Source: Clytia hemisphaerica
Lineage: Eukaryota > Cnidaria > Hydrozoa > Leptothecata > Clytiidae
DNA: 64,000 bases
Assembly (NCBI GenBank): GCA_902728285.1
Contig: CACVBU010000588.1
Coordinates: 434,001 to 498,000 of the forward strand
Direction: 5' to 3'
Below are positions 1 through 64,000 of the stretch, piece by piece; positions within the stretch are counted from its first letter, which is position 1, and each line of letters begins with the position of its first letter. Made by a program: the position numbers and the translations under genes. The notes under the pieces were generated by a model, which was not told the DNA's origin, searched no databases, and was given only the letters and a program-made list of their open reading frames with translations.

Positions 1-21
1 AATAACAAGCAACATGCTAAA

Positions 22-581
22 TGGACCTACCTGAGATAGGTAGTCGGAAACACGCTGCATGAAAATGAAAATGTTCGAACGAAAAAGAAAAGATAACAGC
101 ATAGCATAGAGATGCGTAAACTTGAAAACATGATGCAACTTGTTTCACATTGGCTTTCAGATGTTTAAAAAAATACCAAGACAGTTGAGAGAAATGCTCA
201 TTAAAATGATAAAACTAAAAGGGAATTTCCCTAAATAAGAAAATCAGATTTTCACGGCCAAAAAAAAATTTCCAGAAAAAACGGCTTCGGCCACTTTTTA
301 GAGACCCTTACCCTCTATCTTGATGCAAAAAATCAGGAAAAACTAATCTCACACAAAGTCTAAAAACCCCTATTTTTAGGCACTTTTTGGCCCAAAAATT
401 GCCCCCAATTTTTTTTTTTAGAAAATCGGGCTCCATCACATTTTGGGTATTGCCATTTTGCATCATTGTGTAAAAAAGCAGAACAAAACCAATGAGTTAA
501 TCCCGAAAAAAGCTGGTAACAGACAAACGCACGAACGAACGGACACGGGTTAAAAATTAATGGACCTCCAAGGTAGGTCCA
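22..581. repeat. Dispersed repeat with TGGACCTACC inverted termini, copy 1
   Basis: The left end reads TGGACCTACC and the right end GGTAGGTCCA. The interior shares long stretches with the copy at 7386-8026, including GCATTGCCATTTTGCAT-like runs, CCAATCCCGA and a closing series of GAACGAACGGA units. It lies left of the last CLOCK-like exon found, possibly in an intron of that gene. No coding capacity; likely a non-autonomous DNA transposon. Confidence 0.65.
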
Positions 582-1334
582 AAAACTACTTGACAATACT
601 TTCATAGTAATCCAATTTGTTATTTTGTTTTTTTCATATTCTAATTTCTTTTTTCAGTTTGACCTAATAGAGGAAAACACATCATTGTTTTTATTAGCCT
701 ACTCTTCGGGATATGAGCACTGCTCTTGTTTTGAATATTGAAATCCTTCGGATAAATTGCATGCGCACTGAGGTTTTAATGAAACAATAGAGAGTTTCGA
801 AGCCTTAGCCAATCAGCTGTGTTTTAAACATTCTTTTATTGGAAATCTCTATTGATAAACATCTTTTGTGAAAGTTGTCTATTATGTTTAAACCTATTAA
901 TAAGCAATTCCCGGTGGGGGGTGGGGGGGGGCTACTAGTGGCCGCCTATAGCAGTGCCGATAGACCAAGAGTAGGAGCTGTCTATTGTGTAGACTATGTT
1001 TTAATTTATTTATGCAACTTTTAAATTCATTTTCACATAATAATTTTCAAGATCTACTCTACTGTCTGAAGGTAAGACGAACTTTGAAATAGGTCTTATT
1101 GACCGTTTTAGCATAAGGCACCCTGTTAAAATGATAGACGATACAATGAAGCCACAATAACAAAAAACAACAGAAATTTATTGCTCTTTTCTTCTTAAAA
1201 ATAGAAGTGGAAAAAGGAAAGATTTTCGAAATAAATCTTTTGTATGATAGTGTTAGATGTTCTCTAAAGTCCAGGAAAAGACCAAACAGGAGACTTTTTC
1301 GAAATATTATACTGGAACGCACACGGAGTTGGTC

Positions 1335-1620
1335 ACATTGACTTCCAACCCCAAAGGGCTAAACTCGAGACTCCTGGATGGGAAATGAAGCCACTTATTT
1401 CCATCCAGAACGCCCACTAGTGGATTGATAGTAAAATCTATCGCTAGATTTCAAAGAAGAATGCAGTCATTAAAAACAAAGAAACCGCTAGATACAATCC
1501 GTCGTCATTATTGCCCCCACGTTCTAGGCGCGTTCTGGATGGGAAATAGGTGGCTTCACTTTTTCTTACCTGGGAAAGGTTAGAGATTTTACTCTCGCCC
1601 TTCGGGCTTTAAGCTCTATG
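1335..1620. repeat. Inverted-repeat element ending in GCCCTTCGGGCTTTAA
   Basis: CTGGATGGGAAATGAAGCCAC and CCCAAAGGGCTAAACTCGAG at the left are mirrored at the right by TTCTGGATGGGAAATAGGTG, GGCTTCACTTTTTCTTACCT and CGCCCTTCGGGCTTTAAGC. A related fragment (GGCTTCACTTTTTCTTGCCT, AGCCCTTCGGGGGCTTTAAA) occurs at 33184-33265. Non-coding. Confidence 0.5.
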
Positions 1621-1884
1621 ATTGACCTACCTTAGTAATTACTTATAAAATCCCACCCCAAAGGCACCCCTCTTCACATCATGCTCTTTTTTGCTCTCAT
1701 AACGTTCACAACAATCGCCAAAATTGGCTCACACGCGAAAAATATCGATAAAAATCCCAAAGTACGCGTGAGAAATCTAGATTAGCTATGTGTGAATCAT
1801 TCGTGTTAAATCTGGGTTAGCCAAATTTTCAAATACGCAAAAATATGGACAAAAATCCCAAAGCACGTGGTAAAGAAGACTTAC

Positions 1885-4800
1885 AGTTATCGTGTGCCGA
1901 ATGTATTTCAGGTAGATCATCGACGTGAACGAACATGTAGAGGGATTTACCGAGAAGTTCGTATGAGGTGTACCCCGTCACTGGTGGACAACTTGAAAAG
2001 AAAAAGAAAGAAAGTAGTTATAAGTACAGTTGATGGTGTTTCTATGATATTATCATCGAAAATTTTGTCTTGCGATATTTTTTAGAAATATATTGGAAAT
2101 TAGATTGGAATAAAATCTACAATACACTACATTGCGTGAATATTGCGACAATGAATCACCGTATAGCAATTGTAAATTACTTCTTCAATCCTTTATATTT
2201 TTTAGAACTCAATAAAAAAACAGGGTAAAAAGGTAGGGACTTTTCAAATTTCAAATTCACACGAATTAAACTAAAATACGCAAAGTCCGCAAAACTTTAT
2301 CTTATTTAAAGACATAGTCCATGAAAACGATATATATTTTACGAACCATAACCAAAAACTTACTTTTGGTCAACGAAAATGAAGCTAAGATCTAGTCCTT
2401 GTTTGGTCATGAAAGAGGGTATCGCATCTTCCGGTGGCGCTATCTCTCGCATTTCAGTTTTCACAGTGGCAAATAGGATCAAGACTTTCGATAGAAAACC
2501 ACTCTCCTCTAAAAAAGAAAAGCCGTAAAAGTAATGAATAGCAAAATTCTCATACATACTATTGTATGGATACCTCTGGATACATTATTTTGAATAAATT
2601 AGCGATGAAATCGTATTAGCTCGGTCTTTCCATTGGCTTCAAAGCCTTCTAGTAACGACTTAATTTACTAACAGAATTGAGATTGATTCATGTCCCGGCA
2701 AACGAAACGAAAAGCATGAAGTTTAAACTTTAAAGTGGTTTAAGCACGGATGGATACAATCTTGAAAGTGTTGAAAATACCGCCGTTTGAAAAGAAGGCA
2801 ATGTCTTAACAGTACGTAACAAACTCGAAAGTTTATAACAAATTAAGTAAGGATTTGTTTGATTCAATGAGGAAAAAAGGATTGGCAACCTGGTTCCTTA
2901 TTTATCACCACACATACCTAACTTTTTGAAAGATTGCCATCGGCCAACACACGATAGATGTCGGTAACTGCTCTCTCTATCTGAATCACTGACTTTGACG
3001 CGGAAATCTAAAGTAATGCACCTCTTTTCGACATCGATATTTTCTATGAAAAAAAATGAAAAAAAGAACAAAAGTCCAGCTTAACCGAAATTAAATCCAG
3101 CAGTTTGAGAGTTCTTACAATCCCCTAAGGGTGTCAGTTTAAAATACATAGTATTAGCGTTTTTTTAGTACTCAATATAAGGTCAATTAGTGAAAATCGA
3201 AGAAAAGCAACCGCAGCAAGTCTCTTATCTAGTCGCAATCGATGCAGTCGCGATACATTTTAACAATAACCTAAATTCGTTATATCGATTATCATCAACA
3301 ATATGTATCATAACAATCGATTTGTTATCGAATAGTTAGAATCGCTTTGAAAAGATGATAACGCAACGATTGTATCGTTAGTTATGCGACTAGATAAGAC
3401 AATCTTATCTTTCTAGTTTAGAGCATTACTAGACATTAAGTTGACTCCCAAAATGGTCACAAGAAGATGTCCGCCTGACCTGCAAAATGTCATTTTATAA
3501 AAAGTTTCAATTATGCCATTACTAAAATTAATTAAAATGCTTTGATCGTAGATTAATAAACCAAAAGCCTATAACTACTAGAGAGTCAAATACCATAAAC
3601 AGTCACTCTTCTATTCATGAATAGATTTATACTTGCACTGTTAATGAAATGAAAACACTGGGAAACGACAACCAAATAAAACCAAGTGATATTCTTACCT
3701 CCTAGAAAGTCCATATACGTTGATTCTGTTGAATGATCAAAATAAGTACTGGACATGATCTCTTCAGCCACTTTGGTTCGATCATCTTCATGAATGAAAG
3801 CATGGATTGGCTTCCCAGTAATGTTAGACTATGTTTGGAAAAAGGAAGAACGCTTTTTAAGAATCGAGAATGTGAAAAAAAAATTTTTACATACAGAAAT
3901 CAGCACGAGACAGAAAATATTGAATGGTTTTAATCTGATTGACATTTTCCTGATGTGTCCACAAGGTGAACACAATTTTCCAGAATTTATATCTAATTGC
4001 TTGATCTAATAAAAGGGATTGGGACCGACGCACTCACAAGATTAATACTCACAGCTTTAATTCCAAGTATCTTCTCAGCAACATCGGCAATGTATAGAAG
4101 TTTAGCATCGTCGTTGATGACAAGGATAAATCCATTGGTAGCCTAATGAACAGAAATGTTATATGATATTTGAATCATACATAAGAAAACAGTAATGAAT
4201 CTATTGATGGCATTTTACATTTAATAGGGAAATTCTAATAAATAAAGTTGTTTTAAATTTCACTGAGATTTACGTCAAAAAATGAGTGTTTTCAAAAAAT
4301 GGAATTCTTTTTAACTGAGAGAGAAACAATTTGACATATTGAAACTGTATATAAAATAGAGTAAAAATCTCAGCGTGAGGTTTGACCTAGTCGGGAAAAA
4401 AACTCCTCAGCAAAAAATGAACATTGAAAACATTCCAAGTTTGTTGTGATCGAAATGTTATGTAGAAATTATTCCCGGGTGTATAAAGAAAGAAAAACGA
4501 ACGAAATCTTATACATTTAGTGCAAAAAAATAGTAAAATAAGCTTCTTGGAGTGTTTTGGTTACTATCATAGTAAAAAAGAATCTATGATTTAATCTATA
4601 TAACCCTTGACAAGTAACTTAAGGTGATTATTGGAAAATAGATCAACACAAAAATCAATAGTGTACAGAGAGACAAGGGATTCTACCCCTTCCTTTTTGC
4701 AAGACAAAGATAAAGTTTTAGCATTTTGTAATTATAATCCAAACCTATAAATATGAATGAATTATATTAATCTAAAAGAAATTTTTCTCAAGAAACGATT

Positions 4801-5845
4801 TTCAAGAATTTTTTTCTTACCCTTGCCTTTTTGTAATTTTTGATATAGTTATGCCTCTCTATTAGAAAAGGAAGTCTATAAGATTTATCAAAACCAAACT
4901 AATACATGGCAAATGATTAACATTTTTGAGAAGGAATAGTCAAAAATGAAAATGATACCTCGAACATCAGCTGGCCTAACTCATCACATGGAATGAAAAA
5001 GGTCTTCTTATTTTTGCCAGCACCTTGTCCAGAAACGTTGATTGAAAAATCTATAAATAAAAGAATAAGTAGGTAATAAGAAGGAGATATTTTTTTGATA
5101 TCACTTACACTGTTTATTTTTTTTACAAGAATTACATTGATTTTATAGTAACTTGGGATAAGCCTCGTTCATATAACTTTTTTGATGATTTGACCCTTTT
5201 TTCGAGGTAAACCCTGGTTATTCCAAATAGTCCTGCTCTTTTTAATGTCCCAAAAAAATTGAAAAATTCAAGAAAATTGCAATTAGCCAGATTTTCATGG
5301 AAAAATATATTTGTATGTACCGTTGTGTAAACTTAAATAATTCAAAGTCATCTTTAGAACGGTCAATTTGTCCAGTCTTTTAGTGGCGTCCGGTGCTAAC
5401 ATAGCTTGCAGGCTTTGGATGAACGAGTTCAACTTGTCTCGTCTTTTCTTTTCGCTTTTGCATCTTGATTTCAAGAGCCTACAATGATGAGATGCAAGAG
5501 AGAATCACAACAAAATTAAGTTCAATATAATATTCAATATACCTTTAGAACTTCATTTTATGGTAAAGATTTTATAACAAAGTGTGTTTATCAGTAGTTT
5601 CCATTTTTTTCCATTATGTTCAAGCCTCCCAATGATTAGACTCCACCCTTTTAAGTACATTGTACTAACTCAAATTTAGCTTTAAAAATACACCATCCCC
5701 AGCTATGGGTCAGTACATTGAGTCAGTACATTGAGTCAGTACCACCCTCCCTAACATACCTTTCTTTGGATGATTCAGCACTTGAATTATCCTCGCTTGA
5801 GGTAATAGAGGATGCATTTGACTGACTTCCCATAATTGATGTCAT
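1885..5845 (-). CDS. CLOCK: CLOCK/NPAS2-like bHLH-PAS transcription factor, 5' part (partial)
   Basis: Eight exons on the minus strand: 5845-5760 (start ATG), 5478-5321, 5050-4959, 4142-4053, 3828-3699, 3043-2918, 2508-2364 and 1991-1885. All join in phase and give about 311 residues. Residues 1-28 are Ser-rich. The bHLH follows; its basic region reads SRCKSEKKRRDKLN, close to the CLOCK/NPAS2 pattern SRNKSEKKRRD, and helix 2 reads KRLDKLTVLKM. PAS-A begins around LMFEATNGFILVI. A later exon contains SYRHLSCVGRW, where CLOCK has a similar run. PAS-B holds SFIFVDQ, GYTSYELLG and HVDDL, again as in CLOCK. Family knowledge: class I bHLH-PAS partner of BMAL/ARNT, binding E-boxes in the nucleus and driving circadian transcription. 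The last exon ends in phase 1 inside PAS-B, so the rest should lie at lower coordinates; I found no convincing exon in 1-1884. A more general bHLH-PAS assignment is possible, but bHLH plus two PAS domains is clear. Confidence 0.85.
3223..3398. repeat. MITE-like element with CTTATCTAGTCGCA termini in a CLOCK-like intron
   Basis: Left end CTTATCTAGTCGCA, right end TGCGACTAGATAAG. The 176-bp interior is dense in ATCGATT, GTTATCG and CGATACA words on both strands. It lies in the intron between CLOCK-like exons 3699-3828 and 2918-3043. Confidence 0.6.
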
Positions 5846-7385
5846 ATTTTATAAAAGTTCAAATCGATTTATTAGAATATTCTGCCATTTTTCATCATCA
5901 TCGCAACTTTTCACAAGTATAGACTTTTATTTAAAAACTACAAGAGAAAAAAATTATTGTTCATATTTAGATTTTCCCAAAAGGAAATATTTTTTTTCAG
6001 AGATTTTATTATAGAGTGAAAGGAGAGACTTTTTAACTTATTTTGGGCTTGAAACCAAAAAGAGGAATTTTAATCTTAGTTTAAAGAGGAAAAAGAAAAA
6101 CTAATATATTATATATCATATATTTAAAACAATTTCCAAAACATTCTCATTCGTTAGAAGCCTCGTAAGCAGAAAGTCTGATTGTATTTAAAAAATTGAT
6201 GTTTTACCAACTTAAACAGTTGCATAAACACTATAATTTATCTTAACACGAAAGACTGAAAAAATAGAGAACTAATCACCAAATGAAAACAGAATGAAAC
6301 ATCTTCAAAATTTATTCTTAAAATATAATGGGAGGAGCACAATAGATAATTGAAGTGCTTTGAAGTCTTAAAAGTATTTTCTAATTCTAATTTAGAACAA
6401 AACGTTATATTCTAGAGAGGAAAACCCTTCTTTAAATTTTTTTTTTCAAATAGTACCTTCATATGTAAAATATGATTTTGGAAAATTTCTAGTAATATAG
6501 CATATCGATCACACATTAACAAACACAATACATATCATTCCATAAACATGTCTGATTGAAACAATCATACAAAAACATAAAAACATATTATGCAAGCTGT
6601 ATAGAAAGTGTGCAAATTTCTCAAACTAAATAAGGTCCCTCTCACGCGATGCTGCACACAGAGTCACACACTTCAAAGAGTAGTGTGCTATAATTAAAAA
6701 AAATACTTCACTGCATTACTTGTCATTACACTATAAGAGATGTTTTTAAAAGCACTTAGATGTGTTGATGTTTATTAAACATTTAGAAGTCAAACTATCT
6801 TGATCATTACTACTTCTCTAAAACATTTTGTCCAAAGATTTTCAAAATCAACAAAACATTTCTGAGTGACATTTTGGATAAGTTAGCAGAAAGCAATAAA
6901 TAAATGGAGTTTACCAATTGCTTATAATAAAACATCTTAGTTTCAGACTTAATTGCTTGCTACTTTTAAATGGTCCTCACCTCGTTAGTCAGCTCCATTA
7001 TAACGCTTAACAACCATAATCATTTAAAAAAAAAAGAAGATAGAATCTACTTTAGCCTTGAAACTGATCATCTTGCTCATAAATAGAAACAAAAACTGAG
7101 TATTTTTAACACGAGAAAATCCTTTTATACAGCTATGTGGTGAAAAACACCATATTTTTAACTTTACCTTGAATAAAATTATGATAATCTATACAAATTA
7201 TATTGTGACTTGATGGTACCAGCTGTAAATACAAGGAGCTTTACTAGCATTTCTTTGAGCTCCATTTGATTTTGAGCTTCACTGAAAAACCATTTTTGAA
7301 ATGTAGTAAAATAATCATTCAGGAAAAATTTATGTATTAAACAAGGCCAAACTTTTTTTTCAAGTACAACAAGCTAGATGCTGAA
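5846..7385. other. Gene-free AT-rich interval upstream of the CLOCK-like start
   Basis: No supported coding exon, RNA gene or clear element. Composition is about 70 percent AT with many A and T runs. It should contain the 5' UTR and promoter of the CLOCK-like gene, but I see no convincing E-box cluster or TATA context to annotate. Confidence 0.4.
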
Positions 7386-8026
7386 TGGACCTACCTGATG
7401 ATGAAAGTTAGATAGCAATGCGAGAAGAAAAAAATCAGTCAGAAAATATATCGTTTAGCGAAAATGCATAACGCAATAAATTCATCATTGATTGTTTATG
7501 GGGGGAGAGGGAAGGGTTGTAAGGAAAAATTAATAGAAAGTTCTGGTCGCAAAAATCAGTTTTATTGACAATTGAATCATGCTTGATGGTGAGCATTGTT
7601 ATCAATAATGTTTTTGTGTGAAGAACATAGAAATACAAGGAAAACATATAATGAAAATCTGCAAAGACGGCGATTTCCGGCATTTTCAGCCGGAATAGAA
7701 TTTTTCTCAAAAATCGGACTAGGCCATGTTTTAGACATTGTTAATACGCATCTTTGTGCAAAAAATCAGAAAAAACTAATGATGAAATCTCGAGAAAATG
7801 CCAAAAAAACGGTTTTTCCGGCATATTTCCGGCATTTTCGGCCGGAAATGAATTTTTTTCGAAAATCGGGCTCCGTCACATTTTGGGCATTACCATTTTG
7901 CATCTTTGTGCCAAAAATTAGGAAAAACTAATGAGCCAATCCCGAGAAAAGCTAGTAACGAACGGACGAACGGACGAACGAACAGAGGTTAATTTATAGG
8001 ACCTACAGCCCACCGGGGTAGGTCCA
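7386..8026. repeat. Dispersed repeat with TGGACCTACC inverted termini, copy 2
   Basis: Same termini as 22-581. The interior has two diverged tandem copies of a module of about 150 bp built on TTTCCGGCATTTTCGGCCGG (about 7670-7770 and 7805-7920), followed by GAACGGACGAACG units. The 111-codon frame inside is a by-product of this tandem module, not a gene. Confidence 0.65.
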
Positions 8027-9351
8027 AAAATTCTAACGTTATAGGTGAAGATTGATGTAATAAGAAAATAATAAGAAATTGCAAAGATAAAGTAATGAAT
8101 GCAGACTGAAAAAATAAAACAATTACATCTAAAATAGGATGGGAGATATAGAGTACTTTGGATTTCCTACCAAATTTGTCAGGACAGGGAAAAATGTGAA
8201 AGCCGCTTTTTGTCTGTGGTCTTTTTTAGAATAATAATAAACTCGCAAGATGGCATAATCTTGTTCTATTATTGTCATATTATTACTGCTGTTACTCATG
8301 CTATTACTGTGTCTGACCTGGCCTGACCATGCTAAATCCAAAAATTCTAGGACTTCCTTAGAAGCAGGGGTGTGTGTAATGTGCAGACTATTGTTGTTAT
8401 GATCATAATAAACATAGTTTGCACATAGACAGCTCCAGGCTTTTCAGGGCTTTTAGGTTTTACTCTTGGTTTTATGGGCACTACTAGTGACCCGCATTAG
8501 TTATTTGCTCATTCATTGGATTGAAGAGTCGGTACATGTTCAGTGTAGTGACCTATAGCCAGTGGACTGGTGTTTTTTTCTTTTAGTACATGGTAGTAAA
8601 AGGGGTGGTTCCCTGAAAAAAAAATCCCAGATAAAATTAGTAAAATGTACTAAATAGGGAGGTACCAAATAACTGTGTTGTATAGGATAGTATATTGCAC
8701 CATACTCAGCTTTTTGTTGCATGAAAATGCTCAACATTTTGATGCAATGTATGTACTTTGAATGTATAGTGTATGTACTTTCTAGCCTGGCACATGGACA
8801 CATTTTATAACAAAACAAAATAGGGCCAGACCCAATTGATAGTTTGGTTTGTGTCCTCTGACCAACTCTAAGTATTTGAGAAGAAATGTTTTATTTTGAG
8901 TCAGAAAAATTCTTCTTTCTTCCTTTTCATGTGATTGACAATCTCTGCTGTTTTTTCTTTATAAACAATACCACTTCCCGCACAGAAAAAAAAGGCACAG
9001 CTAACACCATTGTGAGTGAGTGCCAAACATGTTCCTGTGTAACCTTATACTTAAAAACAAAATATCAAGCACCTAAAAGCAGAGAGTCGTGGCTGTATTC
9101 CTTATAAGAACACGCAACAAACACCTCAATCTACAAGTGTAGAAGTGATTTTGTGATGCCATGCGTGCCTTTGTGGATCCGGCCTTCAGGCTATTTCTTC
9201 ACATTCGCAGTTTGATTGGGTGATTGCTAAAAGAATGGAGGCTTTTAAAATTGAGATCTTTGGTGAGAAAAGTAAAAAAAGTTTGCAATTTTAGCTACCA
9301 ACCGACCCCTTTTTTAAAGCTTCTAGGACATGAACCAAACAATCAAGAGTT
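8027..9351. other. Gene-free interval
   Basis: Short frames occur on both strands, none with family motifs or good splice context. No repeat with clear termini was recognised. Confidence 0.4.
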
Positions 9352-9500
9352 GTTTTGGAGAACAAGATGGCCTATTGAATAACTAATTACTCCATTACAG
9401 TTAACTAGAGACAAGATAATTCATCACATTTTATTGGCTGAGGGAAAGTAATGTATGTTGAGTAATTTGTTATTCAATAGGCCGCTGCGTTCTCCATAAC
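9352..9500. repeat. 149-bp inverted-repeat element
   Basis: The left arm GTTTTGGAGAACAAGATGGC then CTATTGAATAAC is mirrored on the right (GTTATGGAGAACGCAGCGGC then CTATTGAATAAC on the complement). Arms are about 35 bp with a few mismatches. MITE-like, non-coding. Confidence 0.55.
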
Positions 9501-9966
9501 AACTTGGGCCCAGCCTGGATAAAGATCAAATGCTAAGACAGTATAGACCTAACTAAGGATTTTCTGTCAAGAGTCTTGTAAACATTCCAACAACCTGCAA
9601 CAACTTCCATCAAAATGATCTGTCACAGCAAGTCTACCATTTTTAGCGCAGTCTGAAGATTGAGCTGAGAACGCTTGCAGAACAGGTGAAAACTAGTTTC
9701 AATCAGCAATTCGGCCCTTCAATTTTTTTCGTTCTTTCTAGTCCGTGGTAATTTTCCGGGGGTCAGGATTTGATTATTGTCAGTTAGTTTAGGGTCAGGG
9801 TTGCTAGTAACGGATTGTCACTGTGCCGGTTGCATACTCGGCGCCTTGGGCCCCGCAGGGTTGCTAGTAACGGCTCGAATTTCAGTCAGGTTTAAAAAAG
9901 GGGTACTTTTACCCATATTATTTTGCCAGTTCGGTATAATATGTTATGAATTGCATGATTTTGCTG

Positions 9967-10050
9967 TGCGACGATAGTGCAATTGGTAAGGCGCCGGGTT
10001 TGGAAACCAAGGTTGCTTGCATTTGGTGGTTCGAACCGAGGTGTGGGAGT
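9967..10050 (+). repeat. tRNA-like sequence (SINE head or tRNA pseudogene)
   Basis: It has a box-A-like TAGTGCAATTGGTAAGGCG and a box-B-like GGTTCGAACC about 40 bp further on, the spacing of an RNA polymerase III internal promoter. The acceptor and anticodon stems do not pair well, so I do not call a functional tRNA. Confidence 0.4.
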
Positions 10051-10418
10051 ATAGTTTCAGAATTAGCAAAATAGCTTCAAATAGTCAAATTCAGAAAAAC
10101 TAATCAGAAAAAACAGAGTTAGAGATAGGAAATAGAGAAAAAGAGGAAAAGGGCGGAATTGGTGATTGAAACTAGATCTTTCCTGCAGAACGCCTGCGAG
10201 CTCCCGCTGATGAAAAACTTTAATCTGTTAATCATTTTCTCAAGCAAACAGTACCATGAGATCAGGTAACTTACGCCTAAGGAGGCAAACATACATAGCC
10301 CTGGCTGGTCATTAAAATACAAAGTCAAATCAAAATAAAAATGGTAGAGTAGAGCAGTCAGGACCTCTTTGGTCTTTTTTAACATTAGTTCGGATAGAAT
10401 AAAAACATACCTGTTCAT

Positions 10419-10660
10419 CCGGTTCACCACGTGGATAAAAAACGTATGGAATGAAACCTGACAGAATGTTTTCAACCAGATTTATTCAGATAAAGCTATA
10501 AGAGGTTCATTACTTGTGGATTTTAAAACCTACATAAGCAAAAACGAAAGTTGTTGGGAAGGAAAGAGTAAACGCAAGACAGAAGGTTTGGTTGTGTTGA
10601 TCAGGTATGTTTTTATTCTATCCGAACTAATATTATAAAAGACCAAAGAGGCCCTGACAG
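10419..10660. repeat. Direct repeat, copy 1 (spacing 1071 bp)
   Basis: Starts CCGGTTCACCACGTGG and runs to about ATTATAAAAGACCAAAG. It matches 11490-11745 almost throughout. Just to its left (about 10381-10412) part of its right end appears inverted (TTAGTTCGGATAGAATAAAA), so the locus is partly palindromic. Confidence 0.65.
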
Positions 10661-11489
10661 TCAGGGCCTCCTTTTACTTTATCGATATTACGCAAACGGA
10701 AGTGCGCTCTAAATTATTTTGGTTTCGCTTTCGATTTCAAGCAAAGGTCTTAGCAACAGGGCGTACATAGCAACGGGTCTGGGTAAAAAAATCTAAACAT
10801 AGAATTCAAAAAAAATTCCGATCATCGTATAGAGTACTAAAGAATAGCCCCTTTCTATGTTTATTTTGTTCTACCTTGTAACTGAAATCTTCAAAAACCT
10901 TTGTCCGCTATCAGCACGCGCGGTAATCTTTGCCCGCTTCAATTCTTAGATAATGAATAAGAGAGGTGTGCTTAGCTAAGCCGTGCTCGCGGGCGATAAA
11001 TTTATGTTTACTTATCTGATGATTGCTTAGAGCATGAAACTCCGAGTTATGGATTTTGAAATTTTTTGGTTTTGAAATATATTTTTGATTAAAGCTCTAC
11101 TCCTGGTTGGTTTTATCGAGCACTCTTTGAATATGATTTCACCTTATTTGATTGATGTTTACTTATCTTGGTATTTATCCAATGAAAAGGATGTTGACAA
11201 AATATGCACGGCGCTGACAAAATATGCACAGCATTGATTATGACATCATTAAATATGTCAATGTCAATTCAACGACCGTTTAAGAAAATAATTCGTAGAT
11301 AGTTTTTTTTTATCTTGAAATTTAGAAATACGAACAAAAAAAGAATCAAATTTGATATTTGTTTCCTATCTAGGGTAGATTATATTAGCGTTAGAATACG
11401 GTAAATTTTCACGAAAAATACCGATGGCGGTACGTCCAATCGCCCCCACAGGAAAGTTCCAATTTTTTATTATCGGGAAATCGGGGAAA

Positions 11490-11752
11490 CCGGTTCACCA
11501 CGTGGATAAAAAACATACGGAATGAAACCTGAGAGAAGATGTTTAACCAGATTTATTCAGATAGAGCTATAAGAGGTTCATTACTTGTGGATTTTAAAAC
11601 CTAGATAAGCAAAAACGAAAGTTGTTGGAAAGGAAACAGTAATACTGTTTCCTTTCCAACGCAAGACAGAAGGTTTGGTTGTGTTGATCAGGTATGTTTT
11701 TATTCTATCTGAACTAATATTATAAAAGATCAAGGATGCCCTGACTGCCTGA
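11490..11752. repeat. Direct repeat, copy 2, with an extra palindrome
   Basis: Close copy of 10419-10660. It differs by a gain at about 11624-11661, where GTTGGAAAGGAAACAGT is followed by AAT and then its exact inverse ACTGTTTCCTTTCCAAC. Confidence 0.65.
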
Positions 11753-11923
11753 CTGGTCCTGACTGGAGTAGAGTGGGTGAGTGGGTGAAAAACTTTAATC
11801 TGTCAATCATTTTCTCAAGCGAAGAGGATGCAAAGGGATTATAGCTTTACGATAGTGCCGCAGATCATCAGTGGATAGTATTCAATGATCATTAATACAT
11901 TATCCCTTTATTTTCATTCCTAG

Positions 11924-12687
11924 CAGTTAGCCACACTAGCGTCCCGCCAAAATGCGTAAAAGATTAATGCTGCGAAAGCGCTATATCGTTTACTTGACTC
12001 TCAAGTAAAAGAATGCACCGCAAAACTTCTAAAGGGATTCATGAAAAAATAACCCGGCGCTTTTTAATGAAATTAACATTTTCAAAAACTTTGAGAAATT
12101 GCCTAAAATTTGAGCAATAGATGAAAAAATTTGAGCCAAGCCAACCTTGAAAACTAATTTGAAGATCAACTTACCAAGAAAAAGATCTACAGGACCCTGC
12201 CGACGTACCGGACTTAACAAACACAGGACAAGCGAAAGTATGGTGTAAAATGAGAATTTTTTTTACCACCGGACAATTTCTACACCGAGCTTAAGGATGT
12301 CGGATGTCCAGTGTCGGAGAAGGATTTTTTTCCCACCGGACAATCAAAACACCGGACATGACCAGTCCAGTGCGTCGGCAGGGTCCTAGATCTACGGGGG
12401 AGGCGGAACCCACCTAGATCCGCGCACTGCCGGATAGGCTATCTCCCGGAAATTTTGCCGGACCTCAAACAATGACCCATTTACATGTGCGTAATTGTTT
12501 TTACTTTAGCGTATAAACAAGGCCTTAAAAATTGAAGCGCTGTCTCGGGAATTGAATGACAAATTTTGGTTAGTTGATTTTGGCTGCTGCACGTTTTATT
12601 TTGTTTCCAACTTTCAAGTTTTAATTAATATTGTCTTGCGAACTTGATTCAGGTAACTCTCATCCTTGTTGTTGAAATGTATCCTGT
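11924..12687. mobile_element. Transposon array unit A (CAGTTAGYCACACTAG end), with nested insertion
   Basis: Left terminus CAGTTAGCCACACTAG. The interior matches units B and C, then stops at the CCTGT junction before unit B without a right terminus. It carries the 197-bp hAT-like insert at 12191-12387. The short minus-strand frame inside (product starting MLSPVRRQGP) is a repeat by-product. Confidence 0.7.
12191..12387. mobile_element. 197-bp non-autonomous hAT-like element
   Basis: Perfect 15-bp terminal inverted repeats AGGACCCTGCCGACG / CGTCGGCAGGGTCCT, flanked by an 8-bp direct duplication AGATCTAC (12183-12190 and 12388-12395). The sister units at 12688 and 13251 have a single AGATCTAC at the same place, i.e. 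empty sites. An 8-bp target duplication is typical of hAT transposases. No coding capacity. Confidence 0.85.
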
Positions 12688-13250
12688 CAGTTAGTCACAC
12701 TAGCGTCCCGCCAAAATTCATATCAAAGATTAATGCTGCGAAGGCGCTATATCGTTTACTTGACTCTCGAGCAAAAAAATGCACCGCAAAACTTCTAAAG
12801 ATATTCATGAAAAAATAACCCGGCGCTTTTTAATGAGATTAACATTTTCAAAAACTTTGAGAAATTGCCTAAAATTTGAGCCATAGATGAAGTAATTTGA
12901 GCCAAGCCAACCACCTTGAAAACTAATTTGAAGATCAACTTCACAAGAAAAAGATCTACGGGGGAGGCGGAACCCACCTAGATCCGCGCACCGCCGGATA
13001 GGCTATTTCCCGGAAATTTTGCCGGACCTGAAACAATGACCCATTTACATGTTCGGAATTATTTTTACTTTAGCGTATAAACAAGGCCTTAAAAATCGAA
13101 GCGCTGTCTCGGGAATTGAATGACAAAATTTGGTTGGTTGATATTTGGCTGCTGCACGTTTTATTTTGTTTCAAACTTTCAAGTTTTAATTAATTGTCTT
13201 GCGAACTTGATTCAGGTAACTCTCATCCTTGTTGTTGAAATGTATCCTGT
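12688..13250. mobile_element. Transposon array unit B (563 bp)
   Basis: Starts CAGTTAGTCACACTAG and ends at CCTGT, directly joined to unit C. It is nearly identical to unit C, which has a 9-bp gain (GGTACTAAA) after CTTCTAAA. The right terminus is missing. Confidence 0.75.
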
Positions 13251-13933
13251 CAGTTAGTCACACTAGCGTCCCGCCAAAATTCATATCAAAGATTAATGCT
13301 GCGAAGGCGCTATATCGTTTACTTGACTCTCGAGCAAAAAAATGCACCGCAAAACTTCTAAAGGTACTAAAGATATTCATGAAAAAATAACCCGGCGCTT
13401 TTTAATGAGATTAACATTTTCAAAAACTTTGAGAAATTGCCTAAAATTTGAGCCATAGATGAAGTAATTTGAGCCAAGCCAACCACCTTGAAAACTAATT
13501 TGAAGATCAACTTCACAAGAAAAAGATCTACGGGGGAGGCGGAACCCACCTAGATCCGCGCACCGCCGGATAGGCTATTTCCCGGAAATTTTGCCGGACC
13601 TGAAACAATGACCCATTTACATGTTCGGAATTATTTTTACTTTAGCGTATAAACAAGGCCTTAAAAATCGAAGCGCTGTCTCGGGAATTGAATGACAAAA
13701 TTTGGTTGGTTGATATTTGGCTGCTGCACGTTTTATTTTGTTTCAAACTTTCAAGTTTTAATTAATTGTCTTGCGAACTTGATTCAGGTAACTCTCATCC
13801 TTGTTGTGCAAAAACATCCTGTAGATGACTGATGTTGTTTTTTCTGAAAGCTAGATTTCCTAGTGTGACTAACTGCCTGTAGATGACTGATGTTGTTTTT
13901 TCTGAAAGCTAGATTTCCTAGTGTTACTAACTG
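13251..13933. mobile_element. Transposon array unit C with intact right terminus and a duplicated end
   Basis: Left terminus CAGTTAGTCACACTAG at 13251; right terminus CTAGTGTGACTAACTG ends at 13875, its exact inverse, giving a 625-bp element with 16-bp terminal repeats. The last 58 bp (13818-13875, starting CCTGTAGATGACTGATG) are repeated directly at 13876-13933 with one change in the terminus. No transposase frame. Confidence 0.8.
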
Positions 13934-16900
13934 CCTAGAAAAGGAAAAATAGAAAAGTTGTATTCAAAAAACTGATTTTCGTCTCGCTTTTGCAGGACTT
14001 TATACCTTAAGTGCTTGCGTGCAGCATAGGGTACAAAGTCCAAATATGCGTTTCCCATAATTTTTGAAGTGTTAGGTCTATACTGCTAGACGAAGAAGAC
14101 CATATTAGTTGCAAAACGATGGAGCGTTTGACGTGGCATGTTACACACTTGTTATTTGTTAATCTCATCGGGAGATAGGCGCCTGGCACAAGTGTTTCAA
14201 CTGGTATTCCAACGAAGCCATATTTTGGTTTGTACAGAAATTTCGCCCGCTCAAATCTAAACAACAAAATGGTCAATCTCACTAAAGCAAAACATTGTGG
14301 CCACGGCATTTCCCTAGATAAAAATTCTGGTCACGTGACCATCCGTGATTTTAGACCAATGAAAACGCTTCATTTCCCCGGATTAAAGTTGTGTCTACAC
14401 TAACACGCGGGAAATGGCTAGAAAACGAGAGAAAAAACCGGGTGTCAAATTAAATTTTTCTTCCTTCTTGCGGCAAACATAAAAGACTTTAAGAGGCCAT
14501 TTATTTAAGAAAGGGGTGTTATATCATAAATGAATTATGTAAGTAAGTGATATTTTAAGTAACAAGCTCATTAACAATTTTATTTTGAAGTTTCTTTTTA
14601 AAAACAGAACCCCCGTGCTATAAGATAATCTCATTTTCTTAACTTATGGACCCAATTGGAAGTCTTTTTAATACAGATCATTTGGCAGTGTAGTTGCAGC
14701 CTATACAAGAATTGGAATCTAAAGTCTGAAGTCGTAACTCCTTGTCAGTGACCCCGCAGAGAAGTTTTTAAATGGCAGACACTGACTTTAGGTTGGTTTG
14801 GAAATCGTTTTATTTTGAAATGTAATCTTCACTTTAGATGAATACTTTTATTTATTTGGATTCATGAAAGGTTCAAGGTTTGTTTACTTTTTATTTCAAA
14901 TTATTTCATTGATTTATTGAGCTGCAATAGCTGAATGAAAAACGAAGATTTTTGATAGTTATCATCGTGGGCTTGGCCGCCATTTTGAATTTCGATTTTT
15001 TTTCTCCTGTACAATCTGTGACGTGATAGAGAGAGAGTACATTTTAGTGATTGATTGATAACTTTGGTATGTATTTGTTTATGTTTGATTTTTTATTTCG
15101 AAGACCAGCCTACAGCTATGTCGAGATTGCAAGACGTATGTCGAGATTAAACGACTCTACGGTAGTTTTTTTACGTATCAACATGGGACGTCAACCAACT
15201 GAGGAAGAGAAGAAAGAATTCATGTACATAAAAAAAATTGGGGGTCCAAACTGAAAATTTAAATAAATGTTGCCCACCATGGTTGGGCAACGAGAAAATT
15301 TTGGAATTTTAAGGGTAGAAATCTGCCATTTTAGCCTACATTTTGATAGAATGTAAGAGATAATAAATTCAATAGAAAAATCCTTAACTTATTAACTAAA
15401 ACAATAGTGAGGGGGTATTTTACAATTTCCTAATTAGCCCCCCAGAACTTTAGTGTAACCCTTCAGCTCCCCCCACTTTTTTAGGCCCCCACTGAGTTTA
15501 AAAAATGAGACAGCTTTTAAGCCAATTTGAGATTTACAACCCCCCAAATAAGTGGGGGGGGGGGCGGAGGCATGTTTCTTCACTTCCAATACGTCTTTTT
15601 AATTTGTAAATTTAAATGAGGATTAGAAAAGTTGTGTTCTTGTCTTGTGTGTTGTGATGGCAATGGTCGTTGGTCTGCAGGGCATGATATGAAAGTTACA
15701 CCAATTGATGGTACCTCTCAGGTAACTTATCCCATGTCTCAAAAAAAGTAAGTATTAACATAATTCTTAGATCCCAGTGTCGATGACGAAAGAAATGGCA
15801 ATTTTAAGACATACCAAAAGCAAAGCTTGTTCCTCATCTGTGGTGTGCTGCTGACTCCACCTTACACAACAACAATTGAAATAAAAAATCTAAGAAAAAA
15901 CACAAGAGCAGAAGCTATGAAGCCATCTAAAAGTGGAGACGAATCATCCAATCTTGCATTTCCAGCAAACACATGCCATCTTTATCTCGCGCTTGTGCAA
16001 AACTTAAAATTTTAATCGCTGATTTGTATTTAAATTTCCAGTCGGTCTCAACAGGATTATTTGTTTATCTCGGTCCCGGGGGAGATTACGTGCCGCCGCA
16101 AAATTTTTTTCCGTAAGCGACCCAAGCCCTCATTTAGCGGTCCAAGCCCTCTTTTTAGAATTCTCTGATTGCGCCAGCGGCCCAAGCCCTACTTTAGCGG
16201 TCGTAGCCCTCCGAAAAGTATTCTGCGGCTCAAAATAGCGGTCCAAGCTAGATTTTTGACATCACATTCGAACACTATGCTCGGACTTTGTCGACTGTGG
16301 AAAATTTTTTTTCTTGACAGATCGGGAAAATTATCGGAATTCGAAATGCATGAGGGCGGTACCGATTAGTGGGGCGCCCCTGAAATTTCTTGAAATTTCT
16401 TGAAAACAAATTTTTTAGCCTTGTAGCCTAGAAGCCTTGTAGCCCTCTTAGCCTTTTAGCCTAGAAGGAAAATGATCAAACTTCAAGAACTACAGTTTTT
16501 TACACGAACATACATATCTTTTTTATTTGAATCAAAAAATTACTATATCATACGAATAATTATTCCAAGTCAAATATAACATATAAAAATTTTCCCTTTA
16601 CATTATTTGTATGATTTTAATAATCATGAACTATAAAACGAATAAATACGAGAAACAAAAACGTTAAAGGAGCAGCGAATTTTGAAATCGCCACGGTAAT
16701 ATGATTTGAAGGGAAGAAAATCCCAAAAGCTCGCGTGCATAGAACAAAAAGTGAACTATGGAAACAAATTTGGTTAATTATGAATTACAAATTTTGTGGT
16801 AAAATTCTTCATTAATAAACAAAAAAAACACACTGTGATAATTAAATTAATCATAGTGCCAAAAAATCTAATTTTATTTACATGAATATGAATGAAGAAG

Positions 16901-17246
16901 ATCGAAAAATTGAAATAAAGAAAACTGGGTTATTCTCATGCAAAAGAAAACTGTTCAGCTTCTAATGTAAGAACAGACATTTCTTAAATTAAACTTTGCA
17001 AGATAATTAAAATTAAAAACAAATGAAAATTTAACCGCATAAGCCAACCACCCAACGGCAAGAGCAACACTCTAAAAACATGCCAAAATATAAAACAAAG
17101 GTGAAAAATAATAGTAGATAATATCTGTTTTCAAGTCATGACCTATACTTAACCTTCCTTTCGAATAACAAGTTTAAGGTCAACATACTGGTCATTCATA
17201 CGGCAATCTAACCTTTTTTTTAAATGAGGATTAAGGGGAAAATGAG
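13934..17246. other. Gene-free interval with simple word repeats
   Basis: Contains sequence shared with 31917-32000 (GACCATATTAGTTGCAAAAC, GATGGAGCGTTTGACGT) at 14098-14135. A C/G-rich run lies at 15410-15570. AGCGGTCCAAGCCCT-type repeats occupy 16115-16250, and TTGTAGCC/TTTTAGCCTAGAAG repeats 16420-16470. Frames at 14007-14309, 15051-15254 and 15827-16015 have no recognisable motifs. Confidence 0.4.
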
Positions 17247-17509
17247 TACCGTCGTTTTGAATAAGATTCCCATTTCTGCACTAAGATTCTTGTCACTTTT
17301 CCGGAATCTTTCCGCTATTTTTTCTGGGATAACCGGCAAGAGATTGGAAAGGGTTCGTTTCTAAAGGTACGGAAAAAATTTACTCACGAAACTGCCTAAC
17401 TTTCTGAAGCATATTTCATACTACCCGAAGTCCTTTGCTTCTTTTTCCAATAGAAAAGAAGCAAAGGAATCTTAGTGCGGAGATGGAAATCTTATACAAA
17501 ACGACGGTA
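17247..17509. mobile_element. 263-bp MITE, TACCGTCGTTT family, copy 1
   Basis: Terminal inverted repeats of about 40 bp beginning TACCGTCGTTTTGAATAAGA and ending ATACAAAACGACGGTA, with further mirrored GCACTAAGATTC / GAATCTTAGTGC. The TA at both ends suggests a TA target duplication, as in Tc1/mariner-derived MITEs. The interior has CCGGAATCTTTCCG-like words. A relative lies at 55331-55539. Confidence 0.75.
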
Positions 17510-20170
17510 ATAAAAAAATACACTTTATCCAAGGCAATATTTCGCACACACATTATGCAAGATAACTACGCAGATGGTTATATGAAAGATACATAAACTT
17601 ATGTAGACAATATAGCCTGTTCACTATCACTTAGATAACAGTTTTTTATAGATACTCAATTCTCATTGTTTTTGATATTTGAAAGAATTTTTTGTTTTGC
17701 AATTGAAAGTCCTTGACAATTATGCAAATGAAAATGAACGGACTATGAATACGTGCACATTTTTATGAGAGTCGGCAATTTCTAGCTCAGTCCCGATTGT
17801 TCTAAATTGAGATATTTCAGGCTGAAAATGACTAGACTGAAAATAACCAGTATTATCTATAACTTTCCCTTCGAAATCCCACTTAAATTACCTTTGGAAT
17901 TAATTAAATTATCTATTGATTGAGCTTAGAAATTGTCTCATTTTAATATTGTTAAACTCCAGCAAAATAATAAGTGTTGAGGATTTTACTCTATATTAAA
18001 CGAGTTCCCTTTTTTCCCAAACACACTAACAGAAATGTCGAAACAACATTGCAAATTCCATAATCCAAACCCTTACAACAACAAAAGAATCATAATTTGG
18101 GTTCTTCTCCTCAAAAAATAAGCAACTGGAACCAAAGCATGTAACTTTCTCTTCTCTCACCAAAGTTTTAAATATTCCTTCTTTGTTTTTTTTTAAACCA
18201 GGAAAATCTCCAGTTTCACAACGAGAGCTTTGGAAGCAGAGAAGTTGCTTACAACATTGTCAAAAAAACCTATCGAAAGTAAATCATATGATTTTAATAA
18301 CAGAAAATAAAAGAACAAGGAGAGATTTTTTTAATACGATCATATAAACGTTATAGTATATCAAAAAAATCTCTGACATATGAGGGGCATCTGAGTCAGG
18401 TCACACATCTCTTAAAAAGTTTTTTTTTTCCAGTGAATAACATAATTGCGGCAATAAGGCGATTTACTCCATCAAATAAAAATACATTTTTTAACAATTT
18501 CAAGTCTATGACCCAGTTCAATTTTTACATATCCTCTTTTACTCTACAGTTTTTAATATTTATATGACCTTATCAAAAAGTGTTTTTTTATTTTAAGAAA
18601 GAGAAAGAACTGGAACTTGAGCTGCTTGATTAGAGTCAATAATGTATAAAATTGCCTCTCAAATAAGATGAAAACCAAGCACTAACTGAAATCCAATCCA
18701 CAACATATAATACGTTTTTTCGTTCCGTCGAAATGTAATATAGAGGGTAATCTTCAAATAGAGCTTACTAAAGAAAAAAAGGAAATAGAGGGAGAGAATT
18801 TTAGTATCTAAAGTGCATTCTGATTTCAAATTTCGTAAATCGCGTTTTTTATAAGAATGTTATTTTTTTGGGTCTTCTTGGGTTTTAAGCCTAAAAGTGT
18901 TCTAAATTTGTTCTTATTTTTAGCACTTTGTGAGAATTTTGGTGTAATTTCTCCGATTTATTTTTTGGTTTAATTAAATCGTAGCCTAAATCAGGCAAAG
19001 CCCTAGAATGTTCTTACAATTGTTCTAAAGTTTCTGGCCTCAAAGAATCTTTTCTTACAGAGATAGAACCTACAACCAACTCAATGCGGAAGATAAGAAT
19101 TATCACTCAGATGCAAATACCCTACAGTGTAAGTCAGGATTTCGAAATAAAGCAGGAAAATCTAATACTTTCGTTAGCCTAGATTGGTTAAAAGATAATT
19201 ATCAAAAACTCTATGAAAGGGCATTAACACCGCCCTAAATATTCGGATTACACTCTCTCATACACACAAACCTCTACATATTATTAAAAAAGCAAGGTAC
19301 ATAACAGTACAATATATACATGGTACGCTTTTGGAAGGAACTCAAACGCTATATCGCGTTTTCGTATTTCTCTCGTACTGTGAAAAGTCTCTCCCAAAAG
19401 TACGAACACAGATTGTAACACTAAGCCCGAATCAAGACTAGTTTTTATAGTTTTTAAGATCACCTGAATCTAATATTTTGTTGATTCAGCTCGTTTTTTC
19501 TTAGCTTTGGCGAGTATAATTTTTATATGATGATTTACCTCTTTAGAATCTGATCACATATACTTTTTGGAAAAGACTTTTTTATCCCGATCCAGAAAAG
19601 ACGAGGCCATTCATCTGGTTAATTTTTGGGACTTTTTTCAAACCAAAAGAATGGCTTAATTTAGTTTCGGATCGGATCGGATTATGTAAATTTGATTTTA
19701 GTTTCATAATTGAAGACTTTACACATGACAAGATCACATTCAAAATATTTTCAGCAATCCAGTCTCATTCACAAACCATCAGTGATCATAGAATTGATGG
19801 CCATGGGTTTTAAATCTATCTGTACCCTGGGTTTTCTAAAAAAATAAAAAGACAAAAAATTAATTATTGACTTATAAATTTATTTTCAGATAAAAAAAAA
19901 AGTCTACAAAAGTTATGTAAAAAATTGCATGCTTTATGTGCGTAGAAAAAAAAAACTTGTACAAATCTATGGTTTCGAAAAACTCCGAATTGAATGTCCT
20001 CAGTCAACATTCAGTGATCAATGGATAAAATTTGAAAACAAAAAAACAAGTCACCAATAAATAAAAAAACTGTTCCCTATTTTCCTTTTTTGCTTCCGAC
20101 CTCTACGTGAAATCTGTATAAAGGAAGCGAGTGCGTGATATAATACGTGAATAACGTGAACGTGTGTGTT
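17510..20170. other. Gene-free AT-rich interval, 3' flank of the tetraspanin
   Basis: Long AT-rich sequence. 18840-19062 resembles the GTTCTTA word-repeat family (GCGTTTTTTATAAGAATG, TGTTCTAAATTTGTTCTTA, GAATGTTCTTACAATTGTTC) but lacks a clear right terminus. The right-hand part may hold the tetraspanin 3' UTR. Confidence 0.4.
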
Positions 20171-23100
20171 TTAAAACATTAGTGACTCACGGTTCCCACG
20201 GAAATTAGGTTGGTTCCATTTCGATTTTTGTCGTCTGATACCATCAACCAAGTGATGTGCTAAACCTGTAGTGACCAACTGAAAAAGAAAACAAATCAAT
20301 ATTTCAAAAATTGGTTTGATAGAAATAAATGGTTCTTTCAGGCATTTTTTCTAGGCACTTTTTTATGTCCATATATCAGCCAAAAAAAGAGTTTAAAAAT
20401 TTTGAAAATCATAACTCACAATCCATATTTCCTATCAAAATCTACCTTTTACGTTGTTAAAAAAAAAACTAATATTATCTACGTATGGCCCCCCCCCCAG
20501 CGGTTTGCGTGAATGCATGAATGGGCATTTTCGGTTGCATGAATGTGTGAAAATTGGAAAAAAAATGCGTGAATGCGTGAATTGAAAAAACTTGCGTGAA
20601 CGTGAAAATTCACTTTTTGATTGCGTGAATACGTGAATCTGGGCTATTTTGTGCGTGAATACGTGAATTTTCCCTATTTTCCACCGATCATTTTCCCGAT
20701 TTTCCAATGTTTCCCCGATTTTTCCCGAAAATTTTCCGATTTCCTGAAAAGTCGGGTTATTGCGTGAAACTCGAGGAAAATTTGCGTGAATGCGTGAATT
20801 TCGAAAAAAAATTGCGTGATTGCGTGAATTGAAGGTCCGCTGGGGGGGGGCCTCACGTATTACTTGGGCGTTGCTCTGGACCCCCTTGAGGGCCTAAAGC
20901 ACCCCCCAAAGACTCTCAAATTCAATGTGGTTAGAATGTGGTTAGAAAAATACCTGTCTTTAATTTGTTTTCCTAGCCATTAGTATTAATGTTAGACCCT
21001 TTTGAGATTTCGAGCCATTAGGAGCTACTTTCGAAGGAAGTATTGATGAATAAAATAGTCAAAATGTACTGATTCTTATAAAAAAAGATGTACTCGTTTT
21101 TAATAGGTTAGACAGACTTTTTTTAAAGATGTGAGAAAATACTCGAAAAGACTCGACTCGATGCGTAACTTGAGATGAGCCGTTGAATTCGAAAGTTCAC
21201 AACCTTTCAACATCCAAGGCCTTTAAAATTATTTTTGCACGCAGTTAAAAAGTAAACATATCTCTGGACCAGAAGATCTCTTAACGGTGGGAAATTATGA
21301 CGTAAAATTGGAGCAATAAATCTTAAAGGTGACAAGTTTAGTCGACTTTTGACTTAGTTTCATTTAATGTTATTTATTTTTAATACAAGCCTTGGAGTAA
21401 AGAATAAGACTTGTTTAAGAGCCTGGCCGAAAAATAATATTCAATAGACAATGATGGAAGTCATACTAACCTGAAGTAAGACCATAGCTCCTCCAACGCA
21501 TACCAAGAGGATCAAGTTATCTTGGTTCAAAAACTTGTCAAAGGTCTTTTGCAAACAACCATCAGTATAGATTACTTGGCTTCGCTCGACATCGCTCTAA
21601 GAAATGATAACACAACTTCAAAATCAGAAGACAAAAAAGAGAAAAGTTTATTTCATCAGTTCGGAAAAATTATCAAATTGGTACAGTGACGCCTAAATAT
21701 CCATGTCGCACATTTAGTAAACAACCCCCTCCACCATCGCTTCCATATCACAACCTTAAAACAACCAAAATAGACCTTTGACGAAACCCACTTAAAAATT
21801 AACTTCTGTAAAATGAAGATTTTGACAATCACAGTTCAGTTTGTTTTGATCTAATAAGAAATCCCTGAAAATTTTGTTTCATTTGGTCTACCAGATCAAA
21901 AGTTTCACTTTCGTTTTCTACAAAATTCCTCTTATTTTGTAAACTTACGATCATTTTCCATACCCCGCCTCGTTTTCATGTAAACCTTTATTGTGAAGCA
22001 ATGAGAAATGCTTTTAATTTGGTTGAATTTTGAAATGACGTCATAAAATTGATCACGTGATAGGTTTCGGGAAAGGTCTATTAGCATAAGTCCTTATCTC
22101 AGCAACTATTTTGAAATCCCTTTTTTTTCATATAAGACCGGAGAAAATAATCTTTAAATTCTAGCCGAAAAAAACAACAAATTATCCGATACACGGAATT
22201 AGATTTTAGTAGCCGACCCTTCTAAGGACTGGGGAATTTAAAATACCAAATGCCGCATTAGGGCAAAATGGGTTTTAAAACACTTTGAAAGTACAAAAAT
22301 AGACGCCATACCATGCCATTGGTCTCATTTGTGGTATATTGTGACCAAAGATTGTAAAAATGCGCAAATTTTCGCCTTATTATCTATTTTTTACCACACG
22401 AACATATCACTAAATGGTTTTTTTAGGGCATTGCTATTTTTCAATATCTAGCGATCGAAATTTCTTCATTGAAACATTTAATAGTGAATCTTACCACTTC
22501 TGGCTTTCGAATACCGTAAGCACATTGCGCATTCAATTCTGTCTTGTACTATAGAGAGAAAGAAGATTGCAGTTTGTAAAAAGATCTGTTCGAAAAAACC
22601 TGACGATTGGCGCTCAAGCTATTGATTGAGTCTATTCCCTTTTCTATTGGCGCTAGAGATGAAAGATTGAAGGCTGAATTAGAGCGCAACACCTGCTCTC
22701 AGCTCCCACTTTCCATTTTCTCCGTTTTGGCAAACTAAGATTTTCTTTTAAAAAAAGGGACTCAATAGAATGTGATTAAAACTTCATCGTAGTTTATCCT
22801 TTAATGGAAATAATAATAATAAGATTATCATACATCTTTGCAGCAGGAGTGTGGTACACTACACTTTTCACCAGACTTGTTTAAGTCATTGGTACAATTG
22901 AAGTAGATATTCCCTTCCCAATCTTCAGGTCCAGCTACTCCACAACATTGCATCTAAAGGTGTGAGAATGTGATTATTTACAAGTTAATTATTTTCCCTG
23001 AAAGGGTCATTAAAATTTTACGACATTGTTGTTTATTCATGTATTCATCCAAAATTTGTAAATAGTGTACATATGATGATGTTTTTGATTTTTAGTTTAA

Positions 23101-26100
23101 AATTCTGTATTCGATAATGAGTGTAAGTTTATTTTACGAAAAGCTTCGTATTTTACTCAGTAAATAAATGTGTTTTTTAAATTAATATACACGTCTTTTT
23201 TTTTTAAGAAACACACTTTTAAGAAACATGAGGCTCAGAATGCCTAAAAACCAAGAAACATCTAAGAAACATGCTGAGGCTGAGAATGAGAAAATAACAT
23301 TTTTCAATTCGGTTTTTTATAAGAACCTTCCAATCAAGGCTAATTATGTCAAAAAGTTTAGAAACATGTAAGAAACATTTAAGGCTCAAAAGGCCGATTT
23401 CTTAAGAAACATTGAGGCTGCTTGGTAAAACTAGTTTCTTAAAAAAAAAAACGTGTATGCTGACGAAGCTTATTGATTGATACAGATTTATGTGATAGTC
23501 TTTGTAACGAAGAAATACATAAAAAAAACACAAAATTAAGGCAAAGTTTGCACAGTTTCACGAATAAAACGAAGCCTCTACACCTCATCAAAATTGACCT
23601 AATCCCATTTAAAACAGGCATCAATTAGTTTTTAGAACGAACGAAGTAATAGTTATCCCATAATAATCCCGCGGCATTATCATATGACATGTTCTATTTT
23701 TGTATTTTATATGGACTGCAAAAGACTTCAGTATAATTTACTAACGGAAGAAAAAAACCATTTTAAAGCATTGGGCTTTCCAGAAAATTTTTGTACATGG
23801 GGGAAGGGTTGTGGAGGATATAATAATTTTTTGAAAATCTACCCCCGGACATTGTGAATTTTGACCCCACCCCCCAGAACAGATCTCACCCCCAGACAAG
23901 CATCAGTTGACTCCCAGACATTCAAAATTACTCCTAAGCAGAGCAAATTTGCCTAAAAAAACAAGGCAAATTTTGAAGATTTTTCACTACAAATTTTTCA
24001 CAGACAAAATATCCAATGTACCCTCCACCCCCTCCCCATGTACAAAAAATTTCCGGAAGAGCCCATTTGAATTGTAGAATTGATTGTTAAGAATTATCAA
24101 CAATAAAAAATCATTGAATTTAAAAATGAATGAAAACCAGGTGCGAAAAACTAATCATTCCATGTTAGAAATGATAAATGCAAAACAGAAACATACCTCC
24201 ATTTGAACCCAATCCATAATGGATTGCAAATCGGGATCATCTCTGTAGTTCGAAATAGTGTCCTTCAAAACGTCTTCTACATTTTTCTTGACCTGTTAAA
24301 ATTCAATCGAATAAAAAAGGAGACGTTGATAGCTCGCAAGATGATGAAGGTATTTCTACAAACTGTTATAAATTTGAGTCGATTGAGCTTCAAAAATCGA
24401 CGGGGGGTGAAAACTCTCAAAACTTAATAAGCGGGGGGGGGGGGTTGGAATGAAAATGTCCCGGGTGGAAACATTTTGAAAAGGAGGCTAATAGCAGAAT
24501 TAGAAAAAAAGAGAGGAACTTTCAAAAACATTTCCCCAAAAATTAATATAATAAGCAGGGGGTTGGAATAAGAATGCCCTGGATGAAAAATTAATTAGCG
24601 GGGGATGGCTACTAGGTACCCGAGAGTATATTAGGATTCAAGGAGGTACTACCAATGAGCTTCAGGGGTATTTTTATCTTCTATCTTTCTCAGCGTCATT
24701 AGGTATTGTTTTTTTTCGTCTCCTGCTTTTTAAAAATGTCTTATTTATTACAATAATCTTATTTTTTCAGTTAAAACAAACTTGTTTGAGCAATGCTTTT
24801 TCTCGCATCATCAAAGGCAGCTTCCTGGCACGCTCTAAGCAAGCTTAGTTCTACTTTTAAACATTATGGAGTCAAAATATGAAAATAGAAATGATAGTCT
24901 GAAGTAGAAATACAGGTTTTATGGCATTGACCTTTAATAGAATTGAGATTTTCTATTTCATGGCCGAGTTGATGTTTCCTGATTGCCCAAAAGATTTTAC
25001 CTTCTCTCGATCAACATAAACATATACTGCTATGGCAACCTCCAATAACAATAACACATCAATAGTGTATTCAAACTAAAAAAGAGAAAAAAAGAAACCC
25101 ATTTTGATTTCATTTACTTTAATTTATAAAAACGAAACGAAACTGAAACATGATAGCAATGTTACCCCCCATTTTGAAACCAATATTTTGAGAAGGACTT
25201 ACTAAATAATTTAATTCCTTACCACAATGTATCATGAAAAATAAAGAAAAATCATCAATTCAGTTTCAGTGTTTGAAAAGTACGTTTTTTGTAGTCACCA
25301 AAACAGAAAACGGATAAATCTTAGAATTATCCTACAAACAAAATGAAATAACTGCTCCCATGCAGTACGTCAAGCAACAATAACTTTTAATAGGAACACA
25401 AAACCGATTTTGAAAAACTATTCCCTTCCAAGATATAGATATTTGAGAGAATTCAGAAAGAACTACTTTGCCTTGGCCCTTGCACATTGTCTGTTATAAA
25501 CTTTTTGAAATATGAAAGTAAGAATTTAAGCAAAATTATTCATGGTCAATACTTAGTTTTGAATCGATCTAGAAAAATATTCTTGTGTCTGAACTAAAGC
25601 TAGTGGCAAAACATTTACTAGCCATAACATAAGAAAGCTTACCGTTCTCAATAAACAAACGTTTTCTCTCAGTGAACCAATACAACCCACGAAAGCTAAG
25701 AAGAACACTATAGATCCAATGATAATGAACAGGTTAGCAGGATCCATGTACCATGGTAATGTATTACCGATTTCCCCAAGTGATTTCTGTGTTTTGGCGT
25801 AAACACCAATCAAAATCATAACAAGCCCAACGATCTAGATATAAAAAAAAACAATTAGTTATTAAATTATTTTGTTTAGGTGTAACATTTTCTTTTCAGC
25901 AAACTCATAAGAATAAGTTGTGGAATTGACTAGATTTTCGAAGTTGTAAGGACGTTGGCACCATGGGATTTTACTTTAGTAAAAATATATATATTTAAAA
26001 AAAGTTCTTACCCAAAAGAGAACATTTAGTGCAAACAGTAAATACTTGATAACCAAGCTGACCTCTGATGGCCCCGTCGATCTGGTTCGCTCCACATTTC

Positions 26101-26107
26101 GGGGCAT
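20171..26107 (-). CDS. Tetraspanin of the TspanC8 type (TSPAN5/14/17/33-like), complete
   Basis: Eight in-phase exons on the minus strand: 26107-26012, 25834-25643, 25075-25001, 24292-24197, 22953-22834, 22548-22495, 21596-21471 and 20278-20171 (stop TAA). The product is 288 residues. TM1 is about residues 17-43 and TM2 about 67-82, followed by CIGSLRENVCLLR, typical of the TSPAN5/14 group. TM3 is about 97-116 and TM4 about 238-263. The large extracellular loop contains CCG (156-158), GPEDW, and eight cysteines (156, 157, 173, 184, 190, 191, 202, 225), the TspanC8 signature, with N-glycosylation sequons at N172 and N178. Family knowledge: TspanC8 proteins escort ADAM10 from the ER and direct its sheddase activity, for example in Notch processing. 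All junctions except those inside exons are phase 0. The last intron carries a word-repeat foldback element at 20486-20854. The start is the first in-frame ATG before TM1. Confidence 0.93.
20486..20854. repeat. Word-repeat foldback element (GCGTGAAT) in the tetraspanin last intron
   Basis: Ends GGCCCCCCCCCCAGCGG / CCGCTGGGGGGGGGCC, flanked by ACGTA on both sides (20481-20485 and 20855-20859). The interior has about ten copies of GCGTGAAT or GCATGAAT, often paired as GCGTGAATGCGTGAAT, separated by TTTTCCCGATTTTCC-like spacers. The minus-strand frames through it are repeat by-products. Confidence 0.7.
23188..23457. repeat. Foldback element, TACACGT...T-run family, AAGAAAC words
   Basis: Left end TACACGTCTTTTTTTTTTAA; the right end runs from a long A-tract into ACGTGTA. 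The interior repeats AAGAAACAT or AAGAAAC about nine times, with AGGCTCAGAATGCC/AGGCTGAGAATG. It lies in a tetraspanin intron. Shares termini with 35732-36021 and 56587-56834. Confidence 0.65.
23772..24064. repeat. Inverted-repeat element with TGTACATGGGG arms
   Basis: The left arm GGGCTTTCCAGAAAATTTTT then GTACATGGGG is mirrored by CCCCATGTAC then AAAAAATTTCCGGAAGAGCC. The interior repeats ACCCCCAGACA, CTCCCAGACATTC and related words. It lies in a tetraspanin intron. Confidence 0.6.
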
Positions 26108-27099
26108 GACTTGATTTGTCATAAATCTTTACCACTAAAAATATCTTTATCACTACTAATTCTAAAATTACAAAAAATTCATTTTGATTGAAGGTCAGAA
26201 TTCCAAGATTAGCCAAACCCAGGGGTACTGTGATTTGCACTACAGCAAAAAAAAAACATTTCAACCTTGCTTGGAACTCCATATTAAAATTAAAGGTTCA
26301 AGCATCTGCTATGCTGCGTGGAAGCTGGGTAGAATGCACTACCTGCCTTATTGATATACTATGAAAAACAAAAATGTGTATGACCTGGAAGGCTCATACA
26401 ATCTGTGGAACCTAGAACCTATGGTATTCTTTGGCATAAGAGCATAAAAAAACATAAAGACATCTTATATTGGAGTATCCAAACTTTTATTTTATAAGTT
26501 CCGAACTTGTTTGACATCAATTTTTGAGTAGATATGGTGGCTAATCAGATAAATAGTGATTCAGAGTGATATAACATAAATTTCCTCCCCTAGCCCTTGG
26601 TTCTATCAATTTCAAAAAAACCTTGTTTTTATAAATGGGGTTAAGCTAACATGACAGTATACTAAAAAGTAGCTTTCCTTTGCTGAGTCCTAAAAGCAAT
26701 AAAAAAAATCTTGTCAGTGATTATCCAAGTCTCAAAAGATGCTGAGGATTAAAAAAAGCCTGTGTGCTTCCCCTTTTCTTTGTAAAATGCCATATCATTA
26801 TGTCAAACTTGACTTCTCTGAAGTGGCAATTTTTGTACAAAAATGGAAAAAAACTGTGGAGCACCTCAAAACGTAGAGAAGTCCATCAGTCAAGGGACAA
26901 AATCGTTTTTTATATGGTCTGATCTTTTACCTTCAAGAGACCATTTTTTAATCTAAATTTCTAGAAAATACACACAAAAAGCAAAAGTGCACTCTAAAAA
27001 TGAAAGAAATCTAATGTTGGCAAACTTTTGAAACGTTTGGATTGTCAACAAAGCACTGCAAAATATCTTCAAATACAAAAAAAATTTATTTCGTCTTAT

Positions 27100-27766
27100 T
27101 ACGGAAGCCAATTAGTGCCATTTAGATTTCCCTTTAACTTTCTAACGACAAGACTAAAAAACTAACGACGAAAATGAAAAATTGACGACGATAATGAAAA
27201 AAAATCTTAATTCGTTTCGTCATCGAAATAACGATACGTAACTTCCAAATTCTCCATTATCATTATAATGAAAAAAAAGTTAAAAAAAGGAATTGCTCAT
27301 TTTTTGTTGTCAAAAAAATCGACGACAAATCTCGAAATAAAAATTGACGTCATAAATTATTGATTAGGGTCTTGGAATAGTGTGTGTAGATAAAACCCAA
27401 TTATTAAGAGATGATAGCCTGTAGACTCAGTAGTAGGCTACCTTGTGCTTGACTACTGTTGACCTGTTGACGCGTGTAGTGTACCCTACTTTACGTAAGT
27501 ATGAGATATAGTATGGACACCATGGTTGTATATATCGATATGTATGGATTCCTTATGCTATATATGTCAGTATGTTGTCCAAAAAAAATGGTTCACATTG
27601 GGCATACGCCTGAAAATACTTCAACCAAATAGTTCCACCGTCAAATTTTTATTTTCGTCATCAGTTTTTTATTTTCGTCGTCAATTTTTTATTTTTGTTG
27701 TTAGTTTTTTAGTTTTGTAGTTAAAAAATTAAAGGGAAATCTAAATGGCACTAATGGGCTTCCGTA
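27100..27766. repeat. 667-bp inverted-repeat element with TACGGAAGCC termini
   Basis: The left arm TACGGAAGCCAATTAGTGCC then ATTTAGATTTCCCTTTAA is mirrored at the right edge with one mismatch. The next 60-80 bp on each side are ACGACGAAAAT-type words (left) and their inverse ATTTTCGTCGT (right). TA ends suggest a TA target duplication. Middle unique, with no convincing ORF. Confidence 0.7.
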
Positions 27767-28273
27767 TCCTATAGCGCCCCCAAGACAACTCTTCACCATG
27801 ATATAAATGCTCTCTTCTAACTTAACTGTCTATGGCCAACAGCCCCCATGAAACATTTCACTTTTTTTCAAAATGGCTGTGCCCACTACTTTTTGCTAAG
27901 TTTCTTAATTAATGAGGGTGCTGATTCTGAATTTAAATGTTGCCAAGCTTGAAAACCCACAGTTTTGTGTAATTTGAGTTCTTGTGTTTCCAGACAAAAT
28001 TCTAAGGCCAAAAAATCATGATTTTAGGTGGGTCTTCAAAATCAAATGAGACCTCCATACCATGAAAGGTCTTTAAACTGAGCAAAAAAAAGTACTAGAA
28101 CAAATTTCCAACTTCCCTAGATCAAAAATTATTGACATCTTTTGACAATTTTGAACAGTACTTACTTACTTTTGGATACTTTTGGATTTGTTTGAGCGTA
28201 CCGCTCTGGCAAGAATCTTTTGATCCACACCACAATCTTCATTCAATCCATAATTCCTGAAGGAAGAAATGGA

Positions 28274-30266
28274 TCAGCAGAGAGATTTCATGTCTAAAAT
28301 TGAGTTTGAGTCAACTCTCCTGCACCCTGTATAACCACGGATTTGGGGTTCATCGGGAATTTTTTGCAAGTGTTTGTCAAGTGCATTTTTGAATTTGTCA
28401 ACAGTTAAATTTTTCAAGTTTCTAATGCTCTTTGGCATTGCATTGAAAAGTTTTGCTCCTTGTATAGTCAGGGTACTGTCGCGTAATTTTGAATTGTTTG
28501 GACCGGCGTATTTGCTAAAACACATTCGTCCTAATCTTGGATGGTCTTTAGATTTGAAGCAATCATTGATATTTGGCACAAGATTTTCCAATATTTTCCA
28601 GGTGTATATGATCCTGTAGCGTTCTCTCCTTCTTTGAAGTGAGTATATTCTAAGCTTCTTTAGACTTTCCCAATAATTTTGGTGTGTTCCTTTTATTTGT
28701 TTCAAGAATGATTTCTGGATCTCTTCAAGTCTTTGAATAAGACTAATAGTACTGGGGCTCTATAACGCTGAGCAATATTCCAGTATAGGGATCACAAGTG
28801 ATTTATAGAGATTGATCATGGTATGTGTAGAGCGGGAAGTGAAGGTACGTAATATCCAAGAAATGATGTTTTTGGCTTTTTCAATTATTGATTCAATTTG
28901 ATGTTTAAATAGACAATCATTGGACATAAGAACTCCCAGGTCTTTAACATATTCCTTTCCTTCAATTTTATCTCCTGATGGTGAGGTATAGTGAGATTCA
29001 TTTTTGATTTCTATATTTGAGCCATAACGTAGCAATTCAAATTTTGCATCATTCAATTTCATATTGTTTGCGATTGTCCATTGATATAAAATCTGAAGGT
29101 CTTGTTGCAATATTTTTACATCTTCAGCATTCTTTATTGACTTGGTTGTGCGAGTGTCATCTGCAAAGGACTTGACGATAGATTGGATAACATTCTCATC
29201 TATGTCTCCAATGAGTATCAGGAAAATCAGGGGTCCAAGTACACTTCCTTGTGGTACACCTGAGATAACTTCTTGGTTGTTTGATTTCACACCATTAACC
29301 ACTACAGTTTGTTGCCTGTCTCTCAAAAAGGACTCTATCCAATTATAGATTTTACCAGTTATTCCTAGCCTTTTGAATTTCGACAGAACAATTGAATGAT
29401 CCACTTTATCGAAAGCTTTAGAAAAGTCTAAGTAAACAACATCTACATTGGTCTCTTTGTCCAAGTAAGTTTAATATAAGATCATGTTGTTCAAGGAGCT
29501 GACTCAGACAAGATCTTCCACTTCTAAAGCCATGCTGATTTGGGTTGAAAAAGTTATTTTCGTCCATGTGTTTGACAATGTGTTTTCTGATGACTTTCTC
29601 AAAGATCTTTATAACGTGTGATGTTAAGGCGACTGGTCGGTAGTTTGCAGCCAGTGATTTGTTTCCTCCTTTGTAGATTGGGGTTATAGTTGATATTTTT
29701 AATTTGTTTGGAACAATTCCTTTTTCCAGACTGTTTTTCCATAGATGGCACAATGGGATGGCTAATTCTTCTTTACATTGTTTCAGGACTATTGCTGGGA
29801 AACCATCTGGACCAGCAGCTGAGGATGGTGATAATTCGTCAATGGCTTTCATTATGTCATTTTCAGTGACTACCATTTCTGATATTTCAGTGGTTTGTGT
29901 GTTGAAAGCTTGATCGTCAGGTGACATGGGTTCACTGAAGACTTTAGCATATTGATTTGAAAGGATGTCAGCCATTTCTTTATTCTTCATTGTAAGGTTC
30001 CCATTTTTGTCTATTAGTGGTCCAATTTTAGTTCTCACTTTTGATTTCTTCTTGGCGTATGCAAAGAAATATTTAGAATTCTTTTTGATTGATTCAATAG
30101 CTTTATTTTCCGCAAACTTTTTTGAATCTTGGAAGGATTTTTGCAATTTTTTTTCGATTTGCAGCAGCTCCTCTTTGATTTTTTTCTTTCGGGTTTGAGT
30201 TACTTTTTCTTTCGGGTTTGAGTTAGTACTGCAGTGTTTTCTACAAGCAAAACAAAGACATACCAC
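28274..30266 (-). mobile_element. Decayed, 5'-truncated non-LTR retrotransposon (LINE) reverse transcriptase
   Basis: The minus-strand frames 30266-29418, 29464-28760 and 28705-28274 together form one RT-containing ORF. Visible RT landmarks in order are AAGPDGFPAIVLK, PIYKGGNKSLAANYRPVALT, LDFSKAFDKVDH, SGVPQGSVLGPLIFLI and the catalytic FADDT. The C-terminal part has the usual LINE thumb/tail spacing. It is broken by one frameshift near 29463 and by an in-frame TAG at 28760-28762, where the following frame continues at once; a Trp codon is the likely original. No endonuclease domain is seen upstream, so the copy is 5'-truncated. The motif set fits the CR1/Jockey group of LINEs, but clade is not certain. 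A roughly 20-nt direct duplication (CTTTCGGGTTTGAGTTA) lies at the 5' edge, about 30187-30228. No host gene function is implied. Confidence 0.9.
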
Positions 30267-31543
30267 CCATCAAATCACCAATTGTTTAGCATACAATGTC
30301 AGATATTGAAATTAAAGAAAGTGGGGTGTCCTTTCACTCACTATTATCTAGACTTAACTGTCAGAGAGCAAAAGGGCTGTAACATTATCAGCAAGGTTTC
30401 TGAAAGAACCAACCCTAACATCAATAAACAAAACATCATTTTGCCAAGACCACTTTGTCTCCCCAAGGACTGGCTACATGTTTTCATTGTTGTTTCATTA
30501 ATGTTTACAAGGGTGGAAATAAAGATGGCATTTGGAGGCTTTCCTGAGAAATAAAAATCAGCAGATTGTATTAAGTGGTAAACATTCACATTAAGGCTTA
30601 TTATTTTGTCTGGTGTACCATTGTTGTTCTTAAATATTTCAATAATATGCCTTCTTATGTCCAATCTGATATCCCCTAATATCTGCTGATGCTTATTCAT
30701 ATTGTATCATAGCAAGCATTGACGATCCTTTCAAACTTTACAAGCACCTTTCAGCTCTACAATCGAGTGGGAAAACATGGAATTTCACATATAATGCAGA
30801 AATTACCCCACAACAACTTATGTTATTAAAAGTTTGGCGGCGTGTACAGTAATTGAATATGACTTTTGCTTGCTCTCCCATTTTAAACTGGCCCTATTAC
30901 CCAACTACATTTGGTTGTAAAATAGTGAGACTAGAGAGTGTGGTGAATATTTTACCAAGTGGTTGGGAATATCTATCAAGCGATCATATTAAATTTGCTT
31001 CTCTTCAAAACTAAAAACAATTATATTCACTCTTCTCTTAGAACAAGCACTTCAAAAGACCATAACATTAGACAGAATCTCAAACTGAAAAATCACCCGC
31101 GAAGGTAAAAAACAATCCTTATTCGGCTGACAGCAAATTATTCTCCTGGGAATAGAGCCGCCAAATGATCAAATCAAAACATTGATTAAGTGTGACGTCA
31201 TAATTACTGCTTTCAGTTTGCGTGTTTTGAAAGTTTGATGTGTGTACTCCGTCTTCGTGGAATTTCTTAATGGCATGAAAACAGAATATGCAATGTCTTT
31301 AAGAACAAATTCCTAAAAGGCTTTTGTTGTTCTTCAAATATTTCCTTTTGGATTAAGAAATTCCATCTTTTATTGTTCTAATGATTATAATATTTATTTA
31401 TAAGATGCTTTGTTGTCTTTTTAATCTTTGTGTAAACTTGCATATGTTTTGCATACATTCCAACTAAATCCAACCACGGCATTTTCGTTCCTGTATTTTT
31501 GCATACAATTCAAGATGGCGGACGCAAAGGCGAAAAGGTCTAT
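30267..31543. other. Gene-free interval left of the array-element fragment
   Basis: Frames on both strands at 30234-30700 lack motifs; they may be LINE 5' remnants or chance. Nothing else recognised. Confidence 0.35.
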
Positions 31544-31924
31544 TTGAAGATCAACTTCCCAAGAAAAAGATCTAAGGGGGAAGCGGAACCCACCTAGATC
31601 CGCGCACCACCGGATAGGCTGTTTCCCAGAAATTTTGCCGGACCTGAAACAATGACCCATTTACATGTGCAAAATCATTTTTACTTTAGCGTATAAACAA
31701 GGCCTTAAAAATCGAAGCGCTGTCTCGAGAATTAAATGACAAACTTTGGTTGGTTGATTTTGGCCGCTGCACGTTTTATTTTGTTTCAGACTTTCAAGTT
31801 TTAATTAATTGTCTTGCGAACTTGATTCAGGTAACTCTCATCCTTGTTGTGCAAATACATCATGTAGATGACTGATGTTGTTTTTTCTGAAAGCTAGATT
31901 TCCTAGTGTGACTAATTGGAAGAA
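31544..31924. mobile_element. Truncated copy of the CAGTTAGTCACACTAG transposon
   Basis: Matches the array units from GAAGATCAACTT onward through the right end (CTAGTGTGACTAATTG), without a left terminus. At the site of the hAT-like insertion in unit A this copy reads AGATCTAA with no insert. Flanking sequence after it is shared with 14098-14170, so the two loci have common ancestry beyond the element. Confidence 0.7.
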
Positions 31925-32141
31925 GACCATATTAGTGGCAAAACGATGGAGCGTTTGACGTCACTCCCGCGACAAGTTACACACGTTATTTGTTAAAATC
32001 CCTTCGGGGGATAGGCGGTTAGGTGGCGGGCGTTCTCTAATCCTCCAATCAACGTCCAGTCATTTTGAATGAAAACAAAAAAGTTAAAAAAGGGCGCTCG
32101 GTAGTAGCTCCTTATTATTCCTCTCTGATAACACCAGGGTC

Positions 32142-32330
32142 AAATAGACCTTTTTTCAAAGAGGCCACCCTGTTGAATAATTATGTAGTCCAGCAGAAAA
32201 ACAATGATAAAACCATGCATAATTATTACAATATGCATGATACAGTAATTATGCATGGCTCTATCATTGTTTTTATGGCTGGACTACATAATTATTCAAC
32301 AGGACGTCCTCTTTGAAAAAAGGTCTATTT
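32142..32330. repeat. Near-perfect palindromic element, copy 1
   Basis: AATAGACCTTTTTTCAAAGA at the left and its inverse at the right, with arms continuing through GTTGAATAATTATGTAGTCC and AACAATGAT for about 80 bp. It would form a long hairpin. Confidence 0.75.
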
Positions 32331-32403
32331 AGAAGAGGGGTGTCCAAGGTAAGACCAACATACAGAAGATATTCAATGGCGACTTTGAAAGATACTTTGA
32401 TTG

Positions 32404-32580
32404 AATAGACCTTTTTTCAAAGAGGCCACCCTGTTGAATAATTATGTAGTCCAGCAGAAAAAACAATGATAAAACCATGCGTAATTATTAAAATATGCAT
32501 GATGAAGTACACTATCATTGTTTCTATGGCTGGACTACATAATTATTCAACAGGACGCCCTCTTTGAAAAAAGGTCTATA
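32404..32580. repeat. Near-perfect palindromic element, copy 2
   Basis: Close copy of 32142-32330 in the same region, about 75 bp away, with small differences near the centre. Confidence 0.75.
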
Positions 32581-33939
32581 GCTTTGAAAATCTGTAAAAC
32601 TGACACTTTTTTTGATTCATCTTCAGAAAAGAAAACATATAATACAAACCTTCTTGGATAAATTTGATTTCATACTTCATTGTTGTATAAATTTCTACTG
32701 TCGTTGCAGAGTTGAAATTGAATGTCGAAAAGAAATCAAATCAAATCGAAAGCATACCTAGGCAAAAAAGCAAGAATTTTCTCGTCGCAAGCAGCCGCCA
32801 TATTTGTTTTCGGGAATTTATTTCGATTTTATGGAGAACATTACGTCATTATGTCTCCACCGCGCGGGTGGTTTTTTATTTTCAGCAGTTCCTTATCATT
32901 AGATCAATCATTCAAATAATGAATGGTTTAATTTTGCTCAGCATTTTTTGATAGAAACTTATTACTCATTGTTTTTACTTTTAATCATTTGATAATATTA
33001 ATATGCCATCGACTGCACGAGCTGCACGACCACGACACAAAATACACATCCTATACCAAAGTTGCACTTACACAAATGACAGATTGAAACTAAAATTTAC
33101 CCCTAAATTTCGAAAAAAATATCAATCGTAAACAAAGGAGTTGCTAGATTCAATCTGTCATCAAAAATGCCGCGCATTTTTTTAAGGCTTCACTTTTTCT
33201 TGCCTGAGATAGAAAGTTAGAGAGGGGTTAGAGATTGAACTCTAGCCCTTCGGGGGCTTTAAACTCAATGGTGTGGACTAGATTAAACCTTCGTCAATTC
33301 GTCAATTCGTCAATTTCTCTGAAAACTTTGGCCAAGACCCGGGGGGTATACTAAGGTTACGAGCTGACTTGGGGGGGGGGGGGGGTACCACCCGACTTTC
33401 GAACTTTGGACCCTTTTTTATACCCGGGACTAAAAAGGAGAAAACAAAGGAACATTTTGAGAATTTTACGACTCTTAGCAGGACAAATTTGACCAATTTT
33501 GACCAAATTTCGATCTTTCAGGGGGTAAAAAGTTGAAATTCTTCCGACCCTTAACGTTTGGCGGGAAATCCAAAAAAGGTATTAAGGCCTAAACCCCCGA
33601 GAAAACTATTTAAGAATAGTGCAAATGTTTCAAAAACAATTTTTATGTAGTTTCGAAGCCCTTAGCCTAACTTAGAAATTTGAACACTTTTTTTGAAAAT
33701 TTCTCTTTATGGTGGCCCACAAGAGGGCACAAGAGACAGCGGTTTCTGAGATTTACATTTAGGCGGTTCACCCCGGCAAAGATTCAGAAAAGAAAAAGTT
33801 TTTCAAGGTGAAATTGTGCATGTGATTCCTTAAAGAGTGTCTCTATGAAATGAGTGAAAGCAGTTTTTGAATAAAGTCCTTCTGTACCCTGTAATTCGAT
33901 TTTTCGTCTAAATGTTAAAATTTCATCAAGTGGGGGTTT
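32581..33939. other. Gene-free interval
   Basis: Contains a fragment related to the 1335-1620 repeat (33184-33265), TTCGTCAA triplets at 33291-33315 and a 16-17-bp G run at about 33371-33386. No supported gene. Confidence 0.35.
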
Positions 33940-34195
33940 ACCAACTGGACGGTATATGTGCGACGAAAAAATGTGGCTTTTGGAATCGCACCCTTACAGT
34001 ACAGAGAGAAATCGGTGATTGGGTAATAAAAGAAATATGAAAAATTGCACCCCAAAACCATCCACTGATTTTTTTGATCTGGGAACAATAGATTTTCTCG
34101 AGGAACTTCTATCCCCATTGGAATTTTGATAAAATTTTCATTCCCGTTGTGTGAAGAGGTTCCACCGGGACTCTGAGACAGGTGTGCTATTTTTA
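33940..34195. repeat. Fragment of a 'CTGAGACAGG' repeat family
   Basis: Shares AACCATCC-ACTG, AACAATAGATTTTCT, TATCCCCATT and a closing CCACCGGGACTCTGAGACAG with 61692-61976. Non-coding. Confidence 0.5.
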
Positions 34196-34951
34196 CTGGT
34201 ATATACCCTCTGTCTAATTAAGTGACCTGATAAACTCTTCAAATCTGCATTTTATCTCGATGATTTTCAAGGGCGGAAAGGAAAAAAGATATCAGTGCTT
34301 GATGTTCAATTACTCTATAGACCTACCATGAGCACCTCACAGTTTAGTTTTCTCAGAAATAAATCGACAGAGTCAGGAGAGTATTTTTTGCATTTTCAGC
34401 CATTTATTTATCTAAATCGCGATATATTTTTAATGTAATGTAATATGCAAAGTCTTATAAGCAAGTGTGGACGAAAAAGAAAATGAAGTAATTTTCTTGA
34501 TCATAGATTTTTCATAAATATTTAGGAATAAGTTACTGAATAAATTAAAGTCTGTCTATGGTCTGTCTCAAAAGTATGTGGACGCTTTAGTTTTTGAGCA
34601 TTTATTTATTTATTTATTTATTTATTATTCATTTATTTATGCTATATTGGAAAGCTATGCTCTGTTGGAAAGATATTTCAAAGGAGAATAATCTAAAGGA
34701 TAAAGATTTTTGAAAAATTGAAAAATAAAGAAGAAAAACGAAGTAAATATTTTTTCTACTGTTCTAAAACCATGATATCAAGCTTTTTAGAAAATTTAAA
34801 TCTTGCTGATTTCAAATCTGTGTTCACATTTTACGTATTATTGTCCTAGATAAAAAGTTGCAGCATTGTGAAGTTGGACAATTTTTACTGATCCTGGTCA
34901 TTTTTGACCATTTTAGGCCGACTTTAATACATTATTATACAAACAATCCAA
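34196..34951. other. 3' flank of the single-exon SDR-like gene
   Basis: AT-rich, with an ATTT tetranucleotide tract at about 34597-34640. No gene seen. Confidence 0.4.
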
Positions 34952-35557
34952 TTACTTTTTACAGGCTGCATTGTACAGCTGCACAGGTTTTCCATCCCAT
35001 TCTGTATTTTCCACACAGTTTGCAAGAAACAAGGCGACATCAGTTTTGGAAATGGCTTTGATAGACATTCCAGTCTTGGAAGTAGCGTAATAATCACCCA
35101 AAGGATCGCCTTTCAATTCACAAGGACGAACAACTGTATAACCTTTCTCGAAGATAAGAGAATCTGCTTTGTCACAGTCAACGATGTTCTTTCGACCAAC
35201 CACCAAACTAAGCAATAAATTAACAGCAGTGGAGCTACCACCCATTCCTAATGAGGTGATAAAATAACAACGTTTCGGCTTTGCTTTGACGACATTAGAT
35301 GCCAGTTTTTCCATGATACGCACACCAGGACCTCCACCAGCACATGAGATGAGGATATCAACATCTTGACAAACTTGAGCAATGTCCTCTTCATTCAAAG
35401 CATCGCCTTTGATGACAGTCACTTCTGGGTTGTCTTTTTGTTCCACTTTCTCTGGTGTCCGCGCAAGCATTCGTACACTGTATCCTTTATCGAGGAGGTA
35501 ATTAATAAGTGGCACTCCACATCCGCCTGTACCACCGATGACACCCACTAAAACCAT
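34952..35557 (-). CDS. Single-exon atypical SDR / NmrA-like NAD(P)-binding protein
   Basis: Uninterrupted 201-codon minus-strand frame from ATG at 35557 to a stop at 34952. The N-terminus MVLVGVIGGTGGCGVPL has the GxxGxxG dinucleotide-binding loop (G8, G11, G14). RMLART provides an arginine after beta-2, which usually favours NADP(H). The sequence then has a DVDILISCAGGG strand and loop and FITSLGMGG, as in the 'atypical SDR' or NAD(P)-binding family that includes BLVRB-like and NmrA-like proteins. About 200 residues fits that family. No Tyr-x-x-x-Lys active site stands out, so the substrate cannot be inferred. A possible 3' splice site (CAG at about 35574-35576) just upstream would place an intron in the 5' UTR. 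The gene is isolated: a tRNA-like repeat and a foldback element lie immediately upstream. Codon use and the intact frame argue for a functional gene rather than a retrocopy relic. Confidence 0.85.
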   Translation of the reverse strand: MVLVGVIGGTGGCGVPLINYLLDKGYSVRMLARTPEKVEQKDNPEVTVIKGDALNEEDIAQVCQDVDILISCAGGGPGVRIMEKLASNVVKAKPKRCYFITSLGMGGSSTAVNLLLSLVVGRKNIVDCDKADSLIFEKGYTVVRPCELKGDPLGDYYATSKTGMSIKAISKTDVALFLANCVENTEWDGKPVQLYNAACKK

Positions 35558-35627
35558 TTTTATAGTTCTTGTACTGAAAAAGATAGTAGTGAATTAAATT
35601 GTACTATGTACCACAATTAGAATATAA

Positions 35628-35705
35628 GGTGGTCGGGTAGCTCAGTCGGTGAGGCATTTACCTTACAATCATTCGAAGTTTGTGGGATCTAGGCGGTAAG
35701 TTACT
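35628..35705 (+). repeat. tRNA-like sequence (SINE head or tRNA pseudogene)
   Basis: GTCGGGTAGCTCAGTCGGTG resembles a tRNA 5' half with box A. The 3' half is degenerate (ATTCGAAGTTTGTGGGATCT). It sits next to the foldback element at 35732. Confidence 0.4.
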
Positions 35706-35731
35706 GGAAGCTGGGAGAAGGTGTCACGCTC

Positions 35732-36021
35732 TACACTTTTTTTTTTATAAGAACCAGTAAATTTTTGTTGAGGCTCGGCTGTTCTTATTTTTTTGGCACT
35801 TTGAGCCTCAAATTGTTCTTATCCTGTTCTTATTTCTAAGGCAAATTTGGGGCATTATGGGGTATTTTTGGGTTCGCACCCTAATTTCATTAATCTGGCC
35901 CTTATTTTACTTATAACTCAGCAATTCCAGGCTCAGGGTTGTTCTTAAATTGTTCTTATTTTTTGGCGATTTTGAGCCTCATTGTTCTTATAAAATTGTT
36001 CTTATAAAAAAAAAAAGTGTA
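35732..36021. repeat. Foldback element, TACAC...T-run family, TGTTCTTA words
   Basis: Left TACACTTTTTTTTTTATAAG, right CTTATAAAAAAAAAAAGTGT then A. The interior has about nine copies of TTGTTCTTAT or GTTCTTA interleaved with TTTGAGCCTCA / GAGGCTCGG. Confidence 0.7.
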
Positions 36022-36339
36022 CCTCAGCATGCTATCTCCCAGATCTAGTGCAAAGAGAAAAGGGGATAGACTGCCTTACTCCTAGCCCTGCCGAGAGCCA
36101 CCAGATGAAAATACTAACTTTATTGCTTACTTAAGAAATAAAGAGTACGAAGTTGTTAATTTTGCCTGTAGCTCCATTTGTAAATGATTTCTGTGGTCTC
36201 GCATACTTTCCTTCATATTTCAGAAAACTTCCTTTACAAAAGGAATATGGTAGTTTAAAGCCCTTCGGAGAGACCCTTAACTGTACTACCGTGAAAAGCA
36301 CAGGTTCTTTGAAAACTTAACCTCTGATACTCAGGGTAT

Positions 36340-36950
36340 AACTGTACTCCTCAGGGGGGGGGGGGGGGTCTTGCAGTTACTCCTTGACACTATGTGGAGT
36401 AACTGCAATTTTGGACATTTTCTTCAGACACCACCACCCTTGCAGCTATTCCATAGTGTACTAACCGATTTTACCCTCAAAATTGGTGTATACCACCCCC
36501 AAAAATGCCAAATCTGGCAATTTTTTCACTGAATTCCTCATTTTTGATACCATTTTACTGGGTACGTCTTATTAACGACCGTTCAAGAGTTAAATATCTC
36601 AATCATTTTCCAAGTTTGTTAAAATATCTTTCATGCCTTGATTGACAGATTGAAGAAAAAATTTTGTGATTTTTTTTTTTACTTTTGAAAAAAATGTTTT
36701 GAATTTTTTTGCTTCCGGAATTTTCAAAAACCTAAAATTTTAAGTGAAAAATTGAAAAATGTGCTCACTTAGTACACCATATCCTACCAAAATCGACAAT
36801 TTTGGGCTTAGGCACCACCCATGTTGCAGTTAGTCCACTGGTGGAGTAACTGTTTTCCCAAATTTTGGTTTATATACCACCACGGTAGTAATTGTCATAG
36901 TGTTTATATAATAACTGCTTGACCCCCCCTGTACTCCTCACCATAACACT
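36340..36950. repeat. Repeat with GTGGAGTAACTGC words and G/C-run ends
   Basis: CTGTACTCCTCAGGGGGGG at the left; ACCCCCCCTGTACTCCTCAC near the right. The interior repeats GTGGAGTAACTG and TTGCAGTTACTCC / TTGCAGTTAGTCC with ACCACCC spacers. Confidence 0.5.
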
Positions 36951-39100
36951 AAATCGTGCACTGAACATTTTGCTCTCATCATGATATCGCTAAAATCACT
37001 AAAATTATTTCATATCATTCAAAAATGTTGAAAAATAGCCCAAATCACGTATAATTAATACCAAGCTTTTTTCCCTAACAGACATACATGTCAAAATCTT
37101 GATCAAATCCACACTAAAATGATTTGGCGAATCTCGCCATGACGCAAACCAACCAAGCCTTTTTATATTCTTTAAATCCTAAAGCAAGGCTAATATGAGC
37201 ACGAGCTTTGATATATATTGCCTCATCATATAGTTCATTGAAATACTACTAAACTAAGCTTTGCAGTAATTCAATGTCATGCAAATGTCAGTTATATTAT
37301 CTACGTGCATTTTAAAATGAATAGAATGCAGTTAATCTATTAAACGTATTTTGTTTCTGGCTTTAATATCTAAGTAATTATTATTAATTATAAGAAAAGG
37401 GTACCTATACCACCAGAGTAAAATTAATATCAAGCGACGTAAGGTTATCAGATCTAAAACATATTCAAGCATCAATAATTCTTCTCAAAGTACACCACCA
37501 ACTAAGTTCTAAGTCATATCCCCCATTTAGATTCAAAAATTGTCCATCCTCTACTATTTGCTTAAATCTTTCATCATTTTTTACGTTGGAATTAATTTTT
37601 GTTTCTTACAAAAAGATAGGAGAGCATAATCATAGATAATATGTGACTTGTAATGCAAAGGATACAAAGAACAATTATTGGTTAAGATATCTAAATCCCG
37701 CTTTAAGAGAATAATCCAATATCCACTACCGGGGCCGGCGAAACTGGGGGGGCCGGGGGGCCATGGCCCCCCCCACTTTTTTGCTAAGAAAAAAAAAACC
37801 AACCAACCATGGTGGCGCCTCCTTAGACACTTACTATTTGGCCCCTCCACTTTCAAAATTGATTCGCCGGCCCTGACTACTTAATAAAAGATATCATTAA
37901 CCCTTCTTTTACCGAACTTTTTACTTACAGTTTGATGCTACACCCCCTTCTCACAGACCCACTGGGAACCCTTTCCCACTAGGAAAATTGTCCAAAATAT
38001 CGTCCCTGGTGGAAAATTATCCTCCAATATTTGTCCAATATTTGCTAAACGTTGGTGTAAAATACCCCCTTAAAATAGTTTAAAATAGGGCTAAACGTAT
38101 CGGATGATCTGGAGTTTTTATAACTTCGGCTAAAAGGTTTCTTATCCTGTGTATTTTACCGAACCAGTGCTATATTCTCTCCAAAAGGGGGTACATTCAA
38201 TACCTATCACTGGTCAGAATTTCAACATAATAGCCCTCATAGTTTTATTTTCAATCACAGAATCAACCATATATGTATTCCCCTTCCACTTAAGATCTTC
38301 TCTAGCACATTTTTTATGAAAAATTTTTATATTCAATTCGATACATTGAAAATTTTGAGGTTTTCATATTGATGTGATTTTAGACATATATGAATATGTT
38401 ATAGAAATCTGAAAATGATATTTGAACTAATTCTGTTATGTAAAACATGTAATCGTAACAAGTAATAAAACAGTATCAAAAATCAGTAAAAGGAGTAAAA
38501 ACGATGCGTGTAAAAGTTGGGCCTAGGGAAATTTAAAATTAAGGGCTCTGACCATAGTCAAAAAAATTTTTTAGGGGATTTGAAGATAAAACTTTTGTTT
38601 TGGGTTTCTTGGCACTTTTAACAAAAAGTTGCTTTTATAAACAAGTTGTTTGGAAATTTATTCTATCAAGAGTAATCAAGAATTTAATTACAAAAATGAC
38701 GTTATGAACTTAAAAGACGTAGATAAAATGTTATATTACCCTCATCTTTTACAAAAAGTGCTTAGTTTCAATGGGCAATTAACGTTTTTCTTTCGAATTT
38801 TCTTCGAATTGTCCGCAAAGAAATAAACTATTTAAATTTTTCAGAACAATCTTCTTAATTGATTGATGTATCAATGAAGAATTGGTCAAAAAACTGCTAT
38901 TTTCAAGATTTTGAGACGAAGAAGCTTTTACAAAAATTTTCCGAAATTTTTTTTTTTAGTTTGGTTAAATATACACCTTCTAACGCAAAAATCTTTCCAG
39001 AATGTTTTTTTTGCCGAAAATAAGGTCTTCAAAGTTGAAATACTGTTCTTCGCAAAATTCTTCATTTTCTTCTTCATTAAAGTTTTTCATTGTGATTTTT
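36951..39100. other. Gene-free interval with one small GC-rich inverted repeat
   Basis: At 37728-37876, GGGGCCGGCGAA and TTCGCCGGCCCTG bound a 150-bp GC-rich insert with C and G runs. 37930-38200 has CCCACTGGGAACC/GTCCCTGGTGG words related to the CTGAGACAGG family. No gene supported. Confidence 0.4.
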
Positions 39101-39351
39101 TAATCTTCAGATTTAAGAATAGTTGGCCTAGCAGAAAATGTATAAAATGTCAAAGTTGCGTTGCCCGTTAATCCAATGTAGTACTTTCCAGTATCTTCAA
39201 CAGAAGATTTGATAGTTTTTGTGATTTGATATGGCTTTGATCTTCCATTCATGGACCAGATAGTTTTTTTACGGTTTGCAGTATTGCTTTTGGAGCTATC
39301 TGGTTTATAAAGTTTTAGACTTGGAAAAATTGGACAGAAAAAAAGTTTTAT
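39100..39351 (-). other. Possible coding exon with an Ig-like end (weak)
   Basis: An open minus-strand frame ends with a stop at 39100-39102 and contains SSVEDTGKYYIGLTGNATL, reminiscent of the D-x-G-x-Y turn near the end of an Ig V-type domain, though without the usual Cys. A splice acceptor could lie near 39350. A second coding-like stretch on the same strand at about 39690-39850 includes EGLPELIECTITDLVYF. No start, signal peptide or in-phase chain was established. This may be a gene fragment, a decayed gene, or chance. Confidence 0.25.
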
Positions 39352-39899
39352 TTCAACGAATAAGTACATGGCATTTTATACATCCCTGTGTCACAAAACT
39401 GGTGTGTGTCCCCCTACCCACCGAAAAAGTTGTCAAAAACTCCGTCCCCGTTTGGAAATATACCCTACACATTCAGCTCATTGTCCAGTCAGAAAATTGA
39501 CTGCGAGATTGACTGGACAGAATTTATAGATGATTTTGAGGAGGTTTCAATGACTTTAAACAGACAACTCCACCTCACAGAAGATAAAAACTTCATTTGC
39601 TTGCCATAAAATTCTGCTGTATCGTATACTGAATTTGGAATTGGTCATCTTTGCCATTCCTGCTTTAAAGGACAGCGATCAATTTCATCAATGTTCAATA
39701 TTTGTGGACTTTTTGAGCATGGGAAAAATACACCAGGTCAGTTATTGTACATTCAATTAGCTCTGGTAGCCCTTCTAGATCCGTCCTGATTTTTTCAAAT
39801 TTCTTTTTGCTCTCCCTGGTAGGATGCCAGCGACTGCTATCAGCTTACTTTACCAATTAATGAATTCAAGCTCCCACAATTCTATCACTTTATTTGTCA

Positions 39900-40388
39900 A
39901 TATCAGTTCGGCAAATTGCACAGATCTGCAACGCTGCGAAATTCTGCATCTTTAGCGTTGTGATATTCTGCAACGTTGCGAAATTCCGCAGCTTTACTGC
40001 TGCATAATTTCGCAGCTCTGGCCTTTGGACCAAAATCGGCATTGCAGGGCCTGGACCAGGGTCCCGATATGATGTGTATTTTGAAGAACAACCCAAAAGG
40101 AAACTTTTCACCCTAGCATTTTAATTTCCTACCTAGCGATTATTCACAATCCTTCTTGGAAGAAATGCTACTTCGTTAAAAAAAGCGCTACTTTGTTCAA
40201 GAAGTTTTTGCCTGACTTTGCATGTGTTTAGAAGAAAATTGGTAGGCGCTCATAATTTTTAAAATCACAAGCTTCAATTGGAAGCGTTGCTTAAAATAGC
40301 AGCGCAACCCTGGGGGAAACGCTGCGAAAAACCGCAACGTTGCGGAATATTGCAGCGTTGCGGATCTGTGCAATTTGCCGAAATGATA
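39900..40388. repeat. Foldback element, GCAACGTTGCGG words
   Basis: The arm ATATCAGTTCGGCAAATTGC then ACAGATCTGCAACGCTGC is mirrored at the right edge. The interior near both ends repeats GCAACGTTGCGAAATTC and GCTGCGAAATT-type words. The two overlapping minus-strand frames at 39890-40111 arise from this repeat. Confidence 0.7.
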
Positions 40389-42678
40389 TGAAACTTTTTT
40401 TATATTGTGCTATTTTCAAAATGCTTGCACTTTTTCGAGTTTCTTTCTCTCAGTAAAATCACTGATAATCACTGATATTTTGTTTGCTTGATAAGCGATA
40501 TATATGACATAAAAAATAATATCGTACTGAAAAAATGTCAATTTCAATAACACTTTGCTGTCAGAGATGTTATGATGACTATGGTGCTAAAGATGTGGAC
40601 AAATGTGGGTGTCAGAAATTATATTTTATCTTAGAGCTAAATAAAAGATTGCAATTTACAGAAAATTTCATGTCCAAAGTTTTGTTACTTCAGGAACTAT
40701 TAACATTAGTTTCTCCGTCGAACAGAAAAAGCCCCCTCCCCTAGTACGACTAGAGTTCTGAAAATGCTGTGCACGCAGGACCTTTTGGTAGATTGTGTTA
40801 CACCCCGTATCACAGCCAAGCTGCAGTTCCGTCTGGTGAGAAAAAGCACATCTTTACTGAAAATTATAGGCCTGTTTATATCCATTCCAGTTCTGTCAAA
40901 AAAGTTAGTTTTTTTAGCTAGTTTTTCTATCGCTGCGGAAATTTCTGACTCGAAGTCGAAAGCAATAGATTCAAATCCCCAGCCCTAACCTAAGTAAACA
41001 TGAGAAAGAATTGCTTTTGAGTCTTCATATGATCTCTTTAAAAAGTCGCACTAGAGTCTTTAGAAAGGAGATTACAGTACAAACAAGACTGGGCCTTTTA
41101 TCCGCTGACGATGGAATGGAAATTAAAAACAACGACGACTACACCCCCGTGAGCGAGAATCACAAAGACATGCATATTAGGACTCGTAGAGTTGAGCTTA
41201 TTCAAAAAGAAAAATTGGAAAGTAAAGAAATGTTGAAAAATGAAGATAAGAATTAACTAAAGCAAACCGGATAGCCGCCGCGCAGGCTTATACCTTTGTC
41301 CCGGCCCGCGCACCGCGCCCCCGGATGATACAACCACGGGGGACCTTTGTCTATTCCGCTGTTTTTCTATACGGAAAAAATAAATCATGGTCGAAACCGG
41401 GAAGGAAAATTTTGGTGTTTACAAAAGATGGTGGCCATAGTAGTGGTAGCAATTTCGGTGTAATCTGAACTGAAAGCAGCAAAGCAAAACAAAGTTAATT
41501 TTCTGAATATCTGTATTTTTTGGATATTAATTTTTACCAGGTAAGTTTTCTTCACTAGACTGAATATAGTTATGCACATTAAGCTACTAATCTATGTTGT
41601 TTAGGTAGGTAGACCATATTTTAGAAAGGCAAGAAGGCAGCAGCGTCCTGGCACTTTTTTCCAGTGTTAGCCCAGTCAGTGTTTTTCCACTAATAAGTGA
41701 CTCAACAACAACATACAACCATTCAAACAAGAATTGTCTCAGCCTTCTGATTTTCCAACCAGAGTGTGTCAGTCTAAACTTAAACTCCTATATAAGGATT
41801 AGAAACTGACATTAGATAGAGGGTGGTGGTCAGAGGAAATTTCAAACTTATTTGCAGAATACCAAACCAAGTTTAATGGAAAGCCATAACCATCAGAAGA
41901 AAAATGAGGGGTCATTTACCTTCCAATTCTTTAAAGTTCCAAAGATATTCCATTTTGAAGTTCAATTTTTCAAGCATTTTTGTGCACGCATCGCCAGCCA
42001 TTTTGTACCATCATTACGGCACCAAAAGCGAAAGTGTTTTATGAAAAATTCCGCGCGGGAGGTTTGGTGCAAGTTTTATTTTCCGTAGATGCAGTCAGGA
42101 CCTCATTTCACTTTATCGATATTACGCAAACACAGGAAACAGTTTGATCCTTACCTACTTTTTTCACATTTGGAAAGAAAAAACATTGTTCTTTCTAAAA
42201 ATTTCACATTTGAGAAAATAATTTGACTTCCTGAAAAATATACGTTGCTCCAACCAACGAACGTGGTAATAATTCTCAAAAGCTAAACTATTGCCGGGAA
42301 CAATGCAAAAAATTCCAGGTCGATAGCTGTTTCGGGTGGCTAGCGCTTTGGATTTTAGAACCTCCGGATAAAAAATTTTGCCGTGCCGCAAACAAGAAGT
42401 TTGAAAAAACTCACCAGCGAGTACTCATTTTCAAATTTTGAAGGAACATGAAGACATTATGTGCTGATTTTTTCTGCAAAAGAAAGCTGGATAAATTCTC
42501 TACACTTTGGAAAAATACTTATGTTAAAAGAGGTTTCCTTCCTTGAGAAATGTAAGCTTGAATATTTTTTTTTGAAAATCTATGTTTTGTTACTGCCGCA
42601 CGCGTAAGGCCCGACCTTTCTTGTAAGTTCACACTTTCCACGGCCATGCTGTGGGTCGTACTTTCCCTCACCACTCTC
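40389..42678. other. Gene-free interval with weak coding traces
   Basis: The plus-strand frame ending at 41256 has a coding-like acidic/basic tail (SADDGMEIKNNDDYTPV) but no start or splice chain. 42093-42130 shares CAGTCAGG and TTTATCGATATTACGCAAAC with 10655-10695. Otherwise nothing. Confidence 0.3.
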
Positions 42679-42792
42679 AAAGCGTGGTTAGCTCAAGCGG
42701 TTAGACGTTGGAAAATTTGTCACCCGGCGGGATCGAACTCGGGAACCCATGCTTGTGAGATAGACGCTCTAACTGCTTGAGCTAACCACGCT
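42679..42792 (-). repeat. tRNA-derived hairpin (SINE-like, tRNA-Val-like on the minus strand)
   Basis: AGCGTGGTTAGCTCAAGCGG at the left is mirrored by CTGCTTGAGCTAACCACGCT at the right. On the minus strand a box A (TGGTTAGCTCAAGC) and a strong box B (GAGTTCGATCCC) are correctly spaced around a CTCACAAG anticodon-loop-like stretch. The 3' acceptor strand does not pair, so a functional tRNA is unlikely. Confidence 0.55.
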
Positions 42793-43010
42793 TGGAGACT
42801 TTGAGGGAAAGCGCGAGCTTACGAGAAAGAAAAAGGAAAGAAAGAAACGAGAAGAAAATTAGTTCCCGCTTTGATGTTATTATCGAAACAAAAGGATCAG
42901 TCACGCCGGCATTCCTTTCCACACGTCAGCAATCTAGTTTTTATAAATATAAAAACTAGATTGTAAGGTTGATTCTAAAAAAGAATAGCCTTTTTTTTAG
43001 ACCACTACAT

Positions 43011-43186
43011 TAATAGTAATAAAATTATTGATAGAACTCTTTATTGAAACATAAGCAGCCTATCGATGAAGAATATACAAATTATTGATAAAACCTATCA
43101 AGCTATCGATTTTTTAATGTATCTAGTTTTCATATGACTAGATCGTAGATGCTCTTTAAGAGCTTTAGAGACGTAGACAACTATTT
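43011..43186. repeat. Direct repeat, copy 1 (spacing 1327 bp)
   Basis: TAATAGTAATAAAATTATTG through AGAGCTTTAGAG. It recurs at 44338-44498 with a few indels and contains ATTGATA and CTATCGAT words. The interval between copies includes a CAGTTAGTCACAC end-like sequence at 43695. Confidence 0.6.
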
Positions 43187-44337
43187 TTGCTGTTCACTGC
43201 TAGGGTACACCATTTTAAAACAGCATTTTTCGCAGTCCTACTATCAACTGCTCATCTGCCATCAACTAACTTGGGACTATCTGACACAACATGGGACGGT
43301 AATTCGAACACCATTTCACCGAACCTCCAAAGTCATTTGAATTGACTTAATGAACGGCGTATTAAAAAATACATGACATCAAACAAATTTGTTGTCAAAG
43401 AGATTTAATTAACAGTAAGTGAAAATACAGACCAGATATCAACCAGTCCCATGTTTCGACCAATCGTCCCAAGTTAGAGCAGTTGACGGTAGCTACCAAA
43501 CTGAGAAAATTTTCGTGGCTTTAAGCCAAACCCTTCAAGGTCATTTTGACAAAATCATTGGTTTAAAGATGTAATTTATATAGCAAATTTTTGCTTGGGA
43601 TAGAAGTTTAAAGGTACGTGCACACAATGTAGCAAAACTGCTTCGCTCATAAATTTGCTTCGCAATTAACCCCAGTGTGCGTTGGTTTGAATGTCAGTTA
43701 GTCACACGTACTAGCGTCTGCCTGCCGCTGCAAAAGGGTGATTTGCGCAAAATTGTTCTAAAATGAAAAATGGCACGGTTTTCCAATCAATGTAAATTTT
43801 AAACATTTAATGCGCATTTCCTGACAAATTTACATACCTTTCATACATGCATTTTTCTGTTAGCCTGCTATTTAGAATTAATTCAGAAGTACAAAATTTT
43901 ATCTCATATTTTCAGTTAGTGAAGGCCTATGCACCTTTGTCGCAGCAGTCCAATTTTTTGTCTCGTACGTGTCAACTCCACTTTTAACAAGTGTCTCTGA
44001 ATCACAGGCCTATTGTATTATGAACTTTCTTTTCATCTTGACTTTTAACAATTGCTTTGTTTTATCAGCTCACTTTCTCTGTAATACTTAGCTTTATTGA
44101 CTCGTTTTTACCTCAACTTAAACGAGTGTATCTACTTCTCGGTTTTTTAATTGTTCATTTTGAAACTTTGACAAGATCATTAAGGCTCAGAAAGATTTTG
44201 AAAGGAGATCAATTTGCGTTAACTAATCAAATCGAATAGAAACACAAAGTTAAGTTTATCCAAAATTTTGACTAATATAATCGATCAGCCTTTTATGTTT
44301 TTTAACAATAAAACTTTCTAAATTTTATTGATGTACT

Positions 44338-44498
44338 TAATAGTAATAAAATTATTGATAGAACTCTTTATTGAAACAAAACAGCCTAAGAATATACAAA
44401 TTATTGATAAAACCTATCAAGCTATCGACATTTTAATAATGTATCTGGTTTTCATATAACTAGATGCTCTAAGAGCTTTAGAGTTAGACAATAACTAT
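44338..44498. repeat. Direct repeat, copy 2, upstream of the calcyphosine-2-like gene
   Basis: See 43011-43186. It ends about 385 bp before the CAPS2-like start codon, so it may lie in the promoter or 5' UTR region. Confidence 0.6.
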
Positions 44499-44882
44499 CG
44501 CATCAAATTCGTACTTATCGTCTAAAAACTAAAGATAAGAAAAGGTCTAACTTAGAATCACTGATTGAAAAAATAAAGATGGTGCTAATAGGGCTACATT
44601 TACATGGACGCCCATTCTGCAAGGTACTGAAAAAGACTTCACCAAGTCGAGCGCCTTGATTGTTTATTTCATCACATCTATAGATCTTTATCATATGAAG
44701 TTGTTCTTTCGAATTGGTTTGTAATGCCTCGAAATTTAGGAAATTTTTGAAGGTTTCTCTTCATGCAAGAAGCTACTATGACTAATTGATTTGTAAAAGA
44801 AGTTCCTATTTTTTTAGATACAATATTAATCAACTTGGCTTTAAAACAGATTTCCAACTTATAAGTTTATTGATTGAAAAAG

Positions 44883-47800
44883 ATGTCGTATCCAATCAGT
44901 CTCTCTGTAACTGGTAAACCATCACCTAGGACAAATCATCCAGCCAGCGCTGGCCATAGCAGAACACCAATGACAGCAAATCGATCACGCAATCAAAAAT
45001 CAAATATTTTTTGTTTGGGAAGCGAAAATCTTGATCAAGAAGAAAAGGCAAAAGCTAAACATGTAAGTGTTGGTCTTTCAGTTTGATCTGATCCAGATGA
45101 TTTTTTAATAATGTTTTTTTTAAAGGCTGTTTTGTTCTACTTTTTTCAAAATTAATAGTACCCATAGAACCATAAAATTTACTTTTAGGTTCGTTCTGAA
45201 TTTGCGATTTGTACAAATTTTTTCTATTACAAACTTTTTACAATTTGATTTTTAGCGCTCATCTGGAGTGGTTACCAAATCAGAATTAGAAGCTATCAAA
45301 AATCTGACTTCCCGTGCAAATAGGCCAACCAGAGAGGTAACAACTGTTGCTTAGTCACTTCAGTACTAAGACTCATGGCTCATAAGCTATTCTGAAGCAT
45401 TATGTTAAGGTTGTGCTGAAGTGTTTGTGTCTGTCAAAGAGAAACAATTATTTTCATACTCTCTATCAGCGAAGCTAGCTCACTCTCTAACCTTTATAAG
45501 CTGTGAACATTTTCAGACAATACCAAACTTCATGTGGAAAGTCTGAATGCACTGTGCTATTCTTATTCACCTTTTTGACATAACAAAAAACTTTGAGACA
45601 AGGCGAAAAATATTTTGATTGCAGACTTTTGCCCATGTTTTTGGTAATGTTTGTTTGTTTTTATAGGACCAGAGAGCTGTAGAAGCAAACAGATCCCCAA
45701 GTAAACCACCACCAAAAGGGTACATTTCATTACCCCAATAATTGCAGAAATTGCTTAATTCTAATTGTCATTTCTCAAAATATACTTGTATGTGTGGACA
45801 GAGTTTCAAAGTTTTTCTTTTTTCTTGTTGAAAATTTATGAAGGGGAAAGAGGTTCATGCTTACATTTAGGCTGAAATCTCACAGTGCTCTGTTCTTTTT
45901 TGTTTTTTTTTAGTGTTCCGAAATTGTCTTTGGATGATGTGGTCGGAGCTGATGAAGACAATGTATGAATTTTTCTGAATCATTTATTTGTCTAATAGTT
46001 TATTGAAAGGATAAGTGCTGGATGGCTCAGTCGCTAGGGTTGCCAATTTGATCTTTCTATGGTCGCTGCCAAGTCAGGGAATGATTTTTAAGTTGGATAT
46101 TCTTATCTCGGTCATGGTTTCAGTTTTCCAGATATCCTAATAAGTCAATAAGCTAAGTCTGGTGTTGGCGGGAAAATTTCAGCAAATCAATCTGGTTACC
46201 TAGGCTCACTAGGAAGGCCTCGTAGAAGCTTGATAGGGTGTTCTTTATTTGTATGTATGTTTCTAAACTGAATTTAAACTATGTTGCATTTTTTAAACTA
46301 AGTTTCTCATTTTTCTTTTCCCCATTTCCACTATCATCACAAAAATGTCGATTTCAAAAAATTCTCCGTAGGGAATTCACAAAAAATCATTTTCTAGATT
46401 TTTTAATCTGTAGATTCTTCAACTTTTAAACACTATTTATAACTTTCCGTTTCTTGTGTTATAGTCATATTCAAAGTTACCACCTGGAAATCCTAAAGTC
46501 CATTCACCAACTTCTCTGGATAGTTGTAGGTTAGTTATCCATCAATACAAGAATCATCGTACAAAAACTTCCGCAAGCAGAAATTTAGCAATTTTGGCGA
46601 ATTTTACCCTTTTTCGCGAAAGTAAATGTCTTTGAAAATTCTTGAAAGGGTCATTCGCGAAAGTTTATGCTTCCAAAAAATTCTTGACAAATAGAAAGTC
46701 TATAAAACTTCTAAATTAAATTAGATTGTAAAATTTATTGTACCTCTCAGCCTGTTAAAGCTTCATAAGTCAAAAGACACAATTTCCAAACTATTTCAAG
46801 AAGTATTTGTCCCTAAGCCATTTTTTGTGTGACGATTTTCATTGAAAAAGATTTTTTCATCAGATTCGCGAAAGTAAATGTTTTGATTTTTGTTTATTTT
46901 TGTAGTTGGGGCACACCAATTGGGTACCCGCCGCAACGGAAGCCAATCAAAGGTGGCGGGTGGCAGGTAACTTATGACTTTTTCTAACATATGGTTATCT
47001 TGTGGATAGTATGAAGATTTTTCCAAAATATGCTGTCATTCAAACATAAATTACCAACTTGCCAAAATCGCATTGTGTCATAGGATAGGACATGTTTATT
47101 TTTTTTGTGGATTTCTGTGACATTTTTTTGCCTTTTTTAATGTCATTTAAACGCTAATTGTTTTGCAGAAGAACCAGTTTACCTTCGTTATCAAAATAAG
47201 TTCTCGCTAAAATTATTATTACTAATTTTTGGGATTTTTTATTCTTGCTTAATTAGTTCTCGCAAAGATTTAGTTTAATCATAAGTTTTGTTAGATCTTC
47301 GAATTCAAGTGTCTCAGGATTCCTTATTTTATTATAACAGCTTATTACTGAATATTAATCAATCAATTGCTAAGTTTTGTAAAATGAGATTCGAACAGGT
47401 TACTAAATTGTATCGAGCAACCAATATCATAGATTAGTGTATCATTGATCGTACTAAAATGTCTTAACATCGTCTTCATCAATGTCTTGTTCGCAGGTTA
47501 ACCAGTCAAGGAGACCAGTTCGTTCTGCCACCTCTTCTCAACGTAAACGTGATGATGTACCCGACTTGGATTTGAAATTATCACAAACGAACGAAGGGCT
47601 GGGTCAATTACGAAAGGTAGGATAAAATGCGTGTGTTATATTTTCGATGCGACAATTTTTCTTATCATGGAGGTATAAAGAAACAGGAGATGTATGCTAT
47701 TGTAACCAAGCTCGCCCTACGATTAAAAAAGTTACGATGTATGCATGCTCATAAACTCATATATCGTGCATTGTTAATGAGCTCTTTTATCCATAGGTGA

Positions 47801-50800
47801 AATCTTATTGGCTCATTGAAGCTTTAAAAATTAGTTAAGACGAGATTCATTGTTTCTGAAATCAGTGTAAGAAAATATTTGGACTAAAAAAATCATCATC
47901 GGGCGAGCTTAGAATTTCTTTTGATACTTTTTATAGAGGCTCCAGCAAGGTTTCAACTGAAACTCTCGAATTGAAATTTCAAAGGTTTGAGTTTTATGGA
48001 GATACAATTTTAATATGCAAGTTATTGCTTTTGTTTTCTACTGGAAAGTAATTTTTTTCAGGATGACCTTTAAAAGTTTTAATTACGAGTTTTGCTTTAA
48101 ATTCACACACTTGTCACCTCTGGAATCTTGAACTTCACTTCACTTTTGAGTAGTTGTATATAAGACGGTAACATCGAAATTATGACGATATTTTCCTTCA
48201 GTCTTAAACCGGCTTAAATGCGGGAGGACATTTTCATTTGGTTTCTTTAATAATAGCACTCTTTCCTTGACCTTTCTTGCGCGGCGTTTTTTTTTTGAAA
48301 AAGATGATTTTTTTAAGTATATAAATTTTTATAAAAGAAATCAAAAGACTTTAACGACCAATTACCGACAAATTAAACTCCTGTTTTTCTTTATACCTCC
48401 ATGTTCTTATGCTGTACCAAAAGGAAAAGCGATATAATCATCCATCTATAGTTTAGATGATATTTTCGTTGTTACTTTTCTTGTTGAGGGAATGGGATGG
48501 GTATAATAAACAGTGAGTTTATGTATTTGCACATTTGAGGACTGAAACGATTTGGAACAGCCCACAGTTCTGACCTGCAAAATCGAGGTCGGTGAAAGTG
48601 TGTCCTCAGTCAATCAGGATTTAGAATGCGTCTCCGTCGCAGATAAGTAGATACCAGGTGGAGGAGAAAAAATGTTTCGAGTTATTAAAAACATTCAAGT
48701 TGTAGAGGTTTTCAAGTTACAGGAAAATCTCCTCACTTCGCCTTACTTGAACCAGGTAAAAACACGGGGTTTTATGTTTTATCACATCAAAAACAATACA
48801 TTATAGAGGTTTCCCAAAATTCGATTGTTTTACATCAACTTTGTCATAGATGCAAATTGAAATAATACGTGTAGTAAAGAGTTGAAAAAACTCAAAATAG
48901 CCTGATATTCCTTCAAGCGACCAAAAAAACGTACAATATTTGGGTTATAGAGGCTCCAGCAAGGTTTCAACTGAAACTCTCGAATTGAAATTTCAAAGGT
49001 TTGAGTTTTATGGAGATACAATTTTAATATGCAAGTTATTGCTTTTGTTTTCTACTGGAAAGTAATTTTTTTCAGGATGACCTTTAAAAGTTTTAATTAC
49101 GAGTTTTGCTTTAAATTCACACACTTGTCACCTCTGGAATCTTGAACTTCACTTCACTTTTGAGTAGTTGTATATAAGACGGTAACATCGAAATTATGAC
49201 GATATTTTCCTTCAGTCTTAAACCGGCTTAAATGCGGGAGGACATTTTCATTTGGTTTCTTTAATAATAGCACTCTTTCCTTGACCTTTCTTGCGCGGCG
49301 TTTTTTTTTTGAAAAAGATGATTTTTTTAAGTATATAAATTTTTATAAAAGAAATCAAAAGACTTTAACGACCAATTACCGACAAATTAAACTCCTGTTT
49401 TTCTTTATACCTCCATGTTCTTATGCTGTACCAAAAGGAAAAGCGATATAATCATCCATCTATAGTTTAGATGATATTTTCGTTGTTACTTTTCTTGTTG
49501 AGGGAATGGGATGGGTATAATAAACAGTGAGTTTATGTATTTGCACATTTGAGGACTGAAACGATTTGGAACAGCCCACAGTTCTGACCTGCAAAATCGA
49601 GGTCGGTGAAAGTGTGTCCTCAGTCAATCAGGATTTAGAATGCGTCTCCGTCGCAGATAAGTAGATACCAGGTGGAGGAGAAAAAATGTTTCGAGTTATT
49701 AAAAACATTCAAGTTGTAGAGGTTTTCAAGTTACAGGAAAATCTCCTCACTTCGCCTTACTTGAACCAGGTAAAAACACGGGGTTTTATGTTTTATCACA
49801 CCAAAAATAATACATTATAGAGGTTTCCTAAAATTTGATTGTTTTACATCAAATTTGTCATAGATGCAAATTGAAATAATAGTTGTTAAAGAGTTGAAAA
49901 AACTCAAAATAGCCTGATATTCCTTCAAGGGACCAAAAAAAACGTACAATATTTGTTATAGAGGCTCCAGCAATGTTTCAACTGAAACTCTCGAATTGAA
50001 GTTTCAAAGGTTCAAGTTTTGTGGAGACACTATTTTAGTATGCAAGTTATTGCTTTTGTTTTCTACTGGAAAGTAATCTTTTCAGGATGACCTTTAAAAG
50101 TTTTAATTATGAGTTTTGTTTTAAATTCACACACTTGTCACCTCTGGAATCTTGAACTTCACTTCACTTTTGAGTAGTTGTATATAAGACGGTAACATCG
50201 AAATTATGACGATATTTTCCTTCAGTCTTAAACCGGCTTAAATGTGGGAGGACATTTTCATTTGGTTTCCTTAATAATAGCACTCTTTCCTTGACCTTTC
50301 TTGCGCGGCGTTTTTTTTTTGAAAAATATGATTTTTTTTAAATATATATATTTTTCAAAGTACCATAAAAGCTTAGCCTGAGAATTTATGAGCTTTTTTG
50401 GTACTTGTGCAAAAGCTTTTATTTTGCCATTAAAAGCACCATGTTTACTTTCAAGACGTCATTTGGGGTTTATAGGTTAAAACTTGGTTAATCGACATCT
50501 AAAAATTGTTTGAAAAATATCTTCCTTGTTTAAATTAAAACCTTTGTTGTTGAAAAAAAAAACTTCAAGGGTTTACTCTAGGACGGGAGAGTATGAAATA
50601 TCGTTTGATATTTCCTTTGATTTCCTTTTTCAAGGCCGGGGAAATTACTAATAAATTTTTACTGATTAAGCATAGTTCAAAAATGATCTTGAAATGTCAT
50701 TCTGCTAATGTCATTATTTAACTGTATATTAAATGAGAATTCCAGATCATCAGATTCTTGATGGACTAACTCTATTTTCTGTTAACCACATAACATTCAA

Positions 50801-53800
50801 CAAATTTAATTTTAGAAACGAAACATTTTTTTCAACAACTTTAGTACATTAAATTATACCAGGATGGAATGAGATGTCTTTTTAATTTGATTTTAATGTC
50901 GTTTTGGTGCTCCTCGCATTTTGTTATTTGTTTTCTTGGAAATTCTTTATGTTTGAGCTCTAAAAGCGGCATCCTTTATGATCAAGTGCATTATTTGAGT
51001 AAGAGCTTGCCAACAAGGAGAACTTCAACTTTAATTAATGAACGTTTTTTTTTTTTGTGTTGTTTCGAATCATCTTTACTCATTGTGAAAACACACAACT
51101 CTTGATTTATAAAACTTCCTGATTTCAAATCATCAAGCAATAGACAGCTGATACAATTTCTGGACCTCAGTCTTTTTGAGTTCAAAAAACAACATTGGTT
51201 TCTTTGGTAGAGAGGAAATGAATCTAGAATCTGATCAACAACGAATGTCTGCAACCATGGATTATAGATGTCCAGTTCCAGAGTCACCAATTACAGAATC
51301 GAAATGTTGTGACTTAGAACGAGCACTAACTTTCAAATATGTAACTGATCTAAAATGGAAAAGTGAAACGTTCGAATCAGTAATAATGAGAGAAATTAAA
51401 AGTTCCAAGCACTTGCTCAAAGACGGAGAAAATCACCATAACATTGATTTATTCAAACATTTTCCATCAATGGAGGTGCCAATTGGTTTGCCAGAGATCG
51501 ATCAAGTCAAATATGTATCAATACTTTTGCTTGATTTCTTCGAGTATCTGCACCAATCACAGAATGGATTCGAAACGTTAGATCTAGTCATTCAAACTGC
51601 TGGCAATGGAGATAACACTTTACCACCAGACGTTAATTATGTCAAACCAGCATTTGACAAGATTCCTAAAATCATCAAAACTTTTTATGAAAAATCGAAA
51701 TCCTCGTTGGACGGAATAACTCATACGGAGATTCTTGGTGACGAATTGGATTGCGAGAATCAAATCACACACGATCTGGAGTTGCATGCTTTGAAGCGAC
51801 AATTATTGATGATTATCGGACAATTAAGATTAGCTGCGACCTCTCTACACACGATATTTTTGTAAACTTTTTCCAAAGTAATATTTGAATCAAAAGAAAC
51901 TTTCTAGCTTATACTTAATTTTAAATATTAACTTACAGATAAAGATTTTATCGTATTTTAAATTTTTCTAGAACCTTATGTACAACCAAGGTCGAAATAT
52001 ATTGATAATTCCGGTAATTTTAACGCTTTTAAAGATTTAAAGTTCCGGCGAGAAAGTCGATTTTGGGCTATCTCTTTAATTTAATCGAATATTTCAATTT
52101 GGGATGGGTTGGCAGACTTCCAGGCTATATTCTGAAAAGTCGTATCCTATTGTCAAATTTTTGACGCTGCCTTCCTTTATTTTCTTCTGCACGTAGAAAT
52201 AGAAAATATTTTGAGTATACATTTTTCCTATTATATACTCTTTCAGTTTCTTTGGTTAAACTTGTAAAAACTTCATTGTCAGCATATTAAATGGTGTTAT
52301 TCCCACCAAATATCTTGAGCTGTCTAGACACTTTTCTAAAGTTTCCAAATTCAGCGTAGAGCTAGAATCTATGAATGTATGAATCGGACTATTAAGAAAC
52401 AAAATTACCTTTGCTCTTGTTTGGATACAGTCTGGTTCATTTGTTTCACTATGTATATAATTACTTACCACCAAATCCCTTATGAATACATAGGTAGCAC
52501 AAGAAGTGAGAGAAGACTTGAACATTGAATACATGGGCGCATCTCACATCGCTGACAACGAAAAATCGAAGGTACTCAAAAATATGTTTTATCTAAAAAT
52601 TCAAGGAGTTGTCGGCTTGGTCGATTTACTTATATTATATTATTGTACATTAGAATCTCACATTAAACTCTTTACTTGTTTTTTTTTCTCCATGTCGTTG
52701 AGGTGTGATTGGCTAGGTATTGGTGACTTACAACTTATCAGTGTGTTTTCCTTAAAATTATCCTTCCCAATAGAAAGGTCGAAGTAAGAAGCAAGAATTC
52801 ATTGAAGATGCCATCCTGCAGGATCAAGTATCAAGGATGAAACTGTCAGAAGAAAAAGAAGCTAACCAAAGAGCGTACGGTGGTGGTCCAACACAACCTT
52901 TCGATTCACGAATGAAACGTGTCGATCAATTATTCAACACTAAGTAAGCTCAGTACCTTATTGGAACTAATTTCCGCGGTTTTAATTTTAGCGTTTTTCG
53001 CGGTTTTTCGTCAAAATCGCGAAAATTTGATCCCGCGAAAAATTTTGAGAGTTGAAAACCGCGAAAATTAATTCCCGCGAAATACAATTTTTTCCAATTT
53101 TATCGAAAAATTTGAAAAATCCCTAGGAAAATGAAAGAAATTTGTCCAAAAAAGGGCAAAACCACGAAAATTAAAACCCGCGAAAATTCCAGAATGGAAA
53201 AAACCGCGAAAATTAAAACCTGCGAAATGCAATTTTTCGGATATTTTTTTTCGACCGCGAAAATTAGTTCCCGCGAAAATTAGTTCCAATAAGGTATTCA
53301 TATGTTTCAAAATTGTTTGAAAGAAAATGATCAGATGCCACTCTTTCTACTTATCTGATAAGTTGCCTGATAACCGTGCTCTATTTTAATTAGTTTAACT
53401 TTGTTTTTGATCGAGAGCCTTTACAATTGCCAAGAATGTTTCAAAACCTCTTGTATCCTACCGCAGATATTTAAATAAGGCGTGATACTGTATGAGTGAA
53501 AAGCAGTAGGACTAAAGTCTATTCACGATAAGTGTGCACTCTTTTTTCATTTACCGATAACTTTTGAAGGAATTCTTCAATCTTTATAAATTTGGTATCA
53601 TTGGAAAGATATTAGTTAGTGGAACAATTTAAAATAAAAAAATCTTCAAAAAAATTCTAAAAATGAAGATGAAAATGAAGAAGAAAAAAATGAAGATCTT
53701 GTAGAAAAGTGCTATAACTACCATTTTCCGTGAAGTGAATCCTTGATCATCGAACGTTATTACTGTGAAAAAATTTCTCAAAAATAATCATTCAGTCAAA

Positions 53801-56800
53801 AGATATCAAACAAAGTTATAAGCTGATTGACGTCTAAAAACGCTGTTTTCTGCAGTTTTTTGCTGTTTTTTGGGTTCAATCACTTATTAACTTTGTATCA
53901 TAACTTTATATTGAATAGATATCTTAATGAAATTTCTTCACAGTGATGATCTTCTAAGATCAAAGAATCTCTCCAGTGAAAATGAAAGTTATAGCAGTAT
54001 TCTACAAGATCTTCATTTTTTTCTTCTTCATTTTCATCTTCATTTTTAGAATTTTTTTGAAGATTTTTTTATTTTAAATTGTTCCACTAACTAATATCTT
54101 TCCAATGATACCAAATTTATAAAGATTGAAGAATTCCTTCAAAAGTTATAGGTAAAAGAAAAAAGAGTGCACACTTATCGTGAATAGACTTTAAATAAGA
54201 CTTTCATTCATTGTTTCATCATAAATGAAAATTAAATGCAGGTAAATCCCTCAGTTCGTTTTGAATTCAATTTGAGTTATCGCCTTATCGAAGTCCAACA
54301 GATTTGTTAATAAAAAAAAAAATCAACTAACTTGATGCAACATATGCATAATATTCGCCAATGCACCTTTAAAGACTTTAAACCGACATCCTAACAAATG
54401 GTTGGGTTTGAGATTACATGTCGATGAACAGACTTTAGAAATTTGATGTCGTTCGGCTCTGTAAATCCGGATCCAATCTCCTTTCTGTCGCTCTTAATGT
54501 AAGGGTTGACAGATGTACATAGGAAGATGTGAAGAACAAAGAAAATTAAATGAAAGGCATTGGTAAAGTAACGAAGCTGCATAAGACTGCTATTGGTGGG
54601 AAAATGTACTAAATTCTAATTGTGCGAAGCTCAACACTTAGTGTTTTGAGCAGTCTATGCTCGCTTACCCGGGCCGCACTGATGAGCCCTGGGAAACACA
54701 TGTCTGCGAATAGATATTAATAGAAACCAAAAAAATATATTGGACAAAACAAAGGATTTGTTTTTTTTGTTCTTTTAGATCGATGGTCACAGGAACTCAT
54801 GAGGATTTATCGAATCGTTTTCGTTTCTCGGCTCGTATTTTGTCGTTAAACGGTCGTGACGCGTTACGAGAATTGAACGGGTTTTTCTTTATTGTTGACA
54901 ATACTTTGACTTTATACGAATTCCGACAGTTTGGTTCAAGGTATTTATTTTAATTCGTCAGTGATATTTAATATAGTGGTATTTTGATTAGAAGGTATAG
55001 GGAAGTTTCAGGCTTTTCCCTTACCTTACATAATTAAAAAGCTCCAATTTTTCTGCCTTTAGACCTAAAACCGTGTAGTTGAATTTCTAACAACAATAAT
55101 TCCCGTTCCTATACCTGGAAAGAAGAACTTTCAATAAAATGTATATGGTGTCATGTTTAAGACTTTCCGTCAAGAAACACCAAAGTCAGTTACAACAATT
55201 CAAAAATTTATTTTAAACGTCCTTGCCAAGATAGCATTTTCTACTATTAGGGTTCACAAGTTTTAGAGCGGGAAGGATTCATATAATTCAGCAATAAAGG
55301 TCGAAAAGATTTTTTTAACTAGTCCATGTATACCGTCGTTTGGCATAAGATTCCATTTATCGGACTTAGATTCCACTATTAATTTTCAAGCAGGGTAGTT
55401 GAAAAACGAGTTTTTTTTAAGTAAACACAAGATTTTCCGAACCCTTTTCCATCTCATGGTCATTTCCCGACCCGGGAAAAATAGCGGAAATTTTCGGAAT
55501 CTTTATCCGGGAAGCGATATCTTATGCTAAACGGCGGTACATCTCATGTTTAAAGGGCTAATGCGACCCCATTTATTCAACGTGGACAATATTCTCATAT
55601 CTCCGGATTCCGTAAAAATCGTCAATATCATTTAATGGACATTGGTACGGGTAAAAACTTGACATTTGACACGAAGAACCAGCCATCACTATCTGACGGA
55701 TTGAAAGCGAAAAGTACGATCACGATACGTATCACAGACACAGACGACGAGGAGACACGTAAAAAATTACTTTATCACGGTTGTAAAACATCAAAAGAGA
55801 AAGAAATGGTGAAACGATTTGTCGATGATTACATGAGAGCGGAGACAAATGATTCGATCGTTGCGTTGAAGCAATTACAAGGTATCCATTCTTATTTTCT
55901 TCTACCTGTAACCATTTTTCATTTACAAATGTTCCCGATGTTTGTTCACTGCCGTGGAATATCACACCAACAGCTATTGTACCGAACATGGTATTATTAC
56001 ACGTTGCGATTCAATATGCCGTTCTTATTTCTTTTACCTGTGACCATTTTTCCCGATGTTTATTCACAGCCGTGGAATATCACAGCAGTAGCTATTGCAA
56101 GGAACAGGGTATTACACGTTGCGATTCATTGTGTTATAGATGGGGGTAACCCTTAGAAACGGTGACATCTTTTTCTCTAAAATTTTGTTCAGAGGGACCC
56201 TGCGAATAAGGCATGGCAAAAGTTTTCATGGCCAAACGACTGACGTTCCAGGCAAAACACTAACCTCAAAGAAGGCAAAAAAATGATATTTTTCAAAGCC
56301 TAATCCAAAAATAATTGATACCATATATTCATAGGATGAAATTTTGAGCAAAAAAGTACACTACGACATTTTCCTTACTGAAACACACAAAGAAATACAG
56401 TGAAGTAGCTCTGTAAGGATTGATTCGTGTTCGTGGGTTTCATCTCAACAAAGAACTAAGTAACCACCTGCAGTTGTAACGAAAGATGCCAAGGATAGAT
56501 CCTAAGGGTTAGCTTTTCAAATCACATGTTAGTAAATCTTTCAAAATGAGGCATTCGCTGAATTCAAAATAACTTATGAAAAGGTCTACACGTCTCTTTT
56601 TATAAGAACATCCAAACTTTTTGAAGCCTTCGGATGTTCATAAATTTTTGAGTTTTAAACCTAAAAATGTTCTTAAGATGTTCTTAATTTCACTATTTTG
56701 TGAGTATTTTGTGCATTTTCCTAAGAAATTTGGTGTTTTGGAGCTAATGAAATATGTTCTTCACTTGTTCTTAAAATTTTGGCCATTGAAACCTTATGTT

Positions 56801-59800
56801 CTTATGTAGTTTGTTCTTATAAAGAAAACGTGTAATAATTTCTTCACGTAATTAACTAAAAGGGAAATGCACCTTATTGAAAAGTCTCAGTAGTCTCAGT
56901 GATATCATGTTAAGGAACAAATATTCAGAGATCGCGTTATTTATTGCAGTTTCCCTGCAGATACCAAGTTTATTCATCGGATGATGCTTTTATCGTGAAA
57001 ATTATTGACGAATATCGACAAGGTTTGCCTGGCCGACTCCGCTCTAGGGTTCATATTTGCTTGCTATTTACTATAGTGCTTACTCTGATGGGACTAATTT
57101 TCCAAAATTCCAATTTATGAGGCCCCCAGTCACCTTTCAAATCACGCAAAAAAAAATTTCCAAATCACGTTATCACGAGTTAAAATTCTGTTCTATCACG
57201 ATCACATTGATCACGATGGTTCCTCCGATCATGCAATCACGCACTTCAAAATCTTATATCACGAAAATCACGAAATCACGAAAACGCCAATCACGCCATC
57301 ACTGGGAGCCTCATTAATTAAGAGCTTTAAGAGACTGGTTTGTATTTTGATGTTTTGTAACTCTGGGACTGGTAGAATGTTTATTAAAAACTGTACAATA
57401 CCACTTTTCTTCGAACTCCACATGAAGATTAATTTTACTTTAACAATATTCTTGATTTCGAATTTCAACTCGTTTCTAGCCAAAATGCGCCATTCTCTTA
57501 AAACACGTGGAACGAAGATGATGACGTCATTATTTTACCATTTCAAGATGGTAGACAAATCAGGAGATGGTTTGTTGAGTAAAGAAGAAATCAAAACGAC
57601 ATTTCAGAAATTTCGCGTCCAAGTACAAGAGCACGTAAGACATCTTTACTCGACGTATTAAATATGGCTTCTTTAAATTTCTTATGTCAAACACATAAGA
57701 ATGATAATCTGTCTGTTGGTATAATGAATTTTTCCTCCTCGACCTCTTCCAATTGAGCCACAAGTACAGAAATGTGGTTGTTTGACTTATCTGGCACTCG
57801 ATGTAGGATTTTCTCTACGTTCGTACTGCTCTAATAGTCGGAATCTGGAATGCGGTACTTCGCCAGACCTCGTCACCGGTTTGTATCCGGGGATTTGCGG
57901 GTCCAACTGAAATCTTTTTAACTTTACGCGCAAGGGTACCTTATCGGTCAAAACTTAGTCGGCCCTAAGTGAATAAATTTTGGCTTGGTGACTAAAATTA
58001 GGGCCGACTAAAAATTTGGGTAGACTAAAAAAATTTGGGCCAAATTAACTGTAAATAGAACCGCTTAGGCGGCTCTTAGTGACTAAATTTTAACGAGGTG
58101 ACTAAAATTAGGGCCGACTAATAATTAAGGCCGACTAAGTTTTGGCCGATAAGGTACCCTTGCGCGTAAAGTTGAAAAGATTTCAGTTGGACCCGCAAAT
58201 CCCTCGATTGGGGGTGCGGCACATTAAAGGATGATGAATCGCCAATCCGCCATCACAATATTACTAAGATCGTCCCTTTGACTATACCACTGCATAGAGA
58301 AGGATAAAATAAACTTTTCATTATTTTTAACTGCTTATACATGTTTTTTTTTTATAAGCAAGTGTATGCCCCTTGGTCAGGCTCGTGTATGCTTAAGTTC
58401 TCAAAGCATCCAGGCATAGTTTATGCTTATTATATGCTTAAGAATTATGCTTATGATTCACCCCGAGCCAAGTTTTTTAATGAAATTTCAGAAATTTTGT
58501 AAAAAATTTGTTCAGATTTTGGGAGCAGTGGAATGTAGCTATTAATATTAACCCTAAATTTCTACGAAACTACAGAATGACCCGTTGAAATGAGAAAAAA
58601 AAAAGATCAAAATAAGTTATTCCAATTCTTCCGTCAAAAAAGAGGCAATGAACTTTAACGTTGATGTTTTCAATTTCTTTTTTTAGGAATTCAACTTGAT
58701 ATGGAAGCTTATCGATGAGAATAATGATGAATTTTTAGATTACGGTGAATTCACACGTGGCTTCTTCGGTGAGATGACCGAGCATCGCAAAAAATGGGTT
58801 CGCAAAGCATTCACTAGGCTGGATACATCTTCAAGTGGTGTAGGAGAGGCTACCAATTTTTACAAATTCTTCTGTCCATCCAAACACCCGTCTGTCATCA
58901 AAGGTATCTTACATACAAAGAATTTATTTAATTCCAAGATATGGGGAATTCGGACTGTTTTTTCACTGGGACTTCCAAAATGAAGAAATAGCATACTTAT
59001 TTTGACTCTTTGTTTTTATATTGCACTAATCTTCACTTTTTCATACACTTTTATTTAACATAATCATACCGAGTTGCTTTATCCTAACCTGATAACAGAT
59101 CGTCGCGCACGATAAACCTCTGAAGGCGCTTGAAAATCATCCATAAGGAAAATACTCATAACAGGAATCTTGTTACGTGCTGCGATGGTAAAAATTGAAC
59201 TTTTTTCTGATACAGCGCCCTTTTTTTAAACACAATCACGCAACTTTGTTGATATTCCCATTCCTTTGAAACGGTCCTTACAAATTCGAGATACCATGTT
59301 CGTCAGATTGTTTATTTTCACACATCGCTTTAGAGCTTCTGCGTGGTGTGCAGAAAACAATAATGATCTGATTTCAGGTAACTTTAACCTATCCCCAATA
59401 GATGTGGTGTTCTTCAACTCATCTCCATGTATTTCTTTAGGTGAATTGAGTGAAGAAAACTTAATGAACAATATGGAAGAAATATTTCAAATCACCAGGC
59501 GTAAACGGGATATACACTACTCGGTAAATTAACTATTTCAATAAAATTTCAAACCACAAGAAATAACTTAGCTTAGATCGGTAGAAAATAAGCCTTCACA
59601 TAGTTCACGATTCGTATGTTGGGCCTGTTTTGGGTCTGACAAATATAGAATTTTACCATAAGATTGGCGATGGATATGTGTTAGATTTTACTTCAATTTG
59701 AATATTCAGCTTTAAAATTTTTGCCTTTAGCTTCAAAATTTTACGAATTTATCCGACGAGGATGAAATTTATAGAATATGTATTTTTTAGGGTTGTTTAC

Positions 59801-59975
59801 GATTTCCAAAGGGTTCTATGAAATTTATATTATAATTATGGTATATAATTTGATAGTGAAAAACATTCTTTCTCTTTATTTTTAGATATTCGAAGCATTT
59901 TATGAAGGGGTCAGCTTAAGCGTTACGTCTGACGAGGGATTTACGTCACTGATTCGAAGCACGTGGTCCATGTGA
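44883..59975 (+). CDS. CAPS2: Calcyphosine-2-like EF-hand protein with DM10-like domain, complete
   Basis: Fifteen in-phase exons: 44883-45062, 45256-45336, 45667-45719, 45914-45962, 46465-46529, 46906-46966, 47497-47616, 52494-52571, 52774-52943, 54779-54940, 55556-55881, 57480-57634, 58687-58903, 59441-59523 and 59886-59975 (stop TGA). About 629 residues. Residues 1-203 are low-complexity and basic, rich in Ser/Pro. Residues about 295-402 (FRFSARILSLNGRDALRELN onward) resemble a DM10-type domain. EF-hand loops are D474-E485 (DKSGDGLLSKEE) and D510-E521 (DENNDEFLDYGE); a third at LDTSSSG is degenerate. The C-terminus, with FYEGVSLSV and a final IRSTWSM, closely follows the ending I know for vertebrate calcyphosine-2. 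Family knowledge: calcium-binding protein; DM10 and EF-hand combinations occur in axonemal proteins, so a ciliary role is an inference. The real start is taken as ATG 44883, not the upstream TTG. A 33-nt microexon at 48723-48755, duplicated at 49737-49769, may also be used. Confidence 0.88.
46560..46890. repeat. TTCGCGAAAGTAAATG word repeats before CAPS2-like exon 6
   Basis: TTCGCGAAAGTAAATG or TTCGCGAAAGTTTATG occurs at about 46612, 46654 and 46864, with CTTGAAAGGGTCA spacers. The right side reaches to within about 20 bp of the exon starting at 46906. Related words occur at 63565-63695. Confidence 0.5.
47931..50340. repeat. About 1-kb tandem repeat, 2.4 copies, in a CAPS2-like intron
   Basis: Units start TTATAGAGGCTCCAGCAA at 47931, 48945 and 49956 (periods 1014 and 1011); the third stops near 50340. 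The first two are nearly identical over about 900 bp. Each full unit holds a 33-nt candidate microexon (48723-48755, 49737-49769) with AG before and GT after, in phase 0, encoding ENLLTSPYLNQ. Confidence 0.85.
51218..51865 (+). CDS. Intronless 215-residue protein of unknown function nested in a CAPS2 intron
   Basis: Open frame from ATG 51218 to TAA 51863-51865, on the same strand as the host gene and inside its large seventh intron (47617-52493). The frame remains open upstream to 51152, and a CAG at about 51168-51170 could be a 3' splice site for an upstream exon. I do not recognise the protein. It is acidic, mostly predicted helix by eye, with few cysteines, no signal peptide and no membrane segment. 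Internal landmarks are LTFKYVTDLKWKSETFESV, PIGLPEIDQVKYVSILLLDF and a C-terminal helix ALKRQLLMIIGQLRLAATSL. Amino-acid composition is balanced and codon use looks coding, unlike the surrounding AT-rich intron. It could be a retroposed gene, a taxon-restricted gene, or a cassette exon of the host, but it is not flanked by a usable in-phase donor. Length and composition make a chance ORF unlikely. Confidence 0.7.
   Translation: MNLESDQQRMSATMDYRCPVPESPITESKCCDLERALTFKYVTDLKWKSETFESVIMREIKSSKHLLKDGENHHNIDLFKHFPSMEVPIGLPEIDQVKYVSILLLDFFEYLHQSQNGFETLDLVIQTAGNGDNTLPPDVNYVKPAFDKIPKIIKTFYEKSKSSLDGITHTEILGDELDCENQITHDLELHALKRQLLMIIGQLRLAATSLHTIFL
52954..53296. mobile_element. 343-bp foldback element, TACCTTAT family, CGCGAAAATT words
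   Basis: Left TACCTTATTGGAACTAATTT, right AATTAGTTCCAATAAGGTA. The interior is packed with CCGCGAAAATTAA, TTCCCGCGAAA and GCGGTTTTAATTTT. TA at both ends suggests a TA target duplication. It starts 10 bp after the exon ending at 52943. Confidence 0.75.
53514..54192. repeat. 679-bp long-arm inverted repeat
   Basis: The left arm begins AAAGTCTATTCACGATAAGT and the right arm ends with its inverse. Arms of about 180 bp match with few differences, including GAAGGAATTCTTCAATC and GGTATCATTGGAAAGATATT. The centre has ATGAAGATGAAAATGAAG words. It lies in a CAPS2-like intron and is transcribed as part of the pre-mRNA. Confidence 0.8.
55331..55539. mobile_element. 209-bp MITE, TACCGTCGTTT family, copy 2
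   Basis: Left TACCGTCGTTTGGCATAAGA, right ATGCTAAACGGCGGTA. The interior has ATTTCCCGACCCGGGAAAAA and TCGGAATCTTTATCCGG words, as in 17247-17509. It ends 16 bp before the CAPS2-like exon beginning at 55556. Confidence 0.75.
55890..56135. repeat. Two tandem copies of a unit of about 134 bp in a CAPS2-like intron
   Basis: TTTCTTCTACCTGTAACCAT and TTTCTTTTACCTGTGACCAT mark the copies. Each continues through CCCGATGTTT, CCGTGGAATATCACA and TATTACACGTTGCGATTCA. It begins only about 10 bp after the exon end at 55881. Confidence 0.65.
56587..56834. repeat. Foldback element, TACACGT family, ATGTTCTTA words
   Basis: Left TACACGTCTCTTTTTATAAG, right CTTATAAAGAAAACGTGTA. The interior has about eight ATGTTCTTA/TTGTTCTTA words. 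It lies in a CAPS2-like intron. Confidence 0.65.
57118..57313. repeat. Foldback element, TGAGGCCCCCAGT ends, ATCACG words
   Basis: Ends TGAGGCCCCCAGTCA / ATCACTGGGAGCCTCA. The interior carries about fifteen ATCACG words (for example ATCACGAAAATCACGAAATC). The termini resemble those of the GCGTGAAT element at 20486-20854. Confidence 0.65.
57890..58203. mobile_element. 314-bp foldback element, TACCTTATCGG core, GGCCGACTAA words
   Basis: Arms of about 75 bp start GGGATTTGCGGGTCCAACTG and continue through CTTTACGCGCAAGGGTACCT, mirrored at the right with two or three mismatches. The interior repeats TAGGGCCGACTAA and GTGACTAAAATT. Confidence 0.75.
58338..58460. repeat. Partial T-run element with ATGCTTA words
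   Basis: TACATGTTTTTTTTTTATAA resembles the left terminus of the 35732 family. It is followed by TATGCTTA/ATGCTTA repeats. No right terminus seen. Confidence 0.4.
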
Positions 59976-60072
59976 ACACCTCAGCAACTTATTGTTGAAG
60001 GGGTGAAAATGTGGAAAAATTGAAAGTAAACTCGTTTTCTAGCATAGCATAGTATTTATGTGATGAAACTTG

Positions 60073-60450
60073 GGCGAGACCAATTTAATTTGTTGTTCTA
60101 CGTGCCCGACCGACCCTATTTTTGCTAAAATCAAAAAAATAATAATATCGAATTTCCACTATAATATATTTTATACACTAGTTATTTGTAAGAATTAAAC
60201 TTGAATAAAGCTGAAAATTAATTCAAGAAATTGAATAATCATAAAAAGCATTCCATACACTAAAATTTTATTATGATCTTCATCGAAGATAAAAAACAAA
60301 GTGAATTTTTGATCCAGATACATTTTGGAAAATTTTCTCGGTACCTTACCAACCCTGATAAATGAAAAATTTATTCTTATTTTGCCGACCGACCGACCCA
60401 TATTTTTGTAACGATCTGTCCGTAGAACAACAAATTAAATTGGTCTCGCC
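60073..60450. repeat. 378-bp inverted-repeat element with GGCGAGACCAATTT termini
   Basis: The left arm GGCGAGACCAATTTAATTTG then TTGTTCTACG, followed by CCGACCGACC, is mirrored at the right by CCGACCGACCGACC and CGTAGAACAACAAATTAAAT then TGGTCTCGCC. Just downstream of the CAPS2-like stop. Confidence 0.7.
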
Positions 60451-61691
60451 TTACAAACTACTTCCGAGCAAAATATAACTCTCTTTAGCTCTCCCATTTT
60501 ACACACCTCTCCCATCGTCCTTGATCTAAGTCAGCTCGCTAATTTGGTAGAACATTTCACAGTTAACATAGATATAAATATTGATATTCCACTCCTTGAT
60601 ATCTTTTTTTACGAGCTCAAAATTTCCATCTTTACGGAATTCCATCAAGTTACATTACAACAGTTTTTTTGTTTACACTACTAATTATTACGAGGACTCA
60701 AAAATCATTAATATTGGTTAAAAGATTTTGATGGTGTAATTTAATGTTATTTTAAAAATATTGTAATATATTTTAGATATTTTATAATTTTTTGCACATT
60801 TTAATTCATTTACACAAAATGTAAAATATTACATACATTATATACTTTGAATATATGATCAAATGATAATCGATATTGTGAAAAGCTGTTTCTCCTCCAA
60901 ATTTATTGGCTGTCAAAGCTGGGGCAGATGTACAAGTTTTCGTATCAAATCGTCAAAATATTTGCTAAAAAAAGATTTTTTGGACCTAAAGCCTCAAGAA
61001 GAACTAATTGGCCTAGGGCATGAGGCTTTATTTAGTGCGTCAAACTCATTCTAGCCAATTACTTATCATTATTACATCGTTAATCGCACGATGAGTTATT
61101 TTTTCTTATTTGCCGCTCCTTCAAAGAGAGCAATTAATCGTTAATCACACTCTTCGATGCGGCGCCAATGTTTGCAAAATTGATTTTAATGTTTTTTTTT
61201 CTTATATTTTAGAACTAGATCAATATATGAGATACAAAATGCAATTAACTAATTTTCATAAGATTCATTTGAAATTTTCTATAATAACTCAAACGCAAAG
61301 AAATTGTTTCAGTGACAAGGTGTATAATACACCCTAGCTGGGAGACCCGTCTACTCTGTTTGTGTGATTTCGGAGTATAGCATTTAGTTAAAACGAATAA
61401 CAATATAGAAATAACAGAGTAGCCGGGTATTTTTGTAGATGCCAAATCTGGTCGCAGAATTCTATTGGCTGTTAAACAATTGTTGAAATCACGTGATATT
61501 ATTGTTTTGATTGGAAGTGCGCGAACCTGATTGGCCAGCCTTATCAACGGCTTTTTTGGCACGAAATTCAAAGCAAATGTAAACAAATTCAAACTGGGTC
61601 GAAAATACCATACTCTCAATGAGTAGCTTCTGATGGGACTTTTACTTATGTGGTGTAAGTTTGAATAGAGAGTATGGATCTCCAGACTAAA
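60451..61691. other. Gene-free interval between the convergent CAPS2-like and SDR genes
   Basis: Short frames only, without motifs or splice chains. Presumably holds 3' UTR and flank. Confidence 0.4.
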
Positions 61692-61976
61692 TACACCCCT
61701 GTGTCACGGACCCGGTGGACCCCCACCCCGGTGGAAAAATAGACCAAAAGATCGTCCCCGGTGAAAAAGATTTTCCTACAATTTCAACCCCAATGCGAAA
61801 TCGCTCTATGATTTTATCCCCATTGAAAACTGAATGTAAAAAATTGCACTCCAAAACCATCCCACTGGAATTTTCGAGCTGGAAACAATAGATTTTCTAT
61901 CCCCATTCGCATTTTGATAGAAAGTTTCATCCCCACTAAGGAAAAAAGTTCTACCGGGCACTGAGACAGGGATGTT
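61692..61976. repeat. 'CTGTGTCACGGACCCGG' element
   Basis: CCCCTGTGTCACGGACCCGG at the left and TACCGGGCACTGAGACAGGG at the right are imperfect inverse ends. The interior shares sequence with 33940-34195 (AACAATAGATTTTCT, ATCCCCATT), and the left end resembles 39381-39440. Confidence 0.55.
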
Positions 61977-62102
61977 ATAATCTTACATGATTGAGACATG
62001 CGTGATAAAATTCTAATACTAGTATTCTAGTATTCCCTCGGGGAATTAGTACACACCCGTTATTTGCTTCGTATAAATTTCCAGGGATGTACCCAAATTC
62101 AA

Positions 62103-63374
62103 CTACTCCACAGTTTTCGTTGGTCGAAGCAAAGGAGCCATATTCGAGAAAACCCAATCGCCAACCACTGTCGGAAGATGCGTTATAATGACAAAAACAA
62201 TCGAATCTTTCCCTACAATGTAACGTCTTCTTGGAAAGCGTGCCAACATTGCATGTCTGATTTTACCAGAAACCTCTGATATGTCACCACCATATTTTAT
62301 GCTTTTCAAAACACCATCCACAACTGACGGAAAAAAAATTAATGTCTAATGTAAAAAGATTCAAAATACATAGCCATATACCGTAAACCTTTTGGTTTCG
62401 CTCCACTATTTTAATTGGAGCAGAACTGCTCCGCTATCTTGCTCCGAAACGTTCCGACACCAATGTGAACACTCTCGATCCGTAACGGAAACCATACCGA
62501 AGCGATACGAAACCGTAACGTGTGAACATGGTTTAAGAAAGATGAAATATATATCACTAATATACTCACAAATCTCGAAACGTTCTTTTCGAAATTCATC
62601 ATGTGTTTCTTGTGGTAGTTGATCCCAAATATTAAACCAAACTTTCTTTAGCTCTTTTGTACCAGCCAAATTAGTTTTGTAGTAGGTGGGTTCGATCAAA
62701 TGCACTGAAACACCCCATGGTTTGACTTCAAGACGTAAGCTATCAGAAAACGCTTCAGCTGCGTACTTTGAACTAAAGTAAGGAGCTCCATAAGGCACAG
62801 ATAATCTTCCTGAAAAAAAGATAAGAAACATTACTAATGAAACAATTAGCTCTTCCTAATTCGAAGTCGAACTGGGGAGTCTAATTTTTTCGAATTATAG
62901 AAACATTCGAATTATAACAAGTAGTTTACGAGGAATTTTTCCTGATAAGAACTGAAATAGTTCGAATAATAGAAGTTCGAATTAGAGAGATTCCACTTTA
63001 TACAAAAATTGATATACACAGTCTTTTAAGAGAGAAGAAGCGATTCAAAGTAATGACTGTAATAACCTGTTGGAAAGGGAATTTTGAGTGAATTGATTTG
63101 AAATTTATTAAGTTCAAAGAAACACTGGACATAACTTTTTTTCGGATACATCTATAGTATTTTTCATTTTACAAAGTTAACTGATTTGTACCTCCCATGC
63201 TTGTCACATTGACGATACGACCACGTGACTTTTTCAATAATGGTAGCATGACTTTGGTAACACGAACAGTTCCCCAATAATTCACTTCGAGCGTCTTTTT
63301 CATCAGTTCGATAGATTGCCATTCGATCAATCCTGGTATAGCGATACCAGCATTGTTTACTATACCGTCCAAAG
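62103..63374 (-). CDS. Retinol dehydrogenase / 17-beta-HSD-type classical SDR, 3' part (partial)
   Basis: Three in-phase minus-strand exons: 63374-63192, 62809-62570 and 62323-62103 (stop TAG), together about 213 residues. Exon 1 carries DGIVNNAG (the NNAG motif), NYWGTVRVT and RGRIVNVTS, supplying the catalytic Asn and Ser. Exon 2 carries the active-site Tyr-x-x-x-Lys as YFSSK followed by YAAEAFSDSLRLEV, then HLIEPTYYKT. Exon 3 has HAMLARFPRRRY, a landmark near the C-terminus of RDH5/RDH16/HSD17B6-type SDRs. Family knowledge: NAD(P)-dependent oxidation or reduction of retinoids or steroids at the ER membrane. The N-terminal Rossmann exon or exons (about 100 residues) are missing; I found none between 63375 and 64000, so they probably lie past the right edge. 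Both introns contain small repeats. The gene converges with the calcyphosine-2 gene about 2.1 kb away. Substrate is not inferable. Confidence 0.88.
62385..62535. repeat. GCTCCG / CCGTAACG word cluster in an SDR intron
   Basis: GCTCCACT, GCTCCGCT, GCTCCGAAACGTTCCG, CCGTAACGG, CCGAAGCGATACGAAACCGT and two TGTGAAC words between SDR exons. No sharp termini. Confidence 0.4.
62855..63000. repeat. TTCGAATTA word cluster in an SDR intron
   Basis: CTAATTCGAAGTCGAACT at the left, AGTTCGAATTAGAG at the right, with four further TTCGAATTA/TTCGAATAA words between. Foldback-like. Confidence 0.45.
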
Positions 63375-64000
63375 CTGTACGAAAATCAAGGAAGATTCAC
63401 AGTATAACTCTCAATCTTGGCAGGATTCTAATTGAAGTTCTACAATTATAATCGTTTAAAGCTCGGCCGTTCTCATTTTTCAGCACTACTCGAAGCTTTA
63501 AAATGTTCTTTACCTTGTTCTTATTTAGCTACAGTAGGGTGGATTTTACAATCCATGGTACTTTAGGCGTGCAAACTTTCCCGAGCAGAAACCTTTGCGA
63601 GGTCGGAAAATTCCGAAATTTCCAACATTTACTTTCGCGAATTCAACGAAAATATATTTCGCGAGCATAGACTTTCGCGAATCAAGACAAAAATGAAAAC
63701 TTTCACATGAAAAAATTGCTTAGAGCATAGTATAAGAAAGCCGCGGCTGGAATATCTACCGCATTGTCTTTTCAGTTAATTGCTGTTCTATCTCTGTCTC
63801 CGAGCTTTATAAGAACATCAAGATTGTCAGTTTATTATTTGTAGATAGTTTTGAAATTTTTCTTTTATTTTCCTTCACAAAAAGCTTTTTTATTGCTAGA
63901 TATCTTTGAATCTGTAATACAATAATGACCGGTTAGTGAGGGCTATACTGAGAAATATTGCCCGAGGTCAATATTTTCAGTACAGCCCGAAAAACCCGGT
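63375..64000. other. Right edge: intron or upstream region of the RDH-type SDR
   Basis: No Rossmann-motif exon found on the minus strand. 63565-63695 holds CTTTCGCGAA words like those at 46560-46890, and 63440-63525 has TGTTCTTA words. The closing bases include GACCGGTTAGTGAGGGCTAT and CCCGAAAAACCCGGT, possibly part of another element cut by the window. Confidence 0.35.

Follow-up and report, generated by a model that had tools for sequence, protein, structure and literature searches.

The window analysed here, a stretch of 64,000 nucleotides from Clytia hemisphaerica, holds eight short elements with inverted ends whose interiors are rich in one short word. The original prediction had described such elements as unrelated, which is wrong, as the eight fall, judged by their common ends and layout, into three lineages. 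The CAC lineage (ends TA-CACGT, a T run and TAAG) comprises element 23188 (family F1; 23188–23457, + strand; word AAGAAAC), element 35732 (family F2; 35732–36021, − strand; word AAGAAC, read on the − strand), element 56587 (family F5; 56586–56836, − strand; word AAGAACAT on that strand) and a cut-off element at 58338–58475 (− strand; word TAAGCATA on that strand), together with families found in flanks. F1 and F2 were studied as consensus sequences, F5 was aligned with the other CAC families, and the cut-off element shows the 11-bp-step pattern. The GGCC lineage (ends GAGGCCCCC..CAG) includes element 20486 (20488–20856, + strand), with the word TGCGTGAAT in a single orientation and a TIR that is short and rich in GC, the first word lying 3–4 nt inside, and element 57118 (57119–57312, − strand; word CGTGATT, corresponding to ATCACG on the + strand), which was compared with 20486. 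To the CCTTAT lineage (ends TA-CCTTATYGG) belong element 52954 (52954–53296, + strand), whose word CGCGAAAATT is arranged in 16-bp steps and is contained in the TIR, and the element called 57890, which corresponds to positions 57937–58156 (+ strand; word GACTAA, GGCCGACTAA). The outer 52-nt arms of the latter are foreign to the genome-wide family, the relatives aligning with the query from 50–53 to about 272 only. Two further loci, L054 and L085, probably hold additional CCTTAT members. The prediction that a copy of the word lies within the terminal repeat or beside it proved right for all eight elements.

The elements have the features of MITEs, i.e. they are short (0.19–0.37 kb), present in many copies, bounded by inverted ends and devoid of a transposase gene. 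The genome material consisted of a 417-Mb assembly (951 contigs), used for targeted searches and for about 298 kb of loci. More than 1,000 first-look candidates were obtained for six of the nine families searched (2,202 for 20486, 1,370 for 23188, 3,409 for 35732, 1,080 for 52954, and 2,266 and 2,211 for two others), and 768 (57890), 301 (57118) and 213 for the remaining three; these numbers, which span 301–3,409 for the eight word families searched, are not copy counts, since scoring was limited to some 40 places in each family. Scored identities range from 97–99% (52954, F3) down to 80–88% (57118, itself at 81–88%, and most of 57890); 40 places each gave 92–96% for 20486 and 97–99% for 52954, both apart from the element itself, and mostly 96–99% for 23188. 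The CAC lineage makes up 2.8% of 244 kb of flanks, which are not a random sample. As to possible target-site duplications, both ends were located in 22 of 42 GGCC copies, and 21 of these 22 have direct repeats of 5 nt or more in their flanks, a count made without a random control; the repeat measures 6 nt in nine copies, 7 nt in eight, 8 nt in three and 9 nt in one, as compared with the 8-bp target-site duplication of hAT elements. CAC and CCTTAT elements begin and end with TA, but the search pattern itself included TA, which is identical on both strands.

Word excess and conservation

Word excess was determined with newly set element borders by comparing the count of the best exact 7-mer on one strand with 1,000 dinucleotide-preserving shuffles; only one strand was counted because inverted arms otherwise enter twice. 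None of the 1,000 shuffles reached the observed count for 20486, 23188, 35732, 52954, 56587, 57118 and 57890, and the same was true for the cut-off element at 58338–58475, which had not been listed before. Of the ten main elements for which a single-word interior had been claimed, seven thus bear out the claim; the other three, 3223, 27100 and 39900, show no excess at p<0.05 in the one-strand test (844/1000, 619/1000 and 237/1000 shuffles, respectively). By eye, 39900 resembles a decayed array. Likewise, none of the supposed partial cases 16115, 46560, 62385 and 62855 exceeds its shuffles at p<0.05 in this test (54, 373, 375 and 439 of 1000). Among ten control foldbacks of the window one passes the one-strand test (32142, consisting of nested hairpins). 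A two-strand pair count, the only setting in which 3223, 27100 and 39900 lie above shuffles, was given up as the principal test, as its values are raised by inverted arms and several word-free control foldbacks exceed their shuffles as well.

The original prediction was to fall if genome-wide consensus sequences lacked word enrichment. In the consensus sequences of six families, each built from the 12–30 best-scoring copies, the words are retained, the best 8-mer occurring 4 to 14 times, and 0/1000 shuffles reach this number in all six; the consensus of 20486 (30 copies) contains 11 TGCGTGAAT. The prediction withstands this check.

The way in which words change differs from that of the sequence between them. 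Changes private to one copy affect both to the same extent (67 in 385 word columns, 190 in 1,103 spacer columns; six families), whereas shared changes, defined as seen in at least 3 of 12 (4 of 30) copies, number 1 in 385 word columns versus 50 in 1,103 spacer columns, with an odds ratio of 17.6 and p = 2.6e-5. Under four alternative settings, p was 5.7e-5 (twice), 2.2e-4 and, as the weakest, 0.032. The sample consists of best-scoring copies, two of the 57890 loci (L085 and L089) overlapping. An earlier version of this test, in which words were defined by the majority consensus, was discarded and redone with words taken from the copies. Words decay after insertion, yet hardly change in those lineages that are copied. 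The number of words in single copies lies below that of the consensus, never above it. Of the four insertions that measure 5 nt or more, three are tandem duplications of one unit, and locus L069, a relative of 57890, carries 11 TTTAGTC words.

Different words on a common spacing

Four CAC families, F1 to F4, carry the words AAGAAAC, AAGAAC, AAGGAAC and AAGAAT at seven common sites. In their consensus sequences (from 12, 12, 5 and 8 copies), the seven forward sites follow one another at steps of 15, 32, 11, 95, 11, 34 (F1), 14, 32, 11, 115, 11, 34 (F2), 15, 33, 11, 115, 12, 34 (F3) and 15, 33, 11, 94, 11, 34 (F4). The family word occupies 6/7, 7/7, 6/7 and 7/7 of these lattice sites, respectively, and in each of the four families the far TIR carries the same word as the interior. 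When word cores are compared pairwise, 72 of 84 pairs of sites from one family are identical, but none of 42 pairs formed by the same site in two families. The sites were located by each family's own word, one further F4 site being left out; that seven sites occur at matching steps in every family argues that no homologous site was missed. Exceptions are one off-lattice AAGAACC in F1 and, on the lattice, one AAGGAAT in F3 and one TAGAAAC in F1. The difference between the words can be read as an inserted base or as substitutions, and we limit the claim to that of a different word; the 11-bp step is unchanged across the families, which favours substitutions.

The three bases following TAAG agree within an element at 0.48, compared to 0.22 after shuffling (0/2000; 24 CAC elements, 20 from flanks and 4 from the window). 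A further word, TAAGCAT, occurs together with a TAAG 11 bp further on; the pattern yields 295 matches, compared to 115 in the reversed control, and among the 100 matches listed, about three quarters have TAAGCAT as their first word by eye.

In the GGCC lineage, the two families differ in the base after CGTGA. In the consensus of 20486, with its 17 sites all in forward orientation, A occupies this position at 16 of the 17, whereas in 57118 it is T at 12 of 12 sites (Fisher 2.5e-7, with non-independent sites and one cut-off 57118 site uncounted). Single copies give the same picture, with A in about 92% of 477 sites (20486) and T in about 98% of 117 sites (57118). The gaps between sites are 8, 22, 8, 22, 8, 19, 6, 23, 8, 22, 8 in 20486 (first 11 of 16) and 23, 8, 22, 8, 18, 9, 6, 23, 8, 22, 8 in 57118. 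Spacer sequences compared between the families are at the level of random pairing (0.44 versus 0.40), and spacers of a single element do not resemble each other more closely either (0.40 and 0.42 versus 0.40 for random pairs). Orthology of individual spacers was considered and is unsupported, 26 of 120 pairings being equally good; hence the kinship of the two families rests on ends, word and gaps.

For the CCTTAT lineage, CGCGAAA recurs in 52954 at steps of 16, 26, 16, 87, 16, 26, 16, 35, 16, and GACTAA in 57890 at steps of 19, 16, 17, 56, 19, 16, 17. This may represent a third, albeit weaker, case of a word switch.

Putative binding sites and alternative explanations

In the explanation that we consider reasonably probable, the interiors of these MITEs, taken as short non-autonomous cut-and-paste transposons, would be arrays of binding sites for one element-encoded, sequence-specific DNA-binding domain. 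The words would then be sites of a transposon-encoded domain, with the TIR copy counting as one site in the CAC and CCTTAT lineages; as the word is also found in the TIRs of these two lineages, the most likely binder would be an autonomous relative's transposase or a protein acting as its partner. In many cases two sites form a pair at a lineage-specific distance (about 11 bp in CAC, 8 bp in GGCC and 16–17 bp in CCTTAT), and such pairs, nearly all in one orientation, would suit a dimer or a multi-domain protein. A MITE with more sites could capture more of a limiting transposase, so that selection would fill the interior and keep both sites and spacing, while new units may come from tandem duplication. 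If the specificity of the protein shifts, those lineages whose sites follow would be the ones copied, and the outcome would be sister families that differ in the word but not in its spacing. The earlier suggestion of arrayed protein-binding sites gains indirect support from sequence comparison: words and spacing are kept, words appear to have switched together, including the TIR in CAC, and changes in source lineages are depleted within words. Several observations were counted against this explanation, among them the exceptional words of F1 and F3, the unsupported orthology of the GGCC spacers and a search for a binding protein or autonomous partner that found neither (see below). The long spacers of the CAC families give a mixed signal, with raw identities at the same position between families of 0.70 (first) and 0.57 (second), and of 0.67 within families as against 0.58 across; furthermore, a second motif in these spacers (GAGGCTC / CATGATG) is also family-dependent.

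Alternatively, slippage, template switching or gap repair at hairpins could copy sub-terminal sequence inward and homogenise the words, with no need for binding. Such a process, which the original prediction had also proposed, would be in line with the one-unit duplications among the insertions, with the 11 words of L069, with the direct orientation of the words, which suits tandem duplication, and with the CCTTAT units, which begin within the TIR. It is at odds with the depletion of shared changes in words, and homogenising tracts would need to have the size of a word. Moreover, because families with different words have a common layout and the spacers within a GGCC element resemble each other at the random level only, inward copying alone does not explain the switches. 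We thus retain it as a source of extra units and regard it as an improbable explanation of the arrays as a whole.

The words might also bind a host protein or an anti-silencing factor of the VANC type in place of the transposition machinery, the arrays serving to protect or activate the element. VANC proteins are reported to bind 9-mers arrayed in VANDALs, the units of which diverged together (PMC5735166), and the words found here are of similar length. The presence of the word in the TIRs of CAC and CCTTAT points instead to recognition of the ends, so that we hold this alternative to be rather unlikely. Finally, that each family stems from a recent chance founder with a simple repetitive interior of its own, copied many times, fits the youth of the families (four of six at 96.9–99.3% to their consensus), but is very improbable given that words are depleted of shared changes and that different words lie on one layout across families, which for CAC contradicts it.

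In its wider form, the preferred explanation of element-encoded binding would make MITE families a record of the history of a transposase recognition code, in which a lattice stays fixed and the word is rewritten everywhere at once. This would apply at the least to CAC, where four or more words are involved, and to GGCC, where there are two, and apparently also to CCTTAT; we see the chances of this broader claim as evenly balanced. If it is true, the lattice reflects protein geometry and the word specificity, and sister MITE families form a natural series of specificity switches. Within a single genome, many young copies reveal the word, its spacing and its switch in several lineages, which makes it testable how a transposase can alter the sequence it recognises and still keep its substrates. 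The explanation would also offer a reason for the wide spread of some MITEs, whose whole length would serve as a landing strip.

An autonomous partner with the same termini, which had been proposed as a check, was not found. Among TIR ends of 52954 that continue with a base other than that of the MITE, 26 in number, there was no facing pair nearby, and Pfam revealed no transposase in the 30 of 136 flank reading frames scanned. DDE_Tnp_4 transposase genes are abundant (486 candidates, of which 150 were scored, many with open frames), but their survey likewise yielded no partner. Retroelement reverse transcriptase is also present, genes appear interrupted by eye, and fragments in the flanks match GPCR, amiloride-sensitive channel and OATP families, all of which points to an animal genome.

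Relation to known transposon systems

A concerted word switch in MITEs is not described in the titles and abstract openings searched, and neither is a small MITE filled with words that lie in one orientation on a fixed lattice and are switched from one sister family to the next. Still, the original statement that ordinary MITEs do not show word-filled interiors was too strong in view of Galileo, Tetris, hAT elements and VANDALs.

Tetris, a foldback element of Drosophila, contains tandem repeats in its interior for which an origin from the termini is possible (PMC4079207). The likeness lies in a foldback element with internal repeats; it differs in having 220-bp units that feed satellites, and its account, as far as available, mentions no word switch. 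Galileo, a member of the P superfamily in Drosophila, has several sites for its THAP transposase in tandem repeats of the TIRs, and it has been proposed that selection for affinity or specificity favours such multiple sites (PMC3688188, PMC3573991). It is likewise foldback-like, with repeated transposase sites to which the words described here would correspond, but its TIRs are long and consist of units of about 210 bp, and the text available contains no word switch at fixed positions, whereas the elements described here measure 0.2–0.35 kb and are filled by words of 6–9 bp in one orientation. The long TIRs of tandem repeats that define Drosophila Foldback and Galileo are absent here; the inverted ends are short and the words have one orientation.

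In Hermes (hAT), subterminal repeats are bound by the BED domains of the transposase (PMC10368747). A short motif repeated inside both ends is common to both cases, but in hAT elements the motifs are few and near the ends, while here they fill the element from end to end and nearly all point the same way. VANDAL elements of Arabidopsis carry short motifs arrayed in non-coding DNA and bound by the element-encoded VANC (PMC5735166, PMC10398659). The motifs differ between related elements and their units diverge together, and family-specific short motifs that are arrayed in non-coding DNA and change together are found here as well. In contrast, VANDALs are kilobase-sized plant elements with tandem repeats instead of a fixed MITE lattice, and VANC removes DNA methylation. 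Membership in none of these groups is established for the elements of the window; what they have in common with Galileo, Hermes and VANDAL is the underlying logic.

Additional inverted repeats of the window

The foldbacks at 17247-17509 and 55331-55539, which have the common end TACCGTCGTTTNG..ATAAGATTCC, are assigned to another family, and show no word excess when the best exact 7-mer on one strand is compared with shuffled sequence. A near-perfect hairpin of 681 nt is found at 53513-54193, with 88% complementarity between its arms and relatives at three loci elsewhere in the assembly (L077, L039 and L061). The GACTAA-word element of the CCTTAT lineage at 57937-58156 is flanked by outer inverted arms of ~52 nt (57885-57936 and 58157-58208). 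Its genomic relatives lack these arms, and the arrangement is read as an element nested in another inverted repeat.

Internal motifs of the CAC lineage

In the spacers of CAC elements a second motif, GAGGCTC/GAGCCTC, is observed (e.g. L071:2530-2798 and window 23188-23457), which is replaced by CATGATG in family F4. The copies are partly inverted, and hairpin pairing between them could occur. In family F3, the CCTTAT-type end-like stretch TACCTTATTGGGACTAATTT sits mid-element (L016:2637-2927) and is likewise present in the consensus of 5 copies; it probably represents an insertion into the source element.

Coding sequences

Within the window, two overlapping reverse transcriptase fragments (RVT_1 match; 28760-30266, minus strand) and a 201-aa open frame matching NAD(P)H-binding NAD_binding_10/NmrA-like proteins (34952-35557, minus strand) were identified. 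Genome-wide, DDE_Tnp_4 transposases are abundant (486 candidates); many have long open frames and these transposases may be active.
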